Below, in pieces: positions 1 through 64,000 of a DNA stretch of 64,000 bases. The position numbers were made by a program, and so were the translations under genes. A model generated the notes under the pieces. The model did no database searches. It was not told the origin of the DNA and saw nothing but the letters and a program-made list of their open reading frames with translations. The stretch covers positions 372,001 through 436,000 of the forward strand of contig NZ_JAGGLC010000002.1 of NCBI RefSeq assembly GCF_017874235.1, read 5' to 3'. Source of the stretch: Halolamina salifodinae. Its GTDB lineage: Archaea > Halobacteriota > Halobacteria > Halobacteriales > Haloferacaceae. Positions within the stretch are counted from its first letter, which is position 1; each line of letters starts with the position of its first letter.

Positions 1-241
1 AGATGGCGCCGGCGGTGATGGGGCCCACGATGGGCGCACCGCCCGCGATGCTCGAGAAATGGTGTCCGAGTAACACTGGTTTCTTGGACGGGACGTACTC
101 CTGGCCGTCTTCGTACTTGTGGGCCGGCGTGTCACGTTCGTCGTCGAGATCGACGAACTGCGAGAGGTATTTCGAGTAACCGACGTACCCCACGGAGAAC
201 GTGATAAACACCGCCGCCACGATCCAGATGATTTGTGTCAT
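1..241 (-). CDS. cstA: Carbon starvation protein CstA, N-terminal part
   Basis: Partial: the gene runs off the left edge and only about 80 N-terminal residues are present. The protein starts with a hydrophobic segment (IIWIVAAVFITFSVGYVGY), then an acidic stretch, then the hallmark HHFSSIAGGAPIVGP of the CstA peptide/pyruvate transporter family. The family is a polytopic inner-membrane carrier induced on carbon limitation. The ATG is set by the start of the hydrophobic helix. A CstA homologue at the edge of a peptide-catabolism region is suggestive, but the two may be unrelated. Confidence 0.9.
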   Translation of the reverse strand, partial: MTQIIWIVAAVFITFSVGYVGYSKYLSQFVDLDDERDTPAHKYEDGQEYVPSKKPVLLGHHFSSIAGGAPIVGPITAGAI

Positions 242-321
242 TCTGTAACGTACCTTCGTGATAGAGATTGTCGTGGGTCACTTAACTATTGGGGGTTTGA
301 ATCACCCGAAGGGATCGGAAA

Positions 322-1314
322 TCAATCGCCAGCGGAGCCGGCGACGAACGTCGGTGCCTCGACGTCTGTATCGACGGCGAGTTCGTCGGCGACCTCGCCG
401 AGCAGATCACCTTTCACCTCCCGGGTACGCGTCTCGATCTCCGCCAGCAGCGGCGCATCGAGCGACTCACGGACCTGATCGAGACGTTCGGCCTCCGTCT
501 CGATTCGATCCCGGAGGTAGCGCGCCCCGCGACCGTTCTCCTCGTCGTCCGGCGCCGGGGTGAGTTTGTTCGCCACCAACCCTCGGACGGGGAGTCCCTG
601 CTCGGCCATGTCGCCGATGGCGCGGTCGGTCTCGTTGACCGATAGCTGGTCGGGGTTCAACACGAGGAAGAACGCGGCGTCGTTGCGCAGGGCGCCGCCC
701 GCGAACTCGAAGAACTCCTTGCGCTCCTGCAGGCGCGCGAGCACGGGGTCGCCGTCCATCACGCGCCGTGGCTCGTTGTTGCCGATAGCGGCCTTCTCGA
801 ACAGGTCGATGCTCTGCCGGCGCTTGTGCATCAGCCGGTCGACCCAGTCCTCGAGGAACTCAGGGAGGCCGAGCAGTCGGAGCGTCGACCCCGTGGGCGC
901 GGTGTCGAACACCACCCGGTCGTAGGGATCGCTCTGCTTCATTACCTCGACGAAGCGGTCGAACAGCGCCGACTCGTAGGCGCCGGGGGTCTGATGGGCC
1001 ATCTCCAACTGCTTGTTGATCTCGTTGACCATCGCGGCCGACACCTGATCCGAGAGGCGGTTCCGGATGTCGTCGAGGTGGGCCGTCACCTCGTCCTCGG
1101 GGTCGATCTCCAGCGCGTCGAGGCCGTCGACGCCGTCGACGGGTTCGGGCACGTCGCCGAACTGCTGGTCGAACACGTCCGAGACGGAGTGGGCCGGGTC
1201 CGTCGAGACCACCAGTGTGTCAACGCCCGCTTCCGCGCACTTGCGGGCGTACGCACACGAGACGGTGGTCTTGCCGACGCCGCCCTTCCCGCCGAAGAAG
1301 ACGAACGGCTCCAT
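322..1314 (-). CDS. ArsA/Get3-family ATPase
   Basis: Soluble P-loop ATPase of the ArsA/TRC40 (Get3) family, about 330 aa, the usual length for a single-domain archaeal member. It has the deviant Walker A GGKGGVGKTT at residues 8-17, the switch-like STDPAHS next to it, and the conserved DTAPTGSTLRLL near residue 140. Family roles are arsenite-pump energising (ArsA) or tail-anchored protein targeting (Get3). With no arsB or arsenic genes nearby, a Get3-like chaperone role is as likely as metalloid export. The start ATG overlaps the stop of the upstream small gene (ATGA), so the two are translated together. The reading frame is open for a further ~240 codons upstream, but that stretch overlaps the divergent CobW gene and is not part of this protein. 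Confidence 0.88.
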   Translation of the reverse strand: MEPFVFFGGKGGVGKTTVSCAYARKCAEAGVDTLVVSTDPAHSVSDVFDQQFGDVPEPVDGVDGLDALEIDPEDEVTAHLDDIRNRLSDQVSAAMVNEINKQLEMAHQTPGAYESALFDRFVEVMKQSDPYDRVVFDTAPTGSTLRLLGLPEFLEDWVDRLMHKRRQSIDLFEKAAIGNNEPRRVMDGDPVLARLQERKEFFEFAGGALRNDAAFFLVLNPDQLSVNETDRAIGDMAEQGLPVRGLVANKLTPAPDDEENGRGARYLRDRIETEAERLDQVRESLDAPLLAEIETRTREVKGDLLGEVADELAVDTDVEAPTFVAGSAGD

Positions 1315-1610
1315 CAGAAGTGGTACTGCTGGCCCTTGCGTTCGATCATGCTGTTCCGGTCCCAGAGCCGGCGCTCCCACGCCTCGAACTCGTCCTCGAT
1401 GTACGGCAGAATCTCGGCGGTGTAGTACGACACCGGCGAGGGGATGCCGAAGGCGTCGGGGAAGCAGGCGAGCATGAACGCGTCCTCCAGGTCCTCGGCT
1501 TCCTTCTCGATTTTCTCGTAGGCGGGGTGGCTGATCATGCCGTGGTAGAGCCCCCGAACCCACTCGTCGACGATATCCAGATAGCGCTCGATCCGTTCGG
1601 GGAGATCCAT
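1314..1610 (-). CDS. Conserved haloarchaeal small protein upstream of ArsA ATPase
   Basis: About 98 aa starting MDLPERIERY. It is acidic, rich in Trp/Tyr (DEWVRGLYHGM, PYIEDEFEAWERRLWDRN), and has no membrane segment or Cys motif. I do not recognise a named family. It is probably a helical soluble protein. It is translationally coupled to the ArsA-like ATPase (ATGA overlap), which suggests a dedicated partner or substrate adaptor. The ATG at 1608-1610 is preferred over an in-frame upstream Met because the upstream residues are Arg/Pro-rich and non-acidic, unlike haloarchaeal protein. Confidence 0.7.
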   Translation of the reverse strand: MDLPERIERYLDIVDEWVRGLYHGMISHPAYEKIEKEAEDLEDAFMLACFPDAFGIPSPVSYYTAEILPYIEDEFEAWERRLWDRNSMIERKGQQYHF

Positions 1611-1699
1611 CTCTCGGGGTGGTAGACCTTCTCGCGTTAAAAGCTGTCGTGGCCGCGGCGTCCGAGGGGTTGATAGGCGGCTGGCACGGAGTGACACAC

Positions 1700-2956
1700 A
1701 TGAGCGAACGCATCCCGGTCACGGTGCTCTCGGGGAGCCTCGGCGCCGGGAAGACCACGCTGCTGAACCACCTGCTCGCGGGCGCGGGCGACCGCGACAT
1801 CGCCGTGCTCGTCAACGACATGGGCGACGTGAACGTCGACGCGGAGTTGGTCGCTGAGGGCTCGGAGACCGACGTGGCCGGCGACGTCGAGGAGCTATCG
1901 AACGGCTGTATCTGCTGTGAGCTACAGGACGACCTCGAGAGCGCAGTAGTCCGCCTCGCGCGCGAGTACGCGTTCGACCATCTCGTCGTCGAGTCCTCGG
2001 GCATCTCCGAACCGGCACCGGTCGCGCGCCTGTTCACCGCGGAGTCCCGCGCCGCCGCGCGCTACCGCGTGAACGGCCTCGTGACGGTCGTCGACGCCCG
2101 CTTGCTGGTGGACACGTTCGGCGGCGACGGCACGCCGGCACGGGTCGCCGCCGAAGAGGACGACCGCCCGCTCTCGGACCTGCTGGTCGAACAGATCGAG
2201 GTGTCGAACGCCGTCGTGCTCAACAAGGCCGACCTCTGTACCGACGCGGAGTTGGACGAGGCCGAGGCGCTGGTTCGCGCGCTTCAGCCGAGTGCTGAGA
2301 CAGTCCGCACCCAGTTCTCCGAGGTCGATCCCGCGTGGCTGCTCGACGTGGAGCGCTTCGAAGAGACCGAAGTGAGCGACCTCCCGGGCTGGAAGCGCGC
2401 GCTGGCGGATGGTGAGGACGAAGGGGCAGGACACGGTCACGGCCACGGCGACGAACACGGCCACGCCGACCACCACGGCCACCGCCACCCGGACGAGGTG
2501 TACGGCGTCTCCTCGTTCACGTATCGCCAGCGCCGGCCGTTCCACCCCGAGCGCGTCGCCGACGTACTCCGGAACCTCCCTGAGGGCGTGATTCGCTCCA
2601 AGGGAACCCTCCGGATCGCGGGCAACGACTTCCGACAGACCGTCGGCCAGGCAGGTCCCTCCGTGCGAGTGGAGGCCCGCGGGCCGTGGATCGATTCGCT
2701 CCCGGAGGTCGAACAGAATCTCTACCGCTCGAACCGGCCCAACCTCGAGTGGAACGAAGAGCACGGTGACCGCCGGACGGAGTACGTCGTAATCGGGACG
2801 GAGTTCGACGAAGACCTACTTCGCGAACGGCTCGACGACGCGCTGGTCACCGACGAGGAGTGGGCACGCGTCGAGGACCTTCCGGCAGGGCCGTTCCCGA
2901 CGGAGAATCAGGGCGAAACCGCGCTCCGGGAGCCGACGCCGGCGCCGGCCGAGTAA
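1700..2956 (+). CDS. CobW/COG0523 metallochaperone GTPase
   Basis: G3E-family GTPase, about 418 aa, that delivers metal (usually Zn, sometimes Co) to client proteins. The P-loop GSLGAGKTT is at residues 12-20. The metal-binding CICC motif (GCICCELQDD) is near residues 70-73 and the guanine-specificity NKAD is near 180. A His-rich metal-buffering stretch, with repeated HGHG-type pairs, spans about residues 244-264. The CobW C-terminal domain follows. Start chosen at 1700 (MSERIPVTVLSG), which puts the P-loop at the usual distance from the N-terminus. An earlier in-frame ATG adds 27 non-acidic residues. It is divergent from the ArsA pair and could share its promoter region. No Zur box was recognised. 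Confidence 0.88.
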   Translation: MSERIPVTVLSGSLGAGKTTLLNHLLAGAGDRDIAVLVNDMGDVNVDAELVAEGSETDVAGDVEELSNGCICCELQDDLESAVVRLAREYAFDHLVVESSGISEPAPVARLFTAESRAAARYRVNGLVTVVDARLLVDTFGGDGTPARVAAEEDDRPLSDLLVEQIEVSNAVVLNKADLCTDAELDEAEALVRALQPSAETVRTQFSEVDPAWLLDVERFEETEVSDLPGWKRALADGEDEGAGHGHGHGDEHGHADHHGHRHPDEVYGVSSFTYRQRRPFHPERVADVLRNLPEGVIRSKGTLRIAGNDFRQTVGQAGPSVRVEARGPWIDSLPEVEQNLYRSNRPNLEWNEEHGDRRTEYVVIGTEFDEDLLRERLDDALVTDEEWARVEDLPAGPFPTENQGETALREPTPAPAE

Positions 2957-2985
2957 CAGGGGCCGAGGGTGGAGTCGGACGGGTG

Positions 2986-3228
2986 TCAGCAGGCACAGCC
3001 GTCCGCATGGGAGCGCTCGAAACGCATCGACGTCCCGCAGTCGGGACAGACGGGCGTCCCCTCGTCGTCGCGGTCCAGGCCCTCCGCCTCGACGTCGACA
3101 TTACGGACCCTGACATTGCAGTCGTCACACCAGTACGCACCCGTCGATTTGGTCCCGGTCTCGGCTGTCTCGTCGCTCCGGTTCGACTCGCGGGTCAGCG
3201 CGCGCTCTATCGTGCTAACTATACCCAT
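2986..3228 (-). CDS. Small zinc-ribbon protein
   Basis: About 80 aa, starting MGIVSTIERAL. Two Cys pairs (CDDC near residue 34 and CPDC near 61) form a classic zinc-ribbon spacing. The C-terminus ends in a third Cys pair (DGCAC). Such small ribbons are abundant in haloarchaea and many affect regulation or motility, but no specific role can be assigned. It converges on the CobW gene with about 30 bases between, which may be chance or may reflect shared zinc physiology. Confidence 0.72.
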   Translation of the reverse strand: MGIVSTIERALTRESNRSDETAETGTKSTGAYWCDDCNVRVRNVDVEAEGLDRDDEGTPVCPDCGTSMRFERSHADGCAC

Positions 3229-3308
3229 GATTGTTGGTTTCGGCTCGACTGACTTAGCTCTCCCGGCGGCGACCAATAGCTAAGTGCCCTCGTCCCGGGC
3301 TATCGGGT

Positions 3309-3539
3309 ATGAGCGATGATCGCGGCGCGACGGGCCAGGAGGGGTTCGAGGCGGCGGCGGAGCACGAATCGGGTCACCCGCTGGTGGTCCACGGCCTCAA
3401 CGCCATCCTGTCGACGGTGTTCGCACTGACCATCGTTGGCGGCCTCAACTACGTCGGCAGCATGGCGTTCACCCCGGTGAACGTCGCCACCGTGGCCGTC
3501 GTCATCTTCACCGCCGCCTACCTGATGACCCTGCGATAA
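3309..3539 (+). CDS. Small two-helix membrane protein
   Basis: 76 aa. A hydrophilic N-terminus (residues 1-25) precedes two predicted membrane helices at roughly 30-48 and 56-74, joined by a short loop (NYVGSMAFTPVN). This layout is typical of small conserved haloarchaeal membrane proteins of unknown function. It is followed after 31 bases by the D-2-hydroxyacid dehydrogenase on the same strand, possibly co-transcribed. Confidence 0.65.
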   Translation: MSDDRGATGQEGFEAAAEHESGHPLVVHGLNAILSTVFALTIVGGLNYVGSMAFTPVNVATVAVVIFTAAYLMTLR

Positions 3540-3570
3540 ACTGTTGGGACCCGCCGCCGAACGCCGTCGC

Positions 3571-4497
3571 ATGGTTCGAGCAATCGGGATTCACGACTCC
3601 GTCGCCGCGCTGTTCCCGCCGACTGTACTCGCTGAGCGGCTGACCGACATCGACGCCACGACCCGCGTCGTCGGCACCGATGAAGTAGATGACGTCGACG
3701 CGCTGGTGACCTTCGAGTACGACGAGGCGTTCCTCGACGCCGGCCTCGACTGGATCCACTCCGTACAGGCCGGTATCGACCGGTTCCCGCTCGACAAACT
3801 CGAGGCCCGAGGGATCAGCCTGACCAACAGCACCGGGACCCACGGCGACAGCGTCGGCGAGACTGTCGCCGGGATGATGCTCTCTTTCGCCCGGCGCCTG
3901 CACCAGTACCGCAGCCAGCAGGAGCGCACGAAGTGGGCGTGGGCCGAGTGGGACGCACCGTTCACCCTGTCGGGGTGTTCGCTCTGTGTGGTCGGTCTGG
4001 GGACGCTCGGCCGCGGTATCGCCGCCCGCGCCGACGCGTTGGGGATGCACGTGACTGGGGTCAAGCGCACGCCGACGCCCGTCGATCACGTCGAGACAGT
4101 TCATCCGAGTTCAGAGCTCCACGAGGCGATTTCCGACGCAAAATTTGTCGCGCTGGCGGTGCCACTGACCGACGAGACGGAGGGTCTGATCGGCGCCGAG
4201 GAACTGGCGGCGATGCGGGACGACGCCGTTCTCGTGAACGTCGCGCGCGGCGCCGTCGTCGACCAGCCGGCGCTGGTCGACGCGCTCCAGACCGACAGTC
4301 TCGCGGGTGCCGCACTGGACGTGTTCGAAACCGAGCCGCTGCCCGAGCCATCGCCGCTCTGGGAGATGGACGAGGTGATCGTGACGCCCCATGCCGCGGC
4401 GGCGACGCGGGACTACCCCGACCGGATGGCGGCGCTGGTCCGGGAGAACGTCCGCCGGATCGACGCCGGCGAGCGACTGGCGAACCACGTGGTCTGA
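3571..4497 (+). CDS. D-2-hydroxyacid dehydrogenase (NAD-dependent)
   Basis: About 308 aa. Member of the D-isomer-specific 2-hydroxyacid dehydrogenase family, which interconverts 2-keto acids and D-2-hydroxyacids using NAD(P). The Rossmann motif GLGTLGRGIAAR lies near residues 142-153. The catalytic triad is visible: Arg in NVARGAVVD, Glu in DVFETEPLP, His in VTPHAAAAT. Start chosen at 3571 (MVRAIGIHDS), which gives the usual N-terminal beta strand. A Met nine codons earlier is possible. Substrate cannot be read from sequence. Candidates are glyoxylate/hydroxypyruvate or a bulkier keto acid. Confidence 0.86.
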   Translation: MVRAIGIHDSVAALFPPTVLAERLTDIDATTRVVGTDEVDDVDALVTFEYDEAFLDAGLDWIHSVQAGIDRFPLDKLEARGISLTNSTGTHGDSVGETVAGMMLSFARRLHQYRSQQERTKWAWAEWDAPFTLSGCSLCVVGLGTLGRGIAARADALGMHVTGVKRTPTPVDHVETVHPSSELHEAISDAKFVALAVPLTDETEGLIGAEELAAMRDDAVLVNVARGAVVDQPALVDALQTDSLAGAALDVFETEPLPEPSPLWEMDEVIVTPHAAAATRDYPDRMAALVRENVRRIDAGERLANHVV

Positions 4498-4544
4498 CTC
4501 CGGCCACCGGAAGCGACACAAACCCTCGTCCCCATCTCTCGTTT

Positions 4545-4838
4545 ATGGTTGGACTCGGCAGCACCGCACAGAAGCTCCAGACCGTCGCCGAACAGGCGGA
4601 GAAGGTGTACAAGCGGCTGAACAAGCTCCGGGACGAGGTCGAACAGACCCAGGAGACCGTCGAGGCGACCCAGGAGCGCGTCGGCACCATCGAGGAAGAA
4701 CTGGGCGAGCAGCGCGCGGTGCTCGACGCCATCGCCGAGGAGCACGACATCGACGTCGAAGCCGTCGCCGCCGAGGTCCACATCAGCGAAGCTGAGGCCG
4801 AGGACGACGCTGACGACGCCGCGGCTGGCGACGACTGA
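4545..4838 (+). CDS. Haloarchaeal coiled-coil protein (DUF5798-like)
   Basis: 97 aa. An N-terminal helix (GLGSTAQKLQTVAEQAEKVY) runs into a coiled coil of heptad-like E/Q/L-rich sequence (residues ~25-65). After it come HDIDVEAVAAEVH and a very acidic tail. It matches my memory of the haloarchaeal DUF5798 family. No biochemical role is known to me. A TATA-like tttat sits right before the ATG, so the message would need an upstream start. Confidence 0.7.
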   Translation: MVGLGSTAQKLQTVAEQAEKVYKRLNKLRDEVEQTQETVEATQERVGTIEEELGEQRAVLDAIAEEHDIDVEAVAAEVHISEAEAEDDADDAAAGDD

Positions 4839-4906
4839 GCGTCCGAGACATCGGCCCGTTCCTCGGAGATGGTAAGCTACACAAACGCCAGCCCCCACCT
4901 TCGGGT

Positions 4907-5887
4907 ATGACGACGTATCGGGAGCCCCTCGACTCGGTGCTCGAAACCATCGGCGAGACGCCGCTGGTACGAGTCCACGACAGCCCCGACGAGGTCCCCG
5001 TCTACGCCAAACTGGAGTCGTTCAACCCCGGCGCCAGCATCAAGGATCGAATCGGGAAGTACATGCTCGAAGGGATGCTCGAACGCGGGGATGTCGCCCC
5101 CGGCGGCACCATTATCGAACCCACCGCGGGCAACACCGGTATCGGCATCGCCGTCGCCGCGGGCCAGTTGGATCTGGACGCCGTCTTCGTCGTGCCCGAG
5201 CGCTTCTCCGTCGAGAAGCAGACGCTGATGCGCGCGCTCGGCGCCGACGTGATCAACACGCCCAGCGAGGACGGGATGGGTCGCGCCATCGAGCGCGCCC
5301 ACGAACTCGCGGACGAACTCGACAACGCCGCAGTTCCTCAGCAGTTCTCGAACCCCCTCAACGCGGAGGCCCACTACGAGACGACGGGCCCGGAGATCTA
5401 CGACGCCCTCGACGGCGAAGTCGGCGCCCTCGTCGCTGGCTGTGGCACCGCGGGCACCCTGATGGGGATGGCCCGCTACGGCCGCGAGCAGCACGAGGAC
5501 ACCCACGTCGTCGCCGTCGAGCCGGAGGGCTCGCTCTACGGCACCCTGCTCGGCCAGGAGCGCGAGGAGGGCGAGTACAAGACCGAGGGGATCGGCACCC
5601 ACGACACCAGTACCAACGAGCTATTCGACCCGGAACTGGTGGATACGGTTCACGCCGTCCCGGATCAGGACTCCCACGCTGAGGTCCAGCGACTGGCGGC
5701 CGAGGAGGGTCACCTCGTGGCCTCCAGCGCCGGCGCGAACGCGGTGGCGGCCAAGAAGGTGGCCCAGCGTATCGCCGATGGCGAGGTCGACGCGCCCTAC
5801 GACGCGGTGGTGACCGTGTTCCCCGACTCGAGTGAGCGGTACCTCTCCAAGGGGATCTATGGGGAGTACGAAGAGTGGGAGGGGTAA
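4907..5887 (+). CDS. cysK: PLP-dependent cysteine synthase family enzyme
   Basis: 326 aa fold-type II PLP enzyme. The Schiff-base Lys is K46 in NPGASIKDR. The substrate loop EPTAGNTGIGIA near residue 67 and the phosphate-cup GCGTAGTLMG near 178 fit O-acetylserine sulfhydrylase (CysK/CysM). The domain ends after the catalytic fold, with no CBS domains, so it is not a full-length cystathionine beta-synthase. Likely reaction: O-acetyl- or O-phospho-serine plus sulfide to cysteine. A beta-synthase acting on homocysteine is the main alternative. It stands alone, with a 323-base gap after it. Confidence 0.85.
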   Translation: MTTYREPLDSVLETIGETPLVRVHDSPDEVPVYAKLESFNPGASIKDRIGKYMLEGMLERGDVAPGGTIIEPTAGNTGIGIAVAAGQLDLDAVFVVPERFSVEKQTLMRALGADVINTPSEDGMGRAIERAHELADELDNAAVPQQFSNPLNAEAHYETTGPEIYDALDGEVGALVAGCGTAGTLMGMARYGREQHEDTHVVAVEPEGSLYGTLLGQEREEGEYKTEGIGTHDTSTNELFDPELVDTVHAVPDQDSHAEVQRLAAEEGHLVASSAGANAVAAKKVAQRIADGEVDAPYDAVVTVFPDSSERYLSKGIYGEYEEWEG

Positions 5888-6210
5888 TCAGTCGCGGCAC
5901 ACGACTCACCGTCGACGCCATGTCGACGGGCCGGAGCGCCAACAGTATGCCGTCTACTCTCGCACAATCCGTGGTAGCGCTGCCCATCGGTGCGCGCTCG
6001 TACAGGCGGGTCCGAAATCGACGTTGGGGTTCGTAACGCCGGCCCGGTCGCCACCCACGAACGTGGATAGCTCCGGCGAGGCGCGCCGACGATTCGACAG
6101 TGATTCGCACAGAAATCCGTCGATTCGCCGGCGAACACGTCAGATCATGGAGCGAACCCTTCCGGGAAGCGATGGGCTTAACCCCCGCTCACAGAGAGTG
6201 GCGCACAACG
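5888..6210 (+). promoter_or_regulatory. Intergenic region with promoter of the BMP transporter operon
   Basis: 323 bases with no credible gene: the open frames here are short and Arg-rich. Just before the transporter, a TATA-like GGGCTTAACC at about 6174-6183 lies about 30 bases upstream of the ATG at 6211, which fits a leaderless haloarchaeal promoter. I saw no clear operator or riboswitch. Confidence 0.45.
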
Positions 6211-7296
6211 ATGCGTGACCAGATCGATCGGCGGACGTTCATCGGGGGCGCGACCGGCGCAACGCTGGCCGGACTGACTGGCTGTCTCGGCGGCGGCGGC
6301 GGCTCGGAGGCCCCAGCCCATGTCGGGATGGTGTACTCCCTCGGTGGACTGGGGGACGAGGCGTTCAACGACATGACTCACGCCGGGATCCAGCGCGCCG
6401 AGGAGGAACTGGGTATCGCCTACGACAACACCGAACCCGAGGGCCAGAGCGAGTTCAGCACGTTCCAGCAGCAGTTCGCCAGTTCGACGGACCCCGACTA
6501 CGACCTGGTGACCTGTATCGGGTTCTCCCAACTGAGCGCGCTGCAGGAGAACGCCTCGGAGTACCCCGAGCAGGACTTCATGCTGATCGACTCCGAACTG
6601 GACGCCGACAACGTTGCGTCCTACCGGTTCCGCGAGCACGAGGGCTCGTTCCAAGTCGGCCATCTCGCCGGTCTGCTGTCGACCCGTGAGTTCAGCCACG
6701 AGGGCAGCTACAGCGGCACCGAGAAGACGTTCTCCACCGACCCCGAGGCGAAGACGGTCGGCTTCGTCGGCGGCAAGGAGAACCCCCTCATCAAGAAGTT
6801 CGAGGCCGGCTTCATCGCCGGCGTCCACCACGCCGACTCGGAGATCGAGGTCCGCTCGGCGTACGCCGGCTCCTGGAACGATCCGGGCCGCGGGCAGGAG
6901 ATCGCCAGTTCGATGTACGACGCCGGCGCCGACATCGTCTACCACGCCGCGGGCGCCACCGGCAGCGGCGTGTTCAGCGCGGCCGGCGAGCGCGGCCGCC
7001 TCGCCATCGGCGTCGACAGCGACCAGTCGCTGAGCAGCGACGCCAGCCACACCATCGTCGCGAGCATGGTCAAACACGCCGACACCGCCGTGTTCAACGC
7101 GACGAAGGACGTCGTCAACGACGAGTTCCAGGGCGGCTCCACGGTCATGCTCGGCCTCGAGGACGGCGGCGTCGAGGCCGTCATCGGCACCGACTACGAG
7201 GGCGAGATCCCACAGGACGTGCTCGACGCACTCGAGTCCTCGCGGGAGGAGATCCAGAACGGCGAGATCGACGTCCCGACCGAGCCCGAGAACTGA
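6211..7296 (+). CDS. BMP-family ABC transporter substrate-binding lipoprotein
   Basis: 361 aa secreted lipoprotein. A twin-arginine signal (DRRTFIGG, residues 6-13) and a lipobox (AGLTGC, Cys25) indicate Tat export and lipid anchoring. A Gly-rich linker follows, then the basic-membrane-protein (BMP/PnrA/Med) fold that binds nucleosides or similar (VGMVYSLGGLGDEAFND, FVGGKENPLIKKFEAGF, GVDSDQS). It is the first gene of a four-gene importer ending at 11316. An upstream Met at 6100 was rejected because it would bury the Tat signal. Confidence 0.9.
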   Translation: MRDQIDRRTFIGGATGATLAGLTGCLGGGGGSEAPAHVGMVYSLGGLGDEAFNDMTHAGIQRAEEELGIAYDNTEPEGQSEFSTFQQQFASSTDPDYDLVTCIGFSQLSALQENASEYPEQDFMLIDSELDADNVASYRFREHEGSFQVGHLAGLLSTREFSHEGSYSGTEKTFSTDPEAKTVGFVGGKENPLIKKFEAGFIAGVHHADSEIEVRSAYAGSWNDPGRGQEIASSMYDAGADIVYHAAGATGSGVFSAAGERGRLAIGVDSDQSLSSDASHTIVASMVKHADTAVFNATKDVVNDEFQGGSTVMLGLEDGGVEAVIGTDYEGEIPQDVLDALESSREEIQNGEIDVPTEPEN

Positions 7297-7361
7297 GCCA
7301 CCAGCCTGTCTCCCCGGCGTCGCCGGGTGAACCACCCTCCACCCCCCACTCTCACAACCAG

Positions 7362-8924
7362 ATGAGCGCCCCAGCGGTCGATCTCAGACAGATCACCAAA
7401 CAGTTCCCGGGCGTCCTCGCGAACGACGAGGTCGACCTCACCGTCGAACGCGGGAGCGTCCACGCCCTCCTCGGCGAGAACGGAGCCGGCAAAACGACGC
7501 TGATGAACGTCCTCTACGGGCTCTACCGGCCCACCGGCGGCACCGTCGTCATCGACGGCGAGCCGCGGACGTTCGACTCCCCCCGGGACGCTATCGACGC
7601 CGGTATCGGCATGATCCACCAGCACTTCATGCTCGTGGAGCCGATGACCGTGACCCAAAACATCGTCCTCGGCAACGAGCCCCAGAAGTGGGGCGGCCTC
7701 GCGGTCGACCGCGAGCGTGCCCGCGAGGCGGTTGCCGAACTCGCGGATCGCTACGGCTTCGACGTCGACCCCACGGCGACGGTCGAGGATCTCTCGGTCG
7801 GCGAACAGCAGCGTATCGAGATCCTGAAGGCGCTCTACCGGGGCGCCGACGTGCTGATCCTCGACGAGCCGACAGCCGTCCTCACCCCCCAGGAGGTCGA
7901 GGAGCTGTTCGGCGTGTTCGACGAACTCACCGAGGCCGGCAAGACGATCATCTTCATCAGCCACAAGCTGAGCGAGGTGACCACCGCCGCCGACGCGGTC
8001 ACCGTGTTGCGCGACGGGAAGGATGTCGGCACCGTCGACGCCGACAGCGTGACCGACACCGAACTCGCGGAGCTGATGGTCGGCCGCGAGGTGCTGTTCG
8101 ATACCGACAAACCGCCCGTCGAACTCGGCGACATCGGTCTCGCCACGCGTGACCTGGTCGTTGAGGACGACCGTGGCGTCCGCGCCGTCGACGGCGTCGA
8201 CCTCCAGGTCGCCGAGGGCGAAGTGTTCGGCATCGCCGGCGTCGACGGCAACGGCCAGTCCGAACTGGTCGACGCGCTCACGGGCATGGCCACGCCCGCG
8301 GCCGGGCAGGTCTTCCTCGGGAACGAGGACGTGACCCACGCCCCGCGACGCCAGCGCATCGACGACGGCATGGCGTACGTGCCGGAGGATCGGCAGGCCC
8401 GCGGGCTAGTGATGTCCTACGATCTGACTGAGAACGGCCTGCTCGGCAGTCAGCGCGACCCGCAGTTCGCCTCGTCGGGGCGCATCCGGTGGGACGACGC
8501 CGAGACCCACGCCGACGACATCATCGAGGAGTACGACGTGCGCCCGGCCGACGCCGACGCGGCCGCCCACTCGCTGTCGGGCGGGAACCAGCAGAAGTTC
8601 ATCGTCGGGCGGGAGTTCGCCCGCGATCCCGACGCCGTCGTCGCCTCTCACCCGACACGCGGCGTCGACGTGGGGAGCGTGGAGTTCATCCACGACCAAC
8701 TGCTGGGCCTGCGCGAGGAGGGGACCGCGGTGCTGCTGGTCTCCTCGAAACTCGACGAGGTGCGCGGGCTCTCGGACCGACTCGGCGTGATGCACGACGG
8801 CGAACTCGTCGACGTGGTTGACCCCGAGGAAATCACCGAGGAGGAGTTAGGACTGCTGATGGCCGGCGAGCGGCCGCCGGACGTGCCGAAAGCGACCCGC
8901 CGTGTCGGGGGTGAGGCGCAGTGA
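7362..8924 (+). CDS. ABC transporter ATP-binding protein (two ATPase domains)
   Basis: 520 aa with two fused ABC domains, the layout of sugar/nucleoside importers (RbsA, YufO/NupO). Domain 1 has Walker A GENGAGKTT (residues 38-46), signature LSVGEQQRIEILK and Walker B VLILDEPTAVL. Domain 2 has a degenerate Walker A GVDGNGQSE, signature LSGGNQQKF, and AVVASHPTRGVDVG where the Walker B Glu is replaced by His. So only the first site is a normal ATPase, as usual in this class. It overlaps the next gene by 4 bases (GTGA). Confidence 0.93.
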   Translation: MSAPAVDLRQITKQFPGVLANDEVDLTVERGSVHALLGENGAGKTTLMNVLYGLYRPTGGTVVIDGEPRTFDSPRDAIDAGIGMIHQHFMLVEPMTVTQNIVLGNEPQKWGGLAVDRERAREAVAELADRYGFDVDPTATVEDLSVGEQQRIEILKALYRGADVLILDEPTAVLTPQEVEELFGVFDELTEAGKTIIFISHKLSEVTTAADAVTVLRDGKDVGTVDADSVTDTELAELMVGREVLFDTDKPPVELGDIGLATRDLVVEDDRGVRAVDGVDLQVAEGEVFGIAGVDGNGQSELVDALTGMATPAAGQVFLGNEDVTHAPRRQRIDDGMAYVPEDRQARGLVMSYDLTENGLLGSQRDPQFASSGRIRWDDAETHADDIIEEYDVRPADADAAAHSLSGGNQQKFIVGREFARDPDAVVASHPTRGVDVGSVEFIHDQLLGLREEGTAVLLVSSKLDEVRGLSDRLGVMHDGELVDVVDPEEITEEELGLLMAGERPPDVPKATRRVGGEAQ

Positions 8925-10051
8925 ACCCCGACCGGCTCCCCGGCCCGATTGCGGGCCTCATGGGCCGGCTGGTCGACGCCTCCGCGGGCGAGCGACTGGC
9001 AGTCAGTGTCGCCGCGCTGTTGACCGCCATCCTGATCGGGGGCGTCGTCACGCTGGTCGCGGGCGTGTTCGCGACCTGTTCGGACCCGATTCTCGGGCCG
9101 TTCTGCTACAACCCTCTCGCCGTCTATCGCTACCTGTTCCTGGCGCCGCTGTCCGACCCGTTCGTGCTCCAGGAGACGCTGAAGAACTCCGCGCTGTTGC
9201 TGTTCACGGGGCTGGCCGTCGCCGTCTCGTTTCGCGCGGGCCTGTTCAACATCGGGACGCAGGGCCAACTCGTGCTCGGTGCGCTCGCGGCCGCGCTGGT
9301 CGCCGTCCGGGTCGGTCCGGCAGCGCCGGACGGCGCAGTCGGCGGCGTGCTGATCGCGGGCGTGGCGATGCTCGCAGGCGCCGTCGTCGGGGGGCTCTAC
9401 GCCGCCATCCCGGGCGCGCTGAAAGCCTACGCCGACGCGAACGAGGTCATCACCACCATCATGCTCAACTTCATCGCGAGCGACGTGGCGTTCTTCCTCG
9501 TCTCGGCGTACTTCCAGAAGCCCGGCAGCGGGAGCGTCGAGACGCGTGACGTGCCCGCGGCCGCGACGTTCGGCCCGGGACTCGCGCTGGCGATGGCGGT
9601 GCTGCTCGTGCTCGCGGTCACCTACCTGCTCTGGGGCACCGCGTTCGGCTACGACCTCCGGACCGCCGGGATCCAGCCCGACGCCGCGGACTACGCCGGC
9701 GTCGACGCCAAGCGCATGATGGTCACGAGCATGACCCTTTCGGGGGCCATCGGCGGCCTCGGTGGCGCGGTCTGGGTGCTGATGTCGGTCGGGCGCTGGG
9801 TCAACGGCGTCCCCGCGCTCGGCTTCGACGGCATCACCGTCTCGGTGCTGGCGAGCAACAACCCCCTCGGGGTGCTGTTCGCCGGGCCGCTGTTCGGCTC
9901 GATGCAGGCCGGCAGCCTCTCTATCGACTTCCAACTGGGCGTGCCCCGACAGCTCGTCGGCGTCATCCGGGGGCTGGTGATCCTGCTGGTCGCCATGCCG
10001 GAGCTCTTCCGGACGCTCGGCGTGCGCTGGGGTATGGGGGGTGTACGATGA
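8921..10051 (+). CDS. ABC transporter permease (YufP-type)
   Basis: 376 aa polytopic permease of the branched-chain/BMP importer class (COG4603). It has about nine hydrophobic helices. The conserved RAGLFNIGTQGQLVLGALAA segment near residue 105 and the ANEVITTIMLNFIA coupling region near 170 are visible. It starts with GTG, overlapping the stop of the ATPase gene (GTGA), so translation is coupled. It ends overlapping the second permease (ATGA). Confidence 0.92.
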   Translation: MNPDRLPGPIAGLMGRLVDASAGERLAVSVAALLTAILIGGVVTLVAGVFATCSDPILGPFCYNPLAVYRYLFLAPLSDPFVLQETLKNSALLLFTGLAVAVSFRAGLFNIGTQGQLVLGALAAALVAVRVGPAAPDGAVGGVLIAGVAMLAGAVVGGLYAAIPGALKAYADANEVITTIMLNFIASDVAFFLVSAYFQKPGSGSVETRDVPAAATFGPGLALAMAVLLVLAVTYLLWGTAFGYDLRTAGIQPDAADYAGVDAKRMMVTSMTLSGAIGGLGGAVWVLMSVGRWVNGVPALGFDGITVSVLASNNPLGVLFAGPLFGSMQAGSLSIDFQLGVPRQLVGVIRGLVILLVAMPELFRTLGVRWGMGGVR

Positions 10052-11316
10052 GACCGAGCCCGACCCGGCGGCTCGCCGGTCTCGGTGCCTTCGTGCTCGC
10101 CGTCATCATGCTCACAGCTATCGTCGAGCTATTCCCGAACACCGTCGTCGGGGCAGCCATCGGCGGGGCCTTGGCTACGGCGGGGTCGATTCTCGGGATC
10201 ATGGACTCGGCCTACGCCGCCTCGGCGCTCCGACTCTCGGTCCCCATCGCCTTCGCCGCGCTCGGGGGCATCTTCGCGGAACGCAGCGGCGTGATCAACA
10301 TCGGCCTCGAAGGGCTCCTGATCCTCTCGGCGTTCACCGGTGTCGCGGTCGCCCACTGGCTCACCGGCGACGGCACCACCGCGGTCGGTCCGGGGATCGT
10401 CCTACTGCTCGTGATCGCGGTGCTGCTCGCGGTCGCCGGCGCCCTGCTGGGGCTGCTCGGTGACACGACGGGGGAAATCGCGGTCCGCGCGGGTGGCGGC
10501 GTGCTCGCGACGGCCGCGCTCGCCGGTCTCACGGTCGCGCTCGCGGGGCCGACACTCGCAGCCACGTGGCTCGCGTTCTACACCGCGGTGCTGGTCAGTA
10601 CCGCGTTCGCGCTGCTGTTCGCGGTGGTCACCATCGAGTACCGCGCGGACCAGGTGATCGCGGGGCTGGCAGTCTGGCTGATCGCGCTGGGCGTGGCGCC
10701 GTTCGCCAGCAACGTGATCTGGGGCGCCGTCAACTCCCCGGGCGTCGACACGCTCGGCACGTGGACGGTGCCGGGGCTCTCGGAGCTACCCGTCCTCGGA
10801 ACGGTGCTGTTCAATGCCGGTCCGGTCGTCTACTTCCTGCTGCTGGCGACGCCGCTCTCGTGGTACGTGCTCGCCCACACCTCCTTCGGCTACTGGGTGC
10901 GTGCGAGCGGGGAGAACCCCAAAGCCCTCGACACCGCGGGCGTCGACGTGCGCCGGGTGCGCTACGCCGCCGTCCTGCTCTCGGGTGTGTTTTCGGGCAT
11001 CGGCGGCGCCGGCCTCTCGCTCGGCCGCGTGGGGAGCTTCGTCGGCAGCGGCACGACGATGATCGACGGCCGGGGCTGGATCGGCATCACCGCGATGCTG
11101 TTTGGCAACTACAACCCCTTCGGCGCGTTCGGCGCGTCGCTGCTGTTCGCGGCGCTGGACGCACTCCAGTTCCGCCTCCAGCAGCTCAACTACGCCGTCC
11201 CGGACTCGCTGATGCAGACGGTGCCGTACGTCACGGTCATCATCGTGCTCGCGCTGGTCGGGCGGACCCGAACCCCCGACGCGGCCGGCGAACACTACGA
11301 GAGCGACGAGGACTGA
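10048..11316 (+). CDS. ABC transporter permease (YufQ-type)
   Basis: 422 aa polytopic permease, the second membrane subunit (COG1079). The family hallmark ERSGVINIGLEGLLILSAF lies near residue 78, and KALDTAGVDVRRVRY matches the cytoplasmic coupling loop. It has an extra-long hydrophobic middle (about residues 110-210) compared with bacterial YufQ. This is common in haloarchaeal members. Last gene of the operon. A T-run (cctttttcg, about 11325) follows the stop and may be the terminator. Confidence 0.92.
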   Translation: MRPSPTRRLAGLGAFVLAVIMLTAIVELFPNTVVGAAIGGALATAGSILGIMDSAYAASALRLSVPIAFAALGGIFAERSGVINIGLEGLLILSAFTGVAVAHWLTGDGTTAVGPGIVLLLVIAVLLAVAGALLGLLGDTTGEIAVRAGGGVLATAALAGLTVALAGPTLAATWLAFYTAVLVSTAFALLFAVVTIEYRADQVIAGLAVWLIALGVAPFASNVIWGAVNSPGVDTLGTWTVPGLSELPVLGTVLFNAGPVVYFLLLATPLSWYVLAHTSFGYWVRASGENPKALDTAGVDVRRVRYAAVLLSGVFSGIGGAGLSLGRVGSFVGSGTTMIDGRGWIGITAMLFGNYNPFGAFGASLLFAALDALQFRLQQLNYAVPDSLMQTVPYVTVIIVLALVGRTRTPDAAGEHYESDED

Positions 11317-11396
11317 GCGCGCGGCCTTTTTCGACGGTTCTCACCCCCCGCCGTCGTGATAAAGAGTTTTGCACCCTCCCACCCGATAGTTGGCAA

Positions 11397-12761
11397 ATGA
11401 GTACACACGAGTACGACATCGTCGTCGTCGGCTCGGGCACGTCCGGCTGTTACGCGGCCGCGACGGCCGCCCACGAGGGTCTGGACGTGGCCGTCGTCGA
11501 GCGCAAGGACGAGACGGAGGCGGGCCACATCGCCTGCGGCGACGCCCTGAAGGGCGCGGACTCGTTCCCGGACGCGATCCCCAAATCCAAGATCGAGTCC
11601 TCGTTCACCAACACCGGCGTCGACCACGGGCGCTTCGAGATCCCCTCCGAAGACACGGTGCTCGACATCCCCGTGCCGGGCGAACTCGCGGTCATCGACC
11701 GCTGGGAGTACGGCCGGAAGATCATCGAGGCCACCGAGGCCGCCGGCGCGGAGTTCCACTACGGCACGGTCGTCAGCGACGTGCTCCAGGAGAACGGCCG
11801 TGTCACCGGCGTCCGCGGCAAGCGCAAGGGTGAGGTCGAGACGTTCCACGCCGACATCACCATCGACGCCGCCGGCGCGCTCTCGGTGCTGCAGGACAAC
11901 GCCGACCTCTCGAACGCCACCTTCGACACCAACGTCTCCTACTCGCAGTTCTGCTCGGCGTACCGCGAAATCGTCGAAGTCCCGGAGCCAGTCGACTGGG
12001 ACGACGCCCTCGTCTTCAAGCCGACCGACCGCGCCTCGGGCTACCTCTGGTACTTCCCGCGCACGCCGACGACCATCAACGTCGGGCTGGGCTTCCAGAT
12101 GACTGAGGAGCCGATGAAGCTGGTACAGGACCTCAAGAAGGACCTCCGGAACCGCCCCGAGTTCGAGGGCGCTGAGGTCGTCGACAAACTCGGCGCCGCG
12201 CTCCCGACCCGCCGGCCGTACGACTCCGCGACGGCGCCGGGGATGGTCGCCGTTGGCGACGCCGCCGGCCTCGTCAACCCCACAACGGGGGGTGGCATCG
12301 CCGGCGCCGCCTACTCCGGGCAGTACGCCGCCGAAGAGGCCATCGCGGCCATCTCGGGCGGTCGCACGGACGAGGAGCTCTGGCGCTACAACGAGCGCGT
12401 CATGGAGCATTTCGGCGCGCGCTACGCCGCACTCGACGTGTACAACATCCTCTCGACGGCCGTCGAGGTCGACGAACTCACGTCGATGCTCGCCTCGCTG
12501 CCGGGCGAACCCATCGCCGAGGCGCTCTACTCCGGGAAAGCCTCCATCGGCCCGCGGACCGCGCTCCAGACGCTGCGCGGGGCAATCGGCCACCTCGACC
12601 AGCTATGGGAGATCTATCAGGTCCGGAACCTTGCCGAGGAACTGCTGGACCACTACGAGTCCTACCCGGACCGACCCTCGGCGCTGCCGCGTTGGCAGGA
12701 CCAGCGCGACTCCATCATGGAGCGCGTCTACGAGCAGACCGGTGCGGACCCCAAGTACTGA
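11397..12761 (+). CDS. Geranylgeranyl reductase family FAD protein (archaeal lipid saturation)
   Basis: 454 aa flavoprotein of the digeranylgeranylglycerophospholipid reductase family, which saturates isoprenoid chains of archaeal membrane lipids or related prenyl quinones. FAD-binding GSGTSG is at residues 12-17. The active-site-like GHIACGDALKG lies near 48-58, and the second FAD motif VGDAAGLVNPTTGGG is near 285. Length fits the family. A TATA-like gataaagag about 35-40 bases upstream supports the ATG at 11397. A T-rich stretch (cctttttctg, 12768) follows the stop. Confidence 0.88.
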   Translation: MSTHEYDIVVVGSGTSGCYAAATAAHEGLDVAVVERKDETEAGHIACGDALKGADSFPDAIPKSKIESSFTNTGVDHGRFEIPSEDTVLDIPVPGELAVIDRWEYGRKIIEATEAAGAEFHYGTVVSDVLQENGRVTGVRGKRKGEVETFHADITIDAAGALSVLQDNADLSNATFDTNVSYSQFCSAYREIVEVPEPVDWDDALVFKPTDRASGYLWYFPRTPTTINVGLGFQMTEEPMKLVQDLKKDLRNRPEFEGAEVVDKLGAALPTRRPYDSATAPGMVAVGDAAGLVNPTTGGGIAGAAYSGQYAAEEAIAAISGGRTDEELWRYNERVMEHFGARYAALDVYNILSTAVEVDELTSMLASLPGEPIAEALYSGKASIGPRTALQTLRGAIGHLDQLWEIYQVRNLAEELLDHYESYPDRPSALPRWQDQRDSIMERVYEQTGADPKY

Positions 12762-12779
12762 GAGCGCCTTTTTCTGCCG

Positions 12780-12896
12780 TGTTGAATAGCGGCCTCTGAG
12801 ATGAGATGAAGCCGAACCGGGTTCGAGACCACTACTGTTAGAGGCTCATAAGGCAAGCCAACTTGTAGCTGTCCACGAAGACACCGCTATTCAACA
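12780..12896. mobile_element. Possible MITE with 13-bp perfect terminal inverted repeats
   Basis: The 13-mer TGTTGAATAGCGG at 12780-12792 is exactly repeated in inverted orientation at 12884-12896 (CCGCTATTCAACA). It encloses 91 bases without an ORF. The repeats extend imperfectly inward. Size (117 bp) and structure fit a non-autonomous IS derivative. I could not see convincing target-site duplications. A long-stem RNA structure or terminator is the alternative. Confidence 0.5.
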
Positions 12897-13012
12897 GAGC
12901 AGAATATTCCACTCAAGGAATCCTCACGCTGTAGTTCGGAGAGGGTGCCGATGGCAGAACCCAGCCCCAATTAGGCGGGAAATTTACCTTATTGGAGCAC
13001 TCACTTCCATGT

Positions 13013-13276
13013 ATGTCGAGTGGGTCGGAGAACCAGAATCGGATCGAAGCGAAGTCGACCGTCAACGACAGCTACGGGACAACGATTCCGTCGGAGATCC
13101 GAAAGGCGTTGGGCGAGAAGATCGAACCAGGCGACACAGTTCGATGGGTTGTTTCGGATGGGGAGCTCTCACTGGAGATCGTCCACGAACGCTACGGAGC
13201 GTTCGAAGACGCAGCGCCGTTCGACGGCCCGGAGTGGGACGGCGAGGAAGTTGCCGAAGGCACGTGGATCCAGTAG
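13013..13276 (+). CDS. AbrB/SpoVT-type antitoxin (VapB-like)
   Basis: 87 aa. A swapped-hairpin AbrB DNA-binding fold (AKSTVNDSYGTTIPSEIRKALG, with EPGDTVRW after it) is followed by an acidic C-terminal tail expected to bind the toxin. The start at 13013 (MSSGSENQ) is favoured over a Met seven codons earlier, since a TATA-like aatttacctta lies about 30 bases upstream. Its stop is immediately followed by the PIN gene ATG with no spacer, the standard antitoxin-toxin arrangement. Confidence 0.82.
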   Translation: MSSGSENQNRIEAKSTVNDSYGTTIPSEIRKALGEKIEPGDTVRWVVSDGELSLEIVHERYGAFEDAAPFDGPEWDGEEVAEGTWIQ

Positions 13277-13714
13277 ATGCCGGAAGTCATCATCGACGCG
13301 AATGTCGTACTGGACGCACGTAACTCGAACGCCAAGCGTCACGACATCGCAGCGGAGATTTTCGGCGGAATCGACAGGGGTGAGTTGCCTCGTGCGAGGC
13401 TGGTAAACTACGTCGTCCCCGAGATTCTCCACCCGATTCAGAAGCGGATCAGCAAGTCAACTGCGACAGAGACACTCGAACTCCTCCAAGAGAGCCGCGG
13501 CTTTGAGTTCGTCCACATCCCGAAAGGGATCCACTCGAAGGGCGAGCGGCTGTTCCGCCTCCACGAGTCGTCCGGCCCCGAGTGGGTAGACTCGGTCATT
13601 GCCGCATATATGCTGTCCAACGACATCGAGTACGTCTATTCTTTCGACGACGACTTCGATGCGTTTGACGGGATAACCCGACTGAATACTGCAACTGACC
13701 CGTTCACGCCGTAG
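13277..13714 (+). CDS. PIN-domain protein (VapC-like toxin)
   Basis: 145 aa PIN-fold ribonuclease. It has the first acidic residues in IIDANVVLDA (Asp7), a middle Glu in VPEIL, the downstream WVDSVIAAYM helix, and the last acids in YSFDDDFDAFDGI. This gives the four-acid metal site of active VapC proteins. VapC toxins cut tRNA or rRNA and are held by the upstream antitoxin, which also autoregulates the pair. The position next to IS-like debris fits a mobile addiction module. Confidence 0.85.
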   Translation: MPEVIIDANVVLDARNSNAKRHDIAAEIFGGIDRGELPRARLVNYVVPEILHPIQKRISKSTATETLELLQESRGFEFVHIPKGIHSKGERLFRLHESSGPEWVDSVIAAYMLSNDIEYVYSFDDDFDAFDGITRLNTATDPFTP

Positions 13715-13791
13715 CTGGGAGTTGTCGTCGGCCACCCCTTCTGCCAGACCTATCGAGTACAGCCCATGTCTGTGGCTTCTCGCCCGCCTAG

Positions 13792-13953
13792 TCTGTCGAT
13801 GACGTGTCGTACTACGCGGCCATCGGTCAGTACGCACAAGCGTGGGGTGAAGATTTCCTTCGAAAGAGGCGGGCACTGGAGTTAGACTGGTCCGACCGGC
13901 TTTACGCTTCCGCAGACGAACACCCTACAGGAGCTACCGACCCGTTCGGCTAA
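13792..13953 (+). pseudogene. Possible C-terminal gene remnant, no start codon
   Basis: An open frame of about 53 codons ending at TAA 13951-13953, preceded in frame by a TAG at 13789. It reads SYYAAIGQYAQAWGEDFL then an acidic C-terminus, which looks protein-like in composition. It has no initiator and no recognisable family. It partly overlaps the HEAT remnant on the other strand. It may be random sequence. Confidence 0.25.
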
Positions 13954-14230
13954 GCGTCCACGACGCACGCGTCCGGACGTCGACGTTCTCGTCCTCATCA
14001 ACGCGTTTCCGCAAGGTCGTCCTCATCAACGCGTTTCCGCAACGTCGGTTCTGTCTCACGCGCAGCGAGGTAATCAAGCGCCCAGCAGGCGTTCTCACGA
14101 ACGATTGGGTGGTCGTCTTCGGGCAACTCGGTGAACGTCGACGTCACCAGGTCCTCGACGATGTCCATCGCGACATTCGGGTACTCGCCGACGATCCAGC
14201 CGAGTCCAGCGACGGCATTCAGATACCGAT
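13934..14230 (-). pseudogene. HEAT-repeat protein remnant with duplication frameshift
   Basis: Reading right to left, the frame gives YLNAVAGLGWIVGEYP, then PIVRENACWALDYLAARE, then TLRKRVDEDD: HEAT/PBS-lyase-like repeats as in many haloarchaeal proteins. It then hits a stop created by a 28-base tandem duplication. Beyond the duplication the original frame resumes as ENVDVRTRASWTLS. The 5' side is cut at the end of the proline dehydrogenase gene and overlaps it out of frame. There is no start codon. This is a truncated, frameshifted relic. Confidence 0.6.
13989..14042. repeat. 26-bp tandem direct repeat (28-bp period)
   Basis: The same 26 bases (core CCTCATCAACGCGTTTCC) occur at 13989-14014 and 14017-14042, separated by 2 bases. 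The 28-base period is not a multiple of three. It shifts the HEAT-repeat frame, so this is the lesion that breaks the remnant. Confidence 0.85.
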
Positions 14231-15058
14231 CACTGCCCGCGCCGCAAAGAGCGCGTTCTCCTTACGTTCGCGGACGCGCCGGTAGAAGTACGAGAGCCAC
14301 TTGTCGCCATACGGCGCATACTGCCATACTGGGACGTCCTCGGCGGCGAGACGGCGCTGGGCGTCCTCACGAACGCCCATCAGCATCTGAATCTCGTAGT
14401 CGGTATCATGCTCCGCCCCAAGCCGATGGGCTAACTCAATCATTTTCGGATCATGACTACCGACTGCGATGCCTCGATCTCTGTGCTCAAACAAGTACTC
14501 CAGTTCCTCTTCGTACGCTTCGTCGATACGCGCCTTATCGGTATGCGCGATAGACCCCGGCTCGTCGTAGGCTCCTTTTACCAGTCGGATTTTGCCAGGC
14601 ACGTCGACAGTTCGGTTGAGGTCCTCAGCAGTACGCTTGAGGTTCGCCTGGATACATTGTCCGACTGTCCAAGGATACTCCGTTGCGAGGTCGACAAATG
14701 TATCGAGCGTGGCGTCGGTCGTGTCTGCATCCTCCATGTCACACCAGACGAACACGTCGTGTTCGTGGGCGTGGTCGACGATGCGACGGAGGTTCTCGGC
14801 GAAGAGGTCGTCCGAGATATCGATCCCGATCTGTGACGGCTTGACTGACACGCATGCCGTGATATCACGAGCGGCCATCTCTGAGATCAGGTTGACGTAC
14901 GAGGTAGCATCACTCCGGGCGGGATCAGTCTCATCGTAGTGTTCACCGAGGAGGTTCAGGATGACACCAACGTCGTCGTCGTTCATCGACTGAGTGTGGT
15001 CGAGCGCTGATTCGGGAGATTCACCGGCGACGAACCGGCTTGCGATAGGTGGAATCAT
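14219..15058 (-). CDS. putA: Proline dehydrogenase
   Basis: 279 aa, the size of monofunctional PRODH, an FAD TIM-barrel that oxidises L-proline to 1-pyrroline-5-carboxylate. Visible features are SVKPSQIGIDIS near residue 92, FVWCDMEDADTTDATLD near 124, RLVKGAYDEP near 178, GSHDPKMIE near 220 and the C-terminal substrate helix YFYRRVRERKENALF. The nearest P5C dehydrogenase-like gene lies 14 kb away at 29079, so the pathway is split. Its last codons overlap the HEAT-repeat relic, so the C-terminus sits at a rearrangement junction but still looks intact. Confidence 0.88.
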   Translation of the reverse strand: MIPPIASRFVAGESPESALDHTQSMNDDDVGVILNLLGEHYDETDPARSDATSYVNLISEMAARDITACVSVKPSQIGIDISDDLFAENLRRIVDHAHEHDVFVWCDMEDADTTDATLDTFVDLATEYPWTVGQCIQANLKRTAEDLNRTVDVPGKIRLVKGAYDEPGSIAHTDKARIDEAYEEELEYLFEHRDRGIAVGSHDPKMIELAHRLGAEHDTDYEIQMLMGVREDAQRRLAAEDVPVWQYAPYGDKWLSYFYRRVRERKENALFAARAVIGI

Positions 15059-15117
15059 ATGTTGATGGATGTGGATTGATGTGTTGGACAGGTGTCGAAA
15101 TTGGCGCGGCTTCGAAC

Positions 15118-16224
15118 CTAGAGTATTCGAAGGTCCCGTGAGCTGGTAGAGAGTACGGCCGATCCGTCCTCAGTCACGACTACGTCGTCCTCGATCCGGA
15201 CGCCTCCGAGGCCGGGAACGTAGATGCCGGGCTCGACCGTGACGGCATGCCCGGGCTCTAGCGTTCCGTCGTTCCCTTCAACGAGATACGGAGGCTCGTG
15301 ACCTTCGAGTCCGAGCCCGTGTCCAACACGGTGGGGGAAGTACTCGCCGTATCCCGCATCCTCGATGACAGTCCGGGCAGCACGGTCGATCTCCTGGAAC
15401 TCGACGCCGGGCTCGACACAGTCACGGGCGGCCGCGGCAGCTTCCTGAACAACGTTGTAAATCTCGACTAGCTCCGATTCCGGTTCGCCAACGGCCACGG
15501 TTCGCGTGATGTCCGAGTAGTACCCTTCGTAGATGACCCCCGCATCGATCATCACGAGGTCGCCGTCCTCCACAGCACGGGACCCTGTATTCGCGTGGGC
15601 GTGGGCGGTCCGTTCACCGCTCGTGACGATACCGACCCCGTACGCGTCCGCGTCACTCTCCATGACACGTTTCTTGATCTCCGTCTCGATATCGATCTCG
15701 GTCATGCCGGGCTCGATCAGCTCGAAAACGTCCTGGAAGATCCCTTCGATAATCTCAACAGCGGTACGCATCCGCTCAATCTCGCCATCATCCTTCCGGG
15801 ACCGGACGGCCGCGACAGCGTTCTCGACATCGACAACCTCCTCACCATCAGGGGCGAACACTTCCCGTTCGAGTAGCCGCGTCGAGCGGAACTCGGCGCC
15901 GATCGGCTCGGGGATCGTTCGCTCGTCCGTGAGCCGCTCGAACGCGCCCTGGGCCGCGATGACAGGATCGGTCGCGTCCTCGTACGTGTACCGCTCTGCG
16001 TCCGGGAGCGATTCCTCAATACGGTCGCCCTCCAGTTCCGGGTGAACGACCACAGGAGAGCCGTCTCGGAACAGAAACACGAGCGTCGGGCGCTCGCTCT
16101 TGTGCATCTTCAACCCCGTGAAATACCGCAGAGTTTCACCGGGAGACAGCGCAACCACGTCGACGTTGCCTGGGAGGGTCCCGAATAGTCGTGTGACTCT
16201 ATCGCTATTGCTATGGCTTGCCAT
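15118..16224 (-). CDS. M24 Xaa-Pro aminopeptidase-like protein, canonical metal site
   Basis: 368 aa. Creatinase N-terminal domain (about 1-135), then an M24 metallopeptidase 'pita-bread' domain. All five metal ligands are visible: D227 in MIDAGVIYEG, D238 in YYSDITRT, His in HRVGHGLGLEGH, Glu in VEPGIYVPG, Glu in VRIEDDV. Likely releases an N-terminal residue before proline, or hydrolyses Xaa-Pro dipeptides. It is divergent from the creatinase-like gene at 16362. A TTTATACT box about 27 bases upstream of the ATG supports the start. Its N-terminus is partly copied in the fragment at 49471. Confidence 0.88.
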   Translation of the reverse strand: MASHSNSDRVTRLFGTLPGNVDVVALSPGETLRYFTGLKMHKSERPTLVFLFRDGSPVVVHPELEGDRIEESLPDAERYTYEDATDPVIAAQGAFERLTDERTIPEPIGAEFRSTRLLEREVFAPDGEEVVDVENAVAAVRSRKDDGEIERMRTAVEIIEGIFQDVFELIEPGMTEIDIETEIKKRVMESDADAYGVGIVTSGERTAHAHANTGSRAVEDGDLVMIDAGVIYEGYYSDITRTVAVGEPESELVEIYNVVQEAAAAARDCVEPGVEFQEIDRAARTVIEDAGYGEYFPHRVGHGLGLEGHEPPYLVEGNDGTLEPGHAVTVEPGIYVPGLGGVRIEDDVVVTEDGSAVLSTSSRDLRIL

Positions 16225-16361
16225 GGTAGTTCAATCGTCATGACCAGTATAAATCTGTGTGAATGCGATGATCTCGCCGGATCAAGCGATTGCGGCGGGA
16301 GCTTCCGGCAATCAATACCTCTTTCTCAGGGGTATTAGGTTGTAGATAGTGACCGAATAGC
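16225..16361. promoter_or_regulatory. Divergent promoter region between two M24 genes
   Basis: 137 bases between the canonical M24 gene (leftward) and the creatinase-like operon (rightward). Leftward: a TATA box AGATTTATACTGG read on the minus strand (about 16245-16257). Rightward: GGGGTATTAGG at 16329-16339, about 25-30 bases before the ATG at 16362. The CTAATACCC core of the latter recurs inverted at 24159-24167 before the IclR gene, so it may be a regulator site as well as a TATA box. Confidence 0.45.
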
Positions 16362-17540
16362 ATGGCAGATCTAGCCATAAGCAGCAGGGAACACGAAAGT
16401 CGACGCACCGAACTCCTCGACCGGGCGTCCGCAGATGGGCACGACGGTGTCGTCCTGTTCGGCGCGTTGGATATCCAGTACGCGACCGGGATGTACCACT
16501 TGCCCACAGAGCGTCCTTGTATCGTCGGGATGACTCGGGAACGGGTTGAGGCGGTCGTCCCCCGACTGGAGAAGGAGCATGCCGAGCGCGAGGAGTTCCC
16601 CTTCGACGATGTAACCGCCTACTTCGATTATCCGCAAGGGGACCCGATGCAACGCGCAGCCGAGATGTGCGAACGACTCGGGATCGCCGACGGGTCCATC
16701 GCGGCTGATGCTGATGGGAGCCCAGCACGCAACGGGTACTCCGGCCCCGCGCTATCGGACGTGATCCCCGGCTCTGTCGACGTGACTGAGTACATCACCG
16801 ACATGCGCGAAGTCAAGTCTGCGGCCGAAATCGATCTGATCCGGGAGGCTAGCGTATGGGCGAACTACGCCCACCGCCTCCTGCAAGAGAAAATCGAACC
16901 GGGACGGCGACCGGTCACGATCAGTAGCGAGGTCGAAGCCGAAGGGACGAAAGTCATGCTCGATACGCTGGGTGACCGATTCGAGATGACTGACTGGAGT
17001 GCTCCGGTAATGTGTAAGTTCACGACGGGCGACGTGACCGCCGAGCCCCACAGCGTGGACCAGACGAACCGCATCCAGCAGGGAGACAACATCGTCTCCA
17101 TCGTTAAACCCACCGTCGGTGGCTACACCACGGAACTCGAACGAACCATGTTCGTCGGGGAGCCCTCGGCGGAGCAGCGAGGGTACTTCGATATTATGTC
17201 GGAGGCACAGGATCTAGCCATCGAAGCCATCGCGCCCGGTGTAGAGTATGCAGCCGTCGAAGAGACAGTAGTCGACTACTTCGAGGAACAGGGCGTTTCG
17301 GAATACACCAAACACCACGTTGGACACAATATCGGACTCGAGGGCCACGAGCGTCCCTTCCTCGACGTGGACTACGACGGGACAGTTCGTGAGGGCGAAC
17401 TGTACACCGTTGAGCCGGGGTTCTATGTTCCCGGTGTCGGCGGGTTCCGGCACTCTGATACAGTAGTCGTCACCGAGGATGGAACTGAGCCGCTGACGTA
17501 CTACGAACGAGACATTGACGCGCTCACGGTTAATTTCTAG
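16362..17540 (+). CDS. Creatinase-type M24 protein lacking metal ligands
   Basis: 392 aa. Creatinase N-domain (about 1-150) and M24-fold C-domain (about 155-390). The M24 metal site is lost: the first Asp position reads SIVKPTVGG, the second Asp is Glu in GYTTELERTM, and the last Glu is Ser in GGFRHSDTV. The catalytic His (HHVGHNIGLEGH) and Glu (VEPGFY) remain. Pseudomonas creatinase has the similar GYYTALERTLF, and the ectoine hydrolase group is also metal-free. So this is more likely a C-N hydrolase of a small cyclic or guanidino/amide compound than a peptidase. First gene of a three-gene operon. Confidence 0.82.
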   Translation: MADLAISSREHESRRTELLDRASADGHDGVVLFGALDIQYATGMYHLPTERPCIVGMTRERVEAVVPRLEKEHAEREEFPFDDVTAYFDYPQGDPMQRAAEMCERLGIADGSIAADADGSPARNGYSGPALSDVIPGSVDVTEYITDMREVKSAAEIDLIREASVWANYAHRLLQEKIEPGRRPVTISSEVEAEGTKVMLDTLGDRFEMTDWSAPVMCKFTTGDVTAEPHSVDQTNRIQQGDNIVSIVKPTVGGYTTELERTMFVGEPSAEQRGYFDIMSEAQDLAIEAIAPGVEYAAVEETVVDYFEEQGVSEYTKHHVGHNIGLEGHERPFLDVDYDGTVREGELYTVEPGFYVPGVGGFRHSDTVVVTEDGTEPLTYYERDIDALTVNF

Positions 17541-17543
17541 ATA

Positions 17544-18707
17544 ATGAAAGATATCAGCCCTAGCCCCCACGACCGATTCGTCGACGACGACCGGCTTGGT
17601 CGGGTGCGTAACCACATCGCAGAGACCGACCTCGACGGGTTCGTTGCGTTCTCGCCGCCGAACTCCTACTATCTCAGCGGCTGTTACGCGGGAATGTACT
17701 CACGGCCGGTCATCGGTCTCGTCACGCTCGAGGAGAGCGTTTTCGTTGGGCCGCGGCTAGAGGAGCGCAAGGCAGACCGCACTGCATGGACCGACCGCGC
17801 GCTCTTCTATGAAGACAGTGACAGTCCTTTCGAGGTGCTGGCCGAGGCAGTCCCCGAGAACGTGGATGTGCTCGGATACGATGCTGACCACGCCCGCCCT
17901 GAGTGGGTAAACGAACTGGAAGGACGTGTTGAGCCCGAATTTGTCGACGCCTCGGATCAGTTCCTTTCGCTCCGTATCGTCAAAACCGCCTGGGAGCTCG
18001 ACAAAATCCGACGGGCACAGGATCTGGCAAACGCGGGCTGTGAGGCGATGTTCGACGCCATTCGCTCGGGTGTTCCCGAAATCGAGGCGGTCGAGGAAGT
18101 CCAGCAGGCCTACTACCGGACGTATCTGGAGCAGCATTCCGAGTTCGACATCGGCACCGCGAACGAACTGGGCCAGTACGGGTTTGCAAGCGTCCTCAGC
18201 GGCCCACATGCACTGGAGCCCCACAGCCTGTCATCGTCCCGTCAGATCGAGTCTGGCGATAGCGTTGTCGGAATATCACTGCCATCGATTCAGGGCTACA
18301 TCTGCGAGGAGGAGCGGACGTTCCTCGTGGGAGACGTCGACGACGAAGTTACCGACGCGATGGAGACGCTGGTCAACGTCCGTGAGCAGGTAATCGACCG
18401 GATCGGGCCGGGTGAGAGCGTCGCAGAGATCGACGCTTGGACTTTCGATCAGATCGAGCAGGCCGGGCTCGCCGACAAGGTTCAACACCGGACTGGCCAC
18501 GGCGAGGGGATCACGATCCACGAGAATCCGGCGCTGAACGCGCAGTCGCCCGGTGAGCTGAAACCGGGAATGGTGATCAGCGTCGAACCTGGCCTCTACT
18601 TCCACGAGAAAGGGAACGCACTCCGGCACTCCGACACTCTGATCGTGACCGAGAACGGTGCAGAGCGAATCACCGAGACAGACGCTGACGTTCTCACTGT
18701 CAACTGA
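17544..18707 (+). CDS. Second creatinase-type M24 protein lacking metal ligands
   Basis: 387 aa, paralogous to the preceding gene and 3 bases after it. The metal Asp positions read GISLPSIQGY and CEEERTF. The last Glu is again Ser (ALRHSDTLIV). The His (HRTGHGEGITIHE) and Glu (VEPGLY) are kept. Divergence from its neighbour is considerable, so the pair may form a heteromer or act in sequence. Its stop overlaps the ATG of the amidohydrolase by one base (TGATG), so the three genes are a coupled unit. Confidence 0.82.
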   Translation: MKDISPSPHDRFVDDDRLGRVRNHIAETDLDGFVAFSPPNSYYLSGCYAGMYSRPVIGLVTLEESVFVGPRLEERKADRTAWTDRALFYEDSDSPFEVLAEAVPENVDVLGYDADHARPEWVNELEGRVEPEFVDASDQFLSLRIVKTAWELDKIRRAQDLANAGCEAMFDAIRSGVPEIEAVEEVQQAYYRTYLEQHSEFDIGTANELGQYGFASVLSGPHALEPHSLSSSRQIESGDSVVGISLPSIQGYICEEERTFLVGDVDDEVTDAMETLVNVREQVIDRIGPGESVAEIDAWTFDQIEQAGLADKVQHRTGHGEGITIHENPALNAQSPGELKPGMVISVEPGLYFHEKGNALRHSDTLIVTENGAERITETDADVLTVN

Positions 18708-19879
18708 TGTCGACGTATGATCTCCTCCTCAACGGGGACGTATGGGATGCTCGGAACGGCCGGCGGCCGGACCACTGGATTGCAGTACAGGAGGGCGCCG
18801 TTGTCGACGTCTCAGCTGAGAAGCCCGGCGAGGCGGTCGTCGAACGAGCGGCGGGGACGATCATCCCCGGTCTCTGTGATATGCATGTCCACCTCGTGTG
18901 GGATGGGTCGGGCGATCCTGTCGAGACGCTCCGAAACGAGTCCGAACAGGAGACCACACTCCGAGCCGTCCACAACGCTCGTGAACAGCTTCACGGCGGA
19001 GTGACAACGGTACGGGACGTGGGGAGCGTCGATGACATCGCGATAGCCGTCAGCCGGGCCGTGAAGGACGGCTGGACCGAGGGGCCGCGAACGTACGCGA
19101 GCGGCCGAACCATCATCATCTCCGGCGGCCACGACCCATTCTGGGGGATCGAAAGTGACGGCCCCCGCGCGTGCCGGCAAGCCGTCCGCAAGCTCCGAAG
19201 CGCGGGCGCAGATCTCATCAAGGTAAGCGCTACGGGCGGTGTCTACGGGCAAGCGGTCGGCGAGGACCCTGGCGTCGCCGAACTCTCCCTCGAGGAACTC
19301 ACCGCCGTCGTCGATGAAGCTCACAGGTTCGAGATGGATGTCGCAGCCCATGCAGTCGGCCACGAGGGCATCGCGAACGCCATCGAAGCGGGCGTCGACA
19401 CAGTCGAACACGGTAACCAACTTGACGAAGACCTGGTCGAGGCTTTAGCCGCATCCGATGCCGCGTACGACCCAACACTGTACGTCTACGCGCGGATCGC
19501 AGCGGGCGGCGACGGCAATATTCCGAGCTACGCCAAACGGAATGCCCAGCGTGTGTACGAACAGCATGCGGAGGCATTCCGGACAGCGCTGGATACGGAT
19601 ACCCGCCTCCTCGTCGGTAGCGACGCCGGGTCGCCGGACGTTCCTCATCCGGGACTCCACCTCGAACTGCAGCAGATGGTCGCGGAAGGGATGGACCCGT
19701 CGGCAGCACTGGAGGCGGCGACGCTTGCGGCGGCTAAAGAGCTTGGGAGACCGGATCTGGGCGTCGTTGAGGCTGGCACGACGGCCGACCTCGTCTGCTT
19801 CGATGCCGACCCGTGCTCGGATGTGACCGCAGTCGCCACTCCCAAGCATGTCGTCAAGGATGGCGTCCTCGTCGACTGA
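18707..19879 (+). CDS. Amidohydrolase, HutI/Xaa-Pro dipeptidase-like
   Basis: 390 aa metal-dependent TIM-barrel amidohydrolase (COG1228). The HxH metal pair is in LCDMHVHLVWDG near residue 58. The candidate bridging Lys is in GADLIKVSATGG near 170. Further His occur in AAHAVGHEG and VEHGNQL, and the metal Asp is in LVGSDAGSPDVPH near 305. The family includes imidazolonepropionases and L-Xaa-Pro prolidases. In this operon it probably cleaves the product of, or feeds, the creatinase-like enzymes. Start ATG at 18707 overlaps the upstream stop. Confidence 0.8.
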   Translation: MSTYDLLLNGDVWDARNGRRPDHWIAVQEGAVVDVSAEKPGEAVVERAAGTIIPGLCDMHVHLVWDGSGDPVETLRNESEQETTLRAVHNAREQLHGGVTTVRDVGSVDDIAIAVSRAVKDGWTEGPRTYASGRTIIISGGHDPFWGIESDGPRACRQAVRKLRSAGADLIKVSATGGVYGQAVGEDPGVAELSLEELTAVVDEAHRFEMDVAAHAVGHEGIANAIEAGVDTVEHGNQLDEDLVEALAASDAAYDPTLYVYARIAAGGDGNIPSYAKRNAQRVYEQHAEAFRTALDTDTRLLVGSDAGSPDVPHPGLHLELQQMVAEGMDPSAALEAATLAAAKELGRPDLGVVEAGTTADLVCFDADPCSDVTAVATPKHVVKDGVLVD

Positions 19880-19937
19880 GACCCCAACAGGGCACGGACG
19901 GACAGAGAACCACCGGCCGGTCAGTTGAGGGCCGCCC

Positions 19938-19981
19938 CGTCTTTTTCACTCGAAGCGACTGCCGGCTCGGCGAAGAAAAAG
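19938..19981. terminator. Bidirectional T-rich termination region
   Basis: Between convergent genes there is a CGTCTTTTTC run on the plus strand (19938-19947) and, about 30 bases on, GAAGAAAAAGC (T-run on the minus strand, 19971-19981). Both fit archaeal T-tract termination for the operons ending at 19879 and 20006. Confidence 0.45.
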
Positions 19982-20005
19982 CGACGCGTCAGCGCAGTCG
20001 GAGGA

Positions 20006-21856
20006 CTACGCGTAGCCGAGCGCCTCGGCCGCACCGAAGAGGCGCTCGACGACCATGATCGCGATCAGCGTGATCAGGATATTGATCGTGGCGATGGCCG
20101 CGATAATCGGTGTCGCACCGAACTGCATCTGTGAGAAGATGCGGACGGGAACGGGAACGATCCCCGGACCCTGCATGAATACAGCGATCTGCAGGTTACT
20201 GTAGCTGATGATGAACGCCAGAATCCCGGCCGACATGATTCCCGGGAGCAGACACGGCACCGTCACCCGGAGGAACGTCTGGATCTCGTCAGCTCCCAAC
20301 ATCTGTGCCGCCTCTTCGAGGTGTTCGTCGAAGTTCTCCATCGCGATGAGCATCGACTGCGTCGCAAACGGCGTGGCGTACACGGCGATAGCTATCGAGA
20401 GCCCCAAGATGTTCCCGACGAGTCCGAACTGGTTTAAGAAGATCAGTAGCGCGATCCCCAGGATGAGCTGCGGGATAATGAGGGGGAGGAACGTCGCCGA
20501 GTTGATCGCCTGCTTCATCGGGAAGTCGTAGCGGCCGATGGTGTAGGCCGCACTGAAACTCAACGTCAGGGAGATGAGTGTCGCGATGATAGAGTACTGG
20601 AAACTCACGACGAACGACGAGATCCACCGGCCACTGTTGACGGCCTCAATGTACCACTGAAGCGTGGGCGTTTCCGGCGGAATCACATAGAGTCCCTGAC
20701 TGAAGCTGATCAGGACTGCGAAGATGACGGGAATCAACAGGAAGACGAACGCTGCCACGAGGCCCACACGCAACAACAGCGCTCCGAGCGTCTGGGTTCC
20801 CACGACTCGCTTATCGAACGGAAGCTTTTCGAGCAGACCAGCGAAGGAGAACGCACGCTCCCGACCGATTTCTGCGGACTCGTCCGAGACGAGGCTGTAC
20901 TGCACTCCTTGCCTGCTTGACCCAACCTCCATGACGCGGCCGTATATCGTGATGAGGGCAAGTGCCACTGCGAGTAGGACGAACGACATCGCAGCACCGA
21001 GCGGCCAGTTTAGACCCGCTGCGGCCGCCTGATAAATCAGAGGGCCGATCATCGGAACTTGCGGCATACCGATGAATACGGCAGTGGAGAAGGTCCCCAT
21101 CGTAAGCACGAACGAGATCAAGGTCGCCCCGACAATACCAGGCATAGACAGTGGGAACGTGACGTACCAGAAGGTCTGAAGCGGGTTCCCGCCGAGGCTT
21201 TGTCCTGCCTGTAGGAGATCTTGGTCAATCGAAAAAAGGTTGCTCAGCAGGATGAGAACTGCGAACGGCATAAGGACCGACGCGATAGCGATTATGAGTC
21301 CGGGTTTCGTGTTAAGTAATGTGTACTCGATCCCGAACACGCTGATGATCTGGTTGACAAGGCCACTTGTGTCGAGGAGCGCGTACCAACCGAACGCGCG
21401 AACAACGTTCCCGACCAGCATCGGAGCTACTGCCGCGAGGATAAGTACTTTTGAGTACTTCCACGACGAGAAGACGATGAAGTACGCGATGGGGTAGCTG
21501 ACGAGGATCGCGATGAGTGTCGAGATTAGGCTGATTTCGACCGTGAGAAGTAGTGTATCCACGTATAACGATGTCGTGAAGACCTCAACGTAGTTCTCCA
21601 GTGTGAGTGTGGCCTCCATCGTCCCGGTGGCGACGTTGGTAAAGAAGCTCACAGCAAACATGTAAACCACCGGAATCGCGAAGAATACCCCCATGTAGAG
21701 AAGGTATGGGCTCATGATGAAGATTGGAGCCCATTTCGAGTCCTTGTGTTCCTGAACGAATGATAGCAGTCGCTCGTGTAGCGGCTCGAAGAGGGGGTTG
21801 AGCCACGTCTTCATCTTGCTAAACACCGTCGATCCGATTTGTGATGACGCAGCCAT
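20006..21856 (-). CDS. Fused two-domain ABC permease (PotBC-like)
   Basis: 616 aa, about twice a normal PotB or PotC. Two BPD_transp_1 halves can be seen: helices at about 45-310 with a coupling loop around AGQSLGGNPLQTFWYVTFPL, then a charged linker (about 320-350), then helices about 360-610 with EEAAQMLGADEIQTFLRVTVP. So one chain forms the whole membrane channel, as in ferric/thiamine-type and some haloarchaeal importers. Its ATG shares one base with the ATPase stop. Third gene of the leftward operon beginning at 24058. Confidence 0.87.
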   Translation of the reverse strand: MAASSQIGSTVFSKMKTWLNPLFEPLHERLLSFVQEHKDSKWAPIFIMSPYLLYMGVFFAIPVVYMFAVSFFTNVATGTMEATLTLENYVEVFTTSLYVDTLLLTVEISLISTLIAILVSYPIAYFIVFSSWKYSKVLILAAVAPMLVGNVVRAFGWYALLDTSGLVNQIISVFGIEYTLLNTKPGLIIAIASVLMPFAVLILLSNLFSIDQDLLQAGQSLGGNPLQTFWYVTFPLSMPGIVGATLISFVLTMGTFSTAVFIGMPQVPMIGPLIYQAAAAGLNWPLGAAMSFVLLAVALALITIYGRVMEVGSSRQGVQYSLVSDESAEIGRERAFSFAGLLEKLPFDKRVVGTQTLGALLLRVGLVAAFVFLLIPVIFAVLISFSQGLYVIPPETPTLQWYIEAVNSGRWISSFVVSFQYSIIATLISLTLSFSAAYTIGRYDFPMKQAINSATFLPLIIPQLILGIALLIFLNQFGLVGNILGLSIAIAVYATPFATQSMLIAMENFDEHLEEAAQMLGADEIQTFLRVTVPCLLPGIMSAGILAFIISYSNLQIAVFMQGPGIVPVPVRIFSQMQFGATPIIAAIATINILITLIAIMVVERLFGAAEALGYA

Positions 21857-22947
21857 TATTGATCACCGAGAAGGATCGGGGCATCCGGATCGAACGAAAC
21901 TGTGACCTCGTCCCCTGGGGAAACATCGATCGTGCCACGGACCGGACTCGTTACCTGTACCTCCGTTCCGTCAGCGAGTTCAACGAAGTACTCCGCCGAA
22001 GATCCGAGATACGTGACTTCCCGGAGTGTGCCCGACAGTGTATTCGTGCCGTTGCCCGACCCAGACTGGAGCGACAGCCGTTCTGGTCTGAGCAAGATCG
22101 TTACCGAGTTACCATCCTCTAGATTCCCGTCGTGAACCGACGTATCCGGGCCGGCAGTGATGTCGACATCGAGTTCCGTGGCTATCTCGTACGAATCTGT
22201 GTTCGACGTGATCGTTCCGTCGACGAGGTTTGCGCTACCGATGAAGTCAGCGACGAACTCGCCGGCCGGTTCCTGGTAGACCTCTGTCGGAGCACCCACC
22301 TGTCTGATCTCCCCGTCGTTCATCACCGCCATCCGGTCTGAGATCGCGAGTGCCTCTGTCTGATTGTGTGTCACATAGACCATCGTGACGTTGAGCTCAC
22401 GGTGGAGGCGCATGATCTCCATGCGCATCTCCTCGCGGAGCTTCTTGTCGAGACTAGAGAGCGGTTCGTCGAGGAGCAACACGTCGGGTTCTACAACCAA
22501 GGAACGGGCGAGGGCGATTCGCTGTTGTTGCCCACCGGAGAGGTTCTCCGGGTATCGGTCGCCGACCTCCGGGAGGGAAACCATCTCTAGTACCTCCTCG
22601 ATGCGATCGTCGATCTCTGACTGGTCGACGCCCTTCATTTTCAGCCCGAACGCGATGTTGTCGGCGACGGTCATGTGCGGGAACAGCGCAAAATACTGGA
22701 AGACCATGCCGATGTCGCGCTCGTATGGAGGGACATCGCTCACATCGTTCCCGTTGAGTTCGACGACGCCTTCGGTCGGGGTCTCGAACCCCGCGATCAT
22801 GCGTAGTGTCGTGGTTTTCCCGCAACCACTCGGTCCCAACAGCGTTATGAGCTCTCCACGTTCGATCTCGAGGTCCGCATTGTTAACGGCCGTAAGGCTA
22901 CCGAACTTCTTCGTGACTTGCCGGAGATTGACGACATTATCAGACAT
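21856..22947 (-). CDS. PotA-like ABC transporter ATPase
   Basis: 363 aa. ABC domain with Walker A LLGPSGCGKTTT (near residue 36), signature NLSGGQQQRIALARSL, Walker B VLLLDEPLSSLD and H-loop YVTHNQTEA. A C-terminal TOBE/MOP-like domain (about 270-360) is typical of spermidine/putrescine and maltose-type ATPases. It energises the fused permease directly downstream. A gap of 34 bases separates it from the binding protein. Confidence 0.9.
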   Translation of the reverse strand: MSDNVVNLRQVTKKFGSLTAVNNADLEIERGELITLLGPSGCGKTTTLRMIAGFETPTEGVVELNGNDVSDVPPYERDIGMVFQYFALFPHMTVADNIAFGLKMKGVDQSEIDDRIEEVLEMVSLPEVGDRYPENLSGGQQQRIALARSLVVEPDVLLLDEPLSSLDKKLREEMRMEIMRLHRELNVTMVYVTHNQTEALAISDRMAVMNDGEIRQVGAPTEVYQEPAGEFVADFIGSANLVDGTITSNTDSYEIATELDVDITAGPDTSVHDGNLEDGNSVTILLRPERLSLQSGSGNGTNTLSGTLREVTYLGSSAEYFVELADGTEVQVTSPVRGTIDVSPGDEVTVSFDPDAPILLGDQ

Positions 22948-22981
22948 TGATTGGTGTTAAATTTGACTGTAGTTGGCCGAT

Positions 22982-24058
22982 TTAGCTGTGTTCGTCGATG
23001 ATTTCCTGAACGCGCTGCTGCCAGTCGCTCCGATTCTCCGCGATAAAGTCGAATGGCGGGACCTGAAGTAGTTCAAGGTCCTCCTGCTGGATTAGCTTAT
23101 CCTGGACATCCTCGGGATACTCAATGTCGGGAATGGGGTTGGTGTAGTACATCTGTTCGGCGATAACCTGTGCCCCTTCCTGCTGAAGAGTATAGTTGAT
23201 GAACTCACCGGCCGCATCGACTTTCTCCTCCGGGATGTTCCGCGGGATCGCGTTTCCGAAGTTCGTTGTGAACGCACCAGCGCTCGGAATCGAGAACGAG
23301 ACTGGTGCACCACTGTCTGCCCATGAGGCAGCACGCGCGCTCCAGTACCGTGAGATGTCTAACTCACCGTTCTGCCATCGGTTCCCGTACTCGTCACTGG
23401 ACGTGATATAGACGGGGTCCATTTCTGCAACGACTTCTTCATACATATCGAACGCCTGATCCATAGCAGTCGGGTCCTCGCCGTCCGTCTGATAGAGTGC
23501 GAAGGCAAGTAGGTCGTGAGTCGGGTCCTGAGTGTACAGGCCAACACGGCCCTGGTATTCGGGATTGAGATACGCGCCCCAGGATTCAGGGGCGGAGTCC
23601 ATCGTTTCTGTGTTGTAGAGTAGGGAACTCGCCGCGAAAATCTGGAGCGTCCAGTAGTCGGATTTGAACTGGCTCGGTACTTCGGATATTCGAGGGACGA
23701 TTTCTTCGTTCAGCTCGAGCCAGAGATCTTCGTTTTCCCCGCGAACTAACCCACCGCCGTCCTGCTGTGAGACGTCTACCGGCGGATCATCCCGTTGGGA
23801 GATCAGCCTATTGAAACGGTCAGTGTTGTCCCCGACTACGTACTCCAGGCTGATTCCTGTGTCTTCCTCGTATCTATCACAAACCGCATCAATCATCGTC
23901 TCCTGCCAACTGCCGCCCCAGATACCGACAACGATCGAGTTGGGCCCATCCCCACCACCTCCGAGACAACCCGCTAGCCCTGCTGCTCCGGCAGCGCCAG
24001 CACCTGCACGTTTGAGGTATTCTCGTCGCAGTAGCCCCTGACTGGTATCATCTGGCAT
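22982..24058 (-). CDS. PotD-like extracellular substrate-binding lipoprotein
   Basis: 358 aa. Tat-type signal (LRREYLKRAG, residues 9-18) and lipobox (AGLAGC, Cys31) followed by a Gly-rich linker. The bilobal solute-binding fold of the spermidine/putrescine class follows (VVGIWGGSWQETMIDAV, YNTETMDSAPESWGAYLNPEYQGRV split across the hinge). Substrate unknown. Polyamines are the family default. Beside an amidohydrolase/creatinase-like operon, another cationic or zwitterionic nitrogen compound is plausible. First gene of the leftward transporter operon. Confidence 0.87.
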   Translation of the reverse strand: MPDDTSQGLLRREYLKRAGAGAAGAAGLAGCLGGGGDGPNSIVVGIWGGSWQETMIDAVCDRYEEDTGISLEYVVGDNTDRFNRLISQRDDPPVDVSQQDGGGLVRGENEDLWLELNEEIVPRISEVPSQFKSDYWTLQIFAASSLLYNTETMDSAPESWGAYLNPEYQGRVGLYTQDPTHDLLAFALYQTDGEDPTAMDQAFDMYEEVVAEMDPVYITSSDEYGNRWQNGELDISRYWSARAASWADSGAPVSFSIPSAGAFTTNFGNAIPRNIPEEKVDAAGEFINYTLQQEGAQVIAEQMYYTNPIPDIEYPEDVQDKLIQQEDLELLQVPPFDFIAENRSDWQQRVQEIIDEHS

Positions 24059-24200
24059 AGGTAGTCAAGCGGAGGAGCTGTATAATATATCTGCGGGAAT
24101 AGGCAAAAGTCACTCCCATATTGGCGATTGTGAACCCGATATTCTCCGGGTGGGTTTCTAATACCCGAACTACTAAGGGTCCTAGAGAATATGCTACGAT
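24059..24200. promoter_or_regulatory. Divergent promoter region: transporter and IclR gene
   Basis: 142 AT-richer bases. For the leftward transporter, a minus-strand AGATATATTATACAG (about 24083-24097) lies about 30 bases before the start at 24058. For the rightward IclR gene, CTACTAAGGG (about 24170) is about 30 bases before 24201. A CTAATACCC element at 24159-24167 matches one upstream of the creatinase-like operon and is a candidate IclR or partner site. Confidence 0.45.
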
Positions 24201-24950
24201 ATGGCAGGGGATGAAAAACTGACCACGACCGCAACATCAATCCGACTTCTAGAGGCAGTCTCTGAACAGGAGGGGGCAACGCTCCGCAGCCTCGTCAAAG
24301 AGACAGATCTGGCGAAAAGCACGGTCTATAAACACCTATCGACGCTCCAGGCGAACAATCTCCTGATAAAAAAGGGGGAGCAGTATCTGCTTGGATTACA
24401 CCACCTCACACTCGGCAAGCGGGCAGTTGAGATGCGCGACTCCTACCGACTCGTAGAGAAGAAGATCGACGAACTCAGAAATCGGACTGAGGCGGACATA
24501 GACTTCACTGTAGAGGAGAATGGGCGACTGATTCTCGTGTCGGAAGCCACCCGAACAATGAGTGAGTCGATCTTCGTTCCCGGAAACGAGTTCTATCTCC
24601 ACAACACGGCAGCTGGAAAGGCGATCCTTGCGTCGTACTCCGATAATCGTGTCGACGCTATTCTCGACAGGCACGGTTTACCTCTACGGACAGATAAAAC
24701 GATTCAGTCCCGCTCCAAGCTTAAATCTGAGCTCAAATCTATCCGGGAGAAAGGGTATGCGCTGAACGATGGGGAGTGCATTGAAGGGTATCGCTCCGTC
24801 GGTTCGGTTATCATGGACCCAAGCGACTCTGTTTTGGGCGCGATCAGCATCGGCGGTCCCGCCTATCGGGTCGACCGTGCTCGGTTGGAGGATGATTTCT
24901 CAGAACTAGTGTGTAATACTACTTCAGAGATCACAGAATCGCTTTCGTAA
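24201..24950 (+). CDS. IclR-family transcriptional regulator
   Basis: 249 aa. N-terminal winged HTH (about 10-70: ATLRSLVKETDLAKSTVYKHLSTL) and a C-terminal IclR effector domain (about 85-245) with HNTAAGKAILASY and YALNDGECIEGY, which shape the ligand pocket. Divergent from the PotD-like transporter, so it likely controls that operon in response to its substrate. It is a paralogue of the regulator at 27631. Confidence 0.88.
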   Translation: MAGDEKLTTTATSIRLLEAVSEQEGATLRSLVKETDLAKSTVYKHLSTLQANNLLIKKGEQYLLGLHHLTLGKRAVEMRDSYRLVEKKIDELRNRTEADIDFTVEENGRLILVSEATRTMSESIFVPGNEFYLHNTAAGKAILASYSDNRVDAILDRHGLPLRTDKTIQSRSKLKSELKSIREKGYALNDGECIEGYRSVGSVIMDPSDSVLGAISIGGPAYRVDRARLEDDFSELVCNTTSEITESLS

Positions 24951-25129
24951 ATCGCCTAATCCCGAATATAGTTTCGTATACATGGTCTATTATATCATAC
25001 GCCTTTATATGCCCTGTCTGGTGGTTTGAGAACGCCCCGTTATAAGCATATTACCGTGAGTAAATGGCTGTGTTTTGTCATATATCGGTATCCACCTGAT
25101 CAACGAATTGGATTATGCCTCGGGGTAAA
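24951..25129. other. AT-rich intergenic DNA
   Basis: About 180 bases between the IclR stop and the transposase-like remnant. They are clearly more AT-rich than the flanking genes (for example ctattatatcatacgcc). No ORF or structured RNA was recognised. Confidence 0.4.
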
Positions 25130-25575
25130 CCGGCTTGCCGTCACCGCAACGGGCACGTCCTGTACCTGTAAGGTTCGGCCATTGGCGTAGCGGCGATGGG
25201 AAGCGCCGTGGCGACTTCCATGTAACACACGCGGGCGTACGAGAATACTATCCAGTCACAAAGAGAACGGTCGACTCAAGCAGACGCTTCATACTATCAG
25301 CAACGAGTTGGTTGCAGAAGTTCACGGTATCGCTGTCGAGCAAGTGGCGCTGAAGACCGCAAACGGCGAGTATTCGGCTGGAGCGGGAGTCCACACTGAA
25401 TAAGCCTACAGGCCATTGTAGCTTACAGACGGCAATGTGGCTAGGAAAAAGAACTGCCAAATCTTGATGTCCATCTGGCGACGATTTACCTGAAATCAGG
25501 CGCTACTTCCCCGTCCTCAAGGAGCAACGCACGGAGCGAAGCGACCGAGTAGCGCAGTAGGGCGGGGATACAGCG
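25130..25575 (+). mobile_element. Decayed IS200/IS605-type element (tnpB remnant and 3' end)
   Basis: Short disrupted frames resemble a transposon-encoded TnpB: KQTLHTISNELVAEVHGIAV around 25280-25330, ending at a TAA near 25400. The right end CCCCGTCCTCAAGGAG (about 25509) pairs with GTAGGGCGGGG (about 25558-25568). Such a stem is typical for the 3' end and guide-RNA part of haloarchaeal IS605/IS1341 elements. No intact ORF of useful length exists here, so the element is dead. The family call rests on pattern memory. Confidence 0.45.
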
Positions 25576-25601
25576 CCGTCATCATCTGTTCGTACACTGT
25601 T

Positions 25602-27293
25602 CTATTGCTCCGTGCTTGTGTCCCGTTCGAAGCCGTCGATCCACTCACGCACGTTCGCTGCCAGCGTCGGGAGCGGCACTGGCCCGCTTTCTAGGAACGT
25701 CTCATGGAACGCTCGCACATCGAACTGGGCCCCGAGTTCGTCCTCCGCTTCCCGCCGCAGATCCCGAACCTTAATTTCGCCCATCTTGTAGGCAAGCGAC
25801 TGGCCGGGCCATGCGACGTATCGGTCGACCTCCGTCCGGACGTTATGCATCGACAGCGCGGTGTTCTCAGCCATGAACTCTCGGGCCTTCTCTGGGCTCC
25901 ATCCTTTCGTGTGAATCCCGGTGTCGACGACCAGCCGACAGGCACGCCACATCTCGTTGCTCAACCGCCCGAACTGTTCGTACGGCGTCTCATACACATC
26001 CAGCTCCAAACCGAGTCGTTCCGCGTACAAGGCCCAGCCTTCGATGTAGGCGTTGACGAGGTTGTCCCGGCGGAACTCGGAGACTTTCTCGTTTTCCGTC
26101 GTGTGGGCGATCTGGTGGTGGTGGCCGGGAACGGCCTCATGAAGGAACAGCGCGGGGAGCGCGTAGAGCGGGCGGCTGTCCAGACCATACGTGTTCAGCC
26201 AGAACGTCCCGGAATCGCTCTCAGTCGGGTTCGAAACGTAGCGTCCGCTCGTGTAGCTCGGGGCGATATCCTCTGGCACCGGCTCAACTCCGTACGGCCG
26301 TGTCGGCATCGCATCGAGCGTGAATAGCGACGGAAGCCGGCCGTCGACATCCTTCGCAACGGCTTTCGCTTCGCCGAGGAGTTCCTCTTCGGAGTCGGGG
26401 TAAAACTGCGGGTCGTTCCGCAGGAACTCAACGAACTCGTCGAAGTTGCCCTCGAAGCCGGCGTCGTCGATGACTTCGAGCATCTCCTCGCGAATGCGCT
26501 CAACCTCCTCCAGCCCGGTCTGGTGGACGTCGTCGGGCGTCACATCGAGGGTGGTGTAGTACCGGACGAGGTGCTCGTAGTACGCCTCGCCGTCCGGGAG
26601 ATCGGCGTAAGCAGTCGTCTCTCGCGTCTCGGGGATGTACTCATCGACGAGGAACGTGCGGAACTGTTCGAGTGCGGGGAGGGCAGCGTCGGTGATCGCT
26701 GCGGTGGCGGCGTCCCGAAGTCGTTCACGGTCCGTCTCGTCGATAGTAGCCGGCATCTCCTCGAAGGGCTCGTAGAGGGTGCTCTCGGTTGAATCGTCGA
26801 CGAGATACGACTCGATCATCTCACCGTGACCGTGAAGGACTGATCGCGGGGGTGTGAATCCACGTTCGATCCCCTCGATCAGGAGGGTCCGCGCCTCGTC
26901 GAAGTACTCATCGGCGTGCTCCAGCCGATGGAGATATCGTTCGTAGTCGTCCAACTCCTCGAAGGAGTGTTGTGACGGATACCGAACGTACGCGGAGTGA
27001 GGACCCCCCTCGTGATTGACCGGCATGAGGTGAATCTGGTAGTCGTACCGCTTAATGCGGAACTCTAGTTCCCGCTCAAGGACGTCGTAATCCGCTTGGG
27101 CATGGTCAGAGAGCTGCGACCTGTCGACATCCGACAGTCGATCAGCGAACTCCTCCCACTGGTCAGCCTTCTCCGCTTCCCACCCGAGGCCCACATCCGG
27201 GAACGCCTCGTCGAGTCCCCCCTCGTACTCCTCGACCTCAGCGCGTAGTTCATCGAACTGATCATCGGCCGTTCCAGCGGCGCCCGTGCTCAT
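25602..27293 (-). CDS. DUF885 peptidase-like protein
   Basis: 563 aa, a typical length for DUF885. The zinc-peptidase-like motif HEAVPGHHHQIAH lies near residue 378, and the conserved downstream EGWALYAERLGLELDVYE supplies the third-ligand Glu region. The C-terminus has AYKMGEIKVRDLRREAED. The family is mostly uncharacterised, related to M2/M32-like metallopeptidases. It is cytoplasmic (no signal peptide). In this region, peptide or amide hydrolysis is the natural guess. It lies between two IclR genes. Confidence 0.85.
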   Translation of the reverse strand: MSTGAAGTADDQFDELRAEVEEYEGGLDEAFPDVGLGWEAEKADQWEEFADRLSDVDRSQLSDHAQADYDVLERELEFRIKRYDYQIHLMPVNHEGGPHSAYVRYPSQHSFEELDDYERYLHRLEHADEYFDEARTLLIEGIERGFTPPRSVLHGHGEMIESYLVDDSTESTLYEPFEEMPATIDETDRERLRDAATAAITDAALPALEQFRTFLVDEYIPETRETTAYADLPDGEAYYEHLVRYYTTLDVTPDDVHQTGLEEVERIREEMLEVIDDAGFEGNFDEFVEFLRNDPQFYPDSEEELLGEAKAVAKDVDGRLPSLFTLDAMPTRPYGVEPVPEDIAPSYTSGRYVSNPTESDSGTFWLNTYGLDSRPLYALPALFLHEAVPGHHHQIAHTTENEKVSEFRRDNLVNAYIEGWALYAERLGLELDVYETPYEQFGRLSNEMWRACRLVVDTGIHTKGWSPEKAREFMAENTALSMHNVRTEVDRYVAWPGQSLAYKMGEIKVRDLRREAEDELGAQFDVRAFHETFLESGPVPLPTLAANVREWIDGFERDTSTEQ

Positions 27294-27630
27294 GCTAATT
27301 CAGTAACGTACTCCTTCAAAAGGCCGATTATACCGGATATTGTTGGGGTTTTTCGACGGGTGATGTGAGTATTTCACAGGAAATTCTCTGTTAACCGTGC
27401 CCACAGCAACGAAGATGATACTCCCAAGTCGACCCTAGTCACCGATATTAGATGAAACGAAACGTTATGATATAGTCAAAAATTGGAAAGACAAAGAGAA
27501 CCCTGTTGGTTTAGAGTATGCCCTTTCACTTAAACCTGAAGGTACTCTTCGGTAAACGGGTTGGCAATCTGGTGCCATGAATGATTGCACAGTAAATTTA
27601 TTGTGCAAAGTTGTGGGTGGCGTCGGAAAC
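27294..27630. other. Intergenic region between DUF885 gene and second IclR gene
   Basis: 337 bases, AT-rich on the right half. A minus-strand TTTTGAAGG (about 27315-27323) lies about 25-30 bases before the DUF885 start. No protein-like frame or repeat was found in the rest. Confidence 0.4.
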
Positions 27631-28425
27631 TTATGATCGGTTCGCGTACTCCGAATAGATCGCCTCCTGCTGGGAGCGAAGCGATTCCTTGATTGCATCG
27701 ACAGCATCCAAGAGAACGTCAGCTAACTCGTTTTTAAGTGTCTCCTCCGTCACACGGTACACCGGTCCGCCGATAGTGAGTGCACCAATGACTGACCCGT
27801 CCAGCCCTTCGATCGGAGCCCCAATCCCGTGATATCCCTCGAAGCACTCCCCGTCGTTGTACGAGTAGCCCTTCTCCGAGACGGCTTCAAGTTGTTCGTG
27901 CAACTGTTCCTCATCAGTGATCGTATTCGGCGCCTGTTTGGGGAGCCCCCACCGATCCAGTATGGTCTGAACCTCCTCCTCAGAGTATTCAGAGAGGATC
28001 GCTTTCCCTGCTGCCGTATTATGCGCAAACAACCGCACCCGATCATGGCTCACGCTCTCAGAGTGGAACACGAGGTTGATCCGGCCAACTTCTTCAACGA
28101 GGAATTCGACCTCCGACTCCGTCTCCGATGTGAGTTCACGCACCTTCTTTTCGATTATCTGATACCCCGGCTTCCGCCTCCTCGCGCTCTCGCTGAACTC
28201 TCTGAATCGGAGTCCGATCCAGTACTGTCCGTTCTCACGAATGACGAGGCCTTGCTGATTGAGCGTATTAACATGCATATACACGGTGCTTCGGGAGAGA
28301 TCGAAGTGCTCCTGGACTCCGCCTAGGGTCGCGCCGTTCGATCTCCTAATGAAATCGAGTATTTCGATCGCTCGGTCCGTCGTTTTATGCACCGAATTTG
28401 TGTTGTTCGTTGGCATGGTGCTCAC
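27631..28425 (-). CDS. IclR-family transcriptional regulator
   Basis: 264 aa. Winged HTH at about 15-75 (GATLGGVQEHFDLSRSTVYMHV) and IclR effector domain with HNTAAGKAILSEYSEEEV and YSYNDGECFEGYHGIGAP. It shares these core motifs with the regulator at 24201 but differs elsewhere, so it probably senses a different ligand. Neighbours suggest control of the DUF885 gene and/or the rightward P5C dehydrogenase operon. Start may be the first or the fourth codon (both Met). Confidence 0.87.
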   Translation of the reverse strand: MSTMPTNNTNSVHKTTDRAIEILDFIRRSNGATLGGVQEHFDLSRSTVYMHVNTLNQQGLVIRENGQYWIGLRFREFSESARRRKPGYQIIEKKVRELTSETESEVEFLVEEVGRINLVFHSESVSHDRVRLFAHNTAAGKAILSEYSEEEVQTILDRWGLPKQAPNTITDEEQLHEQLEAVSEKGYSYNDGECFEGYHGIGAPIEGLDGSVIGALTIGGPVYRVTEETLKNELADVLLDAVDAIKESLRSQQEAIYSEYANRS

Positions 28426-29078
28426 ATAGCACTGCTATCACTTTAATGTCCGTATTTCCTAACTGTTTATATGAAGGTGTCTGTTTGGGCTGAGCGTGAT
28501 CGATCCTCGTTCGCCCTCGAAACCCCTGATATTGGTCGATTCAATCAGTTTGAGCTAACACACAACGATATATGGTTAGTGGTACCGCGCCTCGATGCCC
28601 GTTTATTGTATCTTCTCATATTCTAGTGCCCATATAAACGGCCTATTATTGGAAATCGTATCCTATCGGCCCTACTGTACCTGTAATATCCATATTACCT
28701 TATTTAGAGATAGTAATTATGAAGATGGCTGATGTGAAATACACTTTGTATATCATGAACGAATGCTATCAACGTGGAATACCGGGTGCAACACGGCTCA
28801 CATTCGTGGAAAACTATAGAGAGCCTCAATGTTCGAATTACTCGAACATCGCCACCAACTGAGTGGCAGTACTGTATGGGGCTCCAGCTCAGGTTCGTTC
28901 CTACCGAGGTTGATCACGAGAACGCCGTGGAGAGGATCAGCAAGCGTCATCCAACCACGCGAATCAAGTTATCAACCCACGAGAGCCACGAAACTTGGCG
29001 ATCTAACGGATTCAACCGCGGTATGTAGAAAGTTGATCAGGACGAAGCTATAAGTGAATCCACTATATTCATCTAGGC
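28426..29078. other. Long AT-rich intergenic region with promoter of the P5C dehydrogenase gene
   Basis: 653 bases. The first 300 are AT-rich and carry the IclR promoter. The middle (28760-29020) is GC-richer with only short, unrecognised frames, possibly a dead gene fragment. The right end has TATAAG at 29049-29054, about 27 bases before the GTG start at 29079, a good leaderless promoter. No tRNA or repeat seen. Confidence 0.4.
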
Positions 29079-30662
29079 GTGCAACCCGTCGAGTATGAGG
29101 ACGAACTGACGCACCTCACACACAAACAGAACGATTCTCTTGATGAGTTTCATCGATCCTACGAGGCAGCAGTCGAATCGGTGAAACGCGAACTGGGAGA
29201 GTTCTACACGTTGGAAATCGACGGGGAATCGGTCGAGACTGACGACCATTTCCCTGTCGAGGCCGCGGGCGATACTGACGTGACGATCGGGGAGTTCGCC
29301 TCGGGCGGCGAAGAGGAGGTTGACTCAGCGGTCGACGCCGCCAAAAATGCGTTCCCCGACTGGGAGGCGAAAGATCCGGAGGAGCGGGCGGAAGTGTTCA
29401 CGCAGGCGGCCGAAATCATGCGGGAGCGGAAGTTCGAACTAGCGGCCGCGCTCTCGCTCGAGAACGGGAAGAATCGAACCGAGGCGATGGCTGACGTCGA
29501 CGAAGCGATCGACTTCCTCGATTTCTACAGTCGAGAGTTCACCCGGTCGAACGGCTATCAGTTCGACACGGGGGAACCAACGCCCGGCCAACATACGACG
29601 AACCTGCTGCGGCCGTACGGGGTCTTTGCCGTCATTTCCCCGTTCAACTTCCCGATGGCCCTTCTCGTCGGGATGTCGACCGGTGCACTACTCACCGGGA
29701 ACACCGCGGTGGTCAAACCGGCAAGCGTCACCCCGCTCGTTGCCCAGAAATACCTGGAAATCCTCGACGAGGCGGGAATCCCTGACGGCGTTATCAACCT
29801 CGTCCTCGGCAGCGGCCGGGACGTCGGCCAGCCGCTCGTCGAGCACGAGGACGTCAAAGGTGTCGCGTTCACGGGCTCGCGGGAAGTCGGTCTCGGCATC
29901 CAGGAGACGTTCATGGACCTCGGGAAGCGCGGACCCGTGATCGCCGAACTCGGCGGGAAGAACCCGGTCATCGTCAGCGACGAGGCCGATCTCGACGACG
30001 CCGTCGAAGGTGTGATGAAGGGAGCGTTCTCCTTCAGCGGCCAGAAATGCTCCGCAACGTCGCGGGTCTACGTGTACGACGACATCATCGACGAGTTCAC
30101 CGATCGACTCGTCGCAGAGACCGAAAAGCTGGACGTCGGTCGCCCGGAGGACCGCGAGACGTTCATCTCGCCGCTGATCGACGACGGTGCGCTGGACCAC
30201 TACCTCACGATTTCGGAACAGGCACGCGAGGACGGGACGGTACTGACGGGCGGAGCAGAGGTCTCGGACCCGGATCTCCCGGATGCCCGGTACGTCGAAC
30301 CCACGGTCGTCACGGACATCCCCCACGAGCACGAACTCGCGCGTGAGGAGCACTTCGTCCCGTTCCTTACCGTTCACCCGGTCTCGGACCTCGATGAGGG
30401 GGTCGAGAAGTCGAACGATAGCGAGTACGGACTGTGTGCTGGGCTCTTCTCGACGGACGACGACGAGATCGACCGGTGGTTTACCGATGTCGAGTCCGGC
30501 ATGTGCTACGTGAACCGGTCCCAGAGTGCGACGACCGGGGCACTGGTCCAAGCCCAGCCGTTCGGCGGCTGGAAGTTCTCAGGGACGACAGGGAAGTTCG
30601 CGGGCGGGTACTGGTACCTGCAACAGTTCATGCGCGAACAGAGCCGAACCCACGTGAAGTAG
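29079..30662 (+). CDS. Aldehyde dehydrogenase, probable 1-pyrroline-5-carboxylate dehydrogenase
   Basis: 527 aa. Catalytic Cys in FSGQKCSATSRVYV near residue 320 and general-base Glu in AELGGKNPV near 288. The long N-terminal arm (EFHRSYEAAVESVKRELG) and the C-terminal ATTGALVQAQPFGGW followed by FAGGYWYLQQFMREQSR are typical of P5CDH rather than generic ALDH. It oxidises glutamate-5-semialdehyde to glutamate with NAD. Starts with GTG, supported by the TATA box 27 bases upstream. It would complete proline use with the dehydrogenase at 14219, and it heads a unit with the FAD oxidoreductase at 30756. Confidence 0.83.
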   Translation: MQPVEYEDELTHLTHKQNDSLDEFHRSYEAAVESVKRELGEFYTLEIDGESVETDDHFPVEAAGDTDVTIGEFASGGEEEVDSAVDAAKNAFPDWEAKDPEERAEVFTQAAEIMRERKFELAAALSLENGKNRTEAMADVDEAIDFLDFYSREFTRSNGYQFDTGEPTPGQHTTNLLRPYGVFAVISPFNFPMALLVGMSTGALLTGNTAVVKPASVTPLVAQKYLEILDEAGIPDGVINLVLGSGRDVGQPLVEHEDVKGVAFTGSREVGLGIQETFMDLGKRGPVIAELGGKNPVIVSDEADLDDAVEGVMKGAFSFSGQKCSATSRVYVYDDIIDEFTDRLVAETEKLDVGRPEDRETFISPLIDDGALDHYLTISEQAREDGTVLTGGAEVSDPDLPDARYVEPTVVTDIPHEHELAREEHFVPFLTVHPVSDLDEGVEKSNDSEYGLCAGLFSTDDDEIDRWFTDVESGMCYVNRSQSATTGALVQAQPFGGWKFSGTTGKFAGGYWYLQQFMREQSRTHVK

Positions 30663-30755
30663 GTAGCCAAGGACAACAGTCAAGATATTGAATGGAACGG
30701 AACAACCGGTGGCTGCAAGAGCGGCCAAAACGAACCGACAGCAAGGGCAAGGTCA

Positions 30756-31937
30756 ATGACTAACGAGTATGGCGGGGACCCGGAGAACGTCGTCGTTGTC
30801 GGCGGCGGCATCATCGGGCTTGCCTCCGCGTACTACTTGGAGCAGCGAGGCGCCGACGTGACCGTCCTCGAAAAATCCAGTATCGGGGCGGGGAACACGG
30901 GTCGTGCGAACGGCGGCATCCGAGCGCAGTTCACGTCCCCAGTCAGTTCGGCACTGTCAAAGGAAAGTATCGAAGTCTGGGAGTCGTTCGACGAACAGTT
31001 CGGGGTCGACATCAAATATCGGCGACCGGGCTATCTGTTCTTGGCTCGCACTGAATCGACGGCCGAACAGTTCAGGGAGAACGTGGCGAAACAGAACGAG
31101 CAAGACATACCCAGTCGGTTCGTTACGCCACAGGAGGCAAAAGAGCTCTGCCCGGGACTCTACCACGAGGAGTTCGTCGGTGGAACTTACTGTCCAATCG
31201 ATGGGATCGCTGATCCGCATCTCGCACTCCAGGGGTTTTCGGACGCTGCACGCGAATCCGGCGCCGAAATCCGAACCAAAACCAAAGTCGTCGATGTCCT
31301 GCAGAACGGTTCGGGGGAAGTGACCGGCGTCGAAACCGAGGCAGAAACGATTCCCGCTGATTTCGTCGTCAACGCCGCCGGCGCCTGGGCTAAACAGGTA
31401 GGAAAGATGGTCGATATCGATCTCCCTGTTGATCCGAAACGCCGGAAACTGATGGTTGTCGACCCTGAGGAGCCGGTCAGCGAAGACGTTCCGTTCACGG
31501 TTGACAGCGATCACGGGTTCCACTTCAGACCAGAACGGAAAGGCGCTGCTGTCGCCGGTGGACATTTCAGCGACGCCGATCCCGAGGAGGACCCGGATGA
31601 CTTCTCAACTTCGACATCAATCGACTGGGCTGCCGAAGTTATCGAGCGGGGAGCAGAGGTTGCGAGCTACTTCGGGCCCGAAACCCGAGTAAATCAGGGA
31701 TGGGCCGGACTCTATGCCGTGACACCGGATCACCACCCGATACTCGAGGAGACGATCCCGGGGTTCATCAACGCCGTTGGGTTCTCCGGACACGGGTTCA
31801 TGCAGTCACCGGCGACGGGCCAAATCGTGGCGGAAATAGTCACTAACGGGTCGCCATCGCTCGTGGATGTTTCGTCCCTGACCGCAGACCGGTTCGCCAA
31901 CGGTGGTCACCTGCGGGAAGGGACAGTGATCGACTGA
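30756..31937 (+). CDS. FAD-dependent amino acid/sarcosine oxidoreductase (DAO family)
   Basis: 393 aa DAO-family flavoenzyme. FAD motif VVGGGIIGLASAYYLE at about residues 13-28 with the downstream Glu in VLEKSSIGAGNTGR. Substrate-domain features are the FHFRPERKG strand and the C-terminal NAVGFSGHGFMQSPATGQ. It resembles sarcosine oxidase beta, glycine oxidase and the PDH-beta type L-proline dehydrogenase. So it could oxidise proline, hydroxyproline, sarcosine or another secondary amine. Next to P5CDH, proline or a proline derivative fits best. With the creatinase-like proteins, sarcosine is the alternative. Confidence 0.78.
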   Translation: MTNEYGGDPENVVVVGGGIIGLASAYYLEQRGADVTVLEKSSIGAGNTGRANGGIRAQFTSPVSSALSKESIEVWESFDEQFGVDIKYRRPGYLFLARTESTAEQFRENVAKQNEQDIPSRFVTPQEAKELCPGLYHEEFVGGTYCPIDGIADPHLALQGFSDAARESGAEIRTKTKVVDVLQNGSGEVTGVETEAETIPADFVVNAAGAWAKQVGKMVDIDLPVDPKRRKLMVVDPEEPVSEDVPFTVDSDHGFHFRPERKGAAVAGGHFSDADPEEDPDDFSTSTSIDWAAEVIERGAEVASYFGPETRVNQGWAGLYAVTPDHHPILEETIPGFINAVGFSGHGFMQSPATGQIVAEIVTNGSPSLVDVSSLTADRFANGGHLREGTVID

Positions 31938-32132
31938 ACGGGGCGATCCCGTACCGTGCTTCGGTAACGCAATCCAGATGTGCGTCCACTGGATCGCTGT
32001 CAAAAATCCCGTCCGGGTCGGCCTCCGCTCGTCGCCGATTGCTGACCGAGGTACTTATAGAGGGGATGGCCCGAAGTGAGCCAACGCCTGCGAGGCACGT
32101 CGACCCGATAGAGGATCAGTCCCTGCCTCTGG
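31938..32132. other. Intergenic region between convergent genes
   Basis: 195 bases between the convergent oxidoreductase and aldolase genes. No clear T-tract terminator, ORF or repeat was found. A TATA-like gtacttatagag near 32052 faces a short frame not judged to be a gene. Confidence 0.35.
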
Positions 32133-32912
32133 TCACTCTAGTTCGGCCACCGCTTCTTCGAGCGATGCGTCCTCGTGAACGATCGCAGAAACGGCGGCCG
32201 TCATCGCGCCCGGGTCCTCGTGCTGGAAGACCGAGCGGCCCATCGAAACCCCGACCGCGCCCGCATCCATGACTCCGCGAACTTGGGTCAACATCTCGCG
32301 GTCCGGTCGCGGTGATCCACCCGCCGCGATAACCGGGCGTGCCGTCGCGTCAACGACCTGTTCGAAGCTTTCCGGGTCGCCCGAGTATCCGGTTTTAATG
32401 ATGTCTGCTCCCAGCTCCTCCCCAAGCCGGGCTGCATGGGCAAGCTGGTCGGGATTCTCCTCGTCGATCCCGGGCCCCCGAGCGTAGGTCATCGCCAACA
32501 CCGGAACCCCAAGTTCGGCGGCCGACTGGACAACCCCTGCAAGATCCTCGATCTGCTTTGGCTCGTAGTCGCTTCCCACGTTGAGATGGAGCGAGACCGC
32601 ATCAGCACCTCGTTGAACGGCCTCCTTGACCGTCCCGGTGAGGCGTTTATCGTTCGAATCAGGCCCGAGCGTCGTCGACGCGTTCAGGTGAATGACGTAC
32701 CCAGCGCCGTTCTTGTTCGGGTGAACGCGATCCGCTAACCCCTTCTGTGTCAGGACGGAGTCCGCGCCAGCAGCCGTCACCTGATCTATCGTCGATTCGA
32801 TGTCTTTGAGTCCGTCGGTGGCGCCGATGGTGATCCCGTGGTCCATCGGGACGTTCAGCATCTTTCCGTCTGTGCCGATTCGGTCGAGTCGGGCTGCGAT
32901 TCCGGTCTGCAT
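32133..32912 (-). CDS. Class I aldolase, ADTH synthase / DhnA family
   Basis: 259 aa, the DhnA-type class I aldolase fold. LNVPMDHGITIGAT near residue 19 and the Schiff-base Lys in DIIKTGYSGD near 175 are visible, and VIAAGGSPRPDREM binds phosphate. The closest haloarchaeal family is 2-amino-3,7-dideoxy-D-threo-hept-6-ulosonate synthase of the archaeal shikimate route. No aroB'-like partner (dehydroquinate synthase II) is present. So it may be a divergent catabolic aldolase. Start at 32912 (MQTGIAARLDRIG); upstream codons in the open frame are Arg/Ser-rich and were excluded. Confidence 0.75.
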   Translation of the reverse strand: MQTGIAARLDRIGTDGKMLNVPMDHGITIGATDGLKDIESTIDQVTAAGADSVLTQKGLADRVHPNKNGAGYVIHLNASTTLGPDSNDKRLTGTVKEAVQRGADAVSLHLNVGSDYEPKQIEDLAGVVQSAAELGVPVLAMTYARGPGIDEENPDQLAHAARLGEELGADIIKTGYSGDPESFEQVVDATARPVIAAGGSPRPDREMLTQVRGVMDAGAVGVSMGRSVFQHEDPGAMTAAVSAIVHEDASLEEAVAELE

Positions 32913-33296
32913 CGTCCCGGTATGGGAGACAGTCTGTAAAGAACGTTGGGCTCGACGCAATCAACGGTCACGCCCGACTCAGCGCGGAAGCGGCGATACG
33001 ATCACGTGTTGAACCCCAGGGCTGGAGGGATCGATGTTGTTGCCAGGGCCGGAGGGATCGATGTCGTTGCTGCCGTCGACCCCGTAATCGGGTACGGACT
33101 CCACGTTCTCTCCGAAGTAAAAGCCGAAACTCGAAATCAACGAACTTCTCTATCCAGTCGTTTGAGACGATATTGCTCAACACCACCGATCAGACGGACT
33201 CCCGTCCGGGCGGCAGCCATTTGTCCCCGATACGCCGGACCAAGAGATTATCTCTGGTTGGCAAACATTTATTGTAGATGGTTCCACCGATACTGT
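32913..33296. other. Intergenic region with a promoter for the creatinase-like gene
   Basis: 384 bases. Includes the aldolase promoter on the minus strand, the 27-bp repeat described separately, and TTTATTG at about 33267-33273, about 25-30 bases before the ATG at 33297. The frame is open from 32946 into the next gene, but the translation is repeat-derived and basic, so it is not counted as coding. Confidence 0.45.
33017..33070. repeat. 27-bp tandem repeat, two copies
   Basis: Unit 33017-33043 is repeated at 33044-33070 with two mismatches (core GGAGGGATCGATG). It lies in the noncoding stretch before the M24 gene. Period 27 keeps the frame, producing two copies of AGGIDVV if translated. Confidence 0.8.
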
Positions 33297-34517
33297 ATGG
33301 CATTGACTAGCGTGCCAACCGAGGAGTTCGAACATCGAATCAAAACCGTTCGGGAGAAGATCGCTGATGCGAGCGTCGACGCACTCGTTCTGTTCTCGTC
33401 CACGTCTATCGAGTGGCTCAGCGGGTTCCACCACCTTCAGACCGAGCGCCCCGTCTGTCTGGCTGTGACGGACGACCATACCGCGATTACCGTCCCGCGG
33501 CTCGAACTCGATCGGGCTGTCGACGACGAGTTCCCGCTGCTGGAGACGGTGTACAACTACTACGACTACCCTGGCGGAACCCACGAGGGGACGACGTACT
33601 ACCAGCACTCCTCCGTGACGCCCGAGGAGAAGATCGCCGAGATGCTCTCGGACCTGGGCGTCGAGACCGCCGTCGCCGATATGAACGGCGCGCCGGGCTA
33701 CTGGGGGTACAGCGGCCCTGCGCTCGACGAGTTCGCCGATGTCGACGTGGCCAAAACGGTCGAGTGGATCACCGACCTCCGGAAGGCCAAATCCGACGTG
33801 GAGATCGAGCTCATGGAGGAGTCCGCGAAATGGGGCAACCTCGCGCACAAGAAGCTCGAAGAGTACGCCGAACCCGGAAAACACGAGCTCTGGGTCGCCA
33901 AGCGTGCCAGCCTCGACGCGTCGATGTCGATGCTTGACGCTCTCGGTGATCGCTACGACTCGCACCTCCGCGGTGGGTTCCCGGCTCACGCGGGCTTCCT
34001 CTCGGGGTCGAACACGTGGCTTCCTCACGGCCTGACGGAGAACCGAGAGCTCGAGTACGGCGACATCATCATCACCGGCGCGTCCGCGAACATCGGCGGT
34101 TACACGACCGAACTCGAGCGGACGATGTTCATCGGCGACGCGCCCGATCATCACCGGGAGTACTTCGACCACATGGTGGAGATGCAGGAGATTGCCATCG
34201 ACGCCATGGGCCCGGGTGTCAAAGCATCGACGGTCGACCAGGCGGTCCACGACTACTGCAAGGAACAAGGGCTCCTCGACTACACGCAGCACCACACCGG
34301 CCACAACGTCGGCCTCGGTGTCCACGAGCGGGAGTTCCTCGACCGTGGCAGCGAGGAGGTGCTCCGTTCCGGCCAGTTCTACACTGTCGAGCCGGCGCTG
34401 TTCATCCCGGATGTCGCGGGCTACCGCCACTCCGATACGATCCTCGTCACTGAAGACGGGACCCGGTCGCTCACGTACTACCCGAAGGACCTCGAGAGCA
34501 ACATCATCAACATCTGA
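33297..34517 (+). CDS. Third creatinase-type M24 protein lacking metal ligands
   Basis: 406 aa. Creatinase N-domain with STSIEWLSGFHHLQTERP near residue 40 and an M24-fold C-domain. The metal ligands are replaced as in the proteins at 16362 and 17544: IITGASANIGGYTTELERTM near residues 258-278 has no Asp in either site, and the last Glu is Ser in GYRHSDTILV. His (HHTGHNVGLGVHE) and Glu (TVEPALF) persist. GYTTELERTMF is identical over 9 of 11 or more positions to the 16362 protein. So the two probably share a chemistry. A TATA-like box at about -27 supports the start. Confidence 0.83.
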   Translation: MALTSVPTEEFEHRIKTVREKIADASVDALVLFSSTSIEWLSGFHHLQTERPVCLAVTDDHTAITVPRLELDRAVDDEFPLLETVYNYYDYPGGTHEGTTYYQHSSVTPEEKIAEMLSDLGVETAVADMNGAPGYWGYSGPALDEFADVDVAKTVEWITDLRKAKSDVEIELMEESAKWGNLAHKKLEEYAEPGKHELWVAKRASLDASMSMLDALGDRYDSHLRGGFPAHAGFLSGSNTWLPHGLTENRELEYGDIIITGASANIGGYTTELERTMFIGDAPDHHREYFDHMVEMQEIAIDAMGPGVKASTVDQAVHDYCKEQGLLDYTQHHTGHNVGLGVHEREFLDRGSEEVLRSGQFYTVEPALFIPDVAGYRHSDTILVTEDGTRSLTYYPKDLESNIINI

Positions 34518-34652
34518 TCCAACGACTGAAGCGGGATCGACGGAGAACTGGGCTGGTGCGGCGATCCTCGGCGCATATTCTTTGCCGACGTCCGGTGTTG
34601 CACAATCTAAAAGGGGGTGGGGAGCTATCCGTATCTTGGTGATTAAAACCGT

Positions 34653-35342
34653 ATGACGTTCTCGATTACTGCTGTTGATCTGGAGACGAACAAGGTCGGC
34701 GTCGCGATTGCCTCCGTGTTCCCTGCCGTCGGGGCCGTGTGCCCGTGGGTGAACGAACACGGCGGAATTTCCACCCAGGCGTGGGACTCCGGTGCAGATT
34801 ACGGTGAACCCGTTCTACAGATGCTCAACAGCGGTGTGCCCCTTGAGACGGCGGCCGAATCGCTGATTACGGATCGGGAAGGGGGGATCGGGACACAGCT
34901 CCACGGAGTCACGAAAGACGGTCGGTCGTTCACGTACACCGGTGAGAAGTGCAACGAGTGGGCCGGCCACGTCGACGGCGGAGATCACACGACTGCCGGC
35001 AACCTGCTTGTTGGTCCGGAGGTGGTTGAGTCGATGAGCGAGACGTTTGGATCGGCGGAAGGCCCGCTCGAAGAACGCCTCATCTCCGCGCTTGAAGCGG
35101 GTGAGCAGGCTGGAGGTGACAAACGAGGCGACAACTGGAGCGCTGCCCTCCTCGTGCACGCACCGACCCCACAGCTGTACCACAACCTTCGCGTGGACGA
35201 CCCCGGAAACCCGATTGCGGGTCTTCGAGACGGGTACGAGAACGCCCGGGAGGCAGAGTCTGAAACTGACCGTTCGGAGCTAGAGGCGCAGTGGGGCGGG
35301 CCGGTCCCCGACTCAGTCTCGACGTTCCGAATCAAGTACTGA
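34653..35342 (+). CDS. DUF1028 protein (Ntn-hydrolase-like)
   Basis: 229 aa. Starts MTFSITAVDLETNKVGVAIAS, the diagnostic DUF1028 N-terminus, followed by VGAVCPWVNEHGG and later TAGNLLVGPEVVESM and GDNWSAALLVHAP. The fold resembles Ntn hydrolases. The family is uncharacterised but commonly sits near peptide or amino-acid catabolism genes. It directly follows the creatinase-like gene on the same strand, 135 bases apart, and precedes the peptide transporter. Confidence 0.85.
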   Translation: MTFSITAVDLETNKVGVAIASVFPAVGAVCPWVNEHGGISTQAWDSGADYGEPVLQMLNSGVPLETAAESLITDREGGIGTQLHGVTKDGRSFTYTGEKCNEWAGHVDGGDHTTAGNLLVGPEVVESMSETFGSAEGPLEERLISALEAGEQAGGDKRGDNWSAALLVHAPTPQLYHNLRVDDPGNPIAGLRDGYENAREAESETDRSELEAQWGGPVPDSVSTFRIKY

Positions 35343-35441
35343 TCCGAACTTACCCTTCCAACGGCTTACCCGACCGTTCGTGTCGAAAAGAGAGCGAACG
35401 CGGCGCCGCTGACCCAGAAAAACGCAAAAACCGGGAAGGGT

Positions 35442-36383
35442 TCAGTCGTACGTGATCCGCGGATCGAGGTAGCTGTAAGCGATGTCGACGAGGAAGTTCG
35501 CCGCGATCACGATGATCGCGTAGACGAGCACTAACCCCTGAACCACCTCATAGTCCCGCTGGAGCACGGAATTCACCAGTAGCCGGCCCATTCCCGGCCA
35601 CGAGAACACGGTTTCAATAATGACCGTACCGCCGAAGATCGCCGGAATCTGTAGCCCGAGGATGGTGATGACTGGGATCATCGCGTTCTTCATGGCGTGG
35701 GTGTAGATGACCGTGCGCCGTTTGAGCCCCTTCCCTCTCGCTGTGCGGATGTAGTCCTCGTTGAGGACTTCGAGCATCGACGACCGTGTCAACCGCGTCA
35801 GTAACCCTGCCCGACGTGTCCCGGTAGCAAGGGCTGGCAGCGTGATGTGTGCGAGCCAGATCCCGGAGAATATCGCACCCTGCCGGCCGGAGATGGCGAA
35901 CACGTCCATCCGGACGGAGAACAGAAGGATCAGGATCAGCCCTAACCAGAACGACGGCATCGAGATCCAGAAGATCGCGAAGACCATCGAGACGTTGTCG
36001 ACCCAGGTGTACTGACGAACGGCGCTGATGACTCCGAGCGGGAGCGCGATGGCGAGGGTAATAACCATCGCGACGAGTGCGAGTTCCATCGTCGGAACGA
36101 TTCGCTCGGCGATCATCGCCGAGACCTCACGGCCCGTCCGGAGCGACTCCCCGAGGTTGCCCTGCATCACACCGAAGACCCAGTCGATGTAGCGGATGTG
36201 TGGCGGTTGGTTCAACCCGAGCTCGCGCTCCAGTTCGGCGATCGCGTCCGCCGGCGCGTTCCGTCCCAGCGCGATTTGGGCGGGGTTCCCCGGTGCGATA
36301 TACATCAGCGAGGAAATGACGATCGAGACCCCGAACAGGACCGGGATCGTCACGAGGAAGCGCCGGATAGTGTATTTATACAT
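35442..36383 (-). CDS. dppB: DppB-like ABC transporter permease
   Basis: 313 aa. Start MYKYTIRRFLVTIPVLFGVS is the classic DppB/OppB amino-terminal helix. Six hydrophobic segments. The coupling loop LLTRLTRSSMLEVLNEDYIRTARGKGLKRR near residue 190 is the diagnostic EAA-like region. It partners with DppC at 38414 in a peptide importer. It is transcribed leftward after the binding protein (36502-38235), with 118 bases between. Confidence 0.9.
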   Translation of the reverse strand: MYKYTIRRFLVTIPVLFGVSIVISSLMYIAPGNPAQIALGRNAPADAIAELERELGLNQPPHIRYIDWVFGVMQGNLGESLRTGREVSAMIAERIVPTMELALVAMVITLAIALPLGVISAVRQYTWVDNVSMVFAIFWISMPSFWLGLILILLFSVRMDVFAISGRQGAIFSGIWLAHITLPALATGTRRAGLLTRLTRSSMLEVLNEDYIRTARGKGLKRRTVIYTHAMKNAMIPVITILGLQIPAIFGGTVIIETVFSWPGMGRLLVNSVLQRDYEVVQGLVLVYAIIVIAANFLVDIAYSYLDPRITYD

Positions 36384-36501
36384 CTGTCACCTCGGCAGTG
36401 CCTTTGTCGTGTTGTGAACGGTCAATCTGTGTTGCACCCGATTGGCTGATCGCGTCGGTCGAACGTTGATTTACGGTATGACTTCCCAGCATCCCCGCCC
36501 G

Positions 36502-38235
36502 TCAGAGGAACAGTTCCATATATCGGTCGTACTGTTCGACCGGCCACCAGGCGTGTTCCGTCCAATTGTCCACGCCACTGACCTCGTTCTTGTAGCCGAA
36601 GATCTTGTTATAGCCGAAGATCGGAGCGACCGGTGCCTCTTCCAGGGCGATGCGCTGTGCCTGTTTCACGTTCTCGGCACGCACCTCCGGGTCGGGCTCG
36701 GACTTCGTGTCGTCAATGAGCTGGTCGAACTCCTCGTTCTCCCAGATCGAGAAGTTACAGCAGCTGTCCTCGGTGAACCACCGCGAGCTGTGCAAGGCAT
36801 TCTCGAGCCAGCTGAGGCCGTACGTCCCGCCCAGCGCCATCATGAGTAGATCATGTTCACCTGACTCGACCTTGTTGTATAGGGTCCCCGCCTCGAGGAT
36901 CTCCAGGTTCACGTCGAAGCCGACGCGTTCCAGCATCGGCGCCACCGCGCGGCCGGCGCGCTTCTCGCGCTCGATGGTGTACGTGAAGAAGTCAATGCTG
37001 AGGTCCTCGCCGTCCCGGCTGCGTACTTCGCTCTGCTGTGAGTTCGTCCAGCCGGCGTTCTCGAGTAGTTCCCGTGCGCGTTTGGGATTGAACTGCTGTC
37101 CGAGCTCTTTGGACTCTTTCTCGCCGAGTGAGTTGCTGTGATTCGGAGTTACGCAGTTCCAGATCGGGTAGCCCTCGCCCGACACCGTCGACCGCATGAC
37201 TGCCTCCTTGTTGATCGCGTGGACCACGGCCTTCCGGACGTCGACCTCGCTGAACGTGCTGCTTTGACAGTTGGGACAGAGGTACGACTGCCGGGTGAAC
37301 TCCTTGCGCGCGAGCTGGGTGTTCTCATGGTTCTCGATCTCTTTCGCGTAGGAGAGCTGAACCGACTTGGAGCCGTGGACGTCGCCGTTTGTCAGCTCGT
37401 TTCGGAGCGTCGATCCCTCCGGGTGATGTTCGAACTGTATCTCGCCGACGTACCCCGGCCCCTGGGTCGTGAGCCAGTCCGCTCCCCAATCGTAGTCATC
37501 GAACCGCGTGACCGTGACCGCGGTCCCGCGGTTCCAGCTATCGAACTGGTACGGACCGGTGCCGACGACTGTCGACTGGCCGAACTCCTCACCGGCCTCC
37601 TCGACGGCGGCCGGCGACACCATGCTGAAGTTCCAGATGGTGAGCCGGCGCGGCAGCAGCGGGAACGGGTCCTCGTACTCGACGTAGAACTCGTAGTCGC
37701 CAGTGGCTTCGACGGTGGTGATGGTGCTCGCGGAGATGTCGCTCGCGACTGACGAGTTCTCCCGGATGCGTTTGAGGTTCCAGACCGCGGCTTCGGCGTC
37801 GAACGTCTCCCCGTCGTGGAACGTGATCCCCTCCTCCAGAACGAAGTCGAACCGCGATGCGTCCTCGTTCTGTTCCCACTCGCTCACGAGGTGTGGCGTG
37901 GGTTCACCCTCTGGATTATCGCGGAATAGCGGTTCGGCGAAACTCGAGATGATCTCCTGTGCAGACAGGCGGTTTATATTGTGCGGGTCGAGGGTATCCG
38001 GAGCCGACGCCATCCCGATAACGAGCGTCTCGTCGCTGCGTTTCGTGTCTGGTGCCTGCGTTTCGGTGTCTGGGTCCGTGTCGTCCGGCCCTCCGCTGGT
38101 CGTCGGACTCCCTGTTTCTGAGCCGTCTCCACCGGTACACCCGGCGAGGACGACGCTTGTTGCACCGGCTCCGATATGACGGAGATAGCTCCGCCGGTCG
38201 ACACGCTCCCCGTCTTTTTTGGCATGCTTTGCCAT
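36502..38235 (-). CDS. DppA-like peptide-binding lipoprotein
   Basis: 577 aa SBP_bac_5 protein. Tat signal (DRRSYLRHIG, residues 13-22) and lipobox (VLAGC, Cys about 34), then a Thr/Ser/Asp-rich linker (about 36-70). Family hallmarks are TLDPHNINRLSAQEIIS and FHDGETFDAEAAVWNLKRI. Likely captures di- or oligopeptides, or another nickel/opine-like ligand, outside the cell. A TTTATTAGG box about 25-30 bases upstream supports the start. It is divergent from the dppCDF genes. Confidence 0.9.
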   Translation of the reverse strand: MAKHAKKDGERVDRRSYLRHIGAGATSVVLAGCTGGDGSETGSPTTSGGPDDTDPDTETQAPDTKRSDETLVIGMASAPDTLDPHNINRLSAQEIISSFAEPLFRDNPEGEPTPHLVSEWEQNEDASRFDFVLEEGITFHDGETFDAEAAVWNLKRIRENSSVASDISASTITTVEATGDYEFYVEYEDPFPLLPRRLTIWNFSMVSPAAVEEAGEEFGQSTVVGTGPYQFDSWNRGTAVTVTRFDDYDWGADWLTTQGPGYVGEIQFEHHPEGSTLRNELTNGDVHGSKSVQLSYAKEIENHENTQLARKEFTRQSYLCPNCQSSTFSEVDVRKAVVHAINKEAVMRSTVSGEGYPIWNCVTPNHSNSLGEKESKELGQQFNPKRARELLENAGWTNSQQSEVRSRDGEDLSIDFFTYTIEREKRAGRAVAPMLERVGFDVNLEILEAGTLYNKVESGEHDLLMMALGGTYGLSWLENALHSSRWFTEDSCCNFSIWENEEFDQLIDDTKSEPDPEVRAENVKQAQRIALEEAPVAPIFGYNKIFGYKNEVSGVDNWTEHAWWPVEQYDRYMELFL

Positions 38236-38413
38236 ACCAGCATGTGTGAATGACCCCTAATAAAGATTCCGCAGATCGGGACGTTTCAATCCGGCTGAAC
38301 CCGCCGAATTTGACCATCTACAACGGGGAACCCGTATTCGAGATGGGCAACAATAAGAAGAAAGAGGCCCCTGAATCACAACCTTAACATGACTGAGCGA
38401 AATGATAGGTATC
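38236..38413. promoter_or_regulatory. Divergent promoter region of the Dpp-type transporter
   Basis: 178 bases between the binding protein (leftward) and dppC (rightward). A minus-strand TTTATTAGG (about 38257-38265) serves the binding protein. On the plus strand, AACCTTAACATG (about 38380) lies 30 or so bases before the dppC start. Possible operators could not be singled out. Confidence 0.4.
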
Positions 38414-39319
38414 ATGGCACAGGGTAGCACGCAGTCAGCGTCATCCGGTACCACTGGTCAAGGCGCGACCGACATCAGCCGTGGAGCACGGTTCCGGATG
38501 GTTTTGAGGCGACTGTCCAGAAACTGGTTCGCCGTGTTCGGCGCGGTCGTCGCTGTCACTCTCGTTTTGACAGCAATCTTCGCTCCAGTTATTGCGCCCT
38601 ACGGCCCAACCGAAGCGGACTACAATTCGATCAGGGAGGCACCGAGCCTCGATCATCCGTTCGGAACGGACAACCTCGGTCGTGATATTTTCTCCCGAGT
38701 CGTGTTTGGCTCCCGGTACACGGTGTTTCTCGGGATCGTTATCGTCGGCATACAGATGGCGATCGGCGTCTTACTCGGTCTGATCGCCGGGTACTACGGC
38801 GGCTGGACGGAGTCGATCATCATGCGGCTGGTCGACATCAGCCTCTCGATACCCGGGATCGTGTTGGCACTCGCGATCGCGGGGATCTTGGGTGGGGGAA
38901 TCGAATCGTTAATCATCGCCGTCAGCCTCGTCGGCTGGCGTGGGTTCACACGCCTGGTTCGAGGGGATGTCAAGAGCATCATGGAGGAGGAGTACATCGA
39001 CGCCGCTGAGTCTGCCGGCGTCGGCGACATCCGGATCATGACACGATACATCCTCCCCAACTCGATGTCGAGCATCATCGTCTACACCTCCCTGACGATC
39101 CCGACGGTCATCCTCTGGAGCGCAGCGCTATCGTTCCTCGGGATGGGGGTTCAGCCGCCCAGACCGGAGTGGGGGGCGATCATCTCGATCGGCCGGAGCC
39201 AACTCGCTGAGCAGTGGTGGGTGTCGACGTTCCCGGGTCTGGCGATCATGGTCACCGTCATCGGATTCAACGCGCTAGGAGACGGGCTTCGGGACGCTCT
39301 CGACCCGAAACAGGAGTAA
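38414..39319 (+). CDS. dppC: DppC-like ABC transporter permease
   Basis: 301 aa. Conserved N-terminal helix (RLSRNWFAVFGAVVAVTLVLTA split), then FGTDNLGRDIFSRVVFGSR, the signature of DppC/OppC, and the coupling loop GWRGFTRLVRGDVKSIMEEE near residue 180. Six segments. A start four codons earlier (38402) is possible. First gene of a dppC-D-F operon, with dppB placed on the opposite strand, an unusual split. Confidence 0.9.
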   Translation: MAQGSTQSASSGTTGQGATDISRGARFRMVLRRLSRNWFAVFGAVVAVTLVLTAIFAPVIAPYGPTEADYNSIREAPSLDHPFGTDNLGRDIFSRVVFGSRYTVFLGIVIVGIQMAIGVLLGLIAGYYGGWTESIIMRLVDISLSIPGIVLALAIAGILGGGIESLIIAVSLVGWRGFTRLVRGDVKSIMEEEYIDAAESAGVGDIRIMTRYILPNSMSSIIVYTSLTIPTVILWSAALSFLGMGVQPPRPEWGAIISIGRSQLAEQWWVSTFPGLAIMVTVIGFNALGDGLRDALDPKQE

Positions 39320-39358
39320 TCAACCACAGACATCTCACCAACACCTCGAAATCCAACA

Positions 39359-40426
39359 ATGACCGACAATATCCTCACCGTAGAAGACCTGAAAGTCGAT
39401 TTCCACACCGAGGAGGGGACAGTCCACGCGCTCGACGGCATCTCCTTCGAAGTTGGCTACGACGAAGTGCTGGGCGTTATCGGCGAAAGCGGCTGCGGAA
39501 AGAGCGTCACCGTGCTGAGCGTGATGGGACTCCTCCAGTCGCCGCCTGCCGACATCGTCGACGGGACGATCGAGTACAAGGGAACCGACCTGCTCTCGAT
39601 CTCGGATACGGAGTTGAACGAGATCCGGGGAGACCAGATCTCGATGGTCTACCAAGACCCCATGACGTCCCTGAATCCCGTCCTGACGATCGGCCACCAA
39701 GTCATGGAGCCGTTGCTCCGACACACTAACATGAGCAAAGCGGCGGCACGGCAGAAGGGGATCGACATGTTGGAGTCCTGTGGGTTGGCCGACGCTGATC
39801 GACTGATGGACGAGTACCCACACGAGTTGAGTGGCGGGATGCGGCAACGGGTCGTCATCGCCATGGCACTCGTCACGGAACCAGACCTGCTGATCGCCGA
39901 CGAGCCCACAACTGCGCTGGACGTGACTATTCAGGCTCAGATCATGGAACTCCTCAAGAGCCTTCAGGAGGAGTTCGGGATGAGCGTGGTCTTCATCTCC
40001 CACGACCTCGGTGTCATCAGCGAGATCTCCGATCGGATCGCCGTGATGTATGCTGGTCGTGTCGTCGAATCCGCCACGATGAGGAATATCTTCACAAACC
40101 CGTTGCATCCGTACACGCGAAAACTCTCCGAGAGTATACCCAGTCTGGATTCAACGGTGGATCGGCTTCCGACGATCGAGGGGCAAGTTCCCAGCCTCTA
40201 CAATCCACCGACCGGGTGTCGGTTCGCCTCCCGATGTCCGGAGCACCTCGGTGAGGAGTGTGAGATGGTCGACCCACGGCTCAAACGGATCGAGGAGAAC
40301 GCCGCCCACAAAGTCGCATGCCACCTGTACACGGACGTGAGCGAGGCGTCGCCGCCGTGGGATGTCGAGGAAGGAGATGCACAGGCTGTCACAAACAAGG
40401 CTACCCAGGGGGACAAGTATGAGTGA
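39359..40426 (+). CDS. dppD: DppD-like ABC transporter ATPase
   Basis: 355 aa. Walker A GESGCGKSVT near residues 42-51, signature LSGGMRQRVVIAMAL, Walker B LLIADEPTTALDV, H-loop FISHDLG. The C-terminal oligopeptide ATPase domain carries PTGCRFASRCPEHLGEEC with paired Cys, which in this family ligates an Fe-S-like centre. It overlaps the next gene by eight bases. Confidence 0.92.
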   Translation: MTDNILTVEDLKVDFHTEEGTVHALDGISFEVGYDEVLGVIGESGCGKSVTVLSVMGLLQSPPADIVDGTIEYKGTDLLSISDTELNEIRGDQISMVYQDPMTSLNPVLTIGHQVMEPLLRHTNMSKAAARQKGIDMLESCGLADADRLMDEYPHELSGGMRQRVVIAMALVTEPDLLIADEPTTALDVTIQAQIMELLKSLQEEFGMSVVFISHDLGVISEISDRIAVMYAGRVVESATMRNIFTNPLHPYTRKLSESIPSLDSTVDRLPTIEGQVPSLYNPPTGCRFASRCPEHLGEECEMVDPRLKRIEENAAHKVACHLYTDVSEASPPWDVEEGDAQAVTNKATQGDKYE

Positions 40427-41435
40427 ATCAATCCAGTCGACGTACGGAGTTGCACAGGACGACGGGCTACTCGCGACAAAAGACCTGAAAAAATACTTCC
40501 CGGTCAAGGGCGGGATTCTGAATCGGAAAGTGGGAGATGTCAAGGCTGTCGATGGTGTCAGTCTGGCCATCGAGGAGGGGAAAACGCTCGGGCTAGTCGG
40601 CGAGTCCGGCTGTGGAAAATCGACGCTCGGGAAAACGATTATGCGGCTCCACGATCCGACGGACGGGAATATCTACTTTGATGGCGAAGATATCTCCGAC
40701 GCCGGAAAATCACGAATGCGGAAGATTCGACGGAACATGCAGATCATCTTTCAGGACCCGGCGTCCAGCCTCAATCCGCGGATGTCTGTCGCCGAACTGA
40801 TCCAGGAGCCGATGAAAACCCTGACCGACTGGTCGAAGGAGGAACGCCGAGACCGGACGCTCGAACTTATCAGCGAGGTCGGACTCCAAGAGGGACATCT
40901 GCAGCGTGCCCCCCACGAATTCAGTGGTGGCCAGCAGCAGCGAGTCGCAATCGCACGGGCGCTGAGCGTCAATCCGAAACTGATCGTCGCCGACGAGCCA
41001 ACGAGCGCACTCGACGTGAGCGTTCAGGCAAAAATACTCAATCTACTGAGTGATCTACAGGACACCTACGACCTCACCTTCCTCTTCATCAGCCACGATC
41101 TGAGCGTCATCAAGCACATCTGTGACGACGTTGCAGTGATGTACCTCGGGAAACTGGCAGAGGTCGCATCGACAGAGGAGATATTCGACGATCCGAAGCA
41201 TCCGTACACGAAAGCGCTCATGTCAGCCGTCCCGGACGCGTCCGCAGAATCGATGACCGACCGGATCCTCCTGGAGGGCGACGTACCGAGTCCGGAAAAC
41301 CCGCCGTCGGGTTGTCGCTTCCACACTCGCTGTCAGGAGTACATCGGAGAGATCTGTGAAACCGACGAACCACAGTTCACTGAACCGTCTGCGGGTCGAT
41401 ACTGCTCCTGCCACCACTACTCCGGCAGCACGTGA
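40419..41435 (+). CDS. dppF: DppF-like ABC transporter ATPase
   Basis: 338 aa. Start MSESIQSTYG at 40419 is inside the end of dppD. KYFPVKGGILNRKVGDVKAV is the DppF hallmark. Walker A GESGCGKSTL, signature FSGGQQQRVAIARAL, Walker B LIVADEPTSALDV. A Cys-rich end PSGCRFHTRCQEYIGEIC matches the peptide ATPase C-domain. With DppD it powers the DppBC channel. Confidence 0.92.
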   Translation: MSESIQSTYGVAQDDGLLATKDLKKYFPVKGGILNRKVGDVKAVDGVSLAIEEGKTLGLVGESGCGKSTLGKTIMRLHDPTDGNIYFDGEDISDAGKSRMRKIRRNMQIIFQDPASSLNPRMSVAELIQEPMKTLTDWSKEERRDRTLELISEVGLQEGHLQRAPHEFSGGQQQRVAIARALSVNPKLIVADEPTSALDVSVQAKILNLLSDLQDTYDLTFLFISHDLSVIKHICDDVAVMYLGKLAEVASTEEIFDDPKHPYTKALMSAVPDASAESMTDRILLEGDVPSPENPPSGCRFHTRCQEYIGEICETDEPQFTEPSAGRYCSCHHYSGST

Positions 41436-41506
41436 GGCACTGACCGATATTTTCGAACGTAGTTGGGAAGAATCACCACCTGAAAAGTTAAGGAACCCGT
41501 CGTGGA

Positions 41507-42706
41507 GTGTTAGATGTGACCGTTCCACAAACTCTCGATACTGATTACATTCGGCTAGCAGACGCAGTTAGATCGGCGGACGCCGACGCCTACGTCCACA
41601 TCGGCGATGGCACTGACGACCTCCTCCGGTACCTCACCCGGGTCGACACCGAAGACAACCTTGCGGCGTTCGTCCTGACAGCAGATGGGGCGACAGTGTG
41701 TCTCCGTCCACGGTATCGCCCGGAGGCGGAGCGAAAGTTCCCAGGCGACAGCATCCTGGAAACGGACGCCGAACGTGGGATCGTCGAGGCGGTCTCGGAC
41801 ATCATCGAAACCGACGGAGTGGTCCGCATCCCGCACACGACATCGGTCGGAATTGCTCGGGATCTCGAGTCACTGACATCCGTCGATGTGGTCTCGGAAC
41901 CGGATACAATTTGGTGTGAGAAGAGCGACGCAGAACAACGGATCGCTGCACACATGGCCGATGGTGTGCAGCGCGGTATCGCGCGTGCGGAAACCGTCCT
42001 GGCGGAAGCAGTCGTCGCCGCCGACGAGGTGCGGTGGGAAGGAGACGCGTTGACCACGGAACGACTCCGGCGTGAAGTAAAGAAGGAACTTGTGAGTCTC
42101 GGACTCCGTGATATGGGCAACGTCGTAATCGGCGCAGGTGAGTCCTGTGCCGAGCTACATTTCACGGGCGATGCCCCGATTCGCCCGGATGAGACGGTCC
42201 TGATCGATCTAGGCCCGCGTGGCCCGTTCGGATACTTCGGTGACATCTCTCGAACGTTCGTTCCCGGCGAAATACGCGACTGGGAACAGGAGGCGTTCGA
42301 GGTGGTCCGGGAAGCCCTCGATTCGGCCTTCGATGTCCTCTCGGCGGGCGCCGGTGTCGGGGCAGACGAACTCTATCTATCGATGGCGGAGGTGATCGAA
42401 TCGTATGGGTACGAAACAGGGCTTCACGAGTCACGGGATGATGCAGTCGGCCTCTATCACGGAACTGGGCACGGGATCGGCGTCCGAATCCACGAAAAAC
42501 CGTTCCAGTCGAGAGACGCCGACGCGGAACTCCGTGCCGGCAACGTCATCACCATCGAACCAGGGCTGTACGATCCCGACCGCGGGGGGGTCCGGCTCGA
42601 GGATGTCATCGTCGTCGAAGAGGACGGATACCAGAACCTGATGGAGTATCCGTACGGATTGACGCCCGTCGAACGGGAGATCGGGGAGGCGCCGGACGGC
42701 TACTGA
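41507..42706 (+). CDS. M24 Xaa-Pro peptidase, canonical metal site
   Basis: 399 aa. N-domain about 1-150, M24 domain about 155-390. The ligands are intact: Asp in VLIDLGPRG near 233, Asp in YFGDISRTF near 246, His in GTGHGIGVRIHE, Glu in IEPGLYDP, Glu in VRLEDVIVV. So unlike three other M24 proteins here it should be a metal-dependent Xaa-Pro aminopeptidase or prolidase. It lies 71 bases downstream of dppF, fitting a job on imported Xaa-Pro peptides. Starts GTG at 41507; a GTG three codons later is possible. Confidence 0.87.
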   Translation: MLDVTVPQTLDTDYIRLADAVRSADADAYVHIGDGTDDLLRYLTRVDTEDNLAAFVLTADGATVCLRPRYRPEAERKFPGDSILETDAERGIVEAVSDIIETDGVVRIPHTTSVGIARDLESLTSVDVVSEPDTIWCEKSDAEQRIAAHMADGVQRGIARAETVLAEAVVAADEVRWEGDALTTERLRREVKKELVSLGLRDMGNVVIGAGESCAELHFTGDAPIRPDETVLIDLGPRGPFGYFGDISRTFVPGEIRDWEQEAFEVVREALDSAFDVLSAGAGVGADELYLSMAEVIESYGYETGLHESRDDAVGLYHGTGHGIGVRIHEKPFQSRDADAELRAGNVITIEPGLYDPDRGGVRLEDVIVVEEDGYQNLMEYPYGLTPVEREIGEAPDGY

Positions 42707-42769
42707 CCGCTCTACGACCATACCCATCCAACCATTATCAGCTCTTTCAACCGGTTCACAACTCACACG

Positions 42770-43393
42770 ATGTACCGACGAGAACTCATCGCGACGACAA
42801 CGGTCGCGCTCGGAGGCTGTCTCGGGAGTGCTTCGTCGCCGGGATCTGACGTGGAGAACCGCACGCGAACCGGTGGCGTCGAGTCCGAGACCGCGCCGGC
42901 GGCGTCGACTACGTTGGCGTACGGCGACTGGTACGAGGCGGAGTCGGTGAACGTGACGGTGACGGATATCTCGACGAGGCGAACGCTCGAGACAGCGTCA
43001 ACCCCGGACGACGCGATCCCGCCCGATACCCAACTCGCGATACTCTCCGGTGAGATCGAGAACACCACGGGTTCACGGCTGGACCTCGGTGGGATCGTGA
43101 ACATCTCGTTGGCCGTGGTTGCGTCCGATCAGTTGTTTCGGCCAGTAACGACGCCGAGTTCGGACGATGAACAGGGATCGGTTGACGTAAACCGGATCGA
43201 GGGCAGATCCGGGACACATCTCACCTCGGGTGAGATTCAGCTCTCCCCCGAGGAGCGTGTGTCGGTGTGGCAAGCAGTACTCGTCCCGTCAGGCATCTCG
43301 ACTGACGAGGTCCAGATCACGATGTGTGGCCGTGACGGTGGCTGTGCGGTCCGGTGGGAACCGGCCTCGAAAAGCTGTGACTGTCCCGGCTGA
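42770..43393 (+). CDS. Hypothetical secreted lipoprotein
   Basis: 207 aa. Starts MYRRELIATTTVALGGCLGS: a short N-region with Arg-Arg, a hydrophobic stretch and lipobox ALGGC (Cys17), thus a lipoprotein. The mature part is acidic, with beta-rich NVTVTDISTRRT and GEIENTTGSRLDL segments, possibly an immunoglobulin-like or DUF4352-like fold. Four Cys near the C-terminus (MCGRDGGC, SCDCP) may form disulfides. No firm function. Confidence 0.6.
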   Translation: MYRRELIATTTVALGGCLGSASSPGSDVENRTRTGGVESETAPAASTTLAYGDWYEAESVNVTVTDISTRRTLETASTPDDAIPPDTQLAILSGEIENTTGSRLDLGGIVNISLAVVASDQLFRPVTTPSSDDEQGSVDVNRIEGRSGTHLTSGEIQLSPEERVSVWQAVLVPSGISTDEVQITMCGRDGGCAVRWEPASKSCDCPG

Positions 43394-43544
43394 TTCCCGT
43401 GAACGAGTTTCCTGCTACTGCTGGCCCCCAATGCTACCTGTTGACCCCGTCTATGAGACCGTACTGTCGCTCAGCCGTATGGTTTCCTTCGTCGGCCTAC
43501 GGAACTCCCAAACAGTAAAGGCGTCGTCGCCACACCGATCCAGC

Positions 43545-43892
43545 ATGGAGTTCGTCCCATCTGACGACGCAGAGACGTACGAACCCGACGAAGGATGGCA
43601 ACGGCGTGCCCTCGCCGGGAGCGACGAGTTCACCTTCGAGTGGTTCGAGAAACCGCCGGGCCACTCCTCACCGATGCACGACCACGAGAACGAGCAGGTC
43701 TGTCTCTGTCTCGAAGGTGAACTGACAATCCACCTTGAGGACGAGGAGTCGGTTACTCTGGAAAAGTACGACTCCGTGCATCTGGAGTCGTGGGAGACCC
43801 ACGCAGTGGAGAACACGGGCGACGAAACAGCTGTTGGGCTGGACGTGTTCGCACCCGGCCGGTCTTTCGACTTCTGGACTAGCCGAGAGTAG
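43545..43892 (+). CDS. Cupin-domain protein
   Basis: 115 aa single cupin. Motif 1 is in HSSPMHDHENEQVCLCLEGEL (first His-x-His at residues about 44-46, Glu about 49). Motif 2 is in YDSVHLESWETHAVENTG with a metal His. Small cupins bind a metal and act as dioxygenase, isomerase or sensor domains, so the substrate cannot be named. An in-frame upstream Met at 43482 is not used, since the extension would add non-acidic residues. No obvious operon partner. Confidence 0.72.
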   Translation: MEFVPSDDAETYEPDEGWQRRALAGSDEFTFEWFEKPPGHSSPMHDHENEQVCLCLEGELTIHLEDEESVTLEKYDSVHLESWETHAVENTGDETAVGLDVFAPGRSFDFWTSRE

Positions 43893-44589
43893 CCACCGAT
43901 CTGACCTGAGTGCAGTTTTCTCAACGTTCTAGTCGTATCTAGACCGCCTTCCCCTCTGCTCATAGACATGTATAAATACTAGTGTGTGATTTATTGTACC
44001 GGATAAACTATGAAAGCCGGAGATGCATCTAGATTTAAAAACAGCCATGATAGATCCAGATACGAACTATATAGATTCCTATTAGCTATTTCTTATTAAA
44101 CCCAACTAAAATATTGAGATATTATTCTCAACTCGTCTGTAGCCTCCTTACTATTATATTTCAATAATACCTCTTATACTGGTATTTCATGTATTTCGAA
44201 TAGTCGATTCGCTGGCCACTGTCCAGTTAAGTCAGCCTAAGAAGTGAGCAGTTCGTTGGTTTTAGTGTCTATGCGCAACCAGAACCCGGTCAAAGAGACG
44301 TTGACACGGTGAATCTTGGATGTTGGGAGCGTGAGCGGACGGCGACGTTGACGAACGTGAAGCGTCTCGTCCGCACATCAGAACCCTTCGGGCTCTGGGG
44401 ACGCCCGTCAGAGCGTTGCCGTCCGACTCCACGCGACCGGCTGTTCGCTTCGGGAAACGAAAGAAATCATCCGGCTATCTAGTTGAACGCCCGCATCAAG
44501 CGATGTACAGTTCATGCATGACTACAACCATCAGAGACCGCACCAATCAATGGACGAATTAATGACACAGCAGGCGAACACGGTGAGTA
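43893..44589. other. AT-rich intergenic region with transposase scraps
   Basis: 697 bases. The first 330 (43893-44225) are very AT-rich, with many short stops in all frames, and hold no gene I could see. The rest holds transposase relics, listed separately. The drop in GC relative to neighbouring genes marks foreign or degenerate DNA. Confidence 0.45.
44265..44490 (+). mobile_element. Possible TnpB C-terminal remnant
   Basis: A frame from about 44271 reads RNQNPVKETLTR before a TGA, and a second, overlapping frame reads TNVKRLVRTSEPFGLWG with a basic C-terminus. NPVKET matches the end part of some haloarchaeal IS1341-type TnpB proteins as I remember them. No start, no complete domain. Confidence 0.3.
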
Positions 44590-44634
44590 ATGGGAACTCG
44601 CTCGTCGAATGCAGCCTGCTGTAAAATCGGCCGC
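44502..44634 (+). pseudogene. DDE integrase-type transposase C-terminal fragment
   Basis: The frame at 44502-44634 gives FMHDYNHQRPHQSMDEL, matching the (Y/F)N-x-x-RPH-x-S-x C-terminal motif of rve/DDE integrase transposases (IS3/IS481-like). Only about 40 codons remain. The fragment overlaps the start of rdfA in another frame, so the insertion end abuts that gene's promoter. Confidence 0.5.
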
Positions 44635-45204
44635 GGGATTGAGAAATATGAGTGCGACGGCTTGAACGACAAACTCGCCCACGAGTACCGGGAAGGTGAC
44701 GCCAGTCTCCGCGATCTCGAACAGGTAATCAACGACGGGTTCACCGCAACGGCTCTGGAAAACGCTGGATCTCCTACCGACCGGGATCCAGCCGAGATCA
44801 CCGCGATCCTCGACGGTGACGGGGAATCGAGGCGAGAAAAAGCCCGATTAGAAACCGAATTAGAGCAAGCCGGGATCGACGTCGAACAGCTACAACAAGA
44901 TTATGTTTCGTTCCGCACCGTCAAAACGCATCTCAACGACCATCTCGGAGTCGATACATCACGCACTGAAACGATTACGTTGGACTCCGCAGAAAGTATC
45001 ATTGAGTGGGCAGAAACCAGATGCACGAGCGTTATCAAACGGACTATCGAGCGGCTTTCGAACGCCAACGAAGCAACGATCGGTGACGACTTCACGGTCA
45101 ATATTTCCCCACGCATCACATGTCATGGTTGTAATTCAACATATACCGTGAGGGAATTTATCCAAAGCGAGGGGTGCCGTTGTGCTTCGGGCCAATCGGA
45201 GTGA
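44590..45204 (+). CDS. rdfA: Rod-determining factor RdfA-like protein
   Basis: 204 aa. N-terminal KIGRGIEKYECDGLNDKLAHEY and SLRDLEQVINDGF form the RdfA helical head. LEQAGIDVEQLQQDYVSFRTVKTHL lies in the middle and the C-terminus is a zinc-ribbon-like ITCHGCNSTYTVREF. In Haloferax, RdfA is needed for rod-shaped cells. It is usually encoded just before an SMC-like ATPase, as here (62 bases gap). The start overlaps transposase debris, so its native promoter may be altered. Confidence 0.82.
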   Translation: MGTRSSNAACCKIGRGIEKYECDGLNDKLAHEYREGDASLRDLEQVINDGFTATALENAGSPTDRDPAEITAILDGDGESRREKARLETELEQAGIDVEQLQQDYVSFRTVKTHLNDHLGVDTSRTETITLDSAESIIEWAETRCTSVIKRTIERLSNANEATIGDDFTVNISPRITCHGCNSTYTVREFIQSEGCRCASGQSE

Positions 45205-45266
45205 ACGGTAACTTTGCGATGAACACCGGTGGTATTTATTACTCCAGAACCCTTCACTAACTTATA

Positions 45267-47336
45267 ATGTCGTCCGAGACCGAACTCCGCGGTGACCCGG
45301 CAGCCGCACTCAGCGATCGGGTCGACTCTGTCATAGACGAATCCCTTGAAGCAACACTGCATGTCCAGAATATTGGAGGCATCACGCAGTGTACGGTCCC
45401 GTTCTCGCCTGGCATTACGATCCTCACAGGTGAAAACGCGACGAACCGAACATCGCTCCTTACCGCATTGAACGGTGTACTCGGTGGGAGTGAAGCGACG
45501 TTGCGGAGCGATGCCGACTCTGGTCATATCGAACTCTCGTTCAACGACACAGACACGTTCACGCGAACGTACGAACGTGACCATGGGCAGATTACGACGT
45601 CTGGCGACCCCTACTGCGAGGACGAAGATCTCGTCGACGCGTTCTGTACGCTACTGGAACACAACGACGCGCGTGATGCTGTCGAACGCGGCGAAAACTT
45701 ACGGGATGTTCTGATGCGGCCCGTGGATACTCACGCGATCCGCCGGCAAATACGCGAGAAAACCAGCGACCGCGATGAACTGCAATCACGGTTACGAAAT
45801 ATCGACCAGCAAGTCGATCAGGAAGCAGCGCTCAGTGACCGGAAAGAAGCGCTACAAGCCGAACTCGAAGACATCGAATCCGAAATCGAGGAGAAACGCA
45901 GTATTGTTAGCGAGTACCAAGCCGATATGGATATGGCTGCCGAGGCCGAGGAACTCGTCGACGATGTCGAATCTGCCCGGGAAGATGCTCGGGACCTCGA
46001 AAACCAGGTTGAAGTCCTGAAGGCCGAACTCGAAGCAGTTCGTGAGGAAGAAACGGAGTTGAAAGAGGATGCTACCGAGTTGTACCATGACGCAGTGAGT
46101 TCGGGGCCGACCGATGTTTCGAATCGAGACGATATCGATCCGACTGAGATCGACCGGGATCCCGAACACGATGGAGAGTCTATTTCCGATCTGAAAGAGC
46201 GCGTTTCGTCACTGAAGGCACGAAAGGACGAACTCACGAACACCATCGACGATCTCACGCGGATCATCAACTTCAACGAACGGATCGTCGACGAGGCAGC
46301 CGACCTCCCCGGAGTGACGCCCGACGACGGGACGGAATCGGTAACAGCGGAGCTGGCCCCGGAATCGCAGACTGTCGAATGTTGGACCTGCGGGAGCACT
46401 GTCGAACAGAACACGATTCAGTCTCGTACCCGGGAGCTCCAATCACTCGTTGAACAGAAACGCGAGCAAGTGACGGACATCACTGCTGAATTGGGGACGG
46501 TTCAAGACCGCCTTGAGGCGTTACAGGAAACACGGCGTGAACGCCAGCGTGTCCAGTCGCGGCTCGAACAGGTCCGTAAAGAGCAAGATGAGATCGTGGA
46601 GGAAATCGAAGAAACGGAAGCAGCCCTCGATGCGAAACGCGGAGAGATCGAGACACTGCAGGAAGAGATTGAAGCGACTGCGGAGTTACGCGAATCCGAT
46701 CTCCTCGATGCGTACCAAGAGTTGAACGAGCTGGAGTACGAGCGCGGACAGATCGCGGCGAAAATAGAGGACGTCGAATCCGAGTTAGCGGATATCGAGG
46801 ACGTCCGAGAGGAACGCGACGACATCGAAACCGAAATCGAGTCGATTCGGGAGGAGTTGGAAGATCTCCGTACCCACGTTGCTGACTTGGAACGGAACGC
46901 TGTCGACTCGTTCAACTCACACATGGAAGATATCTTGGATCGGCTCCGCTACGAGAACATCGCCCGTGTGTGGATCGAACGGAAGGTATCGGAGACGGCT
47001 ACCCGAATGGAGACGGGTGAGTTCGAACTGCACATCGTGCGCGAGTCGGAGGGTGGGGTGTACGAAGATATCGTCGACACACTCTCGGAAAGTGAACGGG
47101 AAGTTATCGGATTGATCGTCGCGCTTGCCGGATATCTCGTGCACGATATCGACGAATCCGTTCCGTTCCTCCTCCTTGATTCGGTGGAGGCAGTGGACTC
47201 GCAACGGCTCGTCGAACTCGTAGAGTACTTCGCCGAGCACGCAGTGTTCCTCAACGTTGCATTACTGCCGGAAGACGCGTCGGCGTTCTCTGACGCGTAT
47301 GATCGCGTGACTGCGGATATGCTGACCCCGTCGTAG
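45267..47336 (+). CDS. Archaea-specific SMC-related ATPase
   Basis: 689 aa Rad50/SMC-like protein. Walker A in ILTGENATNRTSLL (residues about 54-66) with an unusual NATNRTS in place of GxGKS/T. Long coiled coil about 150-320 and 400-570, broken by a CxxC hook (VECWTCGSTVE, about 371-374). The C-terminal ATPase half has ALAGYLVHDIDESVPFLLLDSVEAVD, in which the Walker B Glu after Asp is replaced by Ser. The pair RdfA plus this family (Sph-like) may act in cell shape or DNA organisation. A leaderless promoter TTTATT lies about 30 bases before ATG 45267. Confidence 0.83.
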   Translation: MSSETELRGDPAAALSDRVDSVIDESLEATLHVQNIGGITQCTVPFSPGITILTGENATNRTSLLTALNGVLGGSEATLRSDADSGHIELSFNDTDTFTRTYERDHGQITTSGDPYCEDEDLVDAFCTLLEHNDARDAVERGENLRDVLMRPVDTHAIRRQIREKTSDRDELQSRLRNIDQQVDQEAALSDRKEALQAELEDIESEIEEKRSIVSEYQADMDMAAEAEELVDDVESAREDARDLENQVEVLKAELEAVREEETELKEDATELYHDAVSSGPTDVSNRDDIDPTEIDRDPEHDGESISDLKERVSSLKARKDELTNTIDDLTRIINFNERIVDEAADLPGVTPDDGTESVTAELAPESQTVECWTCGSTVEQNTIQSRTRELQSLVEQKREQVTDITAELGTVQDRLEALQETRRERQRVQSRLEQVRKEQDEIVEEIEETEAALDAKRGEIETLQEEIEATAELRESDLLDAYQELNELEYERGQIAAKIEDVESELADIEDVREERDDIETEIESIREELEDLRTHVADLERNAVDSFNSHMEDILDRLRYENIARVWIERKVSETATRMETGEFELHIVRESEGGVYEDIVDTLSESEREVIGLIVALAGYLVHDIDESVPFLLLDSVEAVDSQRLVELVEYFAEHAVFLNVALLPEDASAFSDAYDRVTADMLTPS

Positions 47337-47383
47337 TACGACAGGGGGGAGACTATTTCCCACCCCGGTACGACTGCCCGGAT

Positions 47384-48403
47384 ATGGGTTGGGAACCACC
47401 ACCAAACTGGCCACGGATAACGACGGTCGAATCGCACACTGGTGGCGAGCCACTCAGAGTCGTCATCGACGGGTTTCCCGAAATACCCGGAGACACGATT
47501 CTCGAGAAGCGACGGTATGTCCGTGACAACCACGACCAGCTCAGAAGCGCGCTGATGCTGGAGCCTCGCGGGCACGCCAACATGTACGGGGCGCTTCTCA
47601 CGGAACCGGTGACTCCAGATGGCGATATTGGCGTCCTGTTCACTCACAACGAAGGGTACAGCACGATGTGTGGACACGGCGTGATCGCCCTCGGCGTCGT
47701 GCTTCCGGAGATCGATGCCGTCGATGTGAGGGCTGCCACCCCGACAATCGAGATGGACACTCCTGCAGGACGTGTAACAGCACACCCCCAGAGAAGTGAA
47801 GGCGAGATCGAACGGGTTGCCTTCGAAAACGTCCCCTCGTACGTCGAGAGGCTCGACGAGGAAACGGTTATCCCGGAATACGGACCGGTCACGTACGATG
47901 TGGCGTTCGGTGGCGCCTACTACGCCTATTGTGACGCTAGTGAGTTCGATATCGAACTCGGGGACACGACCGAACGGGAGTTCGTCGATATCGGCCGAAC
48001 GGTGAAAGCCGCTATTGCCGAAGACATCTCGCTCACCCACCCAGCCGACGACGATCTCGGGTTCCTCTACGGCGTCATTCTTACCGAGGAGCCGAAAAAC
48101 GAGGCGAATATCCGAAACGTCTGTATCTTCGCGGACGGCGAGATCGACCGGAGCCCGACAGGAACGGGTGTCAGCGGGCACCTCGCAATTCAGCATGCGA
48201 AAGGGGCCCTCGAACCCGGCGAGGAGTTCGTCGTCGAGAGCCTGATTAATTCGACATTCATCGGGCGGATAGCCGAACGAACCACGTTCCACGGATATGA
48301 TGCCGTGGTTCCCGTCATCGAAGGAAAAGCGTACATCACGGGAACGAGTGAGTTCACCATCGATCCGGCCGACCCCTTCAAGGAGGGCTTTGTTCTTCGG
48401 TGA
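47384..48403 (+). CDS. Trans-3-hydroxy-L-proline dehydratase (proline racemase family)
   Basis: 339 aa, proline racemase fold. The first catalytic residue is Cys96 in YSTMCGHGVIALG. The second, normally Cys in racemases and 4-hydroxyproline epimerases, is Thr259 in DRSPTGTGVSGH. Cys/Thr is the signature of trans-3-hydroxy-L-proline dehydratase, which makes pyrroline-2-carboxylate. It has no pyrroline-2-carboxylate reductase next to it; the nearest candidates are the SDR enzyme at 48590 or genes outside. It supports the theme of proline-family catabolism. Confidence 0.85.
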   Translation: MGWEPPPNWPRITTVESHTGGEPLRVVIDGFPEIPGDTILEKRRYVRDNHDQLRSALMLEPRGHANMYGALLTEPVTPDGDIGVLFTHNEGYSTMCGHGVIALGVVLPEIDAVDVRAATPTIEMDTPAGRVTAHPQRSEGEIERVAFENVPSYVERLDEETVIPEYGPVTYDVAFGGAYYAYCDASEFDIELGDTTEREFVDIGRTVKAAIAEDISLTHPADDDLGFLYGVILTEEPKNEANIRNVCIFADGEIDRSPTGTGVSGHLAIQHAKGALEPGEEFVVESLINSTFIGRIAERTTFHGYDAVVPVIEGKAYITGTSEFTIDPADPFKEGFVLR

Positions 48404-48589
48404 GATGGACAGTCGAGGCGGACTCCGTGGAACGTCGGGAGCGGTGACCACCACTGATCCCGTTCTGTCCTGTCCGCCACGGGATCCGTTTCCGATCCCG
48501 AAGGCATCCCGCAGTCGCTGCGACGCAGAACCCCCCGGACGTTTCCGGAGCGAGTCGGGTTTAAGGGCCCTCCCTCCCACCTCAGCGGT

Positions 48590-49381
48590 ATGGATCTCGG
48601 ACTCGCAGACACGAGCGCACTGGTGACCGCATCGAGCAGCGGCCTCGGGAAGGCGTCGGCGACGGCGCTGGCCCGCGAGGGCGCGAACGTCGTGCTCAAC
48701 GGCCGGGACGGGGAGCGACTCGCCGAGGCCGTCGAGGAGGTCGACGCGGTCGGCGACGGCGAGGTCGTCGGCGTACAGGGCGACCTGACCGAGAAGGCGG
48801 ACATCGAGCATCTCGTCGAGCGAACCGTCGAAGAGTTCGGCGGCATCGACACGCTCGTGACGAGCGCCGGCGGCCCGCCCAGCGGACCCTTCGAGGAAAC
48901 CACCGACGAGGACTGGTACCAAGCGTTTGACCTGCTGGTGATGAGCGCGGTCCGGACGGTGCGAGAGGCCGCGCCCCACCTCAAGGAGTCCGATCAGGGG
49001 ACGATGACGTTCGTCACCTCCCGATCCGTGAAGGAGGCTATCGACTCGCTGGTGCTCTCGAACTCCGTCCGGATGGCCGTCATCGGCCTCGAGAAGACCC
49101 TCTCGAAGGAACTGGGTCCGGAGATCCGCTCGAACGCGGTGCTGCCGGGCCCCCACGAGACCTCCCGGATCGAGGAACTCGTCGAGCAGGCCGTCGAGCG
49201 TGGTGAGTACGAGAACTACGAGGAAGGAGTTGAAGCCAGAGGGTCGGGTATTCCGGTTGGGCGCATCGGCGACCCGATGGAACTCGGCGACGCCGTGGCG
49301 TTCCTCTCTTCGCCCAAGTCCTCCTACATTAACGGTGTTTCGCTCCCCATCGAAGGGGGAGCGGGAGCGAGCAATCTGTAG
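48590..49381 (+). CDS. Short-chain dehydrogenase/reductase
   Basis: 263 aa classical-type SDR. Cofactor motif TASSSGLGKASATAL near residues 14-28 and TSAGGPPSG in the NAG-like position near 88. The catalytic Tyr of YxxxK is atypical: MTFVTSRSVKEAIDSLVLSNSVRMA has SVKEAIDSL where S-Y-K should be, so Tyr appears to be replaced by a Leu/Ser region as in the SDR subgroup of 7-alpha or 3-oxoacyl type 'SSVRVK' proteins. Function uncertain, possibly a divergent oxidoreductase. GTTTAAGG box about 30 bases upstream. Confidence 0.75.
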   Translation: MDLGLADTSALVTASSSGLGKASATALAREGANVVLNGRDGERLAEAVEEVDAVGDGEVVGVQGDLTEKADIEHLVERTVEEFGGIDTLVTSAGGPPSGPFEETTDEDWYQAFDLLVMSAVRTVREAAPHLKESDQGTMTFVTSRSVKEAIDSLVLSNSVRMAVIGLEKTLSKELGPEIRSNAVLPGPHETSRIEELVEQAVERGEYENYEEGVEARGSGIPVGRIGDPMELGDAVAFLSSPKSSYINGVSLPIEGGAGASNL

Positions 49382-49470
49382 GTTCATCGACTCCGCTACC
49401 CATCGCAATTTGCTGACCGCCACCCCGATAGGGCATACAGATGTGTATCCTTTTTGAATATTGGGGTAGA

Positions 49471-49575
49471 ATGGCAAGCCACAGCCTTGGCGACCGAGTC
49501 ACACGGCTGTTCGACGCGCTTCCCGTCGTCGCGGTCGCCTCCGGTGAAACGCTACGGTATTTTACGGAACGCGTC
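49471..49575 (+). pseudogene. N-terminal fragment of an M24 peptidase gene
   Basis: ATG at 49471 opens MASHSLGDRVTRLFDALPVV, then VAVASGETLRYFTE. This matches the first ~40 residues of the M24 protein at 15118-16224 (MASHSNSDRVTRLFGTLPGN, ETLRYFTG). The nucleotide match is strong but not identical. After about 35 codons similarity stops at a junction with unrelated sequence. A truncated paralogue or recombination scar, not a functional gene. Confidence 0.75.
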
Positions 49576-49689
49576 CCGCGCGTCAGGCGACCACATTCAC
49601 AAACTTCGGGAGCGGTCTGCATGGTCAGCCTCCTGGCAGGCCTCGACATACCGGCACATCGCCCTCGTCCCCGCTGTAGTCCCGCCTAC

Positions 49690-50086
49690 ACGCTCGTGCT
49701 CTCCTAGGCGTTCGGGGGGCTGGGCGCCGCGCTCAGCCCGACGCTGGTGGCCGCGCTCTGGTGGAAGCACGTCCCCGTCCAGGGCGCCGTCGCCAGCATG
49801 GCCGTCGGTACGGTGAGCATGCTCGTCTGGCCACAGCTCCCCACGCTGCTCGGTTCAGCGGCGCCCCAGTCGGGCTTCTGGTCGGAGTCGTCGGCGTCTA
49901 CGGGCTGTTCCCGGCGTTCATTATCTCGGCGTCGGTGCTCGTCGGCGTCTCGCTATTCACCGAACCGCCCGAAAACGTCGAGGGGATGTTCGACATCTTC
50001 GACACCCCATCGACGTGCTCCGGGAGGAGAATCTCTCGGCGTACGGCTTCGACCCCGGCGCCGACCTCGACCGCCGAGAGCACTGA
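49690..50086 (+). pseudogene. putP: Broken sodium/proline symporter (PutP/SSS family), C-terminal part
   Basis: Three frames join to make a transporter C-terminus. The first is YTLVLS, an in-frame TAG near 49707, then AFGGLGAALSPTLVAALWWK and VPVQGAVASMAVGTVSMLVW. A frameshift near 49870 leads to VYGLFPAFIISASVLVGVSL then FTEPPENVEGMFDIFD. A second shift leads to NLSAYGFDPGADLDRREH and stop at 50084-50086. The layout (GGLGAAxxPxLL, WKxxxxxGAxxGM-like helix, TEPPE end) is that of PutP-type sodium:proline symporters. The 5' half is missing. Dead gene. Confidence 0.72.
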
Positions 50087-50116
50087 CTGGGCTGCCTGCG
50101 GTCGCTCAGCCCGTCG

Positions 50117-50572
50117 CTACTCGTTCTCGTACTCCTTCTCGAACCCGCGGAACTCCGTCCGGTGGGCCTCTTCCTCGGCCAGAATCGTCACCGCGAGGTC
50201 CTCAGTAACCGGGTCGTCGGCCGCCTCGGCGGCGTCGATGAGCGCCCGGTAGGTGTCGATGGCGTCCTCCTCGGCGTCGAGCACGCCGCGGATCACCGAG
50301 AGCACGTCCGTCGAGTCCTCGGGTGGCTGGAGGGAGTCCTGTCGCGCGACGAACTCCGCGGAACTCGGCGGGCGCGCGTCGAGCTGCTTGAGGCGGTTCC
50401 CCAACTGTTCGGCGTGGCCGAGTTCCTCCTGAATGTCCGTGTTGAGGCTCTCCTTGATCTCCTCGGCACGGACGCCGTCGAGGACGATGGCGTTGGTCTG
50501 GTAGTTCATCACGGTCTCCATCTCGTCGCCGTAGGCCTTGCGCAGCAGGTCGATGACTTTCTCGGAACTCAT
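50117..50572 (-). CDS. Ferritin-like (bacterioferritin/Dps-type) protein
   Basis: 151 aa four-helix bundle with the di-iron pattern: E in YGDEMETVMNYQT (first helix), EELGHAEQL (Exx H) in the second, EEDAIDTYRALID in the third and EEEAHRTEFRGFE in the fourth. Start chosen at MSSEKVIDLL since the nine preceding codons are basic. Function: iron storage or oxidative-stress protection in the cytoplasm, or a rubrerythrin-like role without rubredoxin domain. Neighbour to the pentose genes, likely independent. Confidence 0.82.
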   Translation of the reverse strand: MSSEKVIDLLRKAYGDEMETVMNYQTNAIVLDGVRAEEIKESLNTDIQEELGHAEQLGNRLKQLDARPPSSAEFVARQDSLQPPEDSTDVLSVIRGVLDAEEDAIDTYRALIDAAEAADDPVTEDLAVTILAEEEAHRTEFRGFEKEYENE

Positions 50573-50664
50573 ACAGTTCGTGTTGTGCCGGACCGACAAA
50601 ATAACCGTCGGCGGTTCTCGGCATCTGACGCCGACGTTCCCCCGCCGTCACCTCCCCTCGTCGA

Positions 50665-51837
50665 TCAGTCGTAGACGTGGACCTGTCCGGTCGTGTTGTC
50701 CTCGATATACTCCCAGTCGTAGTCGACGCCGAGGCCGGGACCCTCGGGCACCGAGACCGTCCCCCCCTCCACGGCCTCCATCATGTCCGAGTAGCCGCCC
50801 TCGTAGACGGGTGGCTGGGTGTTCTGACAGTCGGGGTGGACCAGTGCCATCTCGTAGTAGTTTGAGTTGCGGCAGGCGGCGATACAGTGCCGTTGGGCGG
50901 GCCCGGGCGCGTGGAACTCCACGTCGAGGCCGAACGCCTCGGCGACGCGCGCGACCTTGATGGCGCCCGTGATGCCGGCGTCGTACTCCGGATCGGCGCG
51001 CAGGAAGTCCGTCGCGTCGTTGGCGGCGAAGTCGGACTTGATCTCCAGCCCTCGGATGTGCTCGGTCTGGACGATGGGGGTTTCGAGTTTCTGGGAGAGC
51101 TTTCGGTGGGCGTGTTGGGAGATACCGCCGTCGCGGAACGGGTCCTCGTACCAGAAAAACTCCTCCTCGTCGATGGCCTTCCCGAGTTCGAGGGCGTCCG
51201 CGAACGTCTCCAACTCACAGGCCGGGTCGTGCATCAGGTCCATCTCGTCGCCGACGGCCTCGCCGACGGCGTGGACCGCCTCCTTCTCCCGGCCGAGGTC
51301 CCGGGAGGCGTCGCCGCCGCCCCAGCCGTGGATCTTGAAGCCGCCAAAGCCCTGATCCCGGCACTCCTCGGCGAACTCCGCGAACGCTTCCGGGGAGTCG
51401 AGGCCGCCGGCGTCGTCGCCGTGATACGTCGACGCGTAGGCGGGCATCTCGGTGCGGTAGGTGCCCAGCAGTTCGTGGATCGGCGCGTCGTAGTACTTGC
51501 CAGCGAAGTCCCAGAGCGCGATGTCGATTGGGCCCATCCCCATCCGGTCGTACTTCCGGAGCGCGCGCTTGATCTCCGACCAGTGTTTCTCGCGTTCGAG
51601 GGGGTTCTTCCCGATCAGATACTTCGCGATGATGTTGTACTGGGCCGCCGCCGGTGAGTTCCCGCCGACGTACTCGCCCGTGACCCCTTCGTCGGTGTGG
51701 ATCTTCACCCCGAACAGCTTCCGGTAGGTCGTCTCACCCGGCTCGTAGACGAGGTTGAAGCCGTGCTCGTCGGTGCCCACGTCCTCCAGCGGGTACTCGA
51801 ACTCCCGGCTCTCGATTTTCGTGATAGTCGGTGCCAT
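50665..51837 (-). CDS. xacD: Pentonate dehydratase, enolase superfamily (XacD-like)
   Basis: 390 aa, mandelate racemase/MLE family. N-terminal cap (about 1-130), then the barrel. KIHGWGGGD is at the second strand (Lys-x-His), metal ligands are Asp in DLMHDPACEL, Glu in FWYEDPF and Glu in VQTEHIRG, and the base/acid His is in VEFHAPGP. Fits a sugar acid dehydratase turning D-xylonate or L-arabinonate into the 2-keto-3-deoxy acid. It matches the haloarchaeal XacD in context: xylose dehydrogenase, FAH dehydratase and 2-oxoglutarate semialdehyde dehydrogenase are neighbours. Promoter motif GGAGCTTTTTACGC just upstream. Confidence 0.83.
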   Translation of the reverse strand: MAPTITKIESREFEYPLEDVGTDEHGFNLVYEPGETTYRKLFGVKIHTDEGVTGEYVGGNSPAAAQYNIIAKYLIGKNPLEREKHWSEIKRALRKYDRMGMGPIDIALWDFAGKYYDAPIHELLGTYRTEMPAYASTYHGDDAGGLDSPEAFAEFAEECRDQGFGGFKIHGWGGGDASRDLGREKEAVHAVGEAVGDEMDLMHDPACELETFADALELGKAIDEEEFFWYEDPFRDGGISQHAHRKLSQKLETPIVQTEHIRGLEIKSDFAANDATDFLRADPEYDAGITGAIKVARVAEAFGLDVEFHAPGPAQRHCIAACRNSNYYEMALVHPDCQNTQPPVYEGGYSDMMEAVEGGTVSVPEGPGLGVDYDWEYIEDNTTGQVHVYD

Positions 51838-51857
51838 AGCCTCGTCCTGCGCGGGGA

Positions 51858-51874
51858 GTGCGTAAAAAGCTCCG
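51858..51874 (-). promoter_or_regulatory. Promoter motif shared with the FAH dehydratase gene
   Basis: On the minus strand GGAGCTTTTTACGC ends about 22 bases before the XacD-like ATG. A near copy, GGAGCTTTATGCGC, is at 56165-56178 before the FAH dehydratase. Combined TATA/BRE plus flank; possibly also an operator. Confidence 0.45.
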
Positions 51875-51917
51875 CCCGATGGGGCGACGACGCCGATGTT
51901 GCTGCGCTCACCCCAGT

Positions 51918-52787
51918 CTACTCCCCGCCTAGCGCACCCAACCGACGAATCCCGTGTTGGTCGAGGCGGAACGAGCAGCCGACGTACGGAACCTCCAGCA
52001 CGCGCGGGTAGGCGTGCGAGACGGCGTGCTCGTGGAGCACCTTCGGGTCGGCGCCGACGCCCTGCCACATGTCGTGGTGGGTCGGGAGGAGTCTATCCAG
52101 TTCGAGTTGGTTCGCGGCCTCGACGATTTCGTTTTCGTCCATGTACCAGCGCGTGCGTTCCGGGCGGCCGGAATCTGGCTCGTAAATCTCCCCGACGGAG
52201 CCGAACGCCAGCGCACCCACGTCGATGTCGAACACGTCGGCGACGCCCGCGAACGCGCCCGGGGCCGGCCGGCTGTCGCCGCCGTGGAAGAACGTCCCCG
52301 CGTCGTGTTCGATCACGTAGCTCACCGGTTCGATGGCGTCCGGGTCGTGGGCGCCGCGGACATGGACGGTGAAGTCGCCCACTTCGAACGCCTCGCCGGT
52401 CGCGATGACGTGCTTCTGCTCTTCGGGCGCGATTATTTTCCCGTCGTACTGTGGCGACTCGTAGGCCGCTTCGGGCGCGTAGAGATCCGCGCCCAGATCC
52501 TCCACGAGCGGGCCGTAGGAGGGCGGATGCATGTGGTCGATATGCTCGTGGGTCGCGAGCACGGCGTCGCAGTCCGTCGCATCGGCCGGGTCGATGGGGA
52601 CCGGGATCAGCCGGATCAGTTTCGGCGGGTCGCCGTCGCCGAAGTACGGGTCGATGTAGAGAGTCGTCGACGCCGACCGCAGCACGAAGCCGTTACAGCC
52701 GAGGTACCAGCCGATCACGCCGTCACCGGGTTCGGCGCCTTCGACCTCTTCGCGGACGAACCAGTCGCCCCACGTCGCGTGAACCAT
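51918..52787 (-). CDS. MBL-fold hydrolase, UlaG-like (possible pentonolactonase)
   Basis: 289 aa metallo-beta-lactamase fold. The metal-binding HxHxDH motif is in ATHEHIDHMHPPS near residue 79; further His/Asp sites are in VRGAHDPD, HGGDSRP and PTHHDMW. The UlaG subgroup opens L-ascorbate-6-phosphate lactone. In a pentose oxidation gene cluster, hydrolysis of xylono- or arabinonolactone (a XacC-like task) is a good guess. Promoter has a palindrome shared with the xylose dehydrogenase gene. Confidence 0.78.
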   Translation of the reverse strand: MVHATWGDWFVREEVEGAEPGDGVIGWYLGCNGFVLRSASTTLYIDPYFGDGDPPKLIRLIPVPIDPADATDCDAVLATHEHIDHMHPPSYGPLVEDLGADLYAPEAAYESPQYDGKIIAPEEQKHVIATGEAFEVGDFTVHVRGAHDPDAIEPVSYVIEHDAGTFFHGGDSRPAPGAFAGVADVFDIDVGALAFGSVGEIYEPDSGRPERTRWYMDENEIVEAANQLELDRLLPTHHDMWQGVGADPKVLHEHAVSHAYPRVLEVPYVGCSFRLDQHGIRRLGALGGE

Positions 52788-52810
52788 AGCCGGGTCGTTC
52801 GGCCGGGGAG

Positions 52811-52827
52811 GGCAAAGCGTTGGTGCC
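52811..52827 (-). promoter_or_regulatory. Candidate operator GGCA-N9-TGCC (UlaG-like gene)
   Basis: Plus-strand GGCAAAGCGTTGGTGCC, about 24-40 bases upstream of the ATG at 52787, where BRE/TATA would lie. The same arrangement and almost the same bases occur at 54612-54628. Confidence 0.5.
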
Positions 52828-52847
52828 GAGTCGGCGACGCTGCGGGC

Positions 52848-53423
52848 TCAGTTGCCCTGAATCGCGTCGATGACCATCGCTGCGGCCACCACCGGCTCAG
52901 TCGGCACGCCGCTAGCGTCGTCGACGGTCACCTCGTAGCGGTCACGGAGCGAGAACTGGCCGTCGATGTCGCCGACGTGGTCGCCCTCGACGTCGGTGAT
53001 CTCGTACTTCTGCGGGATCCAGCCACCGAACGGGACGACGTTGCGCGCGAGCGTCGTGAGCGCGCCGCGGGAGGTGATCTCCGCGAGTTTTGCCTCGGTG
53101 TCGGCGTCGCGGATCTTCCACGTGTCCTGCATGATCGAGTAGTCGTTGTCCAGAATCACCACGGCCTCGCCGGTCTGGGAGTCGGTGAGCGTGTAGTTGC
53201 CGGCCACGTCGACGATGCCGCCGGCCTTGACTTCGAACACCTCCTCGCCGTCAGCGTCGACGAACGGGAACTGCTCTTTCAACTTCAGCATCTTCTGCTT
53301 CCCGCGGAGCACCACGTCGCCCGTGGCGTCGAGCGCGCGGAACTTGTTCCGGATCAGCCCCTGCTCGACCGTGTAGCTGTCGTCGGTCAGTTCGATCCCG
53401 TCGAGGTCGTAGTCGTCGGTCAC
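52848..53423 (-). CDS. LURP1-related / scramblase-like beta-barrel protein
   Basis: 191 aa with a GTG start. Tubby-like LOR fold pattern: YTVEQGLIRNKFRALDATGD, RGKQKMLKLKEQFPFVDADG, VVILDNDYSIMQDTWKIRD, and PQKYEITDVEGDHVGDID. Such proteins are common in haloarchaea and of unknown role, possibly lipid-associated. No ATG is near. The GTG at 53423 is supported by a TATA-like ATTTAACAAC about 28 bases upstream. The frame stays open far upstream but overlaps the xylose dehydrogenase antisense. Confidence 0.72.
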   Translation of the reverse strand: MTDDYDLDGIELTDDSYTVEQGLIRNKFRALDATGDVVLRGKQKMLKLKEQFPFVDADGEEVFEVKAGGIVDVAGNYTLTDSQTGEAVVILDNDYSIMQDTWKIRDADTEAKLAEITSRGALTTLARNVVPFGGWIPQKYEITDVEGDHVGDIDGQFSLRDRYEVTVDDASGVPTEPVVAAAMVIDAIQGN

Positions 53424-53509
53424 GCTCGGCGGCTGCTGCCCGGTTGTTGTTAAATGCTCGCACCCGAGTATCGGAACGAATACTTGGGCCGGTGTTGACG
53501 GCGCCGCGC

Positions 53510-54589
53510 TCAGAGTTCGACCGTCTCCTCGCGCTCGCTGGCCTCGTAGACCGCCTTGATCGCCTCGATGTCCCGCAGCGCGTGCTCGCCGTCGGGGTGG
53601 GGATCCTCGCCAGTGAGCAGGCAGTGCGCGAAGTACTCGAACTCCTCCTCCATCTGGTCGACCTGCTCGAACGCGACGTCGACGCTCGTCTCGCCACGCT
53701 GGAGGGTGAGCGCGCGGTCGTCCCACGGGTAGAACGCCGGCTCCACGCGGACCCGCCCCTCGGTGCCGATCACCTCGATGTGGCTGGCCATCTGGGCGTT
53801 CTGGCTGGCAGTACAGACCGCGAACACGTGGTCCGGGAAGTCGAGTTGGAACGCCGAGTGCTCGTCCGGTACGTCGTCGAACTCCGGCTGGACGGAGGCG
53901 ACAGTCCCCCGCACGCGCACGGGATCCGCATCGAGCAGGAATCGCGCGGTGTTCAGCGGGTAGATGCCGATATCCATCGTCGCACACCCACCCGAGAGCT
54001 CGCCGTCGAGGCGCCACTGATCCGGGTCGGGCACGAGGTCCAGAATCGGCTCGGTCATGTTCCCGTTGACGAACACGGGCTTCCCGATCAGCCCCTCGTC
54101 GACGAACTCCTTGGCCCGCCGGACCGCTGGCTCGGTCTGCATCCGGTAGGCGACCATCAGCGTCGCGTCGTGGGCCTCAACGACCTCGACCATCCGCTCG
54201 GCGCGCTCGATTGTCGCCTCCATCGGCTTCTCACAGAGGATCGCTTTCCCCATCTCGGCGGCCGTCTCCACGAACTCGAGATGGCGCGCGTTCGGCGTCA
54301 CGACGTAGACGGCGTCGTACGCGTCGCTGGCGGCGCCGTCGTGAAACGCCTCGTAGCTGATCGCGTGCTCGACGGTCTCGGAGTCGGCGGCGGCCTCGCC
54401 GGCCTTCTCGGGGTCGCTGCTGACGAGTACGGCCGTCTCACAGAGGTCGGCACTCGCAACCGCGGGTATCGCCTGCTCGCGGGTCCACCAGCCGACGCCG
54501 ATCATGGCGATCCGGATCGGATCGTCGGTCGCCTCCACGTCCTGCCAGTCCCGGCGGTCGAACTCGTCAGTGAGCGTTTCGATATCCAT
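53510..54589 (-). CDS. gfo6: D-xylose 1-dehydrogenase (Gfo/Idh/MocA family)
   Basis: 359 aa. Rossmann motif IAMIGVGWWTREQAIPA near residues 27-43, the catalytic Lys in CEKPM near 118-122 (Glu-Lys-Pro), and GGCATMDIGIYPLN near 208-221 with the His/Asp-type active site. Close in its whole N-terminus (DEFDRRDWQD, WWTREQAIPAV) to the haloarchaeal xylose dehydrogenases (XacA/Gfo6) I know, which form xylono-lactone with NADP. First step of the oxidative pentose pathway encoded here. Promoter carries the GGCA-N9-TGCC palindrome. Confidence 0.87.
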   Translation of the reverse strand: MDIETLTDEFDRRDWQDVEATDDPIRIAMIGVGWWTREQAIPAVASADLCETAVLVSSDPEKAGEAAADSETVEHAISYEAFHDGAASDAYDAVYVVTPNARHLEFVETAAEMGKAILCEKPMEATIERAERMVEVVEAHDATLMVAYRMQTEPAVRRAKEFVDEGLIGKPVFVNGNMTEPILDLVPDPDQWRLDGELSGGCATMDIGIYPLNTARFLLDADPVRVRGTVASVQPEFDDVPDEHSAFQLDFPDHVFAVCTASQNAQMASHIEVIGTEGRVRVEPAFYPWDDRALTLQRGETSVDVAFEQVDQMEEEFEYFAHCLLTGEDPHPDGEHALRDIEAIKAVYEASEREETVEL

Positions 54590-54611
54590 GCCGTCGTGCT
54601 CTCACGGCGAC

Positions 54612-54628
54612 GGCAAAGGCGTTGTGCC
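54612..54628 (-). promoter_or_regulatory. Candidate operator GGCA-N9-TGCC (xylose dehydrogenase gene)
   Basis: Plus-strand GGCAAAGGCGTTGTGCC, about 23-39 bases upstream of ATG 54589. It matches the element before the UlaG-like gene in palindrome, spacing and distance, differing mainly by one shifted G in the centre. Confidence 0.5.
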
Positions 54629-54673
54629 AGGAAAACTGCGGGGCGCCGACGGGGTCGACGGCCGAGGCGCGGC

Positions 54674-56113
54674 TTAGTAGTTGTCGTACACCGTCTTACT
54701 GATGGTGTAGAAGTCGAGGCCGGCCTCGCCCTGCTCGCGGTAGGTCTCGCTGGAGGAGGCCTTCATCCCGCCGAACGGGACGTGGAGTTCCACGCCCGTC
54801 GTCTTCTCGTTGATCTTCACGACCCCGGCGTCGATGTCGTCGACGAAGCGGTTCGCTTCGGAGTGGTCCTCGGTGACGATGCTGGCCGAGAGGCCGTAGT
54901 CCACGTCGTTGGCCACGTCGAGGGCTTCCTCGTAGTCACTCACCGAGATCACCGAAAGCACCGGCCCGAAAATCTCCTCCTGTGCGATGCGGTAATCCGA
55001 CTCGACATCCGAGAACACCGCCGGCTGGAGGAAGTAGCCCTTGCGGTCCAGCGCGTCGCCACCCGTTTCGAGCGTCGCACCCTCTTCCTGCCCCACTTCG
55101 ACGTACTCGAGGGTGCTCTCCAGTTCGTCCATGCTGACGTGCGGGCCCATATCCGAATCCGCTAACCCCTCGTCGGGGTCGATAGCCTCGGCGCGCGCGG
55201 CGACGGCGTCGACGAACTCGTCGTACACGTCCTCGTAGACGATGGCCCGGGAGCAGGCCGTACAGGCCTGTCCCGTCACGCCGAACGCGCCTGCGGAGAC
55301 GATGTCGGCGGCCTCCGCCACATCGGCGCTGTCCGAGACGACGGTCGGGTTCTTCCCGCCCATCTCCAACTGCACGCGCTTGCCGTCCTCAGTCGCGGCA
55401 TCGTAGACGGCGCTGCCGACCGTGGTGCTCCCCGTGAAGGAGACGGCGTCGACGGCCGGGTGGCTGGCGAGTCGGTCGCCGACCTCGCTGCCGGGGCCGG
55501 TGACGACGTTGAGCACGCCGTCGGGGAGTCCAGCCTCCTCGAGCGCCGTCGCGATCTCGTGGACACAGCCGGGAGCCAGCGTCGCGGGCTTGATCACCGC
55601 GGCGTTCCCTGCTGCCAGGGCGGGCGCGATCTTCCAGGCCGGAATCGCGATGGGGTAGTTCCACGGCGTTATCAGGCCGGCGACGCCCAGCGGCTCGTTT
55701 TTCGTCCGCAGCGTGGTGTTCGGGGCGCTCGCGCTCTTGACGGTGCCGCCGAGGTCGCGGGCCGTCGCACCGTAGTAGTCGAAGATGTCGATGGCCCGCT
55801 GGACCTCGCCGCCCGCTTCGGCGCGGGTCTTCCCCTCCTCGCGCACGAGGAGTTCGGTGATGTCGTCCTTGCGCTCGGCCAGCAGCGCGCTCGCTCGTGA
55901 GAGCACCCGGCCGCGCTCGGGCCCGGGCGTGTCGCCCCACTCCTCGCTGGCGTCGACAGCCGCCGCGACGGCCGCGTCGGTGTCCGCAGCGCTCGACTTG
56001 GGGTAGGTTCCGACCACCTGATCCGGGTGGGCCGGGTCGTGTGTGTCGAACGTGTCGCCGCTCTCGGCGGCGACCCACTCGCCGCCGACGTAGTTGCTGT
56101 AGTTGGTCGCCAT
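54674..56113 (-). CDS. xacF: 2-oxoglutarate semialdehyde dehydrogenase
   Basis: 479 aa aldehyde dehydrogenase. Active-site Cys in TGQACTACSRAIV near residue 280, Glu in LEMGGKNPT near 247. PWNYPIAIPAWKIAPALAAGNA near 145-166 and HVPFGGMKASS near 448 are typical of the 2,5-dioxopentanoate dehydrogenase group. Final step of the non-phosphorylated pentose pathway, giving 2-oxoglutarate with NADP. Transcribed leftward, divergent to the FAH dehydratase at 56199. Confidence 0.85.
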   Translation of the reverse strand: MATNYSNYVGGEWVAAESGDTFDTHDPAHPDQVVGTYPKSSAADTDAAVAAAVDASEEWGDTPGPERGRVLSRASALLAERKDDITELLVREEGKTRAEAGGEVQRAIDIFDYYGATARDLGGTVKSASAPNTTLRTKNEPLGVAGLITPWNYPIAIPAWKIAPALAAGNAAVIKPATLAPGCVHEIATALEEAGLPDGVLNVVTGPGSEVGDRLASHPAVDAVSFTGSTTVGSAVYDAATEDGKRVQLEMGGKNPTVVSDSADVAEAADIVSAGAFGVTGQACTACSRAIVYEDVYDEFVDAVAARAEAIDPDEGLADSDMGPHVSMDELESTLEYVEVGQEEGATLETGGDALDRKGYFLQPAVFSDVESDYRIAQEEIFGPVLSVISVSDYEEALDVANDVDYGLSASIVTEDHSEANRFVDDIDAGVVKINEKTTGVELHVPFGGMKASSSETYREQGEAGLDFYTISKTVYDNY

Positions 56114-56164
56114 ATCCCGGGTTTGTCCCGGTCGAGGGATAATCCTTTAGCCCACCACACGGCC

Positions 56165-56178
56165 GGAGCTTTATGCGC
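56165..56178 (+). promoter_or_regulatory. Promoter motif of the FAH dehydratase gene
   Basis: GGAGCTTTATGCGC, about 21-34 bases upstream of ATG 56199, holds the TATA-like CTTTATG and matches GGAGCTTTTTACGC before xacD (51858-51874, minus strand). Confidence 0.45.
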
Positions 56179-56198
56179 CCCACGGACGGGGGTAGCCC

Positions 56199-57077
56199 AT
56201 GCGCTACTACCGACAGGCGGGCGACGACGGCCCGCGGCTACTCGCCGTCGCTGATCAGGGCGACGACGCCGATGCCCGGGACCTCACGGCGGTCAAACCC
56301 CGGCTCCGGACGTTCCGTGACCTCGCGGCGGCCGCCGACGTGGCCGACGAGGGAGTCGACGACATCGCCACAAATCTCGCCGCCGAGGCGCCGCGCGTCG
56401 ACGCCCCCGCGGACGGCGACACCGCGCTCCCGCTCATCCCCGAGGAGGTCTGGGCCGCGGGCGTCACCTACGAGATCAGCGAGCAGGCCCGCGAGGAGGA
56501 GAGCGGCATGGCCGACGTCTACCTCGACGTGTACGACGGCGAACGCCCAGAGATCTTCTTCAAAGCCACCCCGAGCCGAACGGTCGGCCCGGGCGAGGCC
56601 GTCGGCGTCCGCGGCGACTCCGACTGGAACGTCCCCGAACCCGAACTGGGACTCGTCCTCTACGACGGCGAGATCGTCGGCTACACGGTCGGGAACGACG
56701 TGAGCAGTCGCGCTATCGAGGGAGAGAACCCGCTCTACCTCCCGCAGGCGAAGGTGTACGACCGCTGCTGTGCGCTTGGCCCCTGCGTCGTCGGCGCCGG
56801 CGGCGTCGAGGACCCCCACAACCTCGCGATGTCGATGCGGATCGACCGCGACGGCGAGACGGTGTACGACGACGTCACCTCGACCGCCGAGATGGCCCGC
56901 ACCTGCGAGGAACTGGCTGACTACTGGCAGGCCCACAACGCCGTCCCGGAACTGGGCGTGTTGCTCACTGGCACGTCGCTGGTCCCTGAGGGGGAGTTCA
57001 CCCTCCGGCCGGGCGACGAGGTGACCATCGAGATCGAGGAGATCGGCGAACTCCGCAACTCGGTCGTGGAGGTCTGA
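56199..57077 (+). CDS. xacE: 2-keto-3-deoxypentonate dehydratase (FAH family, XacE-like)
   Basis: 292 aa fumarylacetoacetate hydrolase fold. The acid ligands are in VPEPELGLVLYDG near 147-159 (Glu-x-Glu) and the family's VGNDVSSRAIEGENPLYLPQAKVYD lies near 167-191. KATPSRTV is at the substrate Lys/Arg. It converts 2-keto-3-deoxy-xylonate to 2-oxoglutarate semialdehyde, the step between xacD and xacF. Divergent from xacF with a shared 85-base promoter region. Confidence 0.84.
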   Translation: MRYYRQAGDDGPRLLAVADQGDDADARDLTAVKPRLRTFRDLAAAADVADEGVDDIATNLAAEAPRVDAPADGDTALPLIPEEVWAAGVTYEISEQAREEESGMADVYLDVYDGERPEIFFKATPSRTVGPGEAVGVRGDSDWNVPEPELGLVLYDGEIVGYTVGNDVSSRAIEGENPLYLPQAKVYDRCCALGPCVVGAGGVEDPHNLAMSMRIDRDGETVYDDVTSTAEMARTCEELADYWQAHNAVPELGVLLTGTSLVPEGEFTLRPGDEVTIEIEEIGELRNSVVEV

Positions 57078-57375
57078 CTACGGTTCTCCGGGCGCCCAGA
57101 CTTCCCGGTGAGACCGGGCGCGGCGAGCAGGCCGGCCAAGCCGCGGCTCGCGGAGAAGGGGTGCCCCGAGCACGGAGCCGTCTGTCGGCAATCACGGCGC
57201 GTGACTGGTCCGTCGGGTGTCGACCGCGGAACGGCTCCGGCCGTGGTTGGCAGTCGGCTCTCGGTGCTTCGGCACCGATAGCTCACGGGCTGGCGGAGTT
57301 CGTCACGGCGTGACCAGTGCCCGACGTGCTTATGTCTCTCGCGTCCTCCGATCCCCTCATTCAGGTACGTCCAAC
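57078..57375. other. Intergenic region before the HTH-LamG gene
   Basis: 298 GC-rich bases, with no supported gene; the frame of the next gene is open here but has no acidic bias. A GCTTATG box near 57329 lies about 45 bases before ATG 57376. No clear palindrome was seen. Confidence 0.4.
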
Positions 57376-58770
57376 ATGACGACGCTCACAATCGCACGCC
57401 GACGGGCAACCATCCTCGACTACCTGCGGGACGGCCCGTTCGACAAGCGAGAGCTGTTGGACCGCGTCGCCGCCTCGCGTTCGACCGTCGACCGCGCCAT
57501 CGAGGAACTGATCGAGCAGGGGCTGGCTCGTGCGGTCGACGGCGGCTACGAGGCCACGCTCGCGGGGGTGCTGGCGCTCGAACGCGTCCGGGCGTTCGAC
57601 CGCGACGCCGACGCTATCGAGGCGGCGGCGCCCGCGCTGGCACCGCTCTGGAAGGAGAGCGACATCGACGTCGCGTTTCTCCGCGGTGCAGACCTCTCCC
57701 TTGTCGGCGAGGATTCGGGAGTGCGCCTGATCGGGGCGTTCGGTGTGGCGATCCGGAACGCCGACGAGATTCGCGGGATGTTCCCGCAGATCACCCGCCC
57801 GTCGAATCTGGAGACGTTCCACGCGCGGGCCGACGCCGGGGCCGCGGTCGACTTCGTCGTCTCGGACTCGCTGTTCGAGACGCTGGCGTCGACGTTCCCC
57901 GGGTGGCTCCAGGATCTGACTGCCGGAAGCGGGCAAATATCGGTCGGCCCGGTGCCGGAGTACGCGCTGGTCGTCTGCGGCGCCGGCGACGAGCGCGAGG
58001 CGTTCCTGCTCACCTACGACGACGGCCGCCTCCACGGCGTACTCCGGAACGATGGCGACGCAGCCGTCTGGGCCGACGAGCGCATCGCGTCGATCCGGGC
58101 GGACGCGGCCGACCAGCAGGAACGCATCGATGGGCTCGCGGGCGGCTCGGGGTTCGGCGGCGTCGACGGCACCACGCCGCCGTTCGGCGAGGCCTCGGCG
58201 GTCCCACAGGGGTCAACCGAGGCGAGAGAGGGCGAGGCGCTACTCGCCAGTGGGTACGCAATCGACGGCGGAAAACTCCGGACCCCGGCGGTCGGGACCA
58301 GGGAGTCAGCGACGGTCGCGTTCTGGATGCGGCCGACCGACCTCGAGGGTGGCTGGCAGATCCTGCTGAAGTGGGACTACCTCGCGCTGGCCCTGCGCCG
58401 CGGCGAACTCCACGGGATGGTGTACAACCCCGACCGCGAGCAGCGCCGCGCGTACACGGCGGTCCCGACCGATGACCTCGCGGGGGGCCGCTGGCAGCAC
58501 GTCGCCTACAGCTACGACGAGTCCCGCGCCCGCCTGTACCTCGACGGCGCGCTCGTCGACGAGACGGAGGACGACTACCCGCTCCGTATCGACGAAATCG
58601 GCGCCGCGCTGGGCTACCACTACAACGAGCGCGATACGGGTGTCCACGAGCCGACCTACGAGGGACGGCTGTACGATGCGCGGCTCTACGGCTCGGCGCT
58701 CTCTCAGGAGGCGATAGAGCGTCTGGTGACGACGACGGGTCCCGCTTCGGTGGCGTGGGACGCCGAGTGA
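57376..58770 (+). CDS. HTH regulator fused to a LamG/concanavalin-like domain
   Basis: 464 aa. Residues 1-65: winged HTH (AILDYLRDGP-type helix with DKRELLDRVAASRSTVDRA). About 75-260: a domain resembling the central FilR1-type part of haloarchaeal TrmB/HTH regulators (FPQITRPSNLETFHARAD, PEYALVVCGAGDEREAFLL). About 300-455: a LamG jellyroll lectin fold (TVAFWMRPTDLEGGWQILLK, WQHVAYSYDESRARLYLDGA). A DNA-binding protein with a carbohydrate-binding-type jellyroll is unusual. It may sense a sugar polymer or sugar, and it stands next to the pentose genes. Confidence 0.75.
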   Translation: MTTLTIARRRATILDYLRDGPFDKRELLDRVAASRSTVDRAIEELIEQGLARAVDGGYEATLAGVLALERVRAFDRDADAIEAAAPALAPLWKESDIDVAFLRGADLSLVGEDSGVRLIGAFGVAIRNADEIRGMFPQITRPSNLETFHARADAGAAVDFVVSDSLFETLASTFPGWLQDLTAGSGQISVGPVPEYALVVCGAGDEREAFLLTYDDGRLHGVLRNDGDAAVWADERIASIRADAADQQERIDGLAGGSGFGGVDGTTPPFGEASAVPQGSTEAREGEALLASGYAIDGGKLRTPAVGTRESATVAFWMRPTDLEGGWQILLKWDYLALALRRGELHGMVYNPDREQRRAYTAVPTDDLAGGRWQHVAYSYDESRARLYLDGALVDETEDDYPLRIDEIGAALGYHYNERDTGVHEPTYEGRLYDARLYGSALSQEAIERLVTTTGPASVAWDAE

Positions 58771-58776
58771 GCAGCG

Positions 58777-59619
58777 TCAGTCACCGAGGAACTGCTGGGC
58801 ACGTGTCGCGATGGCCGCACGGAACCCAGCCCGGTCGATGTCGTGCTCACTCGCGAACAGTCGCCCGTGCTCCTCTCGGTAGATGTCGTCCAGCGTGCGC
58901 TCCTGCAGCACGTCGACGGATAGCTCCCACCCCCGGCCACGGAGTCGGTCGGCGACGCGCTGGAACCGTTGGTCGGTCGCGACCGCCGCGGCGAGTGATT
59001 CGGCGTCGGTGGCTCCCGCGAACTCTCCGGACCCTCGAGACTCTGTGGAAATCCCGGAATTTTTGCGCTGTACACGCCCGCCGGACTTGTCACGAACTAC
59101 GACGCCAGCGGCAGGGCCGTCGGACCACGCCGACTCGGGGATCGTGTAGCCCTCTGGGTCGAAATCGCGGCTGTTGCGCTCGCGCTCGAACGCGTTGGCC
59201 GGGTGGAGGCCGAGTCGCTCGTAGATCCCTTCGACGGCATCGGGCGGCCGGAACGCCTCGGACTCGGCCGACCAGACGCCGAGTCCGAGAAACGGCGGCA
59301 GGCGGGCCCAGTCGTAGTCGATACGCTCCCGGTGGGTCGCCCAGCCGACGAACGTGAGGTCGGAAACCTCGTCGACGGCGCCGCGGAGCGCCTCGCGGTC
59401 CAATCGCTCCCTGACGTGCCGGACTGCGCGCCGGCACTCCGGGGGAACGGCGTCGAAGTCGCGATAGGTCCCGCGAGCGCTGCCGAACCGGAGCCGCCCC
59501 GCGTCCCGGAGTTGGAACCGCAGGATCGACCCCTCGACGGCCTCCAACAGCCAGAGATGGCCCGAGAGCGCGGACGCCGACGCGTCGTCGATGGCGGGGA
59601 TCGGCGGGAACTGCTTCAC
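58777..59619 (-). CDS. RNA/DNA-ligase-like protein without the catalytic Lys
   Basis: 280 aa, GTG start at 59619. Resembles the nucleotidyltransferase fold of RNA ligases: the region LLEAVEGSILRF (about 25-36) aligns with ligase motif I (E-K-x-D-G), but Lys is Ala27. VSDLTFVGWATHRERIDYD fits motif III. AAGVVVRDKSGGRVQRKNS (about 173-190) fits motifs IV and V. The nucleophile is missing, so AMP transfer is unlikely unless another residue is used. C-terminal about 100 residues are an acidic helical extension. It may bind nucleic acid ends. Confidence 0.6.
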   Translation of the reverse strand: MKQFPPIPAIDDASASALSGHLWLLEAVEGSILRFQLRDAGRLRFGSARGTYRDFDAVPPECRRAVRHVRERLDREALRGAVDEVSDLTFVGWATHRERIDYDWARLPPFLGLGVWSAESEAFRPPDAVEGIYERLGLHPANAFERERNSRDFDPEGYTIPESAWSDGPAAGVVVRDKSGGRVQRKNSGISTESRGSGEFAGATDAESLAAAVATDQRFQRVADRLRGRGWELSVDVLQERTLDDIYREEHGRLFASEHDIDRAGFRAAIATRAQQFLGD

Positions 59620-59703
59620 AGTTGGCCTCGGCCCGCCGTGCGGGTATGCGTTCCGGCACCCCACGCCACCACCCTTAATCCGGGGCACCCCGAAGCCGGC
59701 GGC

Positions 59704-61149
59704 ATGATCACGAGCAGGCGTATGGCCACGGTCGACCACAACGCCGCGGCGCTGGGGATCCCCCTCCGGGTCCTGATGGAGTCTTCGGGCAACGCGGTCG
59801 CCCGGCGGGTGCAGGAACTCACAGACCCCGCCGACAGCGTGGCGCTGGTCTGCGGCCGCGGAAACAACGGCGGCGACGCGCTGGTCGCTGCCCGGTTCCT
59901 CGACGACCGGGAGGTGACTGTCTATCTGCTGGGCCGCCCCGAGAGTATCACGACCGACATCGCCCGAGCGAACTGGGAGGCGCTGGAGCAGGTCGAGAGC
60001 GGCATCCGAACCGTCGCCGACTCCCGCGCGTTCGCGCTCGACGACCCGGATCTGGTCGTCGACGCGATGCTCGGCACGGGGATCACGGGCGACCTTCGGG
60101 AGCCAGAGGCCAGCGTCGCCCGAGCCATCAACGACGCCGCGGCGTCCGTGCTCGCGGTCGACGTGCCTTCGGGCGTCGACGCGGACTCGGGAGCAGCAGA
60201 GGCCGATAGCGTCGGGGCCGATCACGTCGTCACGTTCCACGACCTGAAGCCGGGAATCGCCGACCATCCGGACGTGACCGTCGCGGACATCGGGATTCCT
60301 GCTGCAGCAGAGGAACTGGTCGGCCCTGGCGACGTAGAGGTGCTGGGAGCCGGCGGCAGCCAGAAGGGCGAAAGCGGCCGCACGTACGTCATCGGCGGCG
60401 GGCCCTACACCGGCGCGCCTGCCCTCGCCGGCGGCGCATCGCTCTCGGCCGGCGCGGATCTGGCGTTCGTCGCCTGCCCCGAGTCGGTGTTCGACCCCAT
60501 CGCGGGCTACTCCGAGGACCTGATCGTCCAGCCGTACGGTGACGGGGCGGACGGAGCCGACCACCTCACGCCCGAGCAGGTGCCGGACCTCGTCGATGTC
60601 GCCGAACGCCACGACGACGTTGTCGTCCTCGGCCCGGGACTCGGGCGGCATCCGGAGACCGAAGCGGCGGCCCGCCAGTTCCTCGCCGAGTTCTCGGGCA
60701 CGGCTGTCGTCGACGCCGACGCGCTGGCGCTGGTGCCGGAGGTGGAGACCGACGCCACCCTCGTACTGACGCCGAACCGCTCGGAGTTGGCCGAACTCGG
60801 CGGGCCCGATGTGGACGATCTCGCGGCCCACACCGACGAGATCCGGGACCTCGCCGCGGATCTGGGCCACACCGTTCTGGCGAAAGGCCCACACGACGTG
60901 ATCACCGACGGCGAGCGAGTGCGGCGCTGTCGGGCCGGCACGCCGGGGATGACCGTCGGCGGCACCGGCGACACGCTCGCGGGCGTCGTTGCCGCGCTGC
61001 TGGCCCGCGCGGAGCCGTTCGAGGCGGCCTGCGTCGGAAGCTACGTCAACGGCCGCGCGGCTGAACTGTTGGACAGGGGGGCGGGCCTGCGCGCGACCGA
61101 ACTCCAAGAGACCATCCCGGTGGCGCTCCAAGGGGGCGACGATGAGTGA
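59704..61149 (+). CDS. nnr: Bifunctional NAD(P)H-hydrate repair enzyme Nnr
   Basis: 481 aa. N-terminal epimerase (NnrE) about 1-215: VCGRGNNGGDALVAAR and AMLGTGITGD. C-terminal dehydratase (NnrD) about 225-475: VVLGPGLGRHPET, LTPNRSELAELGG, LAKGPHDVITDGE, VGGTGDTLAGVVAALL. It repairs hydrated, dead-end NAD(P)H made by heat or GAPDH. The 8-base overlap with moaC at the 3' end suggests co-transcription. Start at MITSRRM matches the usual short N-terminus; upstream open frame overlaps the ligase-like gene antisense. Confidence 0.9.
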   Translation: MITSRRMATVDHNAAALGIPLRVLMESSGNAVARRVQELTDPADSVALVCGRGNNGGDALVAARFLDDREVTVYLLGRPESITTDIARANWEALEQVESGIRTVADSRAFALDDPDLVVDAMLGTGITGDLREPEASVARAINDAAASVLAVDVPSGVDADSGAAEADSVGADHVVTFHDLKPGIADHPDVTVADIGIPAAAEELVGPGDVEVLGAGGSQKGESGRTYVIGGGPYTGAPALAGGASLSAGADLAFVACPESVFDPIAGYSEDLIVQPYGDGADGADHLTPEQVPDLVDVAERHDDVVVLGPGLGRHPETEAAARQFLAEFSGTAVVDADALALVPEVETDATLVLTPNRSELAELGGPDVDDLAAHTDEIRDLAADLGHTVLAKGPHDVITDGERVRRCRAGTPGMTVGGTGDTLAGVVAALLARAEPFEAACVGSYVNGRAAELLDRGAGLRATELQETIPVALQGGDDE

Positions 61150-61696
61150 GGACGCCGATTCCGACGACGCCGGTGACGCCACCGGCGCCGCTTCCGACAC
61201 CGAACTGACCCACACCACCGACGACGGCGACGTGCAGATGGTCGACGTGGGCGAGAAGCCCGACACCGGCCGGCGCGCGGTGGCTCGCGGCGAGATCCAC
61301 CTGACCGAGTCGACGACCACGGCCGTCCGCGACGACGGGATCGGGAAGGGCGACGTGCTCGCAACCGCCCGGATCGGCGCGATTCAGGCGGTCAAACACA
61401 CCTGGGAGACGATCCCGATGTGCCACCAGATCCCGATCACGAACGTCGAGACCGACTTCTCAGTAGAGGGCGACCGGATCGAACTCGAGATAGCCGTCGA
61501 GACGACCGGGAAGACCGGCTGCGAGATGGAGGCGATTCAGGGCGTGACGACGGGCCTCGGCGTCGTCTGGGACATGGTGAAAGCCGCGGAGAAGGAGGTC
61601 GTCGAGGAATCGGGAGAGATGGAGGCCAGCGGCTACCCGGGCACGGAGATTTCGGGGGTTGAGGTCGTGAGCAAGGAGAAACGCGAGCTACAGTAG
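61142..61696 (+). CDS. moaC: Cyclic pyranopterin monophosphate synthase MoaC
   Basis: 184 aa, somewhat longer than bacterial MoaC because of an acidic N-terminal 30-residue tail. Core motifs: HTWETIPMCHQIPITN (His-containing substrate loop, near residues 85-100) and TGCEMEAIQGVTTGLGVVWDMVKA (near 120-143, active-site Asp/Lys region). With MoaA it forms cPMP, the first molybdopterin precursor. Overlaps nnr by 8 bases. Confidence 0.9.
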   Translation: MSEDADSDDAGDATGAASDTELTHTTDDGDVQMVDVGEKPDTGRRAVARGEIHLTESTTTAVRDDGIGKGDVLATARIGAIQAVKHTWETIPMCHQIPITNVETDFSVEGDRIELEIAVETTGKTGCEMEAIQGVTTGLGVVWDMVKAAEKEVVEESGEMEASGYPGTEISGVEVVSKEKRELQ

Positions 61697-61795
61697 TAAA
61701 TCTGGCTTCTGTTCGGCCCTGATTGCGAAAAATGGACGGTGCGGTAGTCCGTATTCCGACAGGTTTAGGTAATCGTCCTGACTGGATGTTGTTCC

Positions 61796-63043
61796 ATGTC
61801 TGAAACGGACCCAGACCTCGTCTTGTCGGTATCGGAACTCGCGAGCCCTCTCCCTAGAACGGACGAACTGACGGCCGCGGAACTGCCCGCTGGGCTGCGC
61901 TCCCGGTTCGACGATGCGACGGTCCTCGGACTGGGCGAAGCCTCACACGGAACCCGGGAGTTCGTCGAACAGCGGTTTCGGCTCACCCGACTACTCGTCG
62001 AGGAGTTTGGGGTCCGGACGGTTGGGCTGGAAGCCGGCTTCGACCCCCTGTGCCGGGTCGGTGACCGCATCGACGCCGGCGAGGGGGACATTCGCCCGCT
62101 GTTGGCCGAAATAGACGTGTACGAGCCGATGAAGGTCGAGGCGATGGCTGACTTCTTCGGGTGGCTCCGGTCGTTCAACGCCTCGCGCCCGCCTGCGGAT
62201 CGCGTCCGTCTCTACGGCTTCGACATGACGATCATCGAGCACGCCGCCCTCGAGATCGAACCGTTCCTCGACCGAGTCGGCGCCGATATCGACGCGTCGC
62301 TGCGCGAAGACCTCGACACGATGGCCGCGGGCTACGACGACGACGCGGAGCGGCAGGCGATGCTCGAGAGCGCGGAGCGGGCGCTGTCAACGCTCCAGCC
62401 CATAGTCGACGAACACGAGTCGCCGTGGGTCGAAGCGACTTCGCGCCGCGCGTACGAGCACGTCCGCCACCGGCTGAACCTTATCGAGGGGCAGATCGAA
62501 GCCCACGAACGCGACCACGAGGGGCGGATGGCACTGAGAGACGAGACGATGGCCGAGAACGTGGAGTGGATGGAGGAGCTATCGACTGGCCCAGTCGTTC
62601 TGTGGGGTCACAACGGGCACCTCAACCGAGGACGGCACGTTCTCGAGGAGTGGGATGTCGACGTACCGTCGATGGGTGAGTGGCTCGCGGACGCCTACGG
62701 GAAACAGTACTGTCCCGTCGCGTTCGGGCTCGGGGGCGGTGACGTGACTGCGCTGGACGGTGAGACCGGGGAGCGAATCGACTACCCGATCCCCAACCCA
62801 CCGTCCGAGTCGGTTCCGGCCGTCCTCCGGCAGGTCGACGAGCCGCTGTTCTGCCTGTCGGTCGACGAGCTCCACGAGGATCCGACGATCCGGGACTGGC
62901 TCGGCACAGAGCCCCAACACCACACCATCTGGGGCGGTCACTCCGACGGCGACGACCCCGTGCGGTACTCCCGCTCCGACCTCTCCGAGTTCGACTGGTT
63001 CTGCTTCGTCCGGGAGACATCACCGATGGTCAGTATCGACTGA
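61796..63043 (+). CDS. Erythromycin-esterase-fold protein
   Basis: 415 aa, EreA/EreB superfamily. LGEASHGTREFVE near residue 42 carries the Glu and the catalytic His, GLEAGFDPL near 77 the second Glu, and LWGHNGHLNRGRH near 265-277 the third conserved site. Natural roles of this family are mostly unknown, and resistance should not be inferred. It stands alone, with a TATA-like tttaggtaat about 30 bases before ATG 61796. Confidence 0.82.
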   Translation: MSETDPDLVLSVSELASPLPRTDELTAAELPAGLRSRFDDATVLGLGEASHGTREFVEQRFRLTRLLVEEFGVRTVGLEAGFDPLCRVGDRIDAGEGDIRPLLAEIDVYEPMKVEAMADFFGWLRSFNASRPPADRVRLYGFDMTIIEHAALEIEPFLDRVGADIDASLREDLDTMAAGYDDDAERQAMLESAERALSTLQPIVDEHESPWVEATSRRAYEHVRHRLNLIEGQIEAHERDHEGRMALRDETMAENVEWMEELSTGPVVLWGHNGHLNRGRHVLEEWDVDVPSMGEWLADAYGKQYCPVAFGLGGGDVTALDGETGERIDYPIPNPPSESVPAVLRQVDEPLFCLSVDELHEDPTIRDWLGTEPQHHTIWGGHSDGDDPVRYSRSDLSEFDWFCFVRETSPMVSID

Positions 63044-63069
63044 GCGGAAAAACCGCCGCTGTTGCCGGC

Positions 63070-64000
63070 TCAGGCTTCGCCGGCTTCGGCGTCGACGGTC
63101 GGCCGCTCCACGTCGGCGGCCTTCGCGCGGGCTTTCGACACCACTGCAGGCGGCGCCTCGAACTCGACGACCACCTGCTGCTCGCCGTAGCTCTCCTCGT
63201 GGACGTTCCCGTTGTCGTGGATCCACGAGACGACGCTCATCGCGTCGTCGCTGACCGGGAGGAGCAGTCGCTCCTGCTTCCAGTCGGGGAGTTCGCGCTC
63301 GACGCGGTCCCGGAGGGCCTCGACGTGCTCGCCGGTCTTCCCCGAGACGATGACGGGGTTGGGCGCCAGCGCCGAGAGCGCACGCTTGCGGCGCTCGATT
63401 TCGGGCTCGTTCAGCTTGTCGGCCTTGTTGAACACCGTGACGATGGGTGCCTCGTTGCGGTCCGAGAGCGTGTCGTGGCTGGTGACGAGCTTCTCGCGCA
63501 TCGCCTCGACCGGCTCGGAGGCGTCGACGACCAGCAGCACGAGGTCGGCGTGGTACACCGAATCCAGCGTGGACTTGAACGACTCCACGAGCCAGTGGGG
63601 CAGGTCAGAGACGAACCCCACGGTGTCGGTCAGCAGCACCTCCCGAGTGCCGGTGTCGGCCTTCCGAGTAGTCGTGCCGAGCGTGGTGAACAGTCGGTCC
63701 TCGGACTCGGCGGTGGGTTCGATGTCCGGATGGCGGTCCTCGTTCTCGTCGACGCCGAGTTCGGACGCGAGTCGCCGGAGGAGCGTCGACTTGCCGGCGT
63801 TGGTGTAGCCCGCCAGCGCGACGAGGTCGAACCCCTGATCGCGGCGCTGGGCGCGGCGCTTCTCCTCCTTCTCGGCGATGCGGTCGAGTTCCTCGGAGAT
63901 CCGCGAGATGCGGTTCTTGATGTCCTGCTCGCGGGACTCGTCGTACTCCCCCAGGCCCATGAAGCCGGGGCGTTCGTCGCGTTTCGCGAGGCTGGCCTTG
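63070..64000 (-). CDS. hflX: GTPase HflX, C-terminal part
   Basis: Partial: the gene enters from the right edge and its N-terminus is outside. About 310 residues are visible, ending at 63070. The junction DERPGFMGLGEYDES shows that the internal Met at 63960 is not the start. G1 motif LAGYTNAGKSTLLRRL, G3 DTVGFVSDLPHWL, G4 NKADK. The preceding helix-rich linker (DIKNRISRISEELDRIAEK) is typical of HflX, which splits stressed ribosomes. Confidence 0.9.
   Translation of the reverse strand, partial: KASLAKRDERPGFMGLGEYDESREQDIKNRISRISEELDRIAEKEEKRRAQRRDQGFDLVALAGYTNAGKSTLLRRLASELGVDENEDRHPDIEPTAESEDRLFTTLGTTTRKADTGTREVLLTDTVGFVSDLPHWLVESFKSTLDSVYHADLVLLVVDASEPVEAMREKLVTSHDTLSDRNEAPIVTVFNKADKLNEPEIERRKRALSALAPNPVIVSGKTGEHVEALRDRVERELPDWKQERLLLPVSDDAMSVVSWIHDNGNVHEESYGEQQVVVEFEAPPAVVSKARAKAADVERPTVDAEAGEA

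Follow-up and report, generated by a model that had tools for sequence, protein, structure and literature searches.

The window, a stretch of 64,000 nucleotides of the haloarchaeon Halolamina salifodinae, carries three genes for unusual M24-type proteins, P0001, P0002 and P0003, in the company of transporter and oxidoreductase genes (Table 1). The open reading frames and translations first given for the three are correct, and the start of P0003 at the ATG at 33297 is consistent with its ortholog in the Halocatena marina locus L126, where the longer open reading frame contains MALTSVPTEEFERRI. The start of the amidohydrolase gene overlaps the P0002 stop by one base, and solved relatives of its product include L-arginine carboxypeptidase Cc2672 and a Xaa-Pro dipeptidase. 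A canonical M24 gene like that at 15118..16224 is retained next to P0001–P0002 in loci L063, L070 and L120. Other enzymes of the window belong to proline-type families.

Table 1. Features of the island in the window; ligands are given in the order D1, D2, H, E1, E2.
Feature	Coordinates	Strand	Basis or remark
Proline dehydrogenase (PF01619)	14219..15058	-	Pfam model
Canonical M24	15118..16224	-	Pfam and alignment; ligand set D,D,H,E,E intact
P0001, group A ligand-less M24	16362..17540	+	Ligands I,E,H,E,S; ERT Glu
P0002, group D ligand-less M24	17544..18707	+	Ligands I,E,H,E,S
Amidohydrolase (PF01979)	18707..19879	+	Closest NCBIfam model: Xaa-Pro dipeptidase at 253 bits (threshold 500)
Fused Pot-type ABC permease	20006..21856	-	
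Pot-type ABC ATPase	21856..22947	-	Reading and homology to annotated ABC ATPase in L063
Pot-type substrate-binding protein	22982..24058	-	
IclR-type regulator	24201..24950	+	
Aldehyde dehydrogenase	29079..30662	+	Closest to P5C dehydrogenase models at 470 bits (threshold 648)
DAO-type FAD oxidoreductase	30756..31937	+	Nearest solved chain 1y56_B
DeoC/LacD-type aldolase	32133..32960	-	TIGR01949 above cut-off
P0003, group C ligand-less M24	33297..34517	+	Ligands G,E,H,E,S
DUF1028 protein	34653..35342	+	Recurs next to P0003 orthologs
Dpp-type ABC transporter genes	35442..41435	both	Two permeases, binding protein, two ATPases; binding protein by model scan, others named from annotated L065 homologs
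Second canonical M24	41507..42706	+	Ligands D,D,H,E,E
Proline racemase family	47384..48403	+	Top-scoring model: trans-3-hydroxy-L-proline dehydratase at 359 bits (threshold 540)

The metal-ligand positions were read from a 68-row alignment that includes the sequences of solved prolidases and creatinases. The 14 canonical rows comprise two solved prolidases, the two canonical M24 proteins of the window, four others from the same genome and six from further haloarchaea; each of them reads D,D,H,E,E. In P0001, P0002 and P0003, D1 is lost, D2 is Glu and E2 is replaced by Ser, and the His and the EPG-motif Glu are retained, in agreement with the substitutions reported in the sequence-only reading. 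Its wording that the proteins are without metal ligands is too strong: D1 and E2 are gone, but the Glu at D2 may still coordinate, so that this position is not inert and three possible ligands remain (E258, H322 and E351 in P0001). The five-residue dinuclear site that serves as the criterion for M24B Xaa-Pro dipeptidases and aminopeptidases is nevertheless broken in all three. Known Xaa-Pro peptidases use a metal pair and, judged from their residues, family members cannot build that pair in the canonical way. Two residues beyond D2, all three proteins carry Glu (the ERT Glu, creatinase Glu262), whereas canonical rows have Thr, Ser or Gln. The creatinase-like segment GYTTELERTM is found in P0001 and P0003; P0002 reads GYICEEERTF. 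The genome encodes one more ligand-less copy, the fourth, at a separate site (G000:C5:273322-274491).

P0001–P0003 belong to the Peptidase_M24 fold family, scoring 129–141 bits with PF00557 and 34–63 bits with PF01321 (Pfam gathering cut-offs 23 and 22), and lie under every NCBIfam cut-off listed, among them that of NF038259 (35.3–73.6 bits, cut-off 575). AlphaFold2 models of P0001 and P0002 (mean pLDDT 94.9 and 88.9) show a predicted pita-bread fold. Metal prolidases rank first both by Foldseek E-value and by sequence score; in the PDB the top match, a prolidase, reaches only 217 bits, so that no family member seems to have been solved structurally. Query-normalised TM-scores favor creatinases, at best 0.87 and 0.88, with prolidase-type chains at 0.82 among the 50 rows listed; target-normalised scores favor prolidases (up to 0.89, creatinases 0.85 and 0.84). 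Because the ranking flips with normalisation, TM-score was dropped as support for creatinase, which slightly weakened the creatinase-type reading favored below and slightly strengthened the single-metal alternative to it, and the overlay on creatinase that had been proposed is indecisive at the level of the overall fold.

The best sequence match among known enzymes is the archaeal Xaa-Pro dipeptidase PepQ (NF040821; PDB 1pv9), which has the same two domains and proline-type surroundings. Relative to PepQ, however, two of the five ligands are lost here and one has become Glu, and the scores of 126.9, 131.5 and 131.2 bits for P0001, P0002 and P0003 fall below the equivalog cut-off of 630, although this model alone is no discriminator, as the canonical M24 proteins of the island also fail it (184 and 92 bits). 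Creatinase (PDB 1chm, 7yto and 1kp0) shares the fold, the pocket equivalents and the loss of D1 and E2, but has Ala at D2 and His at E2 where P0001–P0003 have Glu and Ser, and is only 20–25% identical in the Foldseek rows. Its Arg335 stretch is absent from the three proteins (an alignment gap at 335), as is Phe62 (T, Y and T at position 62); orthology was rejected on these absences and on the model cut-offs. Ectoine hydrolase DoeA/EutD (PDB 6twj, 6twk and 6yo9; S. meliloti EutD) likewise shares the fold and a loss of canonical ligands, but three residues kept here are missing from EutD, namely the ERT Glu, the metal-ligand His and the EPG Glu. The similarity to this group that had been suggested does not extend to the model scores, P0001–P0003 reaching 37.8–57.9 bits with TIGR02993 (cut-off 613), and orthology was rejected on the model cut-offs. 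On sequence grounds, then, none of the three known activities, creatinase, ectoine hydrolase or prolidase, is established for P0001–P0003.

The pocket itself is more informative. Equivalents of creatinase His232, Glu262, His324, Glu358 and Arg64, whose roles we take to be as assigned in creatinase, are all present in P0001–P0003; together with the losses at D1 and E2, they bear out the creatinase-like pocket that was first proposed. R51, H230, E258, E260, H322, H329, E351 and S365 are invariant in 40/40 aligned relatives and all fall among the 31 of 392 positions that are invariant overall. The hypergeometric P of 6e-10 is a guide only, since the eight positions were picked on functional grounds and the sequences share ancestry, but the pattern exceeds chance. 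Arg51 is found in most canonical neighbours too and is thus no marker of new chemistry.

The full tree, which is unrooted, sets 53 ligand-less rows apart with support of 97/92. Creatinase and EutD fall on the ligand-less side, creatinases joining the P0001/P0003 clade at only 81/72, and the predicted affinity with these enzymes rather than with metal prolidases is supported there. When five site columns were masked and four long rows left out, the remaining 50 rows required two changes and came out as one group in 35% of the 200 bootstrap trees. A single origin of ligand loss was dropped on these grounds, and P0002 may represent a separate loss. The position outside the Xaa-Pro aminopeptidases that had been expected is found in the full tree, with no firm placement of P0002 in the masked one. 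L176, which has a frame problem, was left out of trees and alignments.

Homologs occur in 116/292 haloarchaeal genomes; P0001 orthologs in other haloarchaea are 57–73% identical, and the P0002 type (group D) is rare (5/292, own genome counted). The same ligand pattern is seen in Deinococcus, Bacillota, Alphaproteobacteria and Bacteroidota. The idea of a special haloarchaeal enzyme set has therefore to be abandoned for a family widespread among haloarchaea and extending into several bacterial phyla. Annotated records mostly label its members Xaa-Pro peptidases. The uncharacterised relatives from Deinococcus, Alicyclobacillus (on unannotated contigs) and alphaproteobacteria ('Xaa-Pro peptidase family' or 'aminopeptidase P family') share the ExERT pattern and, in most, RHSD; identity to P0001 is 38–45% for the Deinococcus and Bacillota relatives and about 30% for the alphaproteobacterial ones. 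They too have carriers nearby, but their accessory genes differ from those of the island, and partners of the bacterial relatives vary (a creatininase-family protein, alpha/beta hydrolases, TRAP and BCCT carriers, peptidases).

Gene neighbourhoods were counted over distinct loci within the fetched stretches: 22 P0001 loci, 12 P0003 loci and 82 core-type rows, of which at least two are present twice and some lie on short contigs (duplicates L118, L119, L121, L122, L123, L125, L083 and L130 were left out of the locus lists). An uptake system lies near the P0001 ortholog in 22/22 loci (15 with a PutP-like symporter, six with a Pot binding protein and one with Dpp), and seven of the 12 P0003 loci have one in the form of DppB at at least 69%. 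The catabolic setting that had been proposed is borne out by these systems. PutA is present in 4/22 P0001 loci (window counted; three from two genera of one family) and 4/12 P0003 loci, the same aldehyde dehydrogenase (at least 80% identity) in eight and two, respectively, and an HTH_10 regulator in eight and three. The Halocatena marina cluster unites P0001, P0003, Dpp, DAO, aldolase and proline racemase family genes. PutA, the symporter, the Pot binding protein, DppB and HTH_10 were found in 0/82 core-type rows. Island genes were not found beside the core copy except for an aldehyde dehydrogenase (38%) in L160, and different genes recur next to the core copy, in up to 23 loci.

The reading that we favor, with a confidence just short of even, is that P0001–P0003 are hydrolases with a creatinase-type pocket for small N-substituted proline-like compounds. 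The two-metal center of prolidases would be replaced by this pocket: the His equivalent to creatinase His232 would activate water, the carboxylates of P0001 E258, E260 and E351 would hold a cationic amidinium or ammonium at the former metal place, and R51 of the N-terminal domain would hold the substrate carboxylate. Such roles would imply a small N-substituted amino acid as substrate. The released amine would most likely be proline or a proline-like imino acid, passed to PutA and P5C dehydrogenase, because of the proline dehydrogenase and aldehyde dehydrogenase neighbours and the uptake systems of P0001 and P0003 orthologs. The three copies may handle different N-substituents, and their canonical M24 neighbours would stay ordinary metal prolidases. 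Where amidino, amide or cyclic nitrogen substrates had been suggested from sequence, the context favors proline-type over creatine-type molecules. The core copy belongs to the same clade, lacks a proline context and has its own recurring neighbours, so the biochemistry may not concern proline. The presence of PutA near no more than 4/22 P0001 loci and the varied partners of the bacterial relatives also weigh against this reading.

A rather less likely alternative is that the proteins hydrolyse imidodipeptides or small peptides with one metal held on Glu-His-Glu (D2 Glu, His and EPG Glu), widening the prolidase repertoire of the island. The three possible ligands are invariant, prolidases lead by sequence score and Foldseek E-value, and peptide carriers or peptidases often adjoin: Dpp with P0003, Opp-type genes with DUF885 and an aminopeptidase near the Deinococcus relatives, and elsewhere S10 and M20 peptidases or M32 carboxypeptidases. 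However, E2, which serves both metals in canonical M24 enzymes, is Ser in 40/40 relatives, and the ERT Glu is invariant among them yet missing from the 14 canonical rows. The PutP-like symporter of 15/22 P0001 loci would also be an unusual carrier for peptides.

It is improbable that the proteins are true amidinohydrolases, releasing urea and an amino acid from creatine, guanidinoacetate or N-amidino amino acids. The creatinase-like pocket and the resemblance of the DAO-type oxidase to sarcosine oxidase models are consistent with such an activity, but creatinase Arg335 and Phe62 are absent. A creatininase-family gene follows the relative in two Alicyclobacillus species, and such genes also lie near two haloarchaeal relatives (L068 and L115); hydantoinase and creatininase-family genes are seen near one Haladaptatus P0003 ortholog. 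The four creatininase-family neighbours scanned, however, score 70–100 bits against a creatininase cut-off of 235, with MftE scoring higher. A tblastn search with the Alicyclobacillus creatininase-family protein, insensitive in that it missed the annotated L068 gene, gave a match in 0/22 P0001 and 0/12 P0003 loci. Urease, counted in 79/292 genomes with matches at E 2.3e-14 or better (28 weak short matches excluded from a raw tally of 107 genomes at E 0.001, 97 above cut-off), had no match in the own genome (92% complete) or in five same-genus genomes. It is rarer in family-bearing genomes (15/116) than in others (64/176; Fisher P 7e-6, kinship ignored), but commoner with P0001 orthologs alone (8/15 versus 71/277 genomes; P 0.03, uncorrected). 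Urease is no companion of the family as a whole, and urea release as its general function is rejected.

Least probable of the three alternatives is a non-catalytic role in binding peptides or metabolites, as has been reported for M24 pseudoenzymes such as PA2G4: metal ligands are lost and an M24 pseudoenzyme is described in PMC3888471, but eight pocket positions are invariant while the ligand positions have changed in one consistent way, and an uptake system lies near each of the 22 P0001 loci.

Among the literature matches listed, whose coverage leaves out most subscription journals, we noticed no described member of the P0001–P0003 subfamily. A bolder version of the favored reading, which we consider improbable as a whole, is that the family forms a separate metal-independent hydrolase class for N-amidino or otherwise cationic N-substituted prolines, a proline counterpart of creatine breakdown, of which the island would encode three specialised members together with carriers and enzymes of proline oxidation. 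Should the favored reading hold, a large set of database labels would be wrong, and a second, creatinase-like use of the prolidase fold would serve proline-type nutrients.

The open reading frames of the three ligand-less M24 proteins, P0001, P0002 and P0003, lie at the coordinates in the table and translate without internal stops, and all three products match both PF00557 and PF01321 above gathering scores. A gap of 3 bases separates P0001 from P0002, and the start of the amidohydrolase gene overlaps the stop of P0002 by 1 base, so that, judged from this spacing, the stretch looks like a single transcription unit.

Coordinates of M24 genes and associated features (site letters in the order D1, D2, H, E1, E2, the five canonical metal ligands)
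Feature	Sequence	Coordinates	Site letters
Nucleoside-type ABC transporter (read by eye), upstream of island: binding protein, ATPase, two permeases	window	6100-11316	
P0001	window	16362-17540	I,E,H,E,S
P0002	window	17544-18707	I,E,H,E,S
Apparent transcription unit	window	16362-19879	
P0003	window	33297-34517	G,E,H,E,S
DUF1028 protein	window	34653-35342	
Enolase-superfamily dehydratase, MBL-type, Gfo/Idh-type, 2,5-dioxovalerate dehydrogenase and FAH-type genes	window	50665-57077	
Core copy (fourth ligand-less M24)	own genome, G000:C5	273322-274491	
Degenerate M24 relative L035	own genome, G000:C1	205089-205520	
Permease, ligand-less M24, creatininase-family protein in succession	Alicyclobacillus L182	6593-9957	
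Same succession	Alicyclobacillus L156	3361-6778	
M24 relative, then directly an alpha/beta hydrolase	Terrarubrum L113	9956-11985	
Same arrangement	Natronosalvus L115	11998-14052	
HAD-like ORF (by eye)	core-type locus L157	9270-9908	
M24 relative	plasmid pRiA4, L201	5962-7170	C,C,R,E,G

The metal site was read from an alignment of 68 sequences (row L176 left out of counts) holding the window proteins, relatives and canonical M24 proteins from this genome and from others. Prolidases and creatinases were each represented by two solved sequences, alongside a creatinase-like protein from Paroceanicella and the EutD of S. meliloti. The letters are D,D,H,E,E in 14/14 canonical rows, N,A,H,E,H in creatinases and E,P,Y,M,T in EutD. 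The alignment confirms the observation of the sequence-only reading that three M24 proteins have replaced metal ligands; its letters were right, but D2 has become Glu, a potential ligand that could still bind a metal. The main rival explanation is that P0001–P0003 are single-metal peptidases. At the xxRT motif, P0001–P0003 and the creatinases have Glu (E260 of P0001), whereas T, S or Q stands there in the canonical rows and Ser in EutD. The equivalent of creatinase His232 is His in all counted rows; that of Arg64 is kept in P0001–P0003 but is not diagnostic, since most canonical rows have Arg too, and Arg335 and Phe62 are missing. The proposal that the proteins are creatinase-like hydrolases of small C–N compounds is supported in part, by the creatinase-like pocket, the place beside creatinases and EutD in the tree and the catabolic gene surroundings. 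It needs correcting on three points: Arg335 and Phe62 of creatinase are lacking, the D2 Glu leaves a potential metal ligand, and the wide spread of the pattern means that the set is not peculiar to this island.

Among 40 sequences (P0001–P0003 and relatives on named contigs), 31/392 positions are invariant, and R51, H230, E258, E260, H322, H329, E351 and S365 (P0001 numbering) are identical in 40/40. Invariance of these eight pocket positions speaks for catalysis and against decay.

AlphaFold2 models of P0001 and P0002 (mean pLDDT 94.9 and 88.9) match the pita-bread fold across nearly their full length. Overall shape does not decide between creatinase and prolidase, because prolidases rank first by Foldseek E-value and the TM-score ranking depends on normalisation: creatinases are top when query-normalised (best 0.87 and 0.88, with prolidase-type entries at most 0.82 among the 50 matches listed), prolidases when target-normalised (up to 0.89). 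Prolidases also lead a PDB profile search (best 217 bits; creatinase 1chm sixteenth, 5e-50), where no entry scored at family-member level.

An unrooted 67-row M24 tree, with several long branches flagged, places ligand-less proteins, creatinases and EutD on the same side of a branch supported at 97/92. A clade with 100/99 support unites P0001, P0003 and the core copy and adjoins Deinococcus and Bacillota at 99/94; support for the joining of the creatinases is 81/72. When the site columns are masked and four long rows taken out, two changes are required within the ligand-less set, and P0002 may stand apart from the other ligand-less proteins.

Within the genome, 12 proteins match PF00557, and the pattern is common to P0001–P0003 and the core copy. 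L035 (just 38 bits to PF00557), with LHASLTRT replacing the second Asp region, is apparently a separate degenerate line, unlike this pattern. A P0001 search at E 1e-40 matched 116/292 haloarchaeal genomes, ligands being read in fetched sequences only; close orthologs (at least 59% identity) occur in 15 of the 116, this genome included, and the remainder are mostly core-type copies with identities in the forties of per cent. P0002 orthologs occur in 5/292 genomes, and P0003-type copies at at least 63% number ten, including P0003 itself. A GTDB contig scan for the pattern gave 404 stretches, 373 confirmed, the best 80 of which include two Alicyclobacillus species and a Fermentithermobacillaceae MAG. 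Plasmid records add Deinococcus relatives at about 40% and alphaproteobacterial, Bacteroidota (one member) and Cytobacillus relatives at 26–31%; a Neorhizobium relative has Ala in place of the last Ser in the 68-sequence alignment. By sequence, then, the pattern is widely distributed. The pRiA4 relative, preceded by SIS and PfkB genes and directly followed by a Pot-type ABC transporter, perhaps belongs to an opine or sugar-amine system.

Neighbourhoods were scanned at 22 distinct P0001 loci, one of them in the window, at 12 loci of P0003 and in 82 core-type rows, among which duplicates were kept and three are bacterial. All 22 P0001 loci have an uptake system inside the fetched stretch, mostly adjoining: a PutP-like symporter (15), a Pot binding protein (6) or Dpp (1). 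One aldehyde dehydrogenase (at least 88%) and an HTH_10 protein each occur in 8/22, and the proline dehydrogenase PutA in 4/22. P0003 loci carry DppB at at least 69% (7/12), PutA (4/12), HTH_10 (3/12) and the same aldehyde dehydrogenase at at least 80% (2/12); DUF1028 (5/14 rows, duplicates included), DAO, aldolase and canonical M24 genes also lie beside P0003 orthologs. In Halocatena marina, orthologs of P0001 and P0003 lie in a single cluster that also has a gene of the proline racemase family. The fetched core-type stretches contained PutA, symporter, Pot binding protein, DppB and HTH_10 in 0/82, and an aldehyde dehydrogenase in one (38%). The modules shared by P0001 and P0003 loci suggest, circumstantially, a proline-like product, PutA being a minority neighbour, the relatives not independent and the core-type copies having recurrent neighbours of another kind.

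Other neighbours were also seen. Among the recurrent neighbours of the core-type copy, the HAD-like ORF lies ~1.3 kb downstream in 23 loci; the association may be genuine or a matter of gene order passed down by descent. The Alicyclobacillus permeases are NCS2-type (that of L156 by likeness), and a peptide-type ABC transporter lies close by the Terrarubrum and Natronosalvus relatives. The enolase-superfamily segment looks, partly by eye, like an oxidative pentose pathway adjoining the proline island (2,5-dioxovalerate dehydrogenase, 821 bits against an NCBIfam cut-off of 750).

For the whole family, creatine-type chemistry releasing urea is less probable, because urease matches are absent (0) from this genome and five same-genus genomes and strong matches are fewer in family-bearing haloarchaeal genomes, although genomes with P0001 orthologs, taken by themselves, show the reverse trend. 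The mechanism that we propose builds on the pocket and the invariance of its residues, on the predicted fold and on the gene surroundings: the His equivalent to creatinase His232 would activate water, three Glu would bind the cationic head of the substrate, Arg51 would bind its carboxylate, and released proline would pass to PutA and P5C dehydrogenase.

DoeA is described as creatinase-like within M24, and its deletion mutant is reported not to grow with ectoine as the carbon source (PMC3187862); Alcaligenes faecalis creatinase keeps >80% activity with EDTA and is enhanced by Mn and Mg (PMC7568399). We noticed no paper on the P0001–P0003 subfamily in searches of a literature that covers few subscription journals. 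The ligand-less M24 variant is widespread and probably mislabelled, and its substrate is putative.
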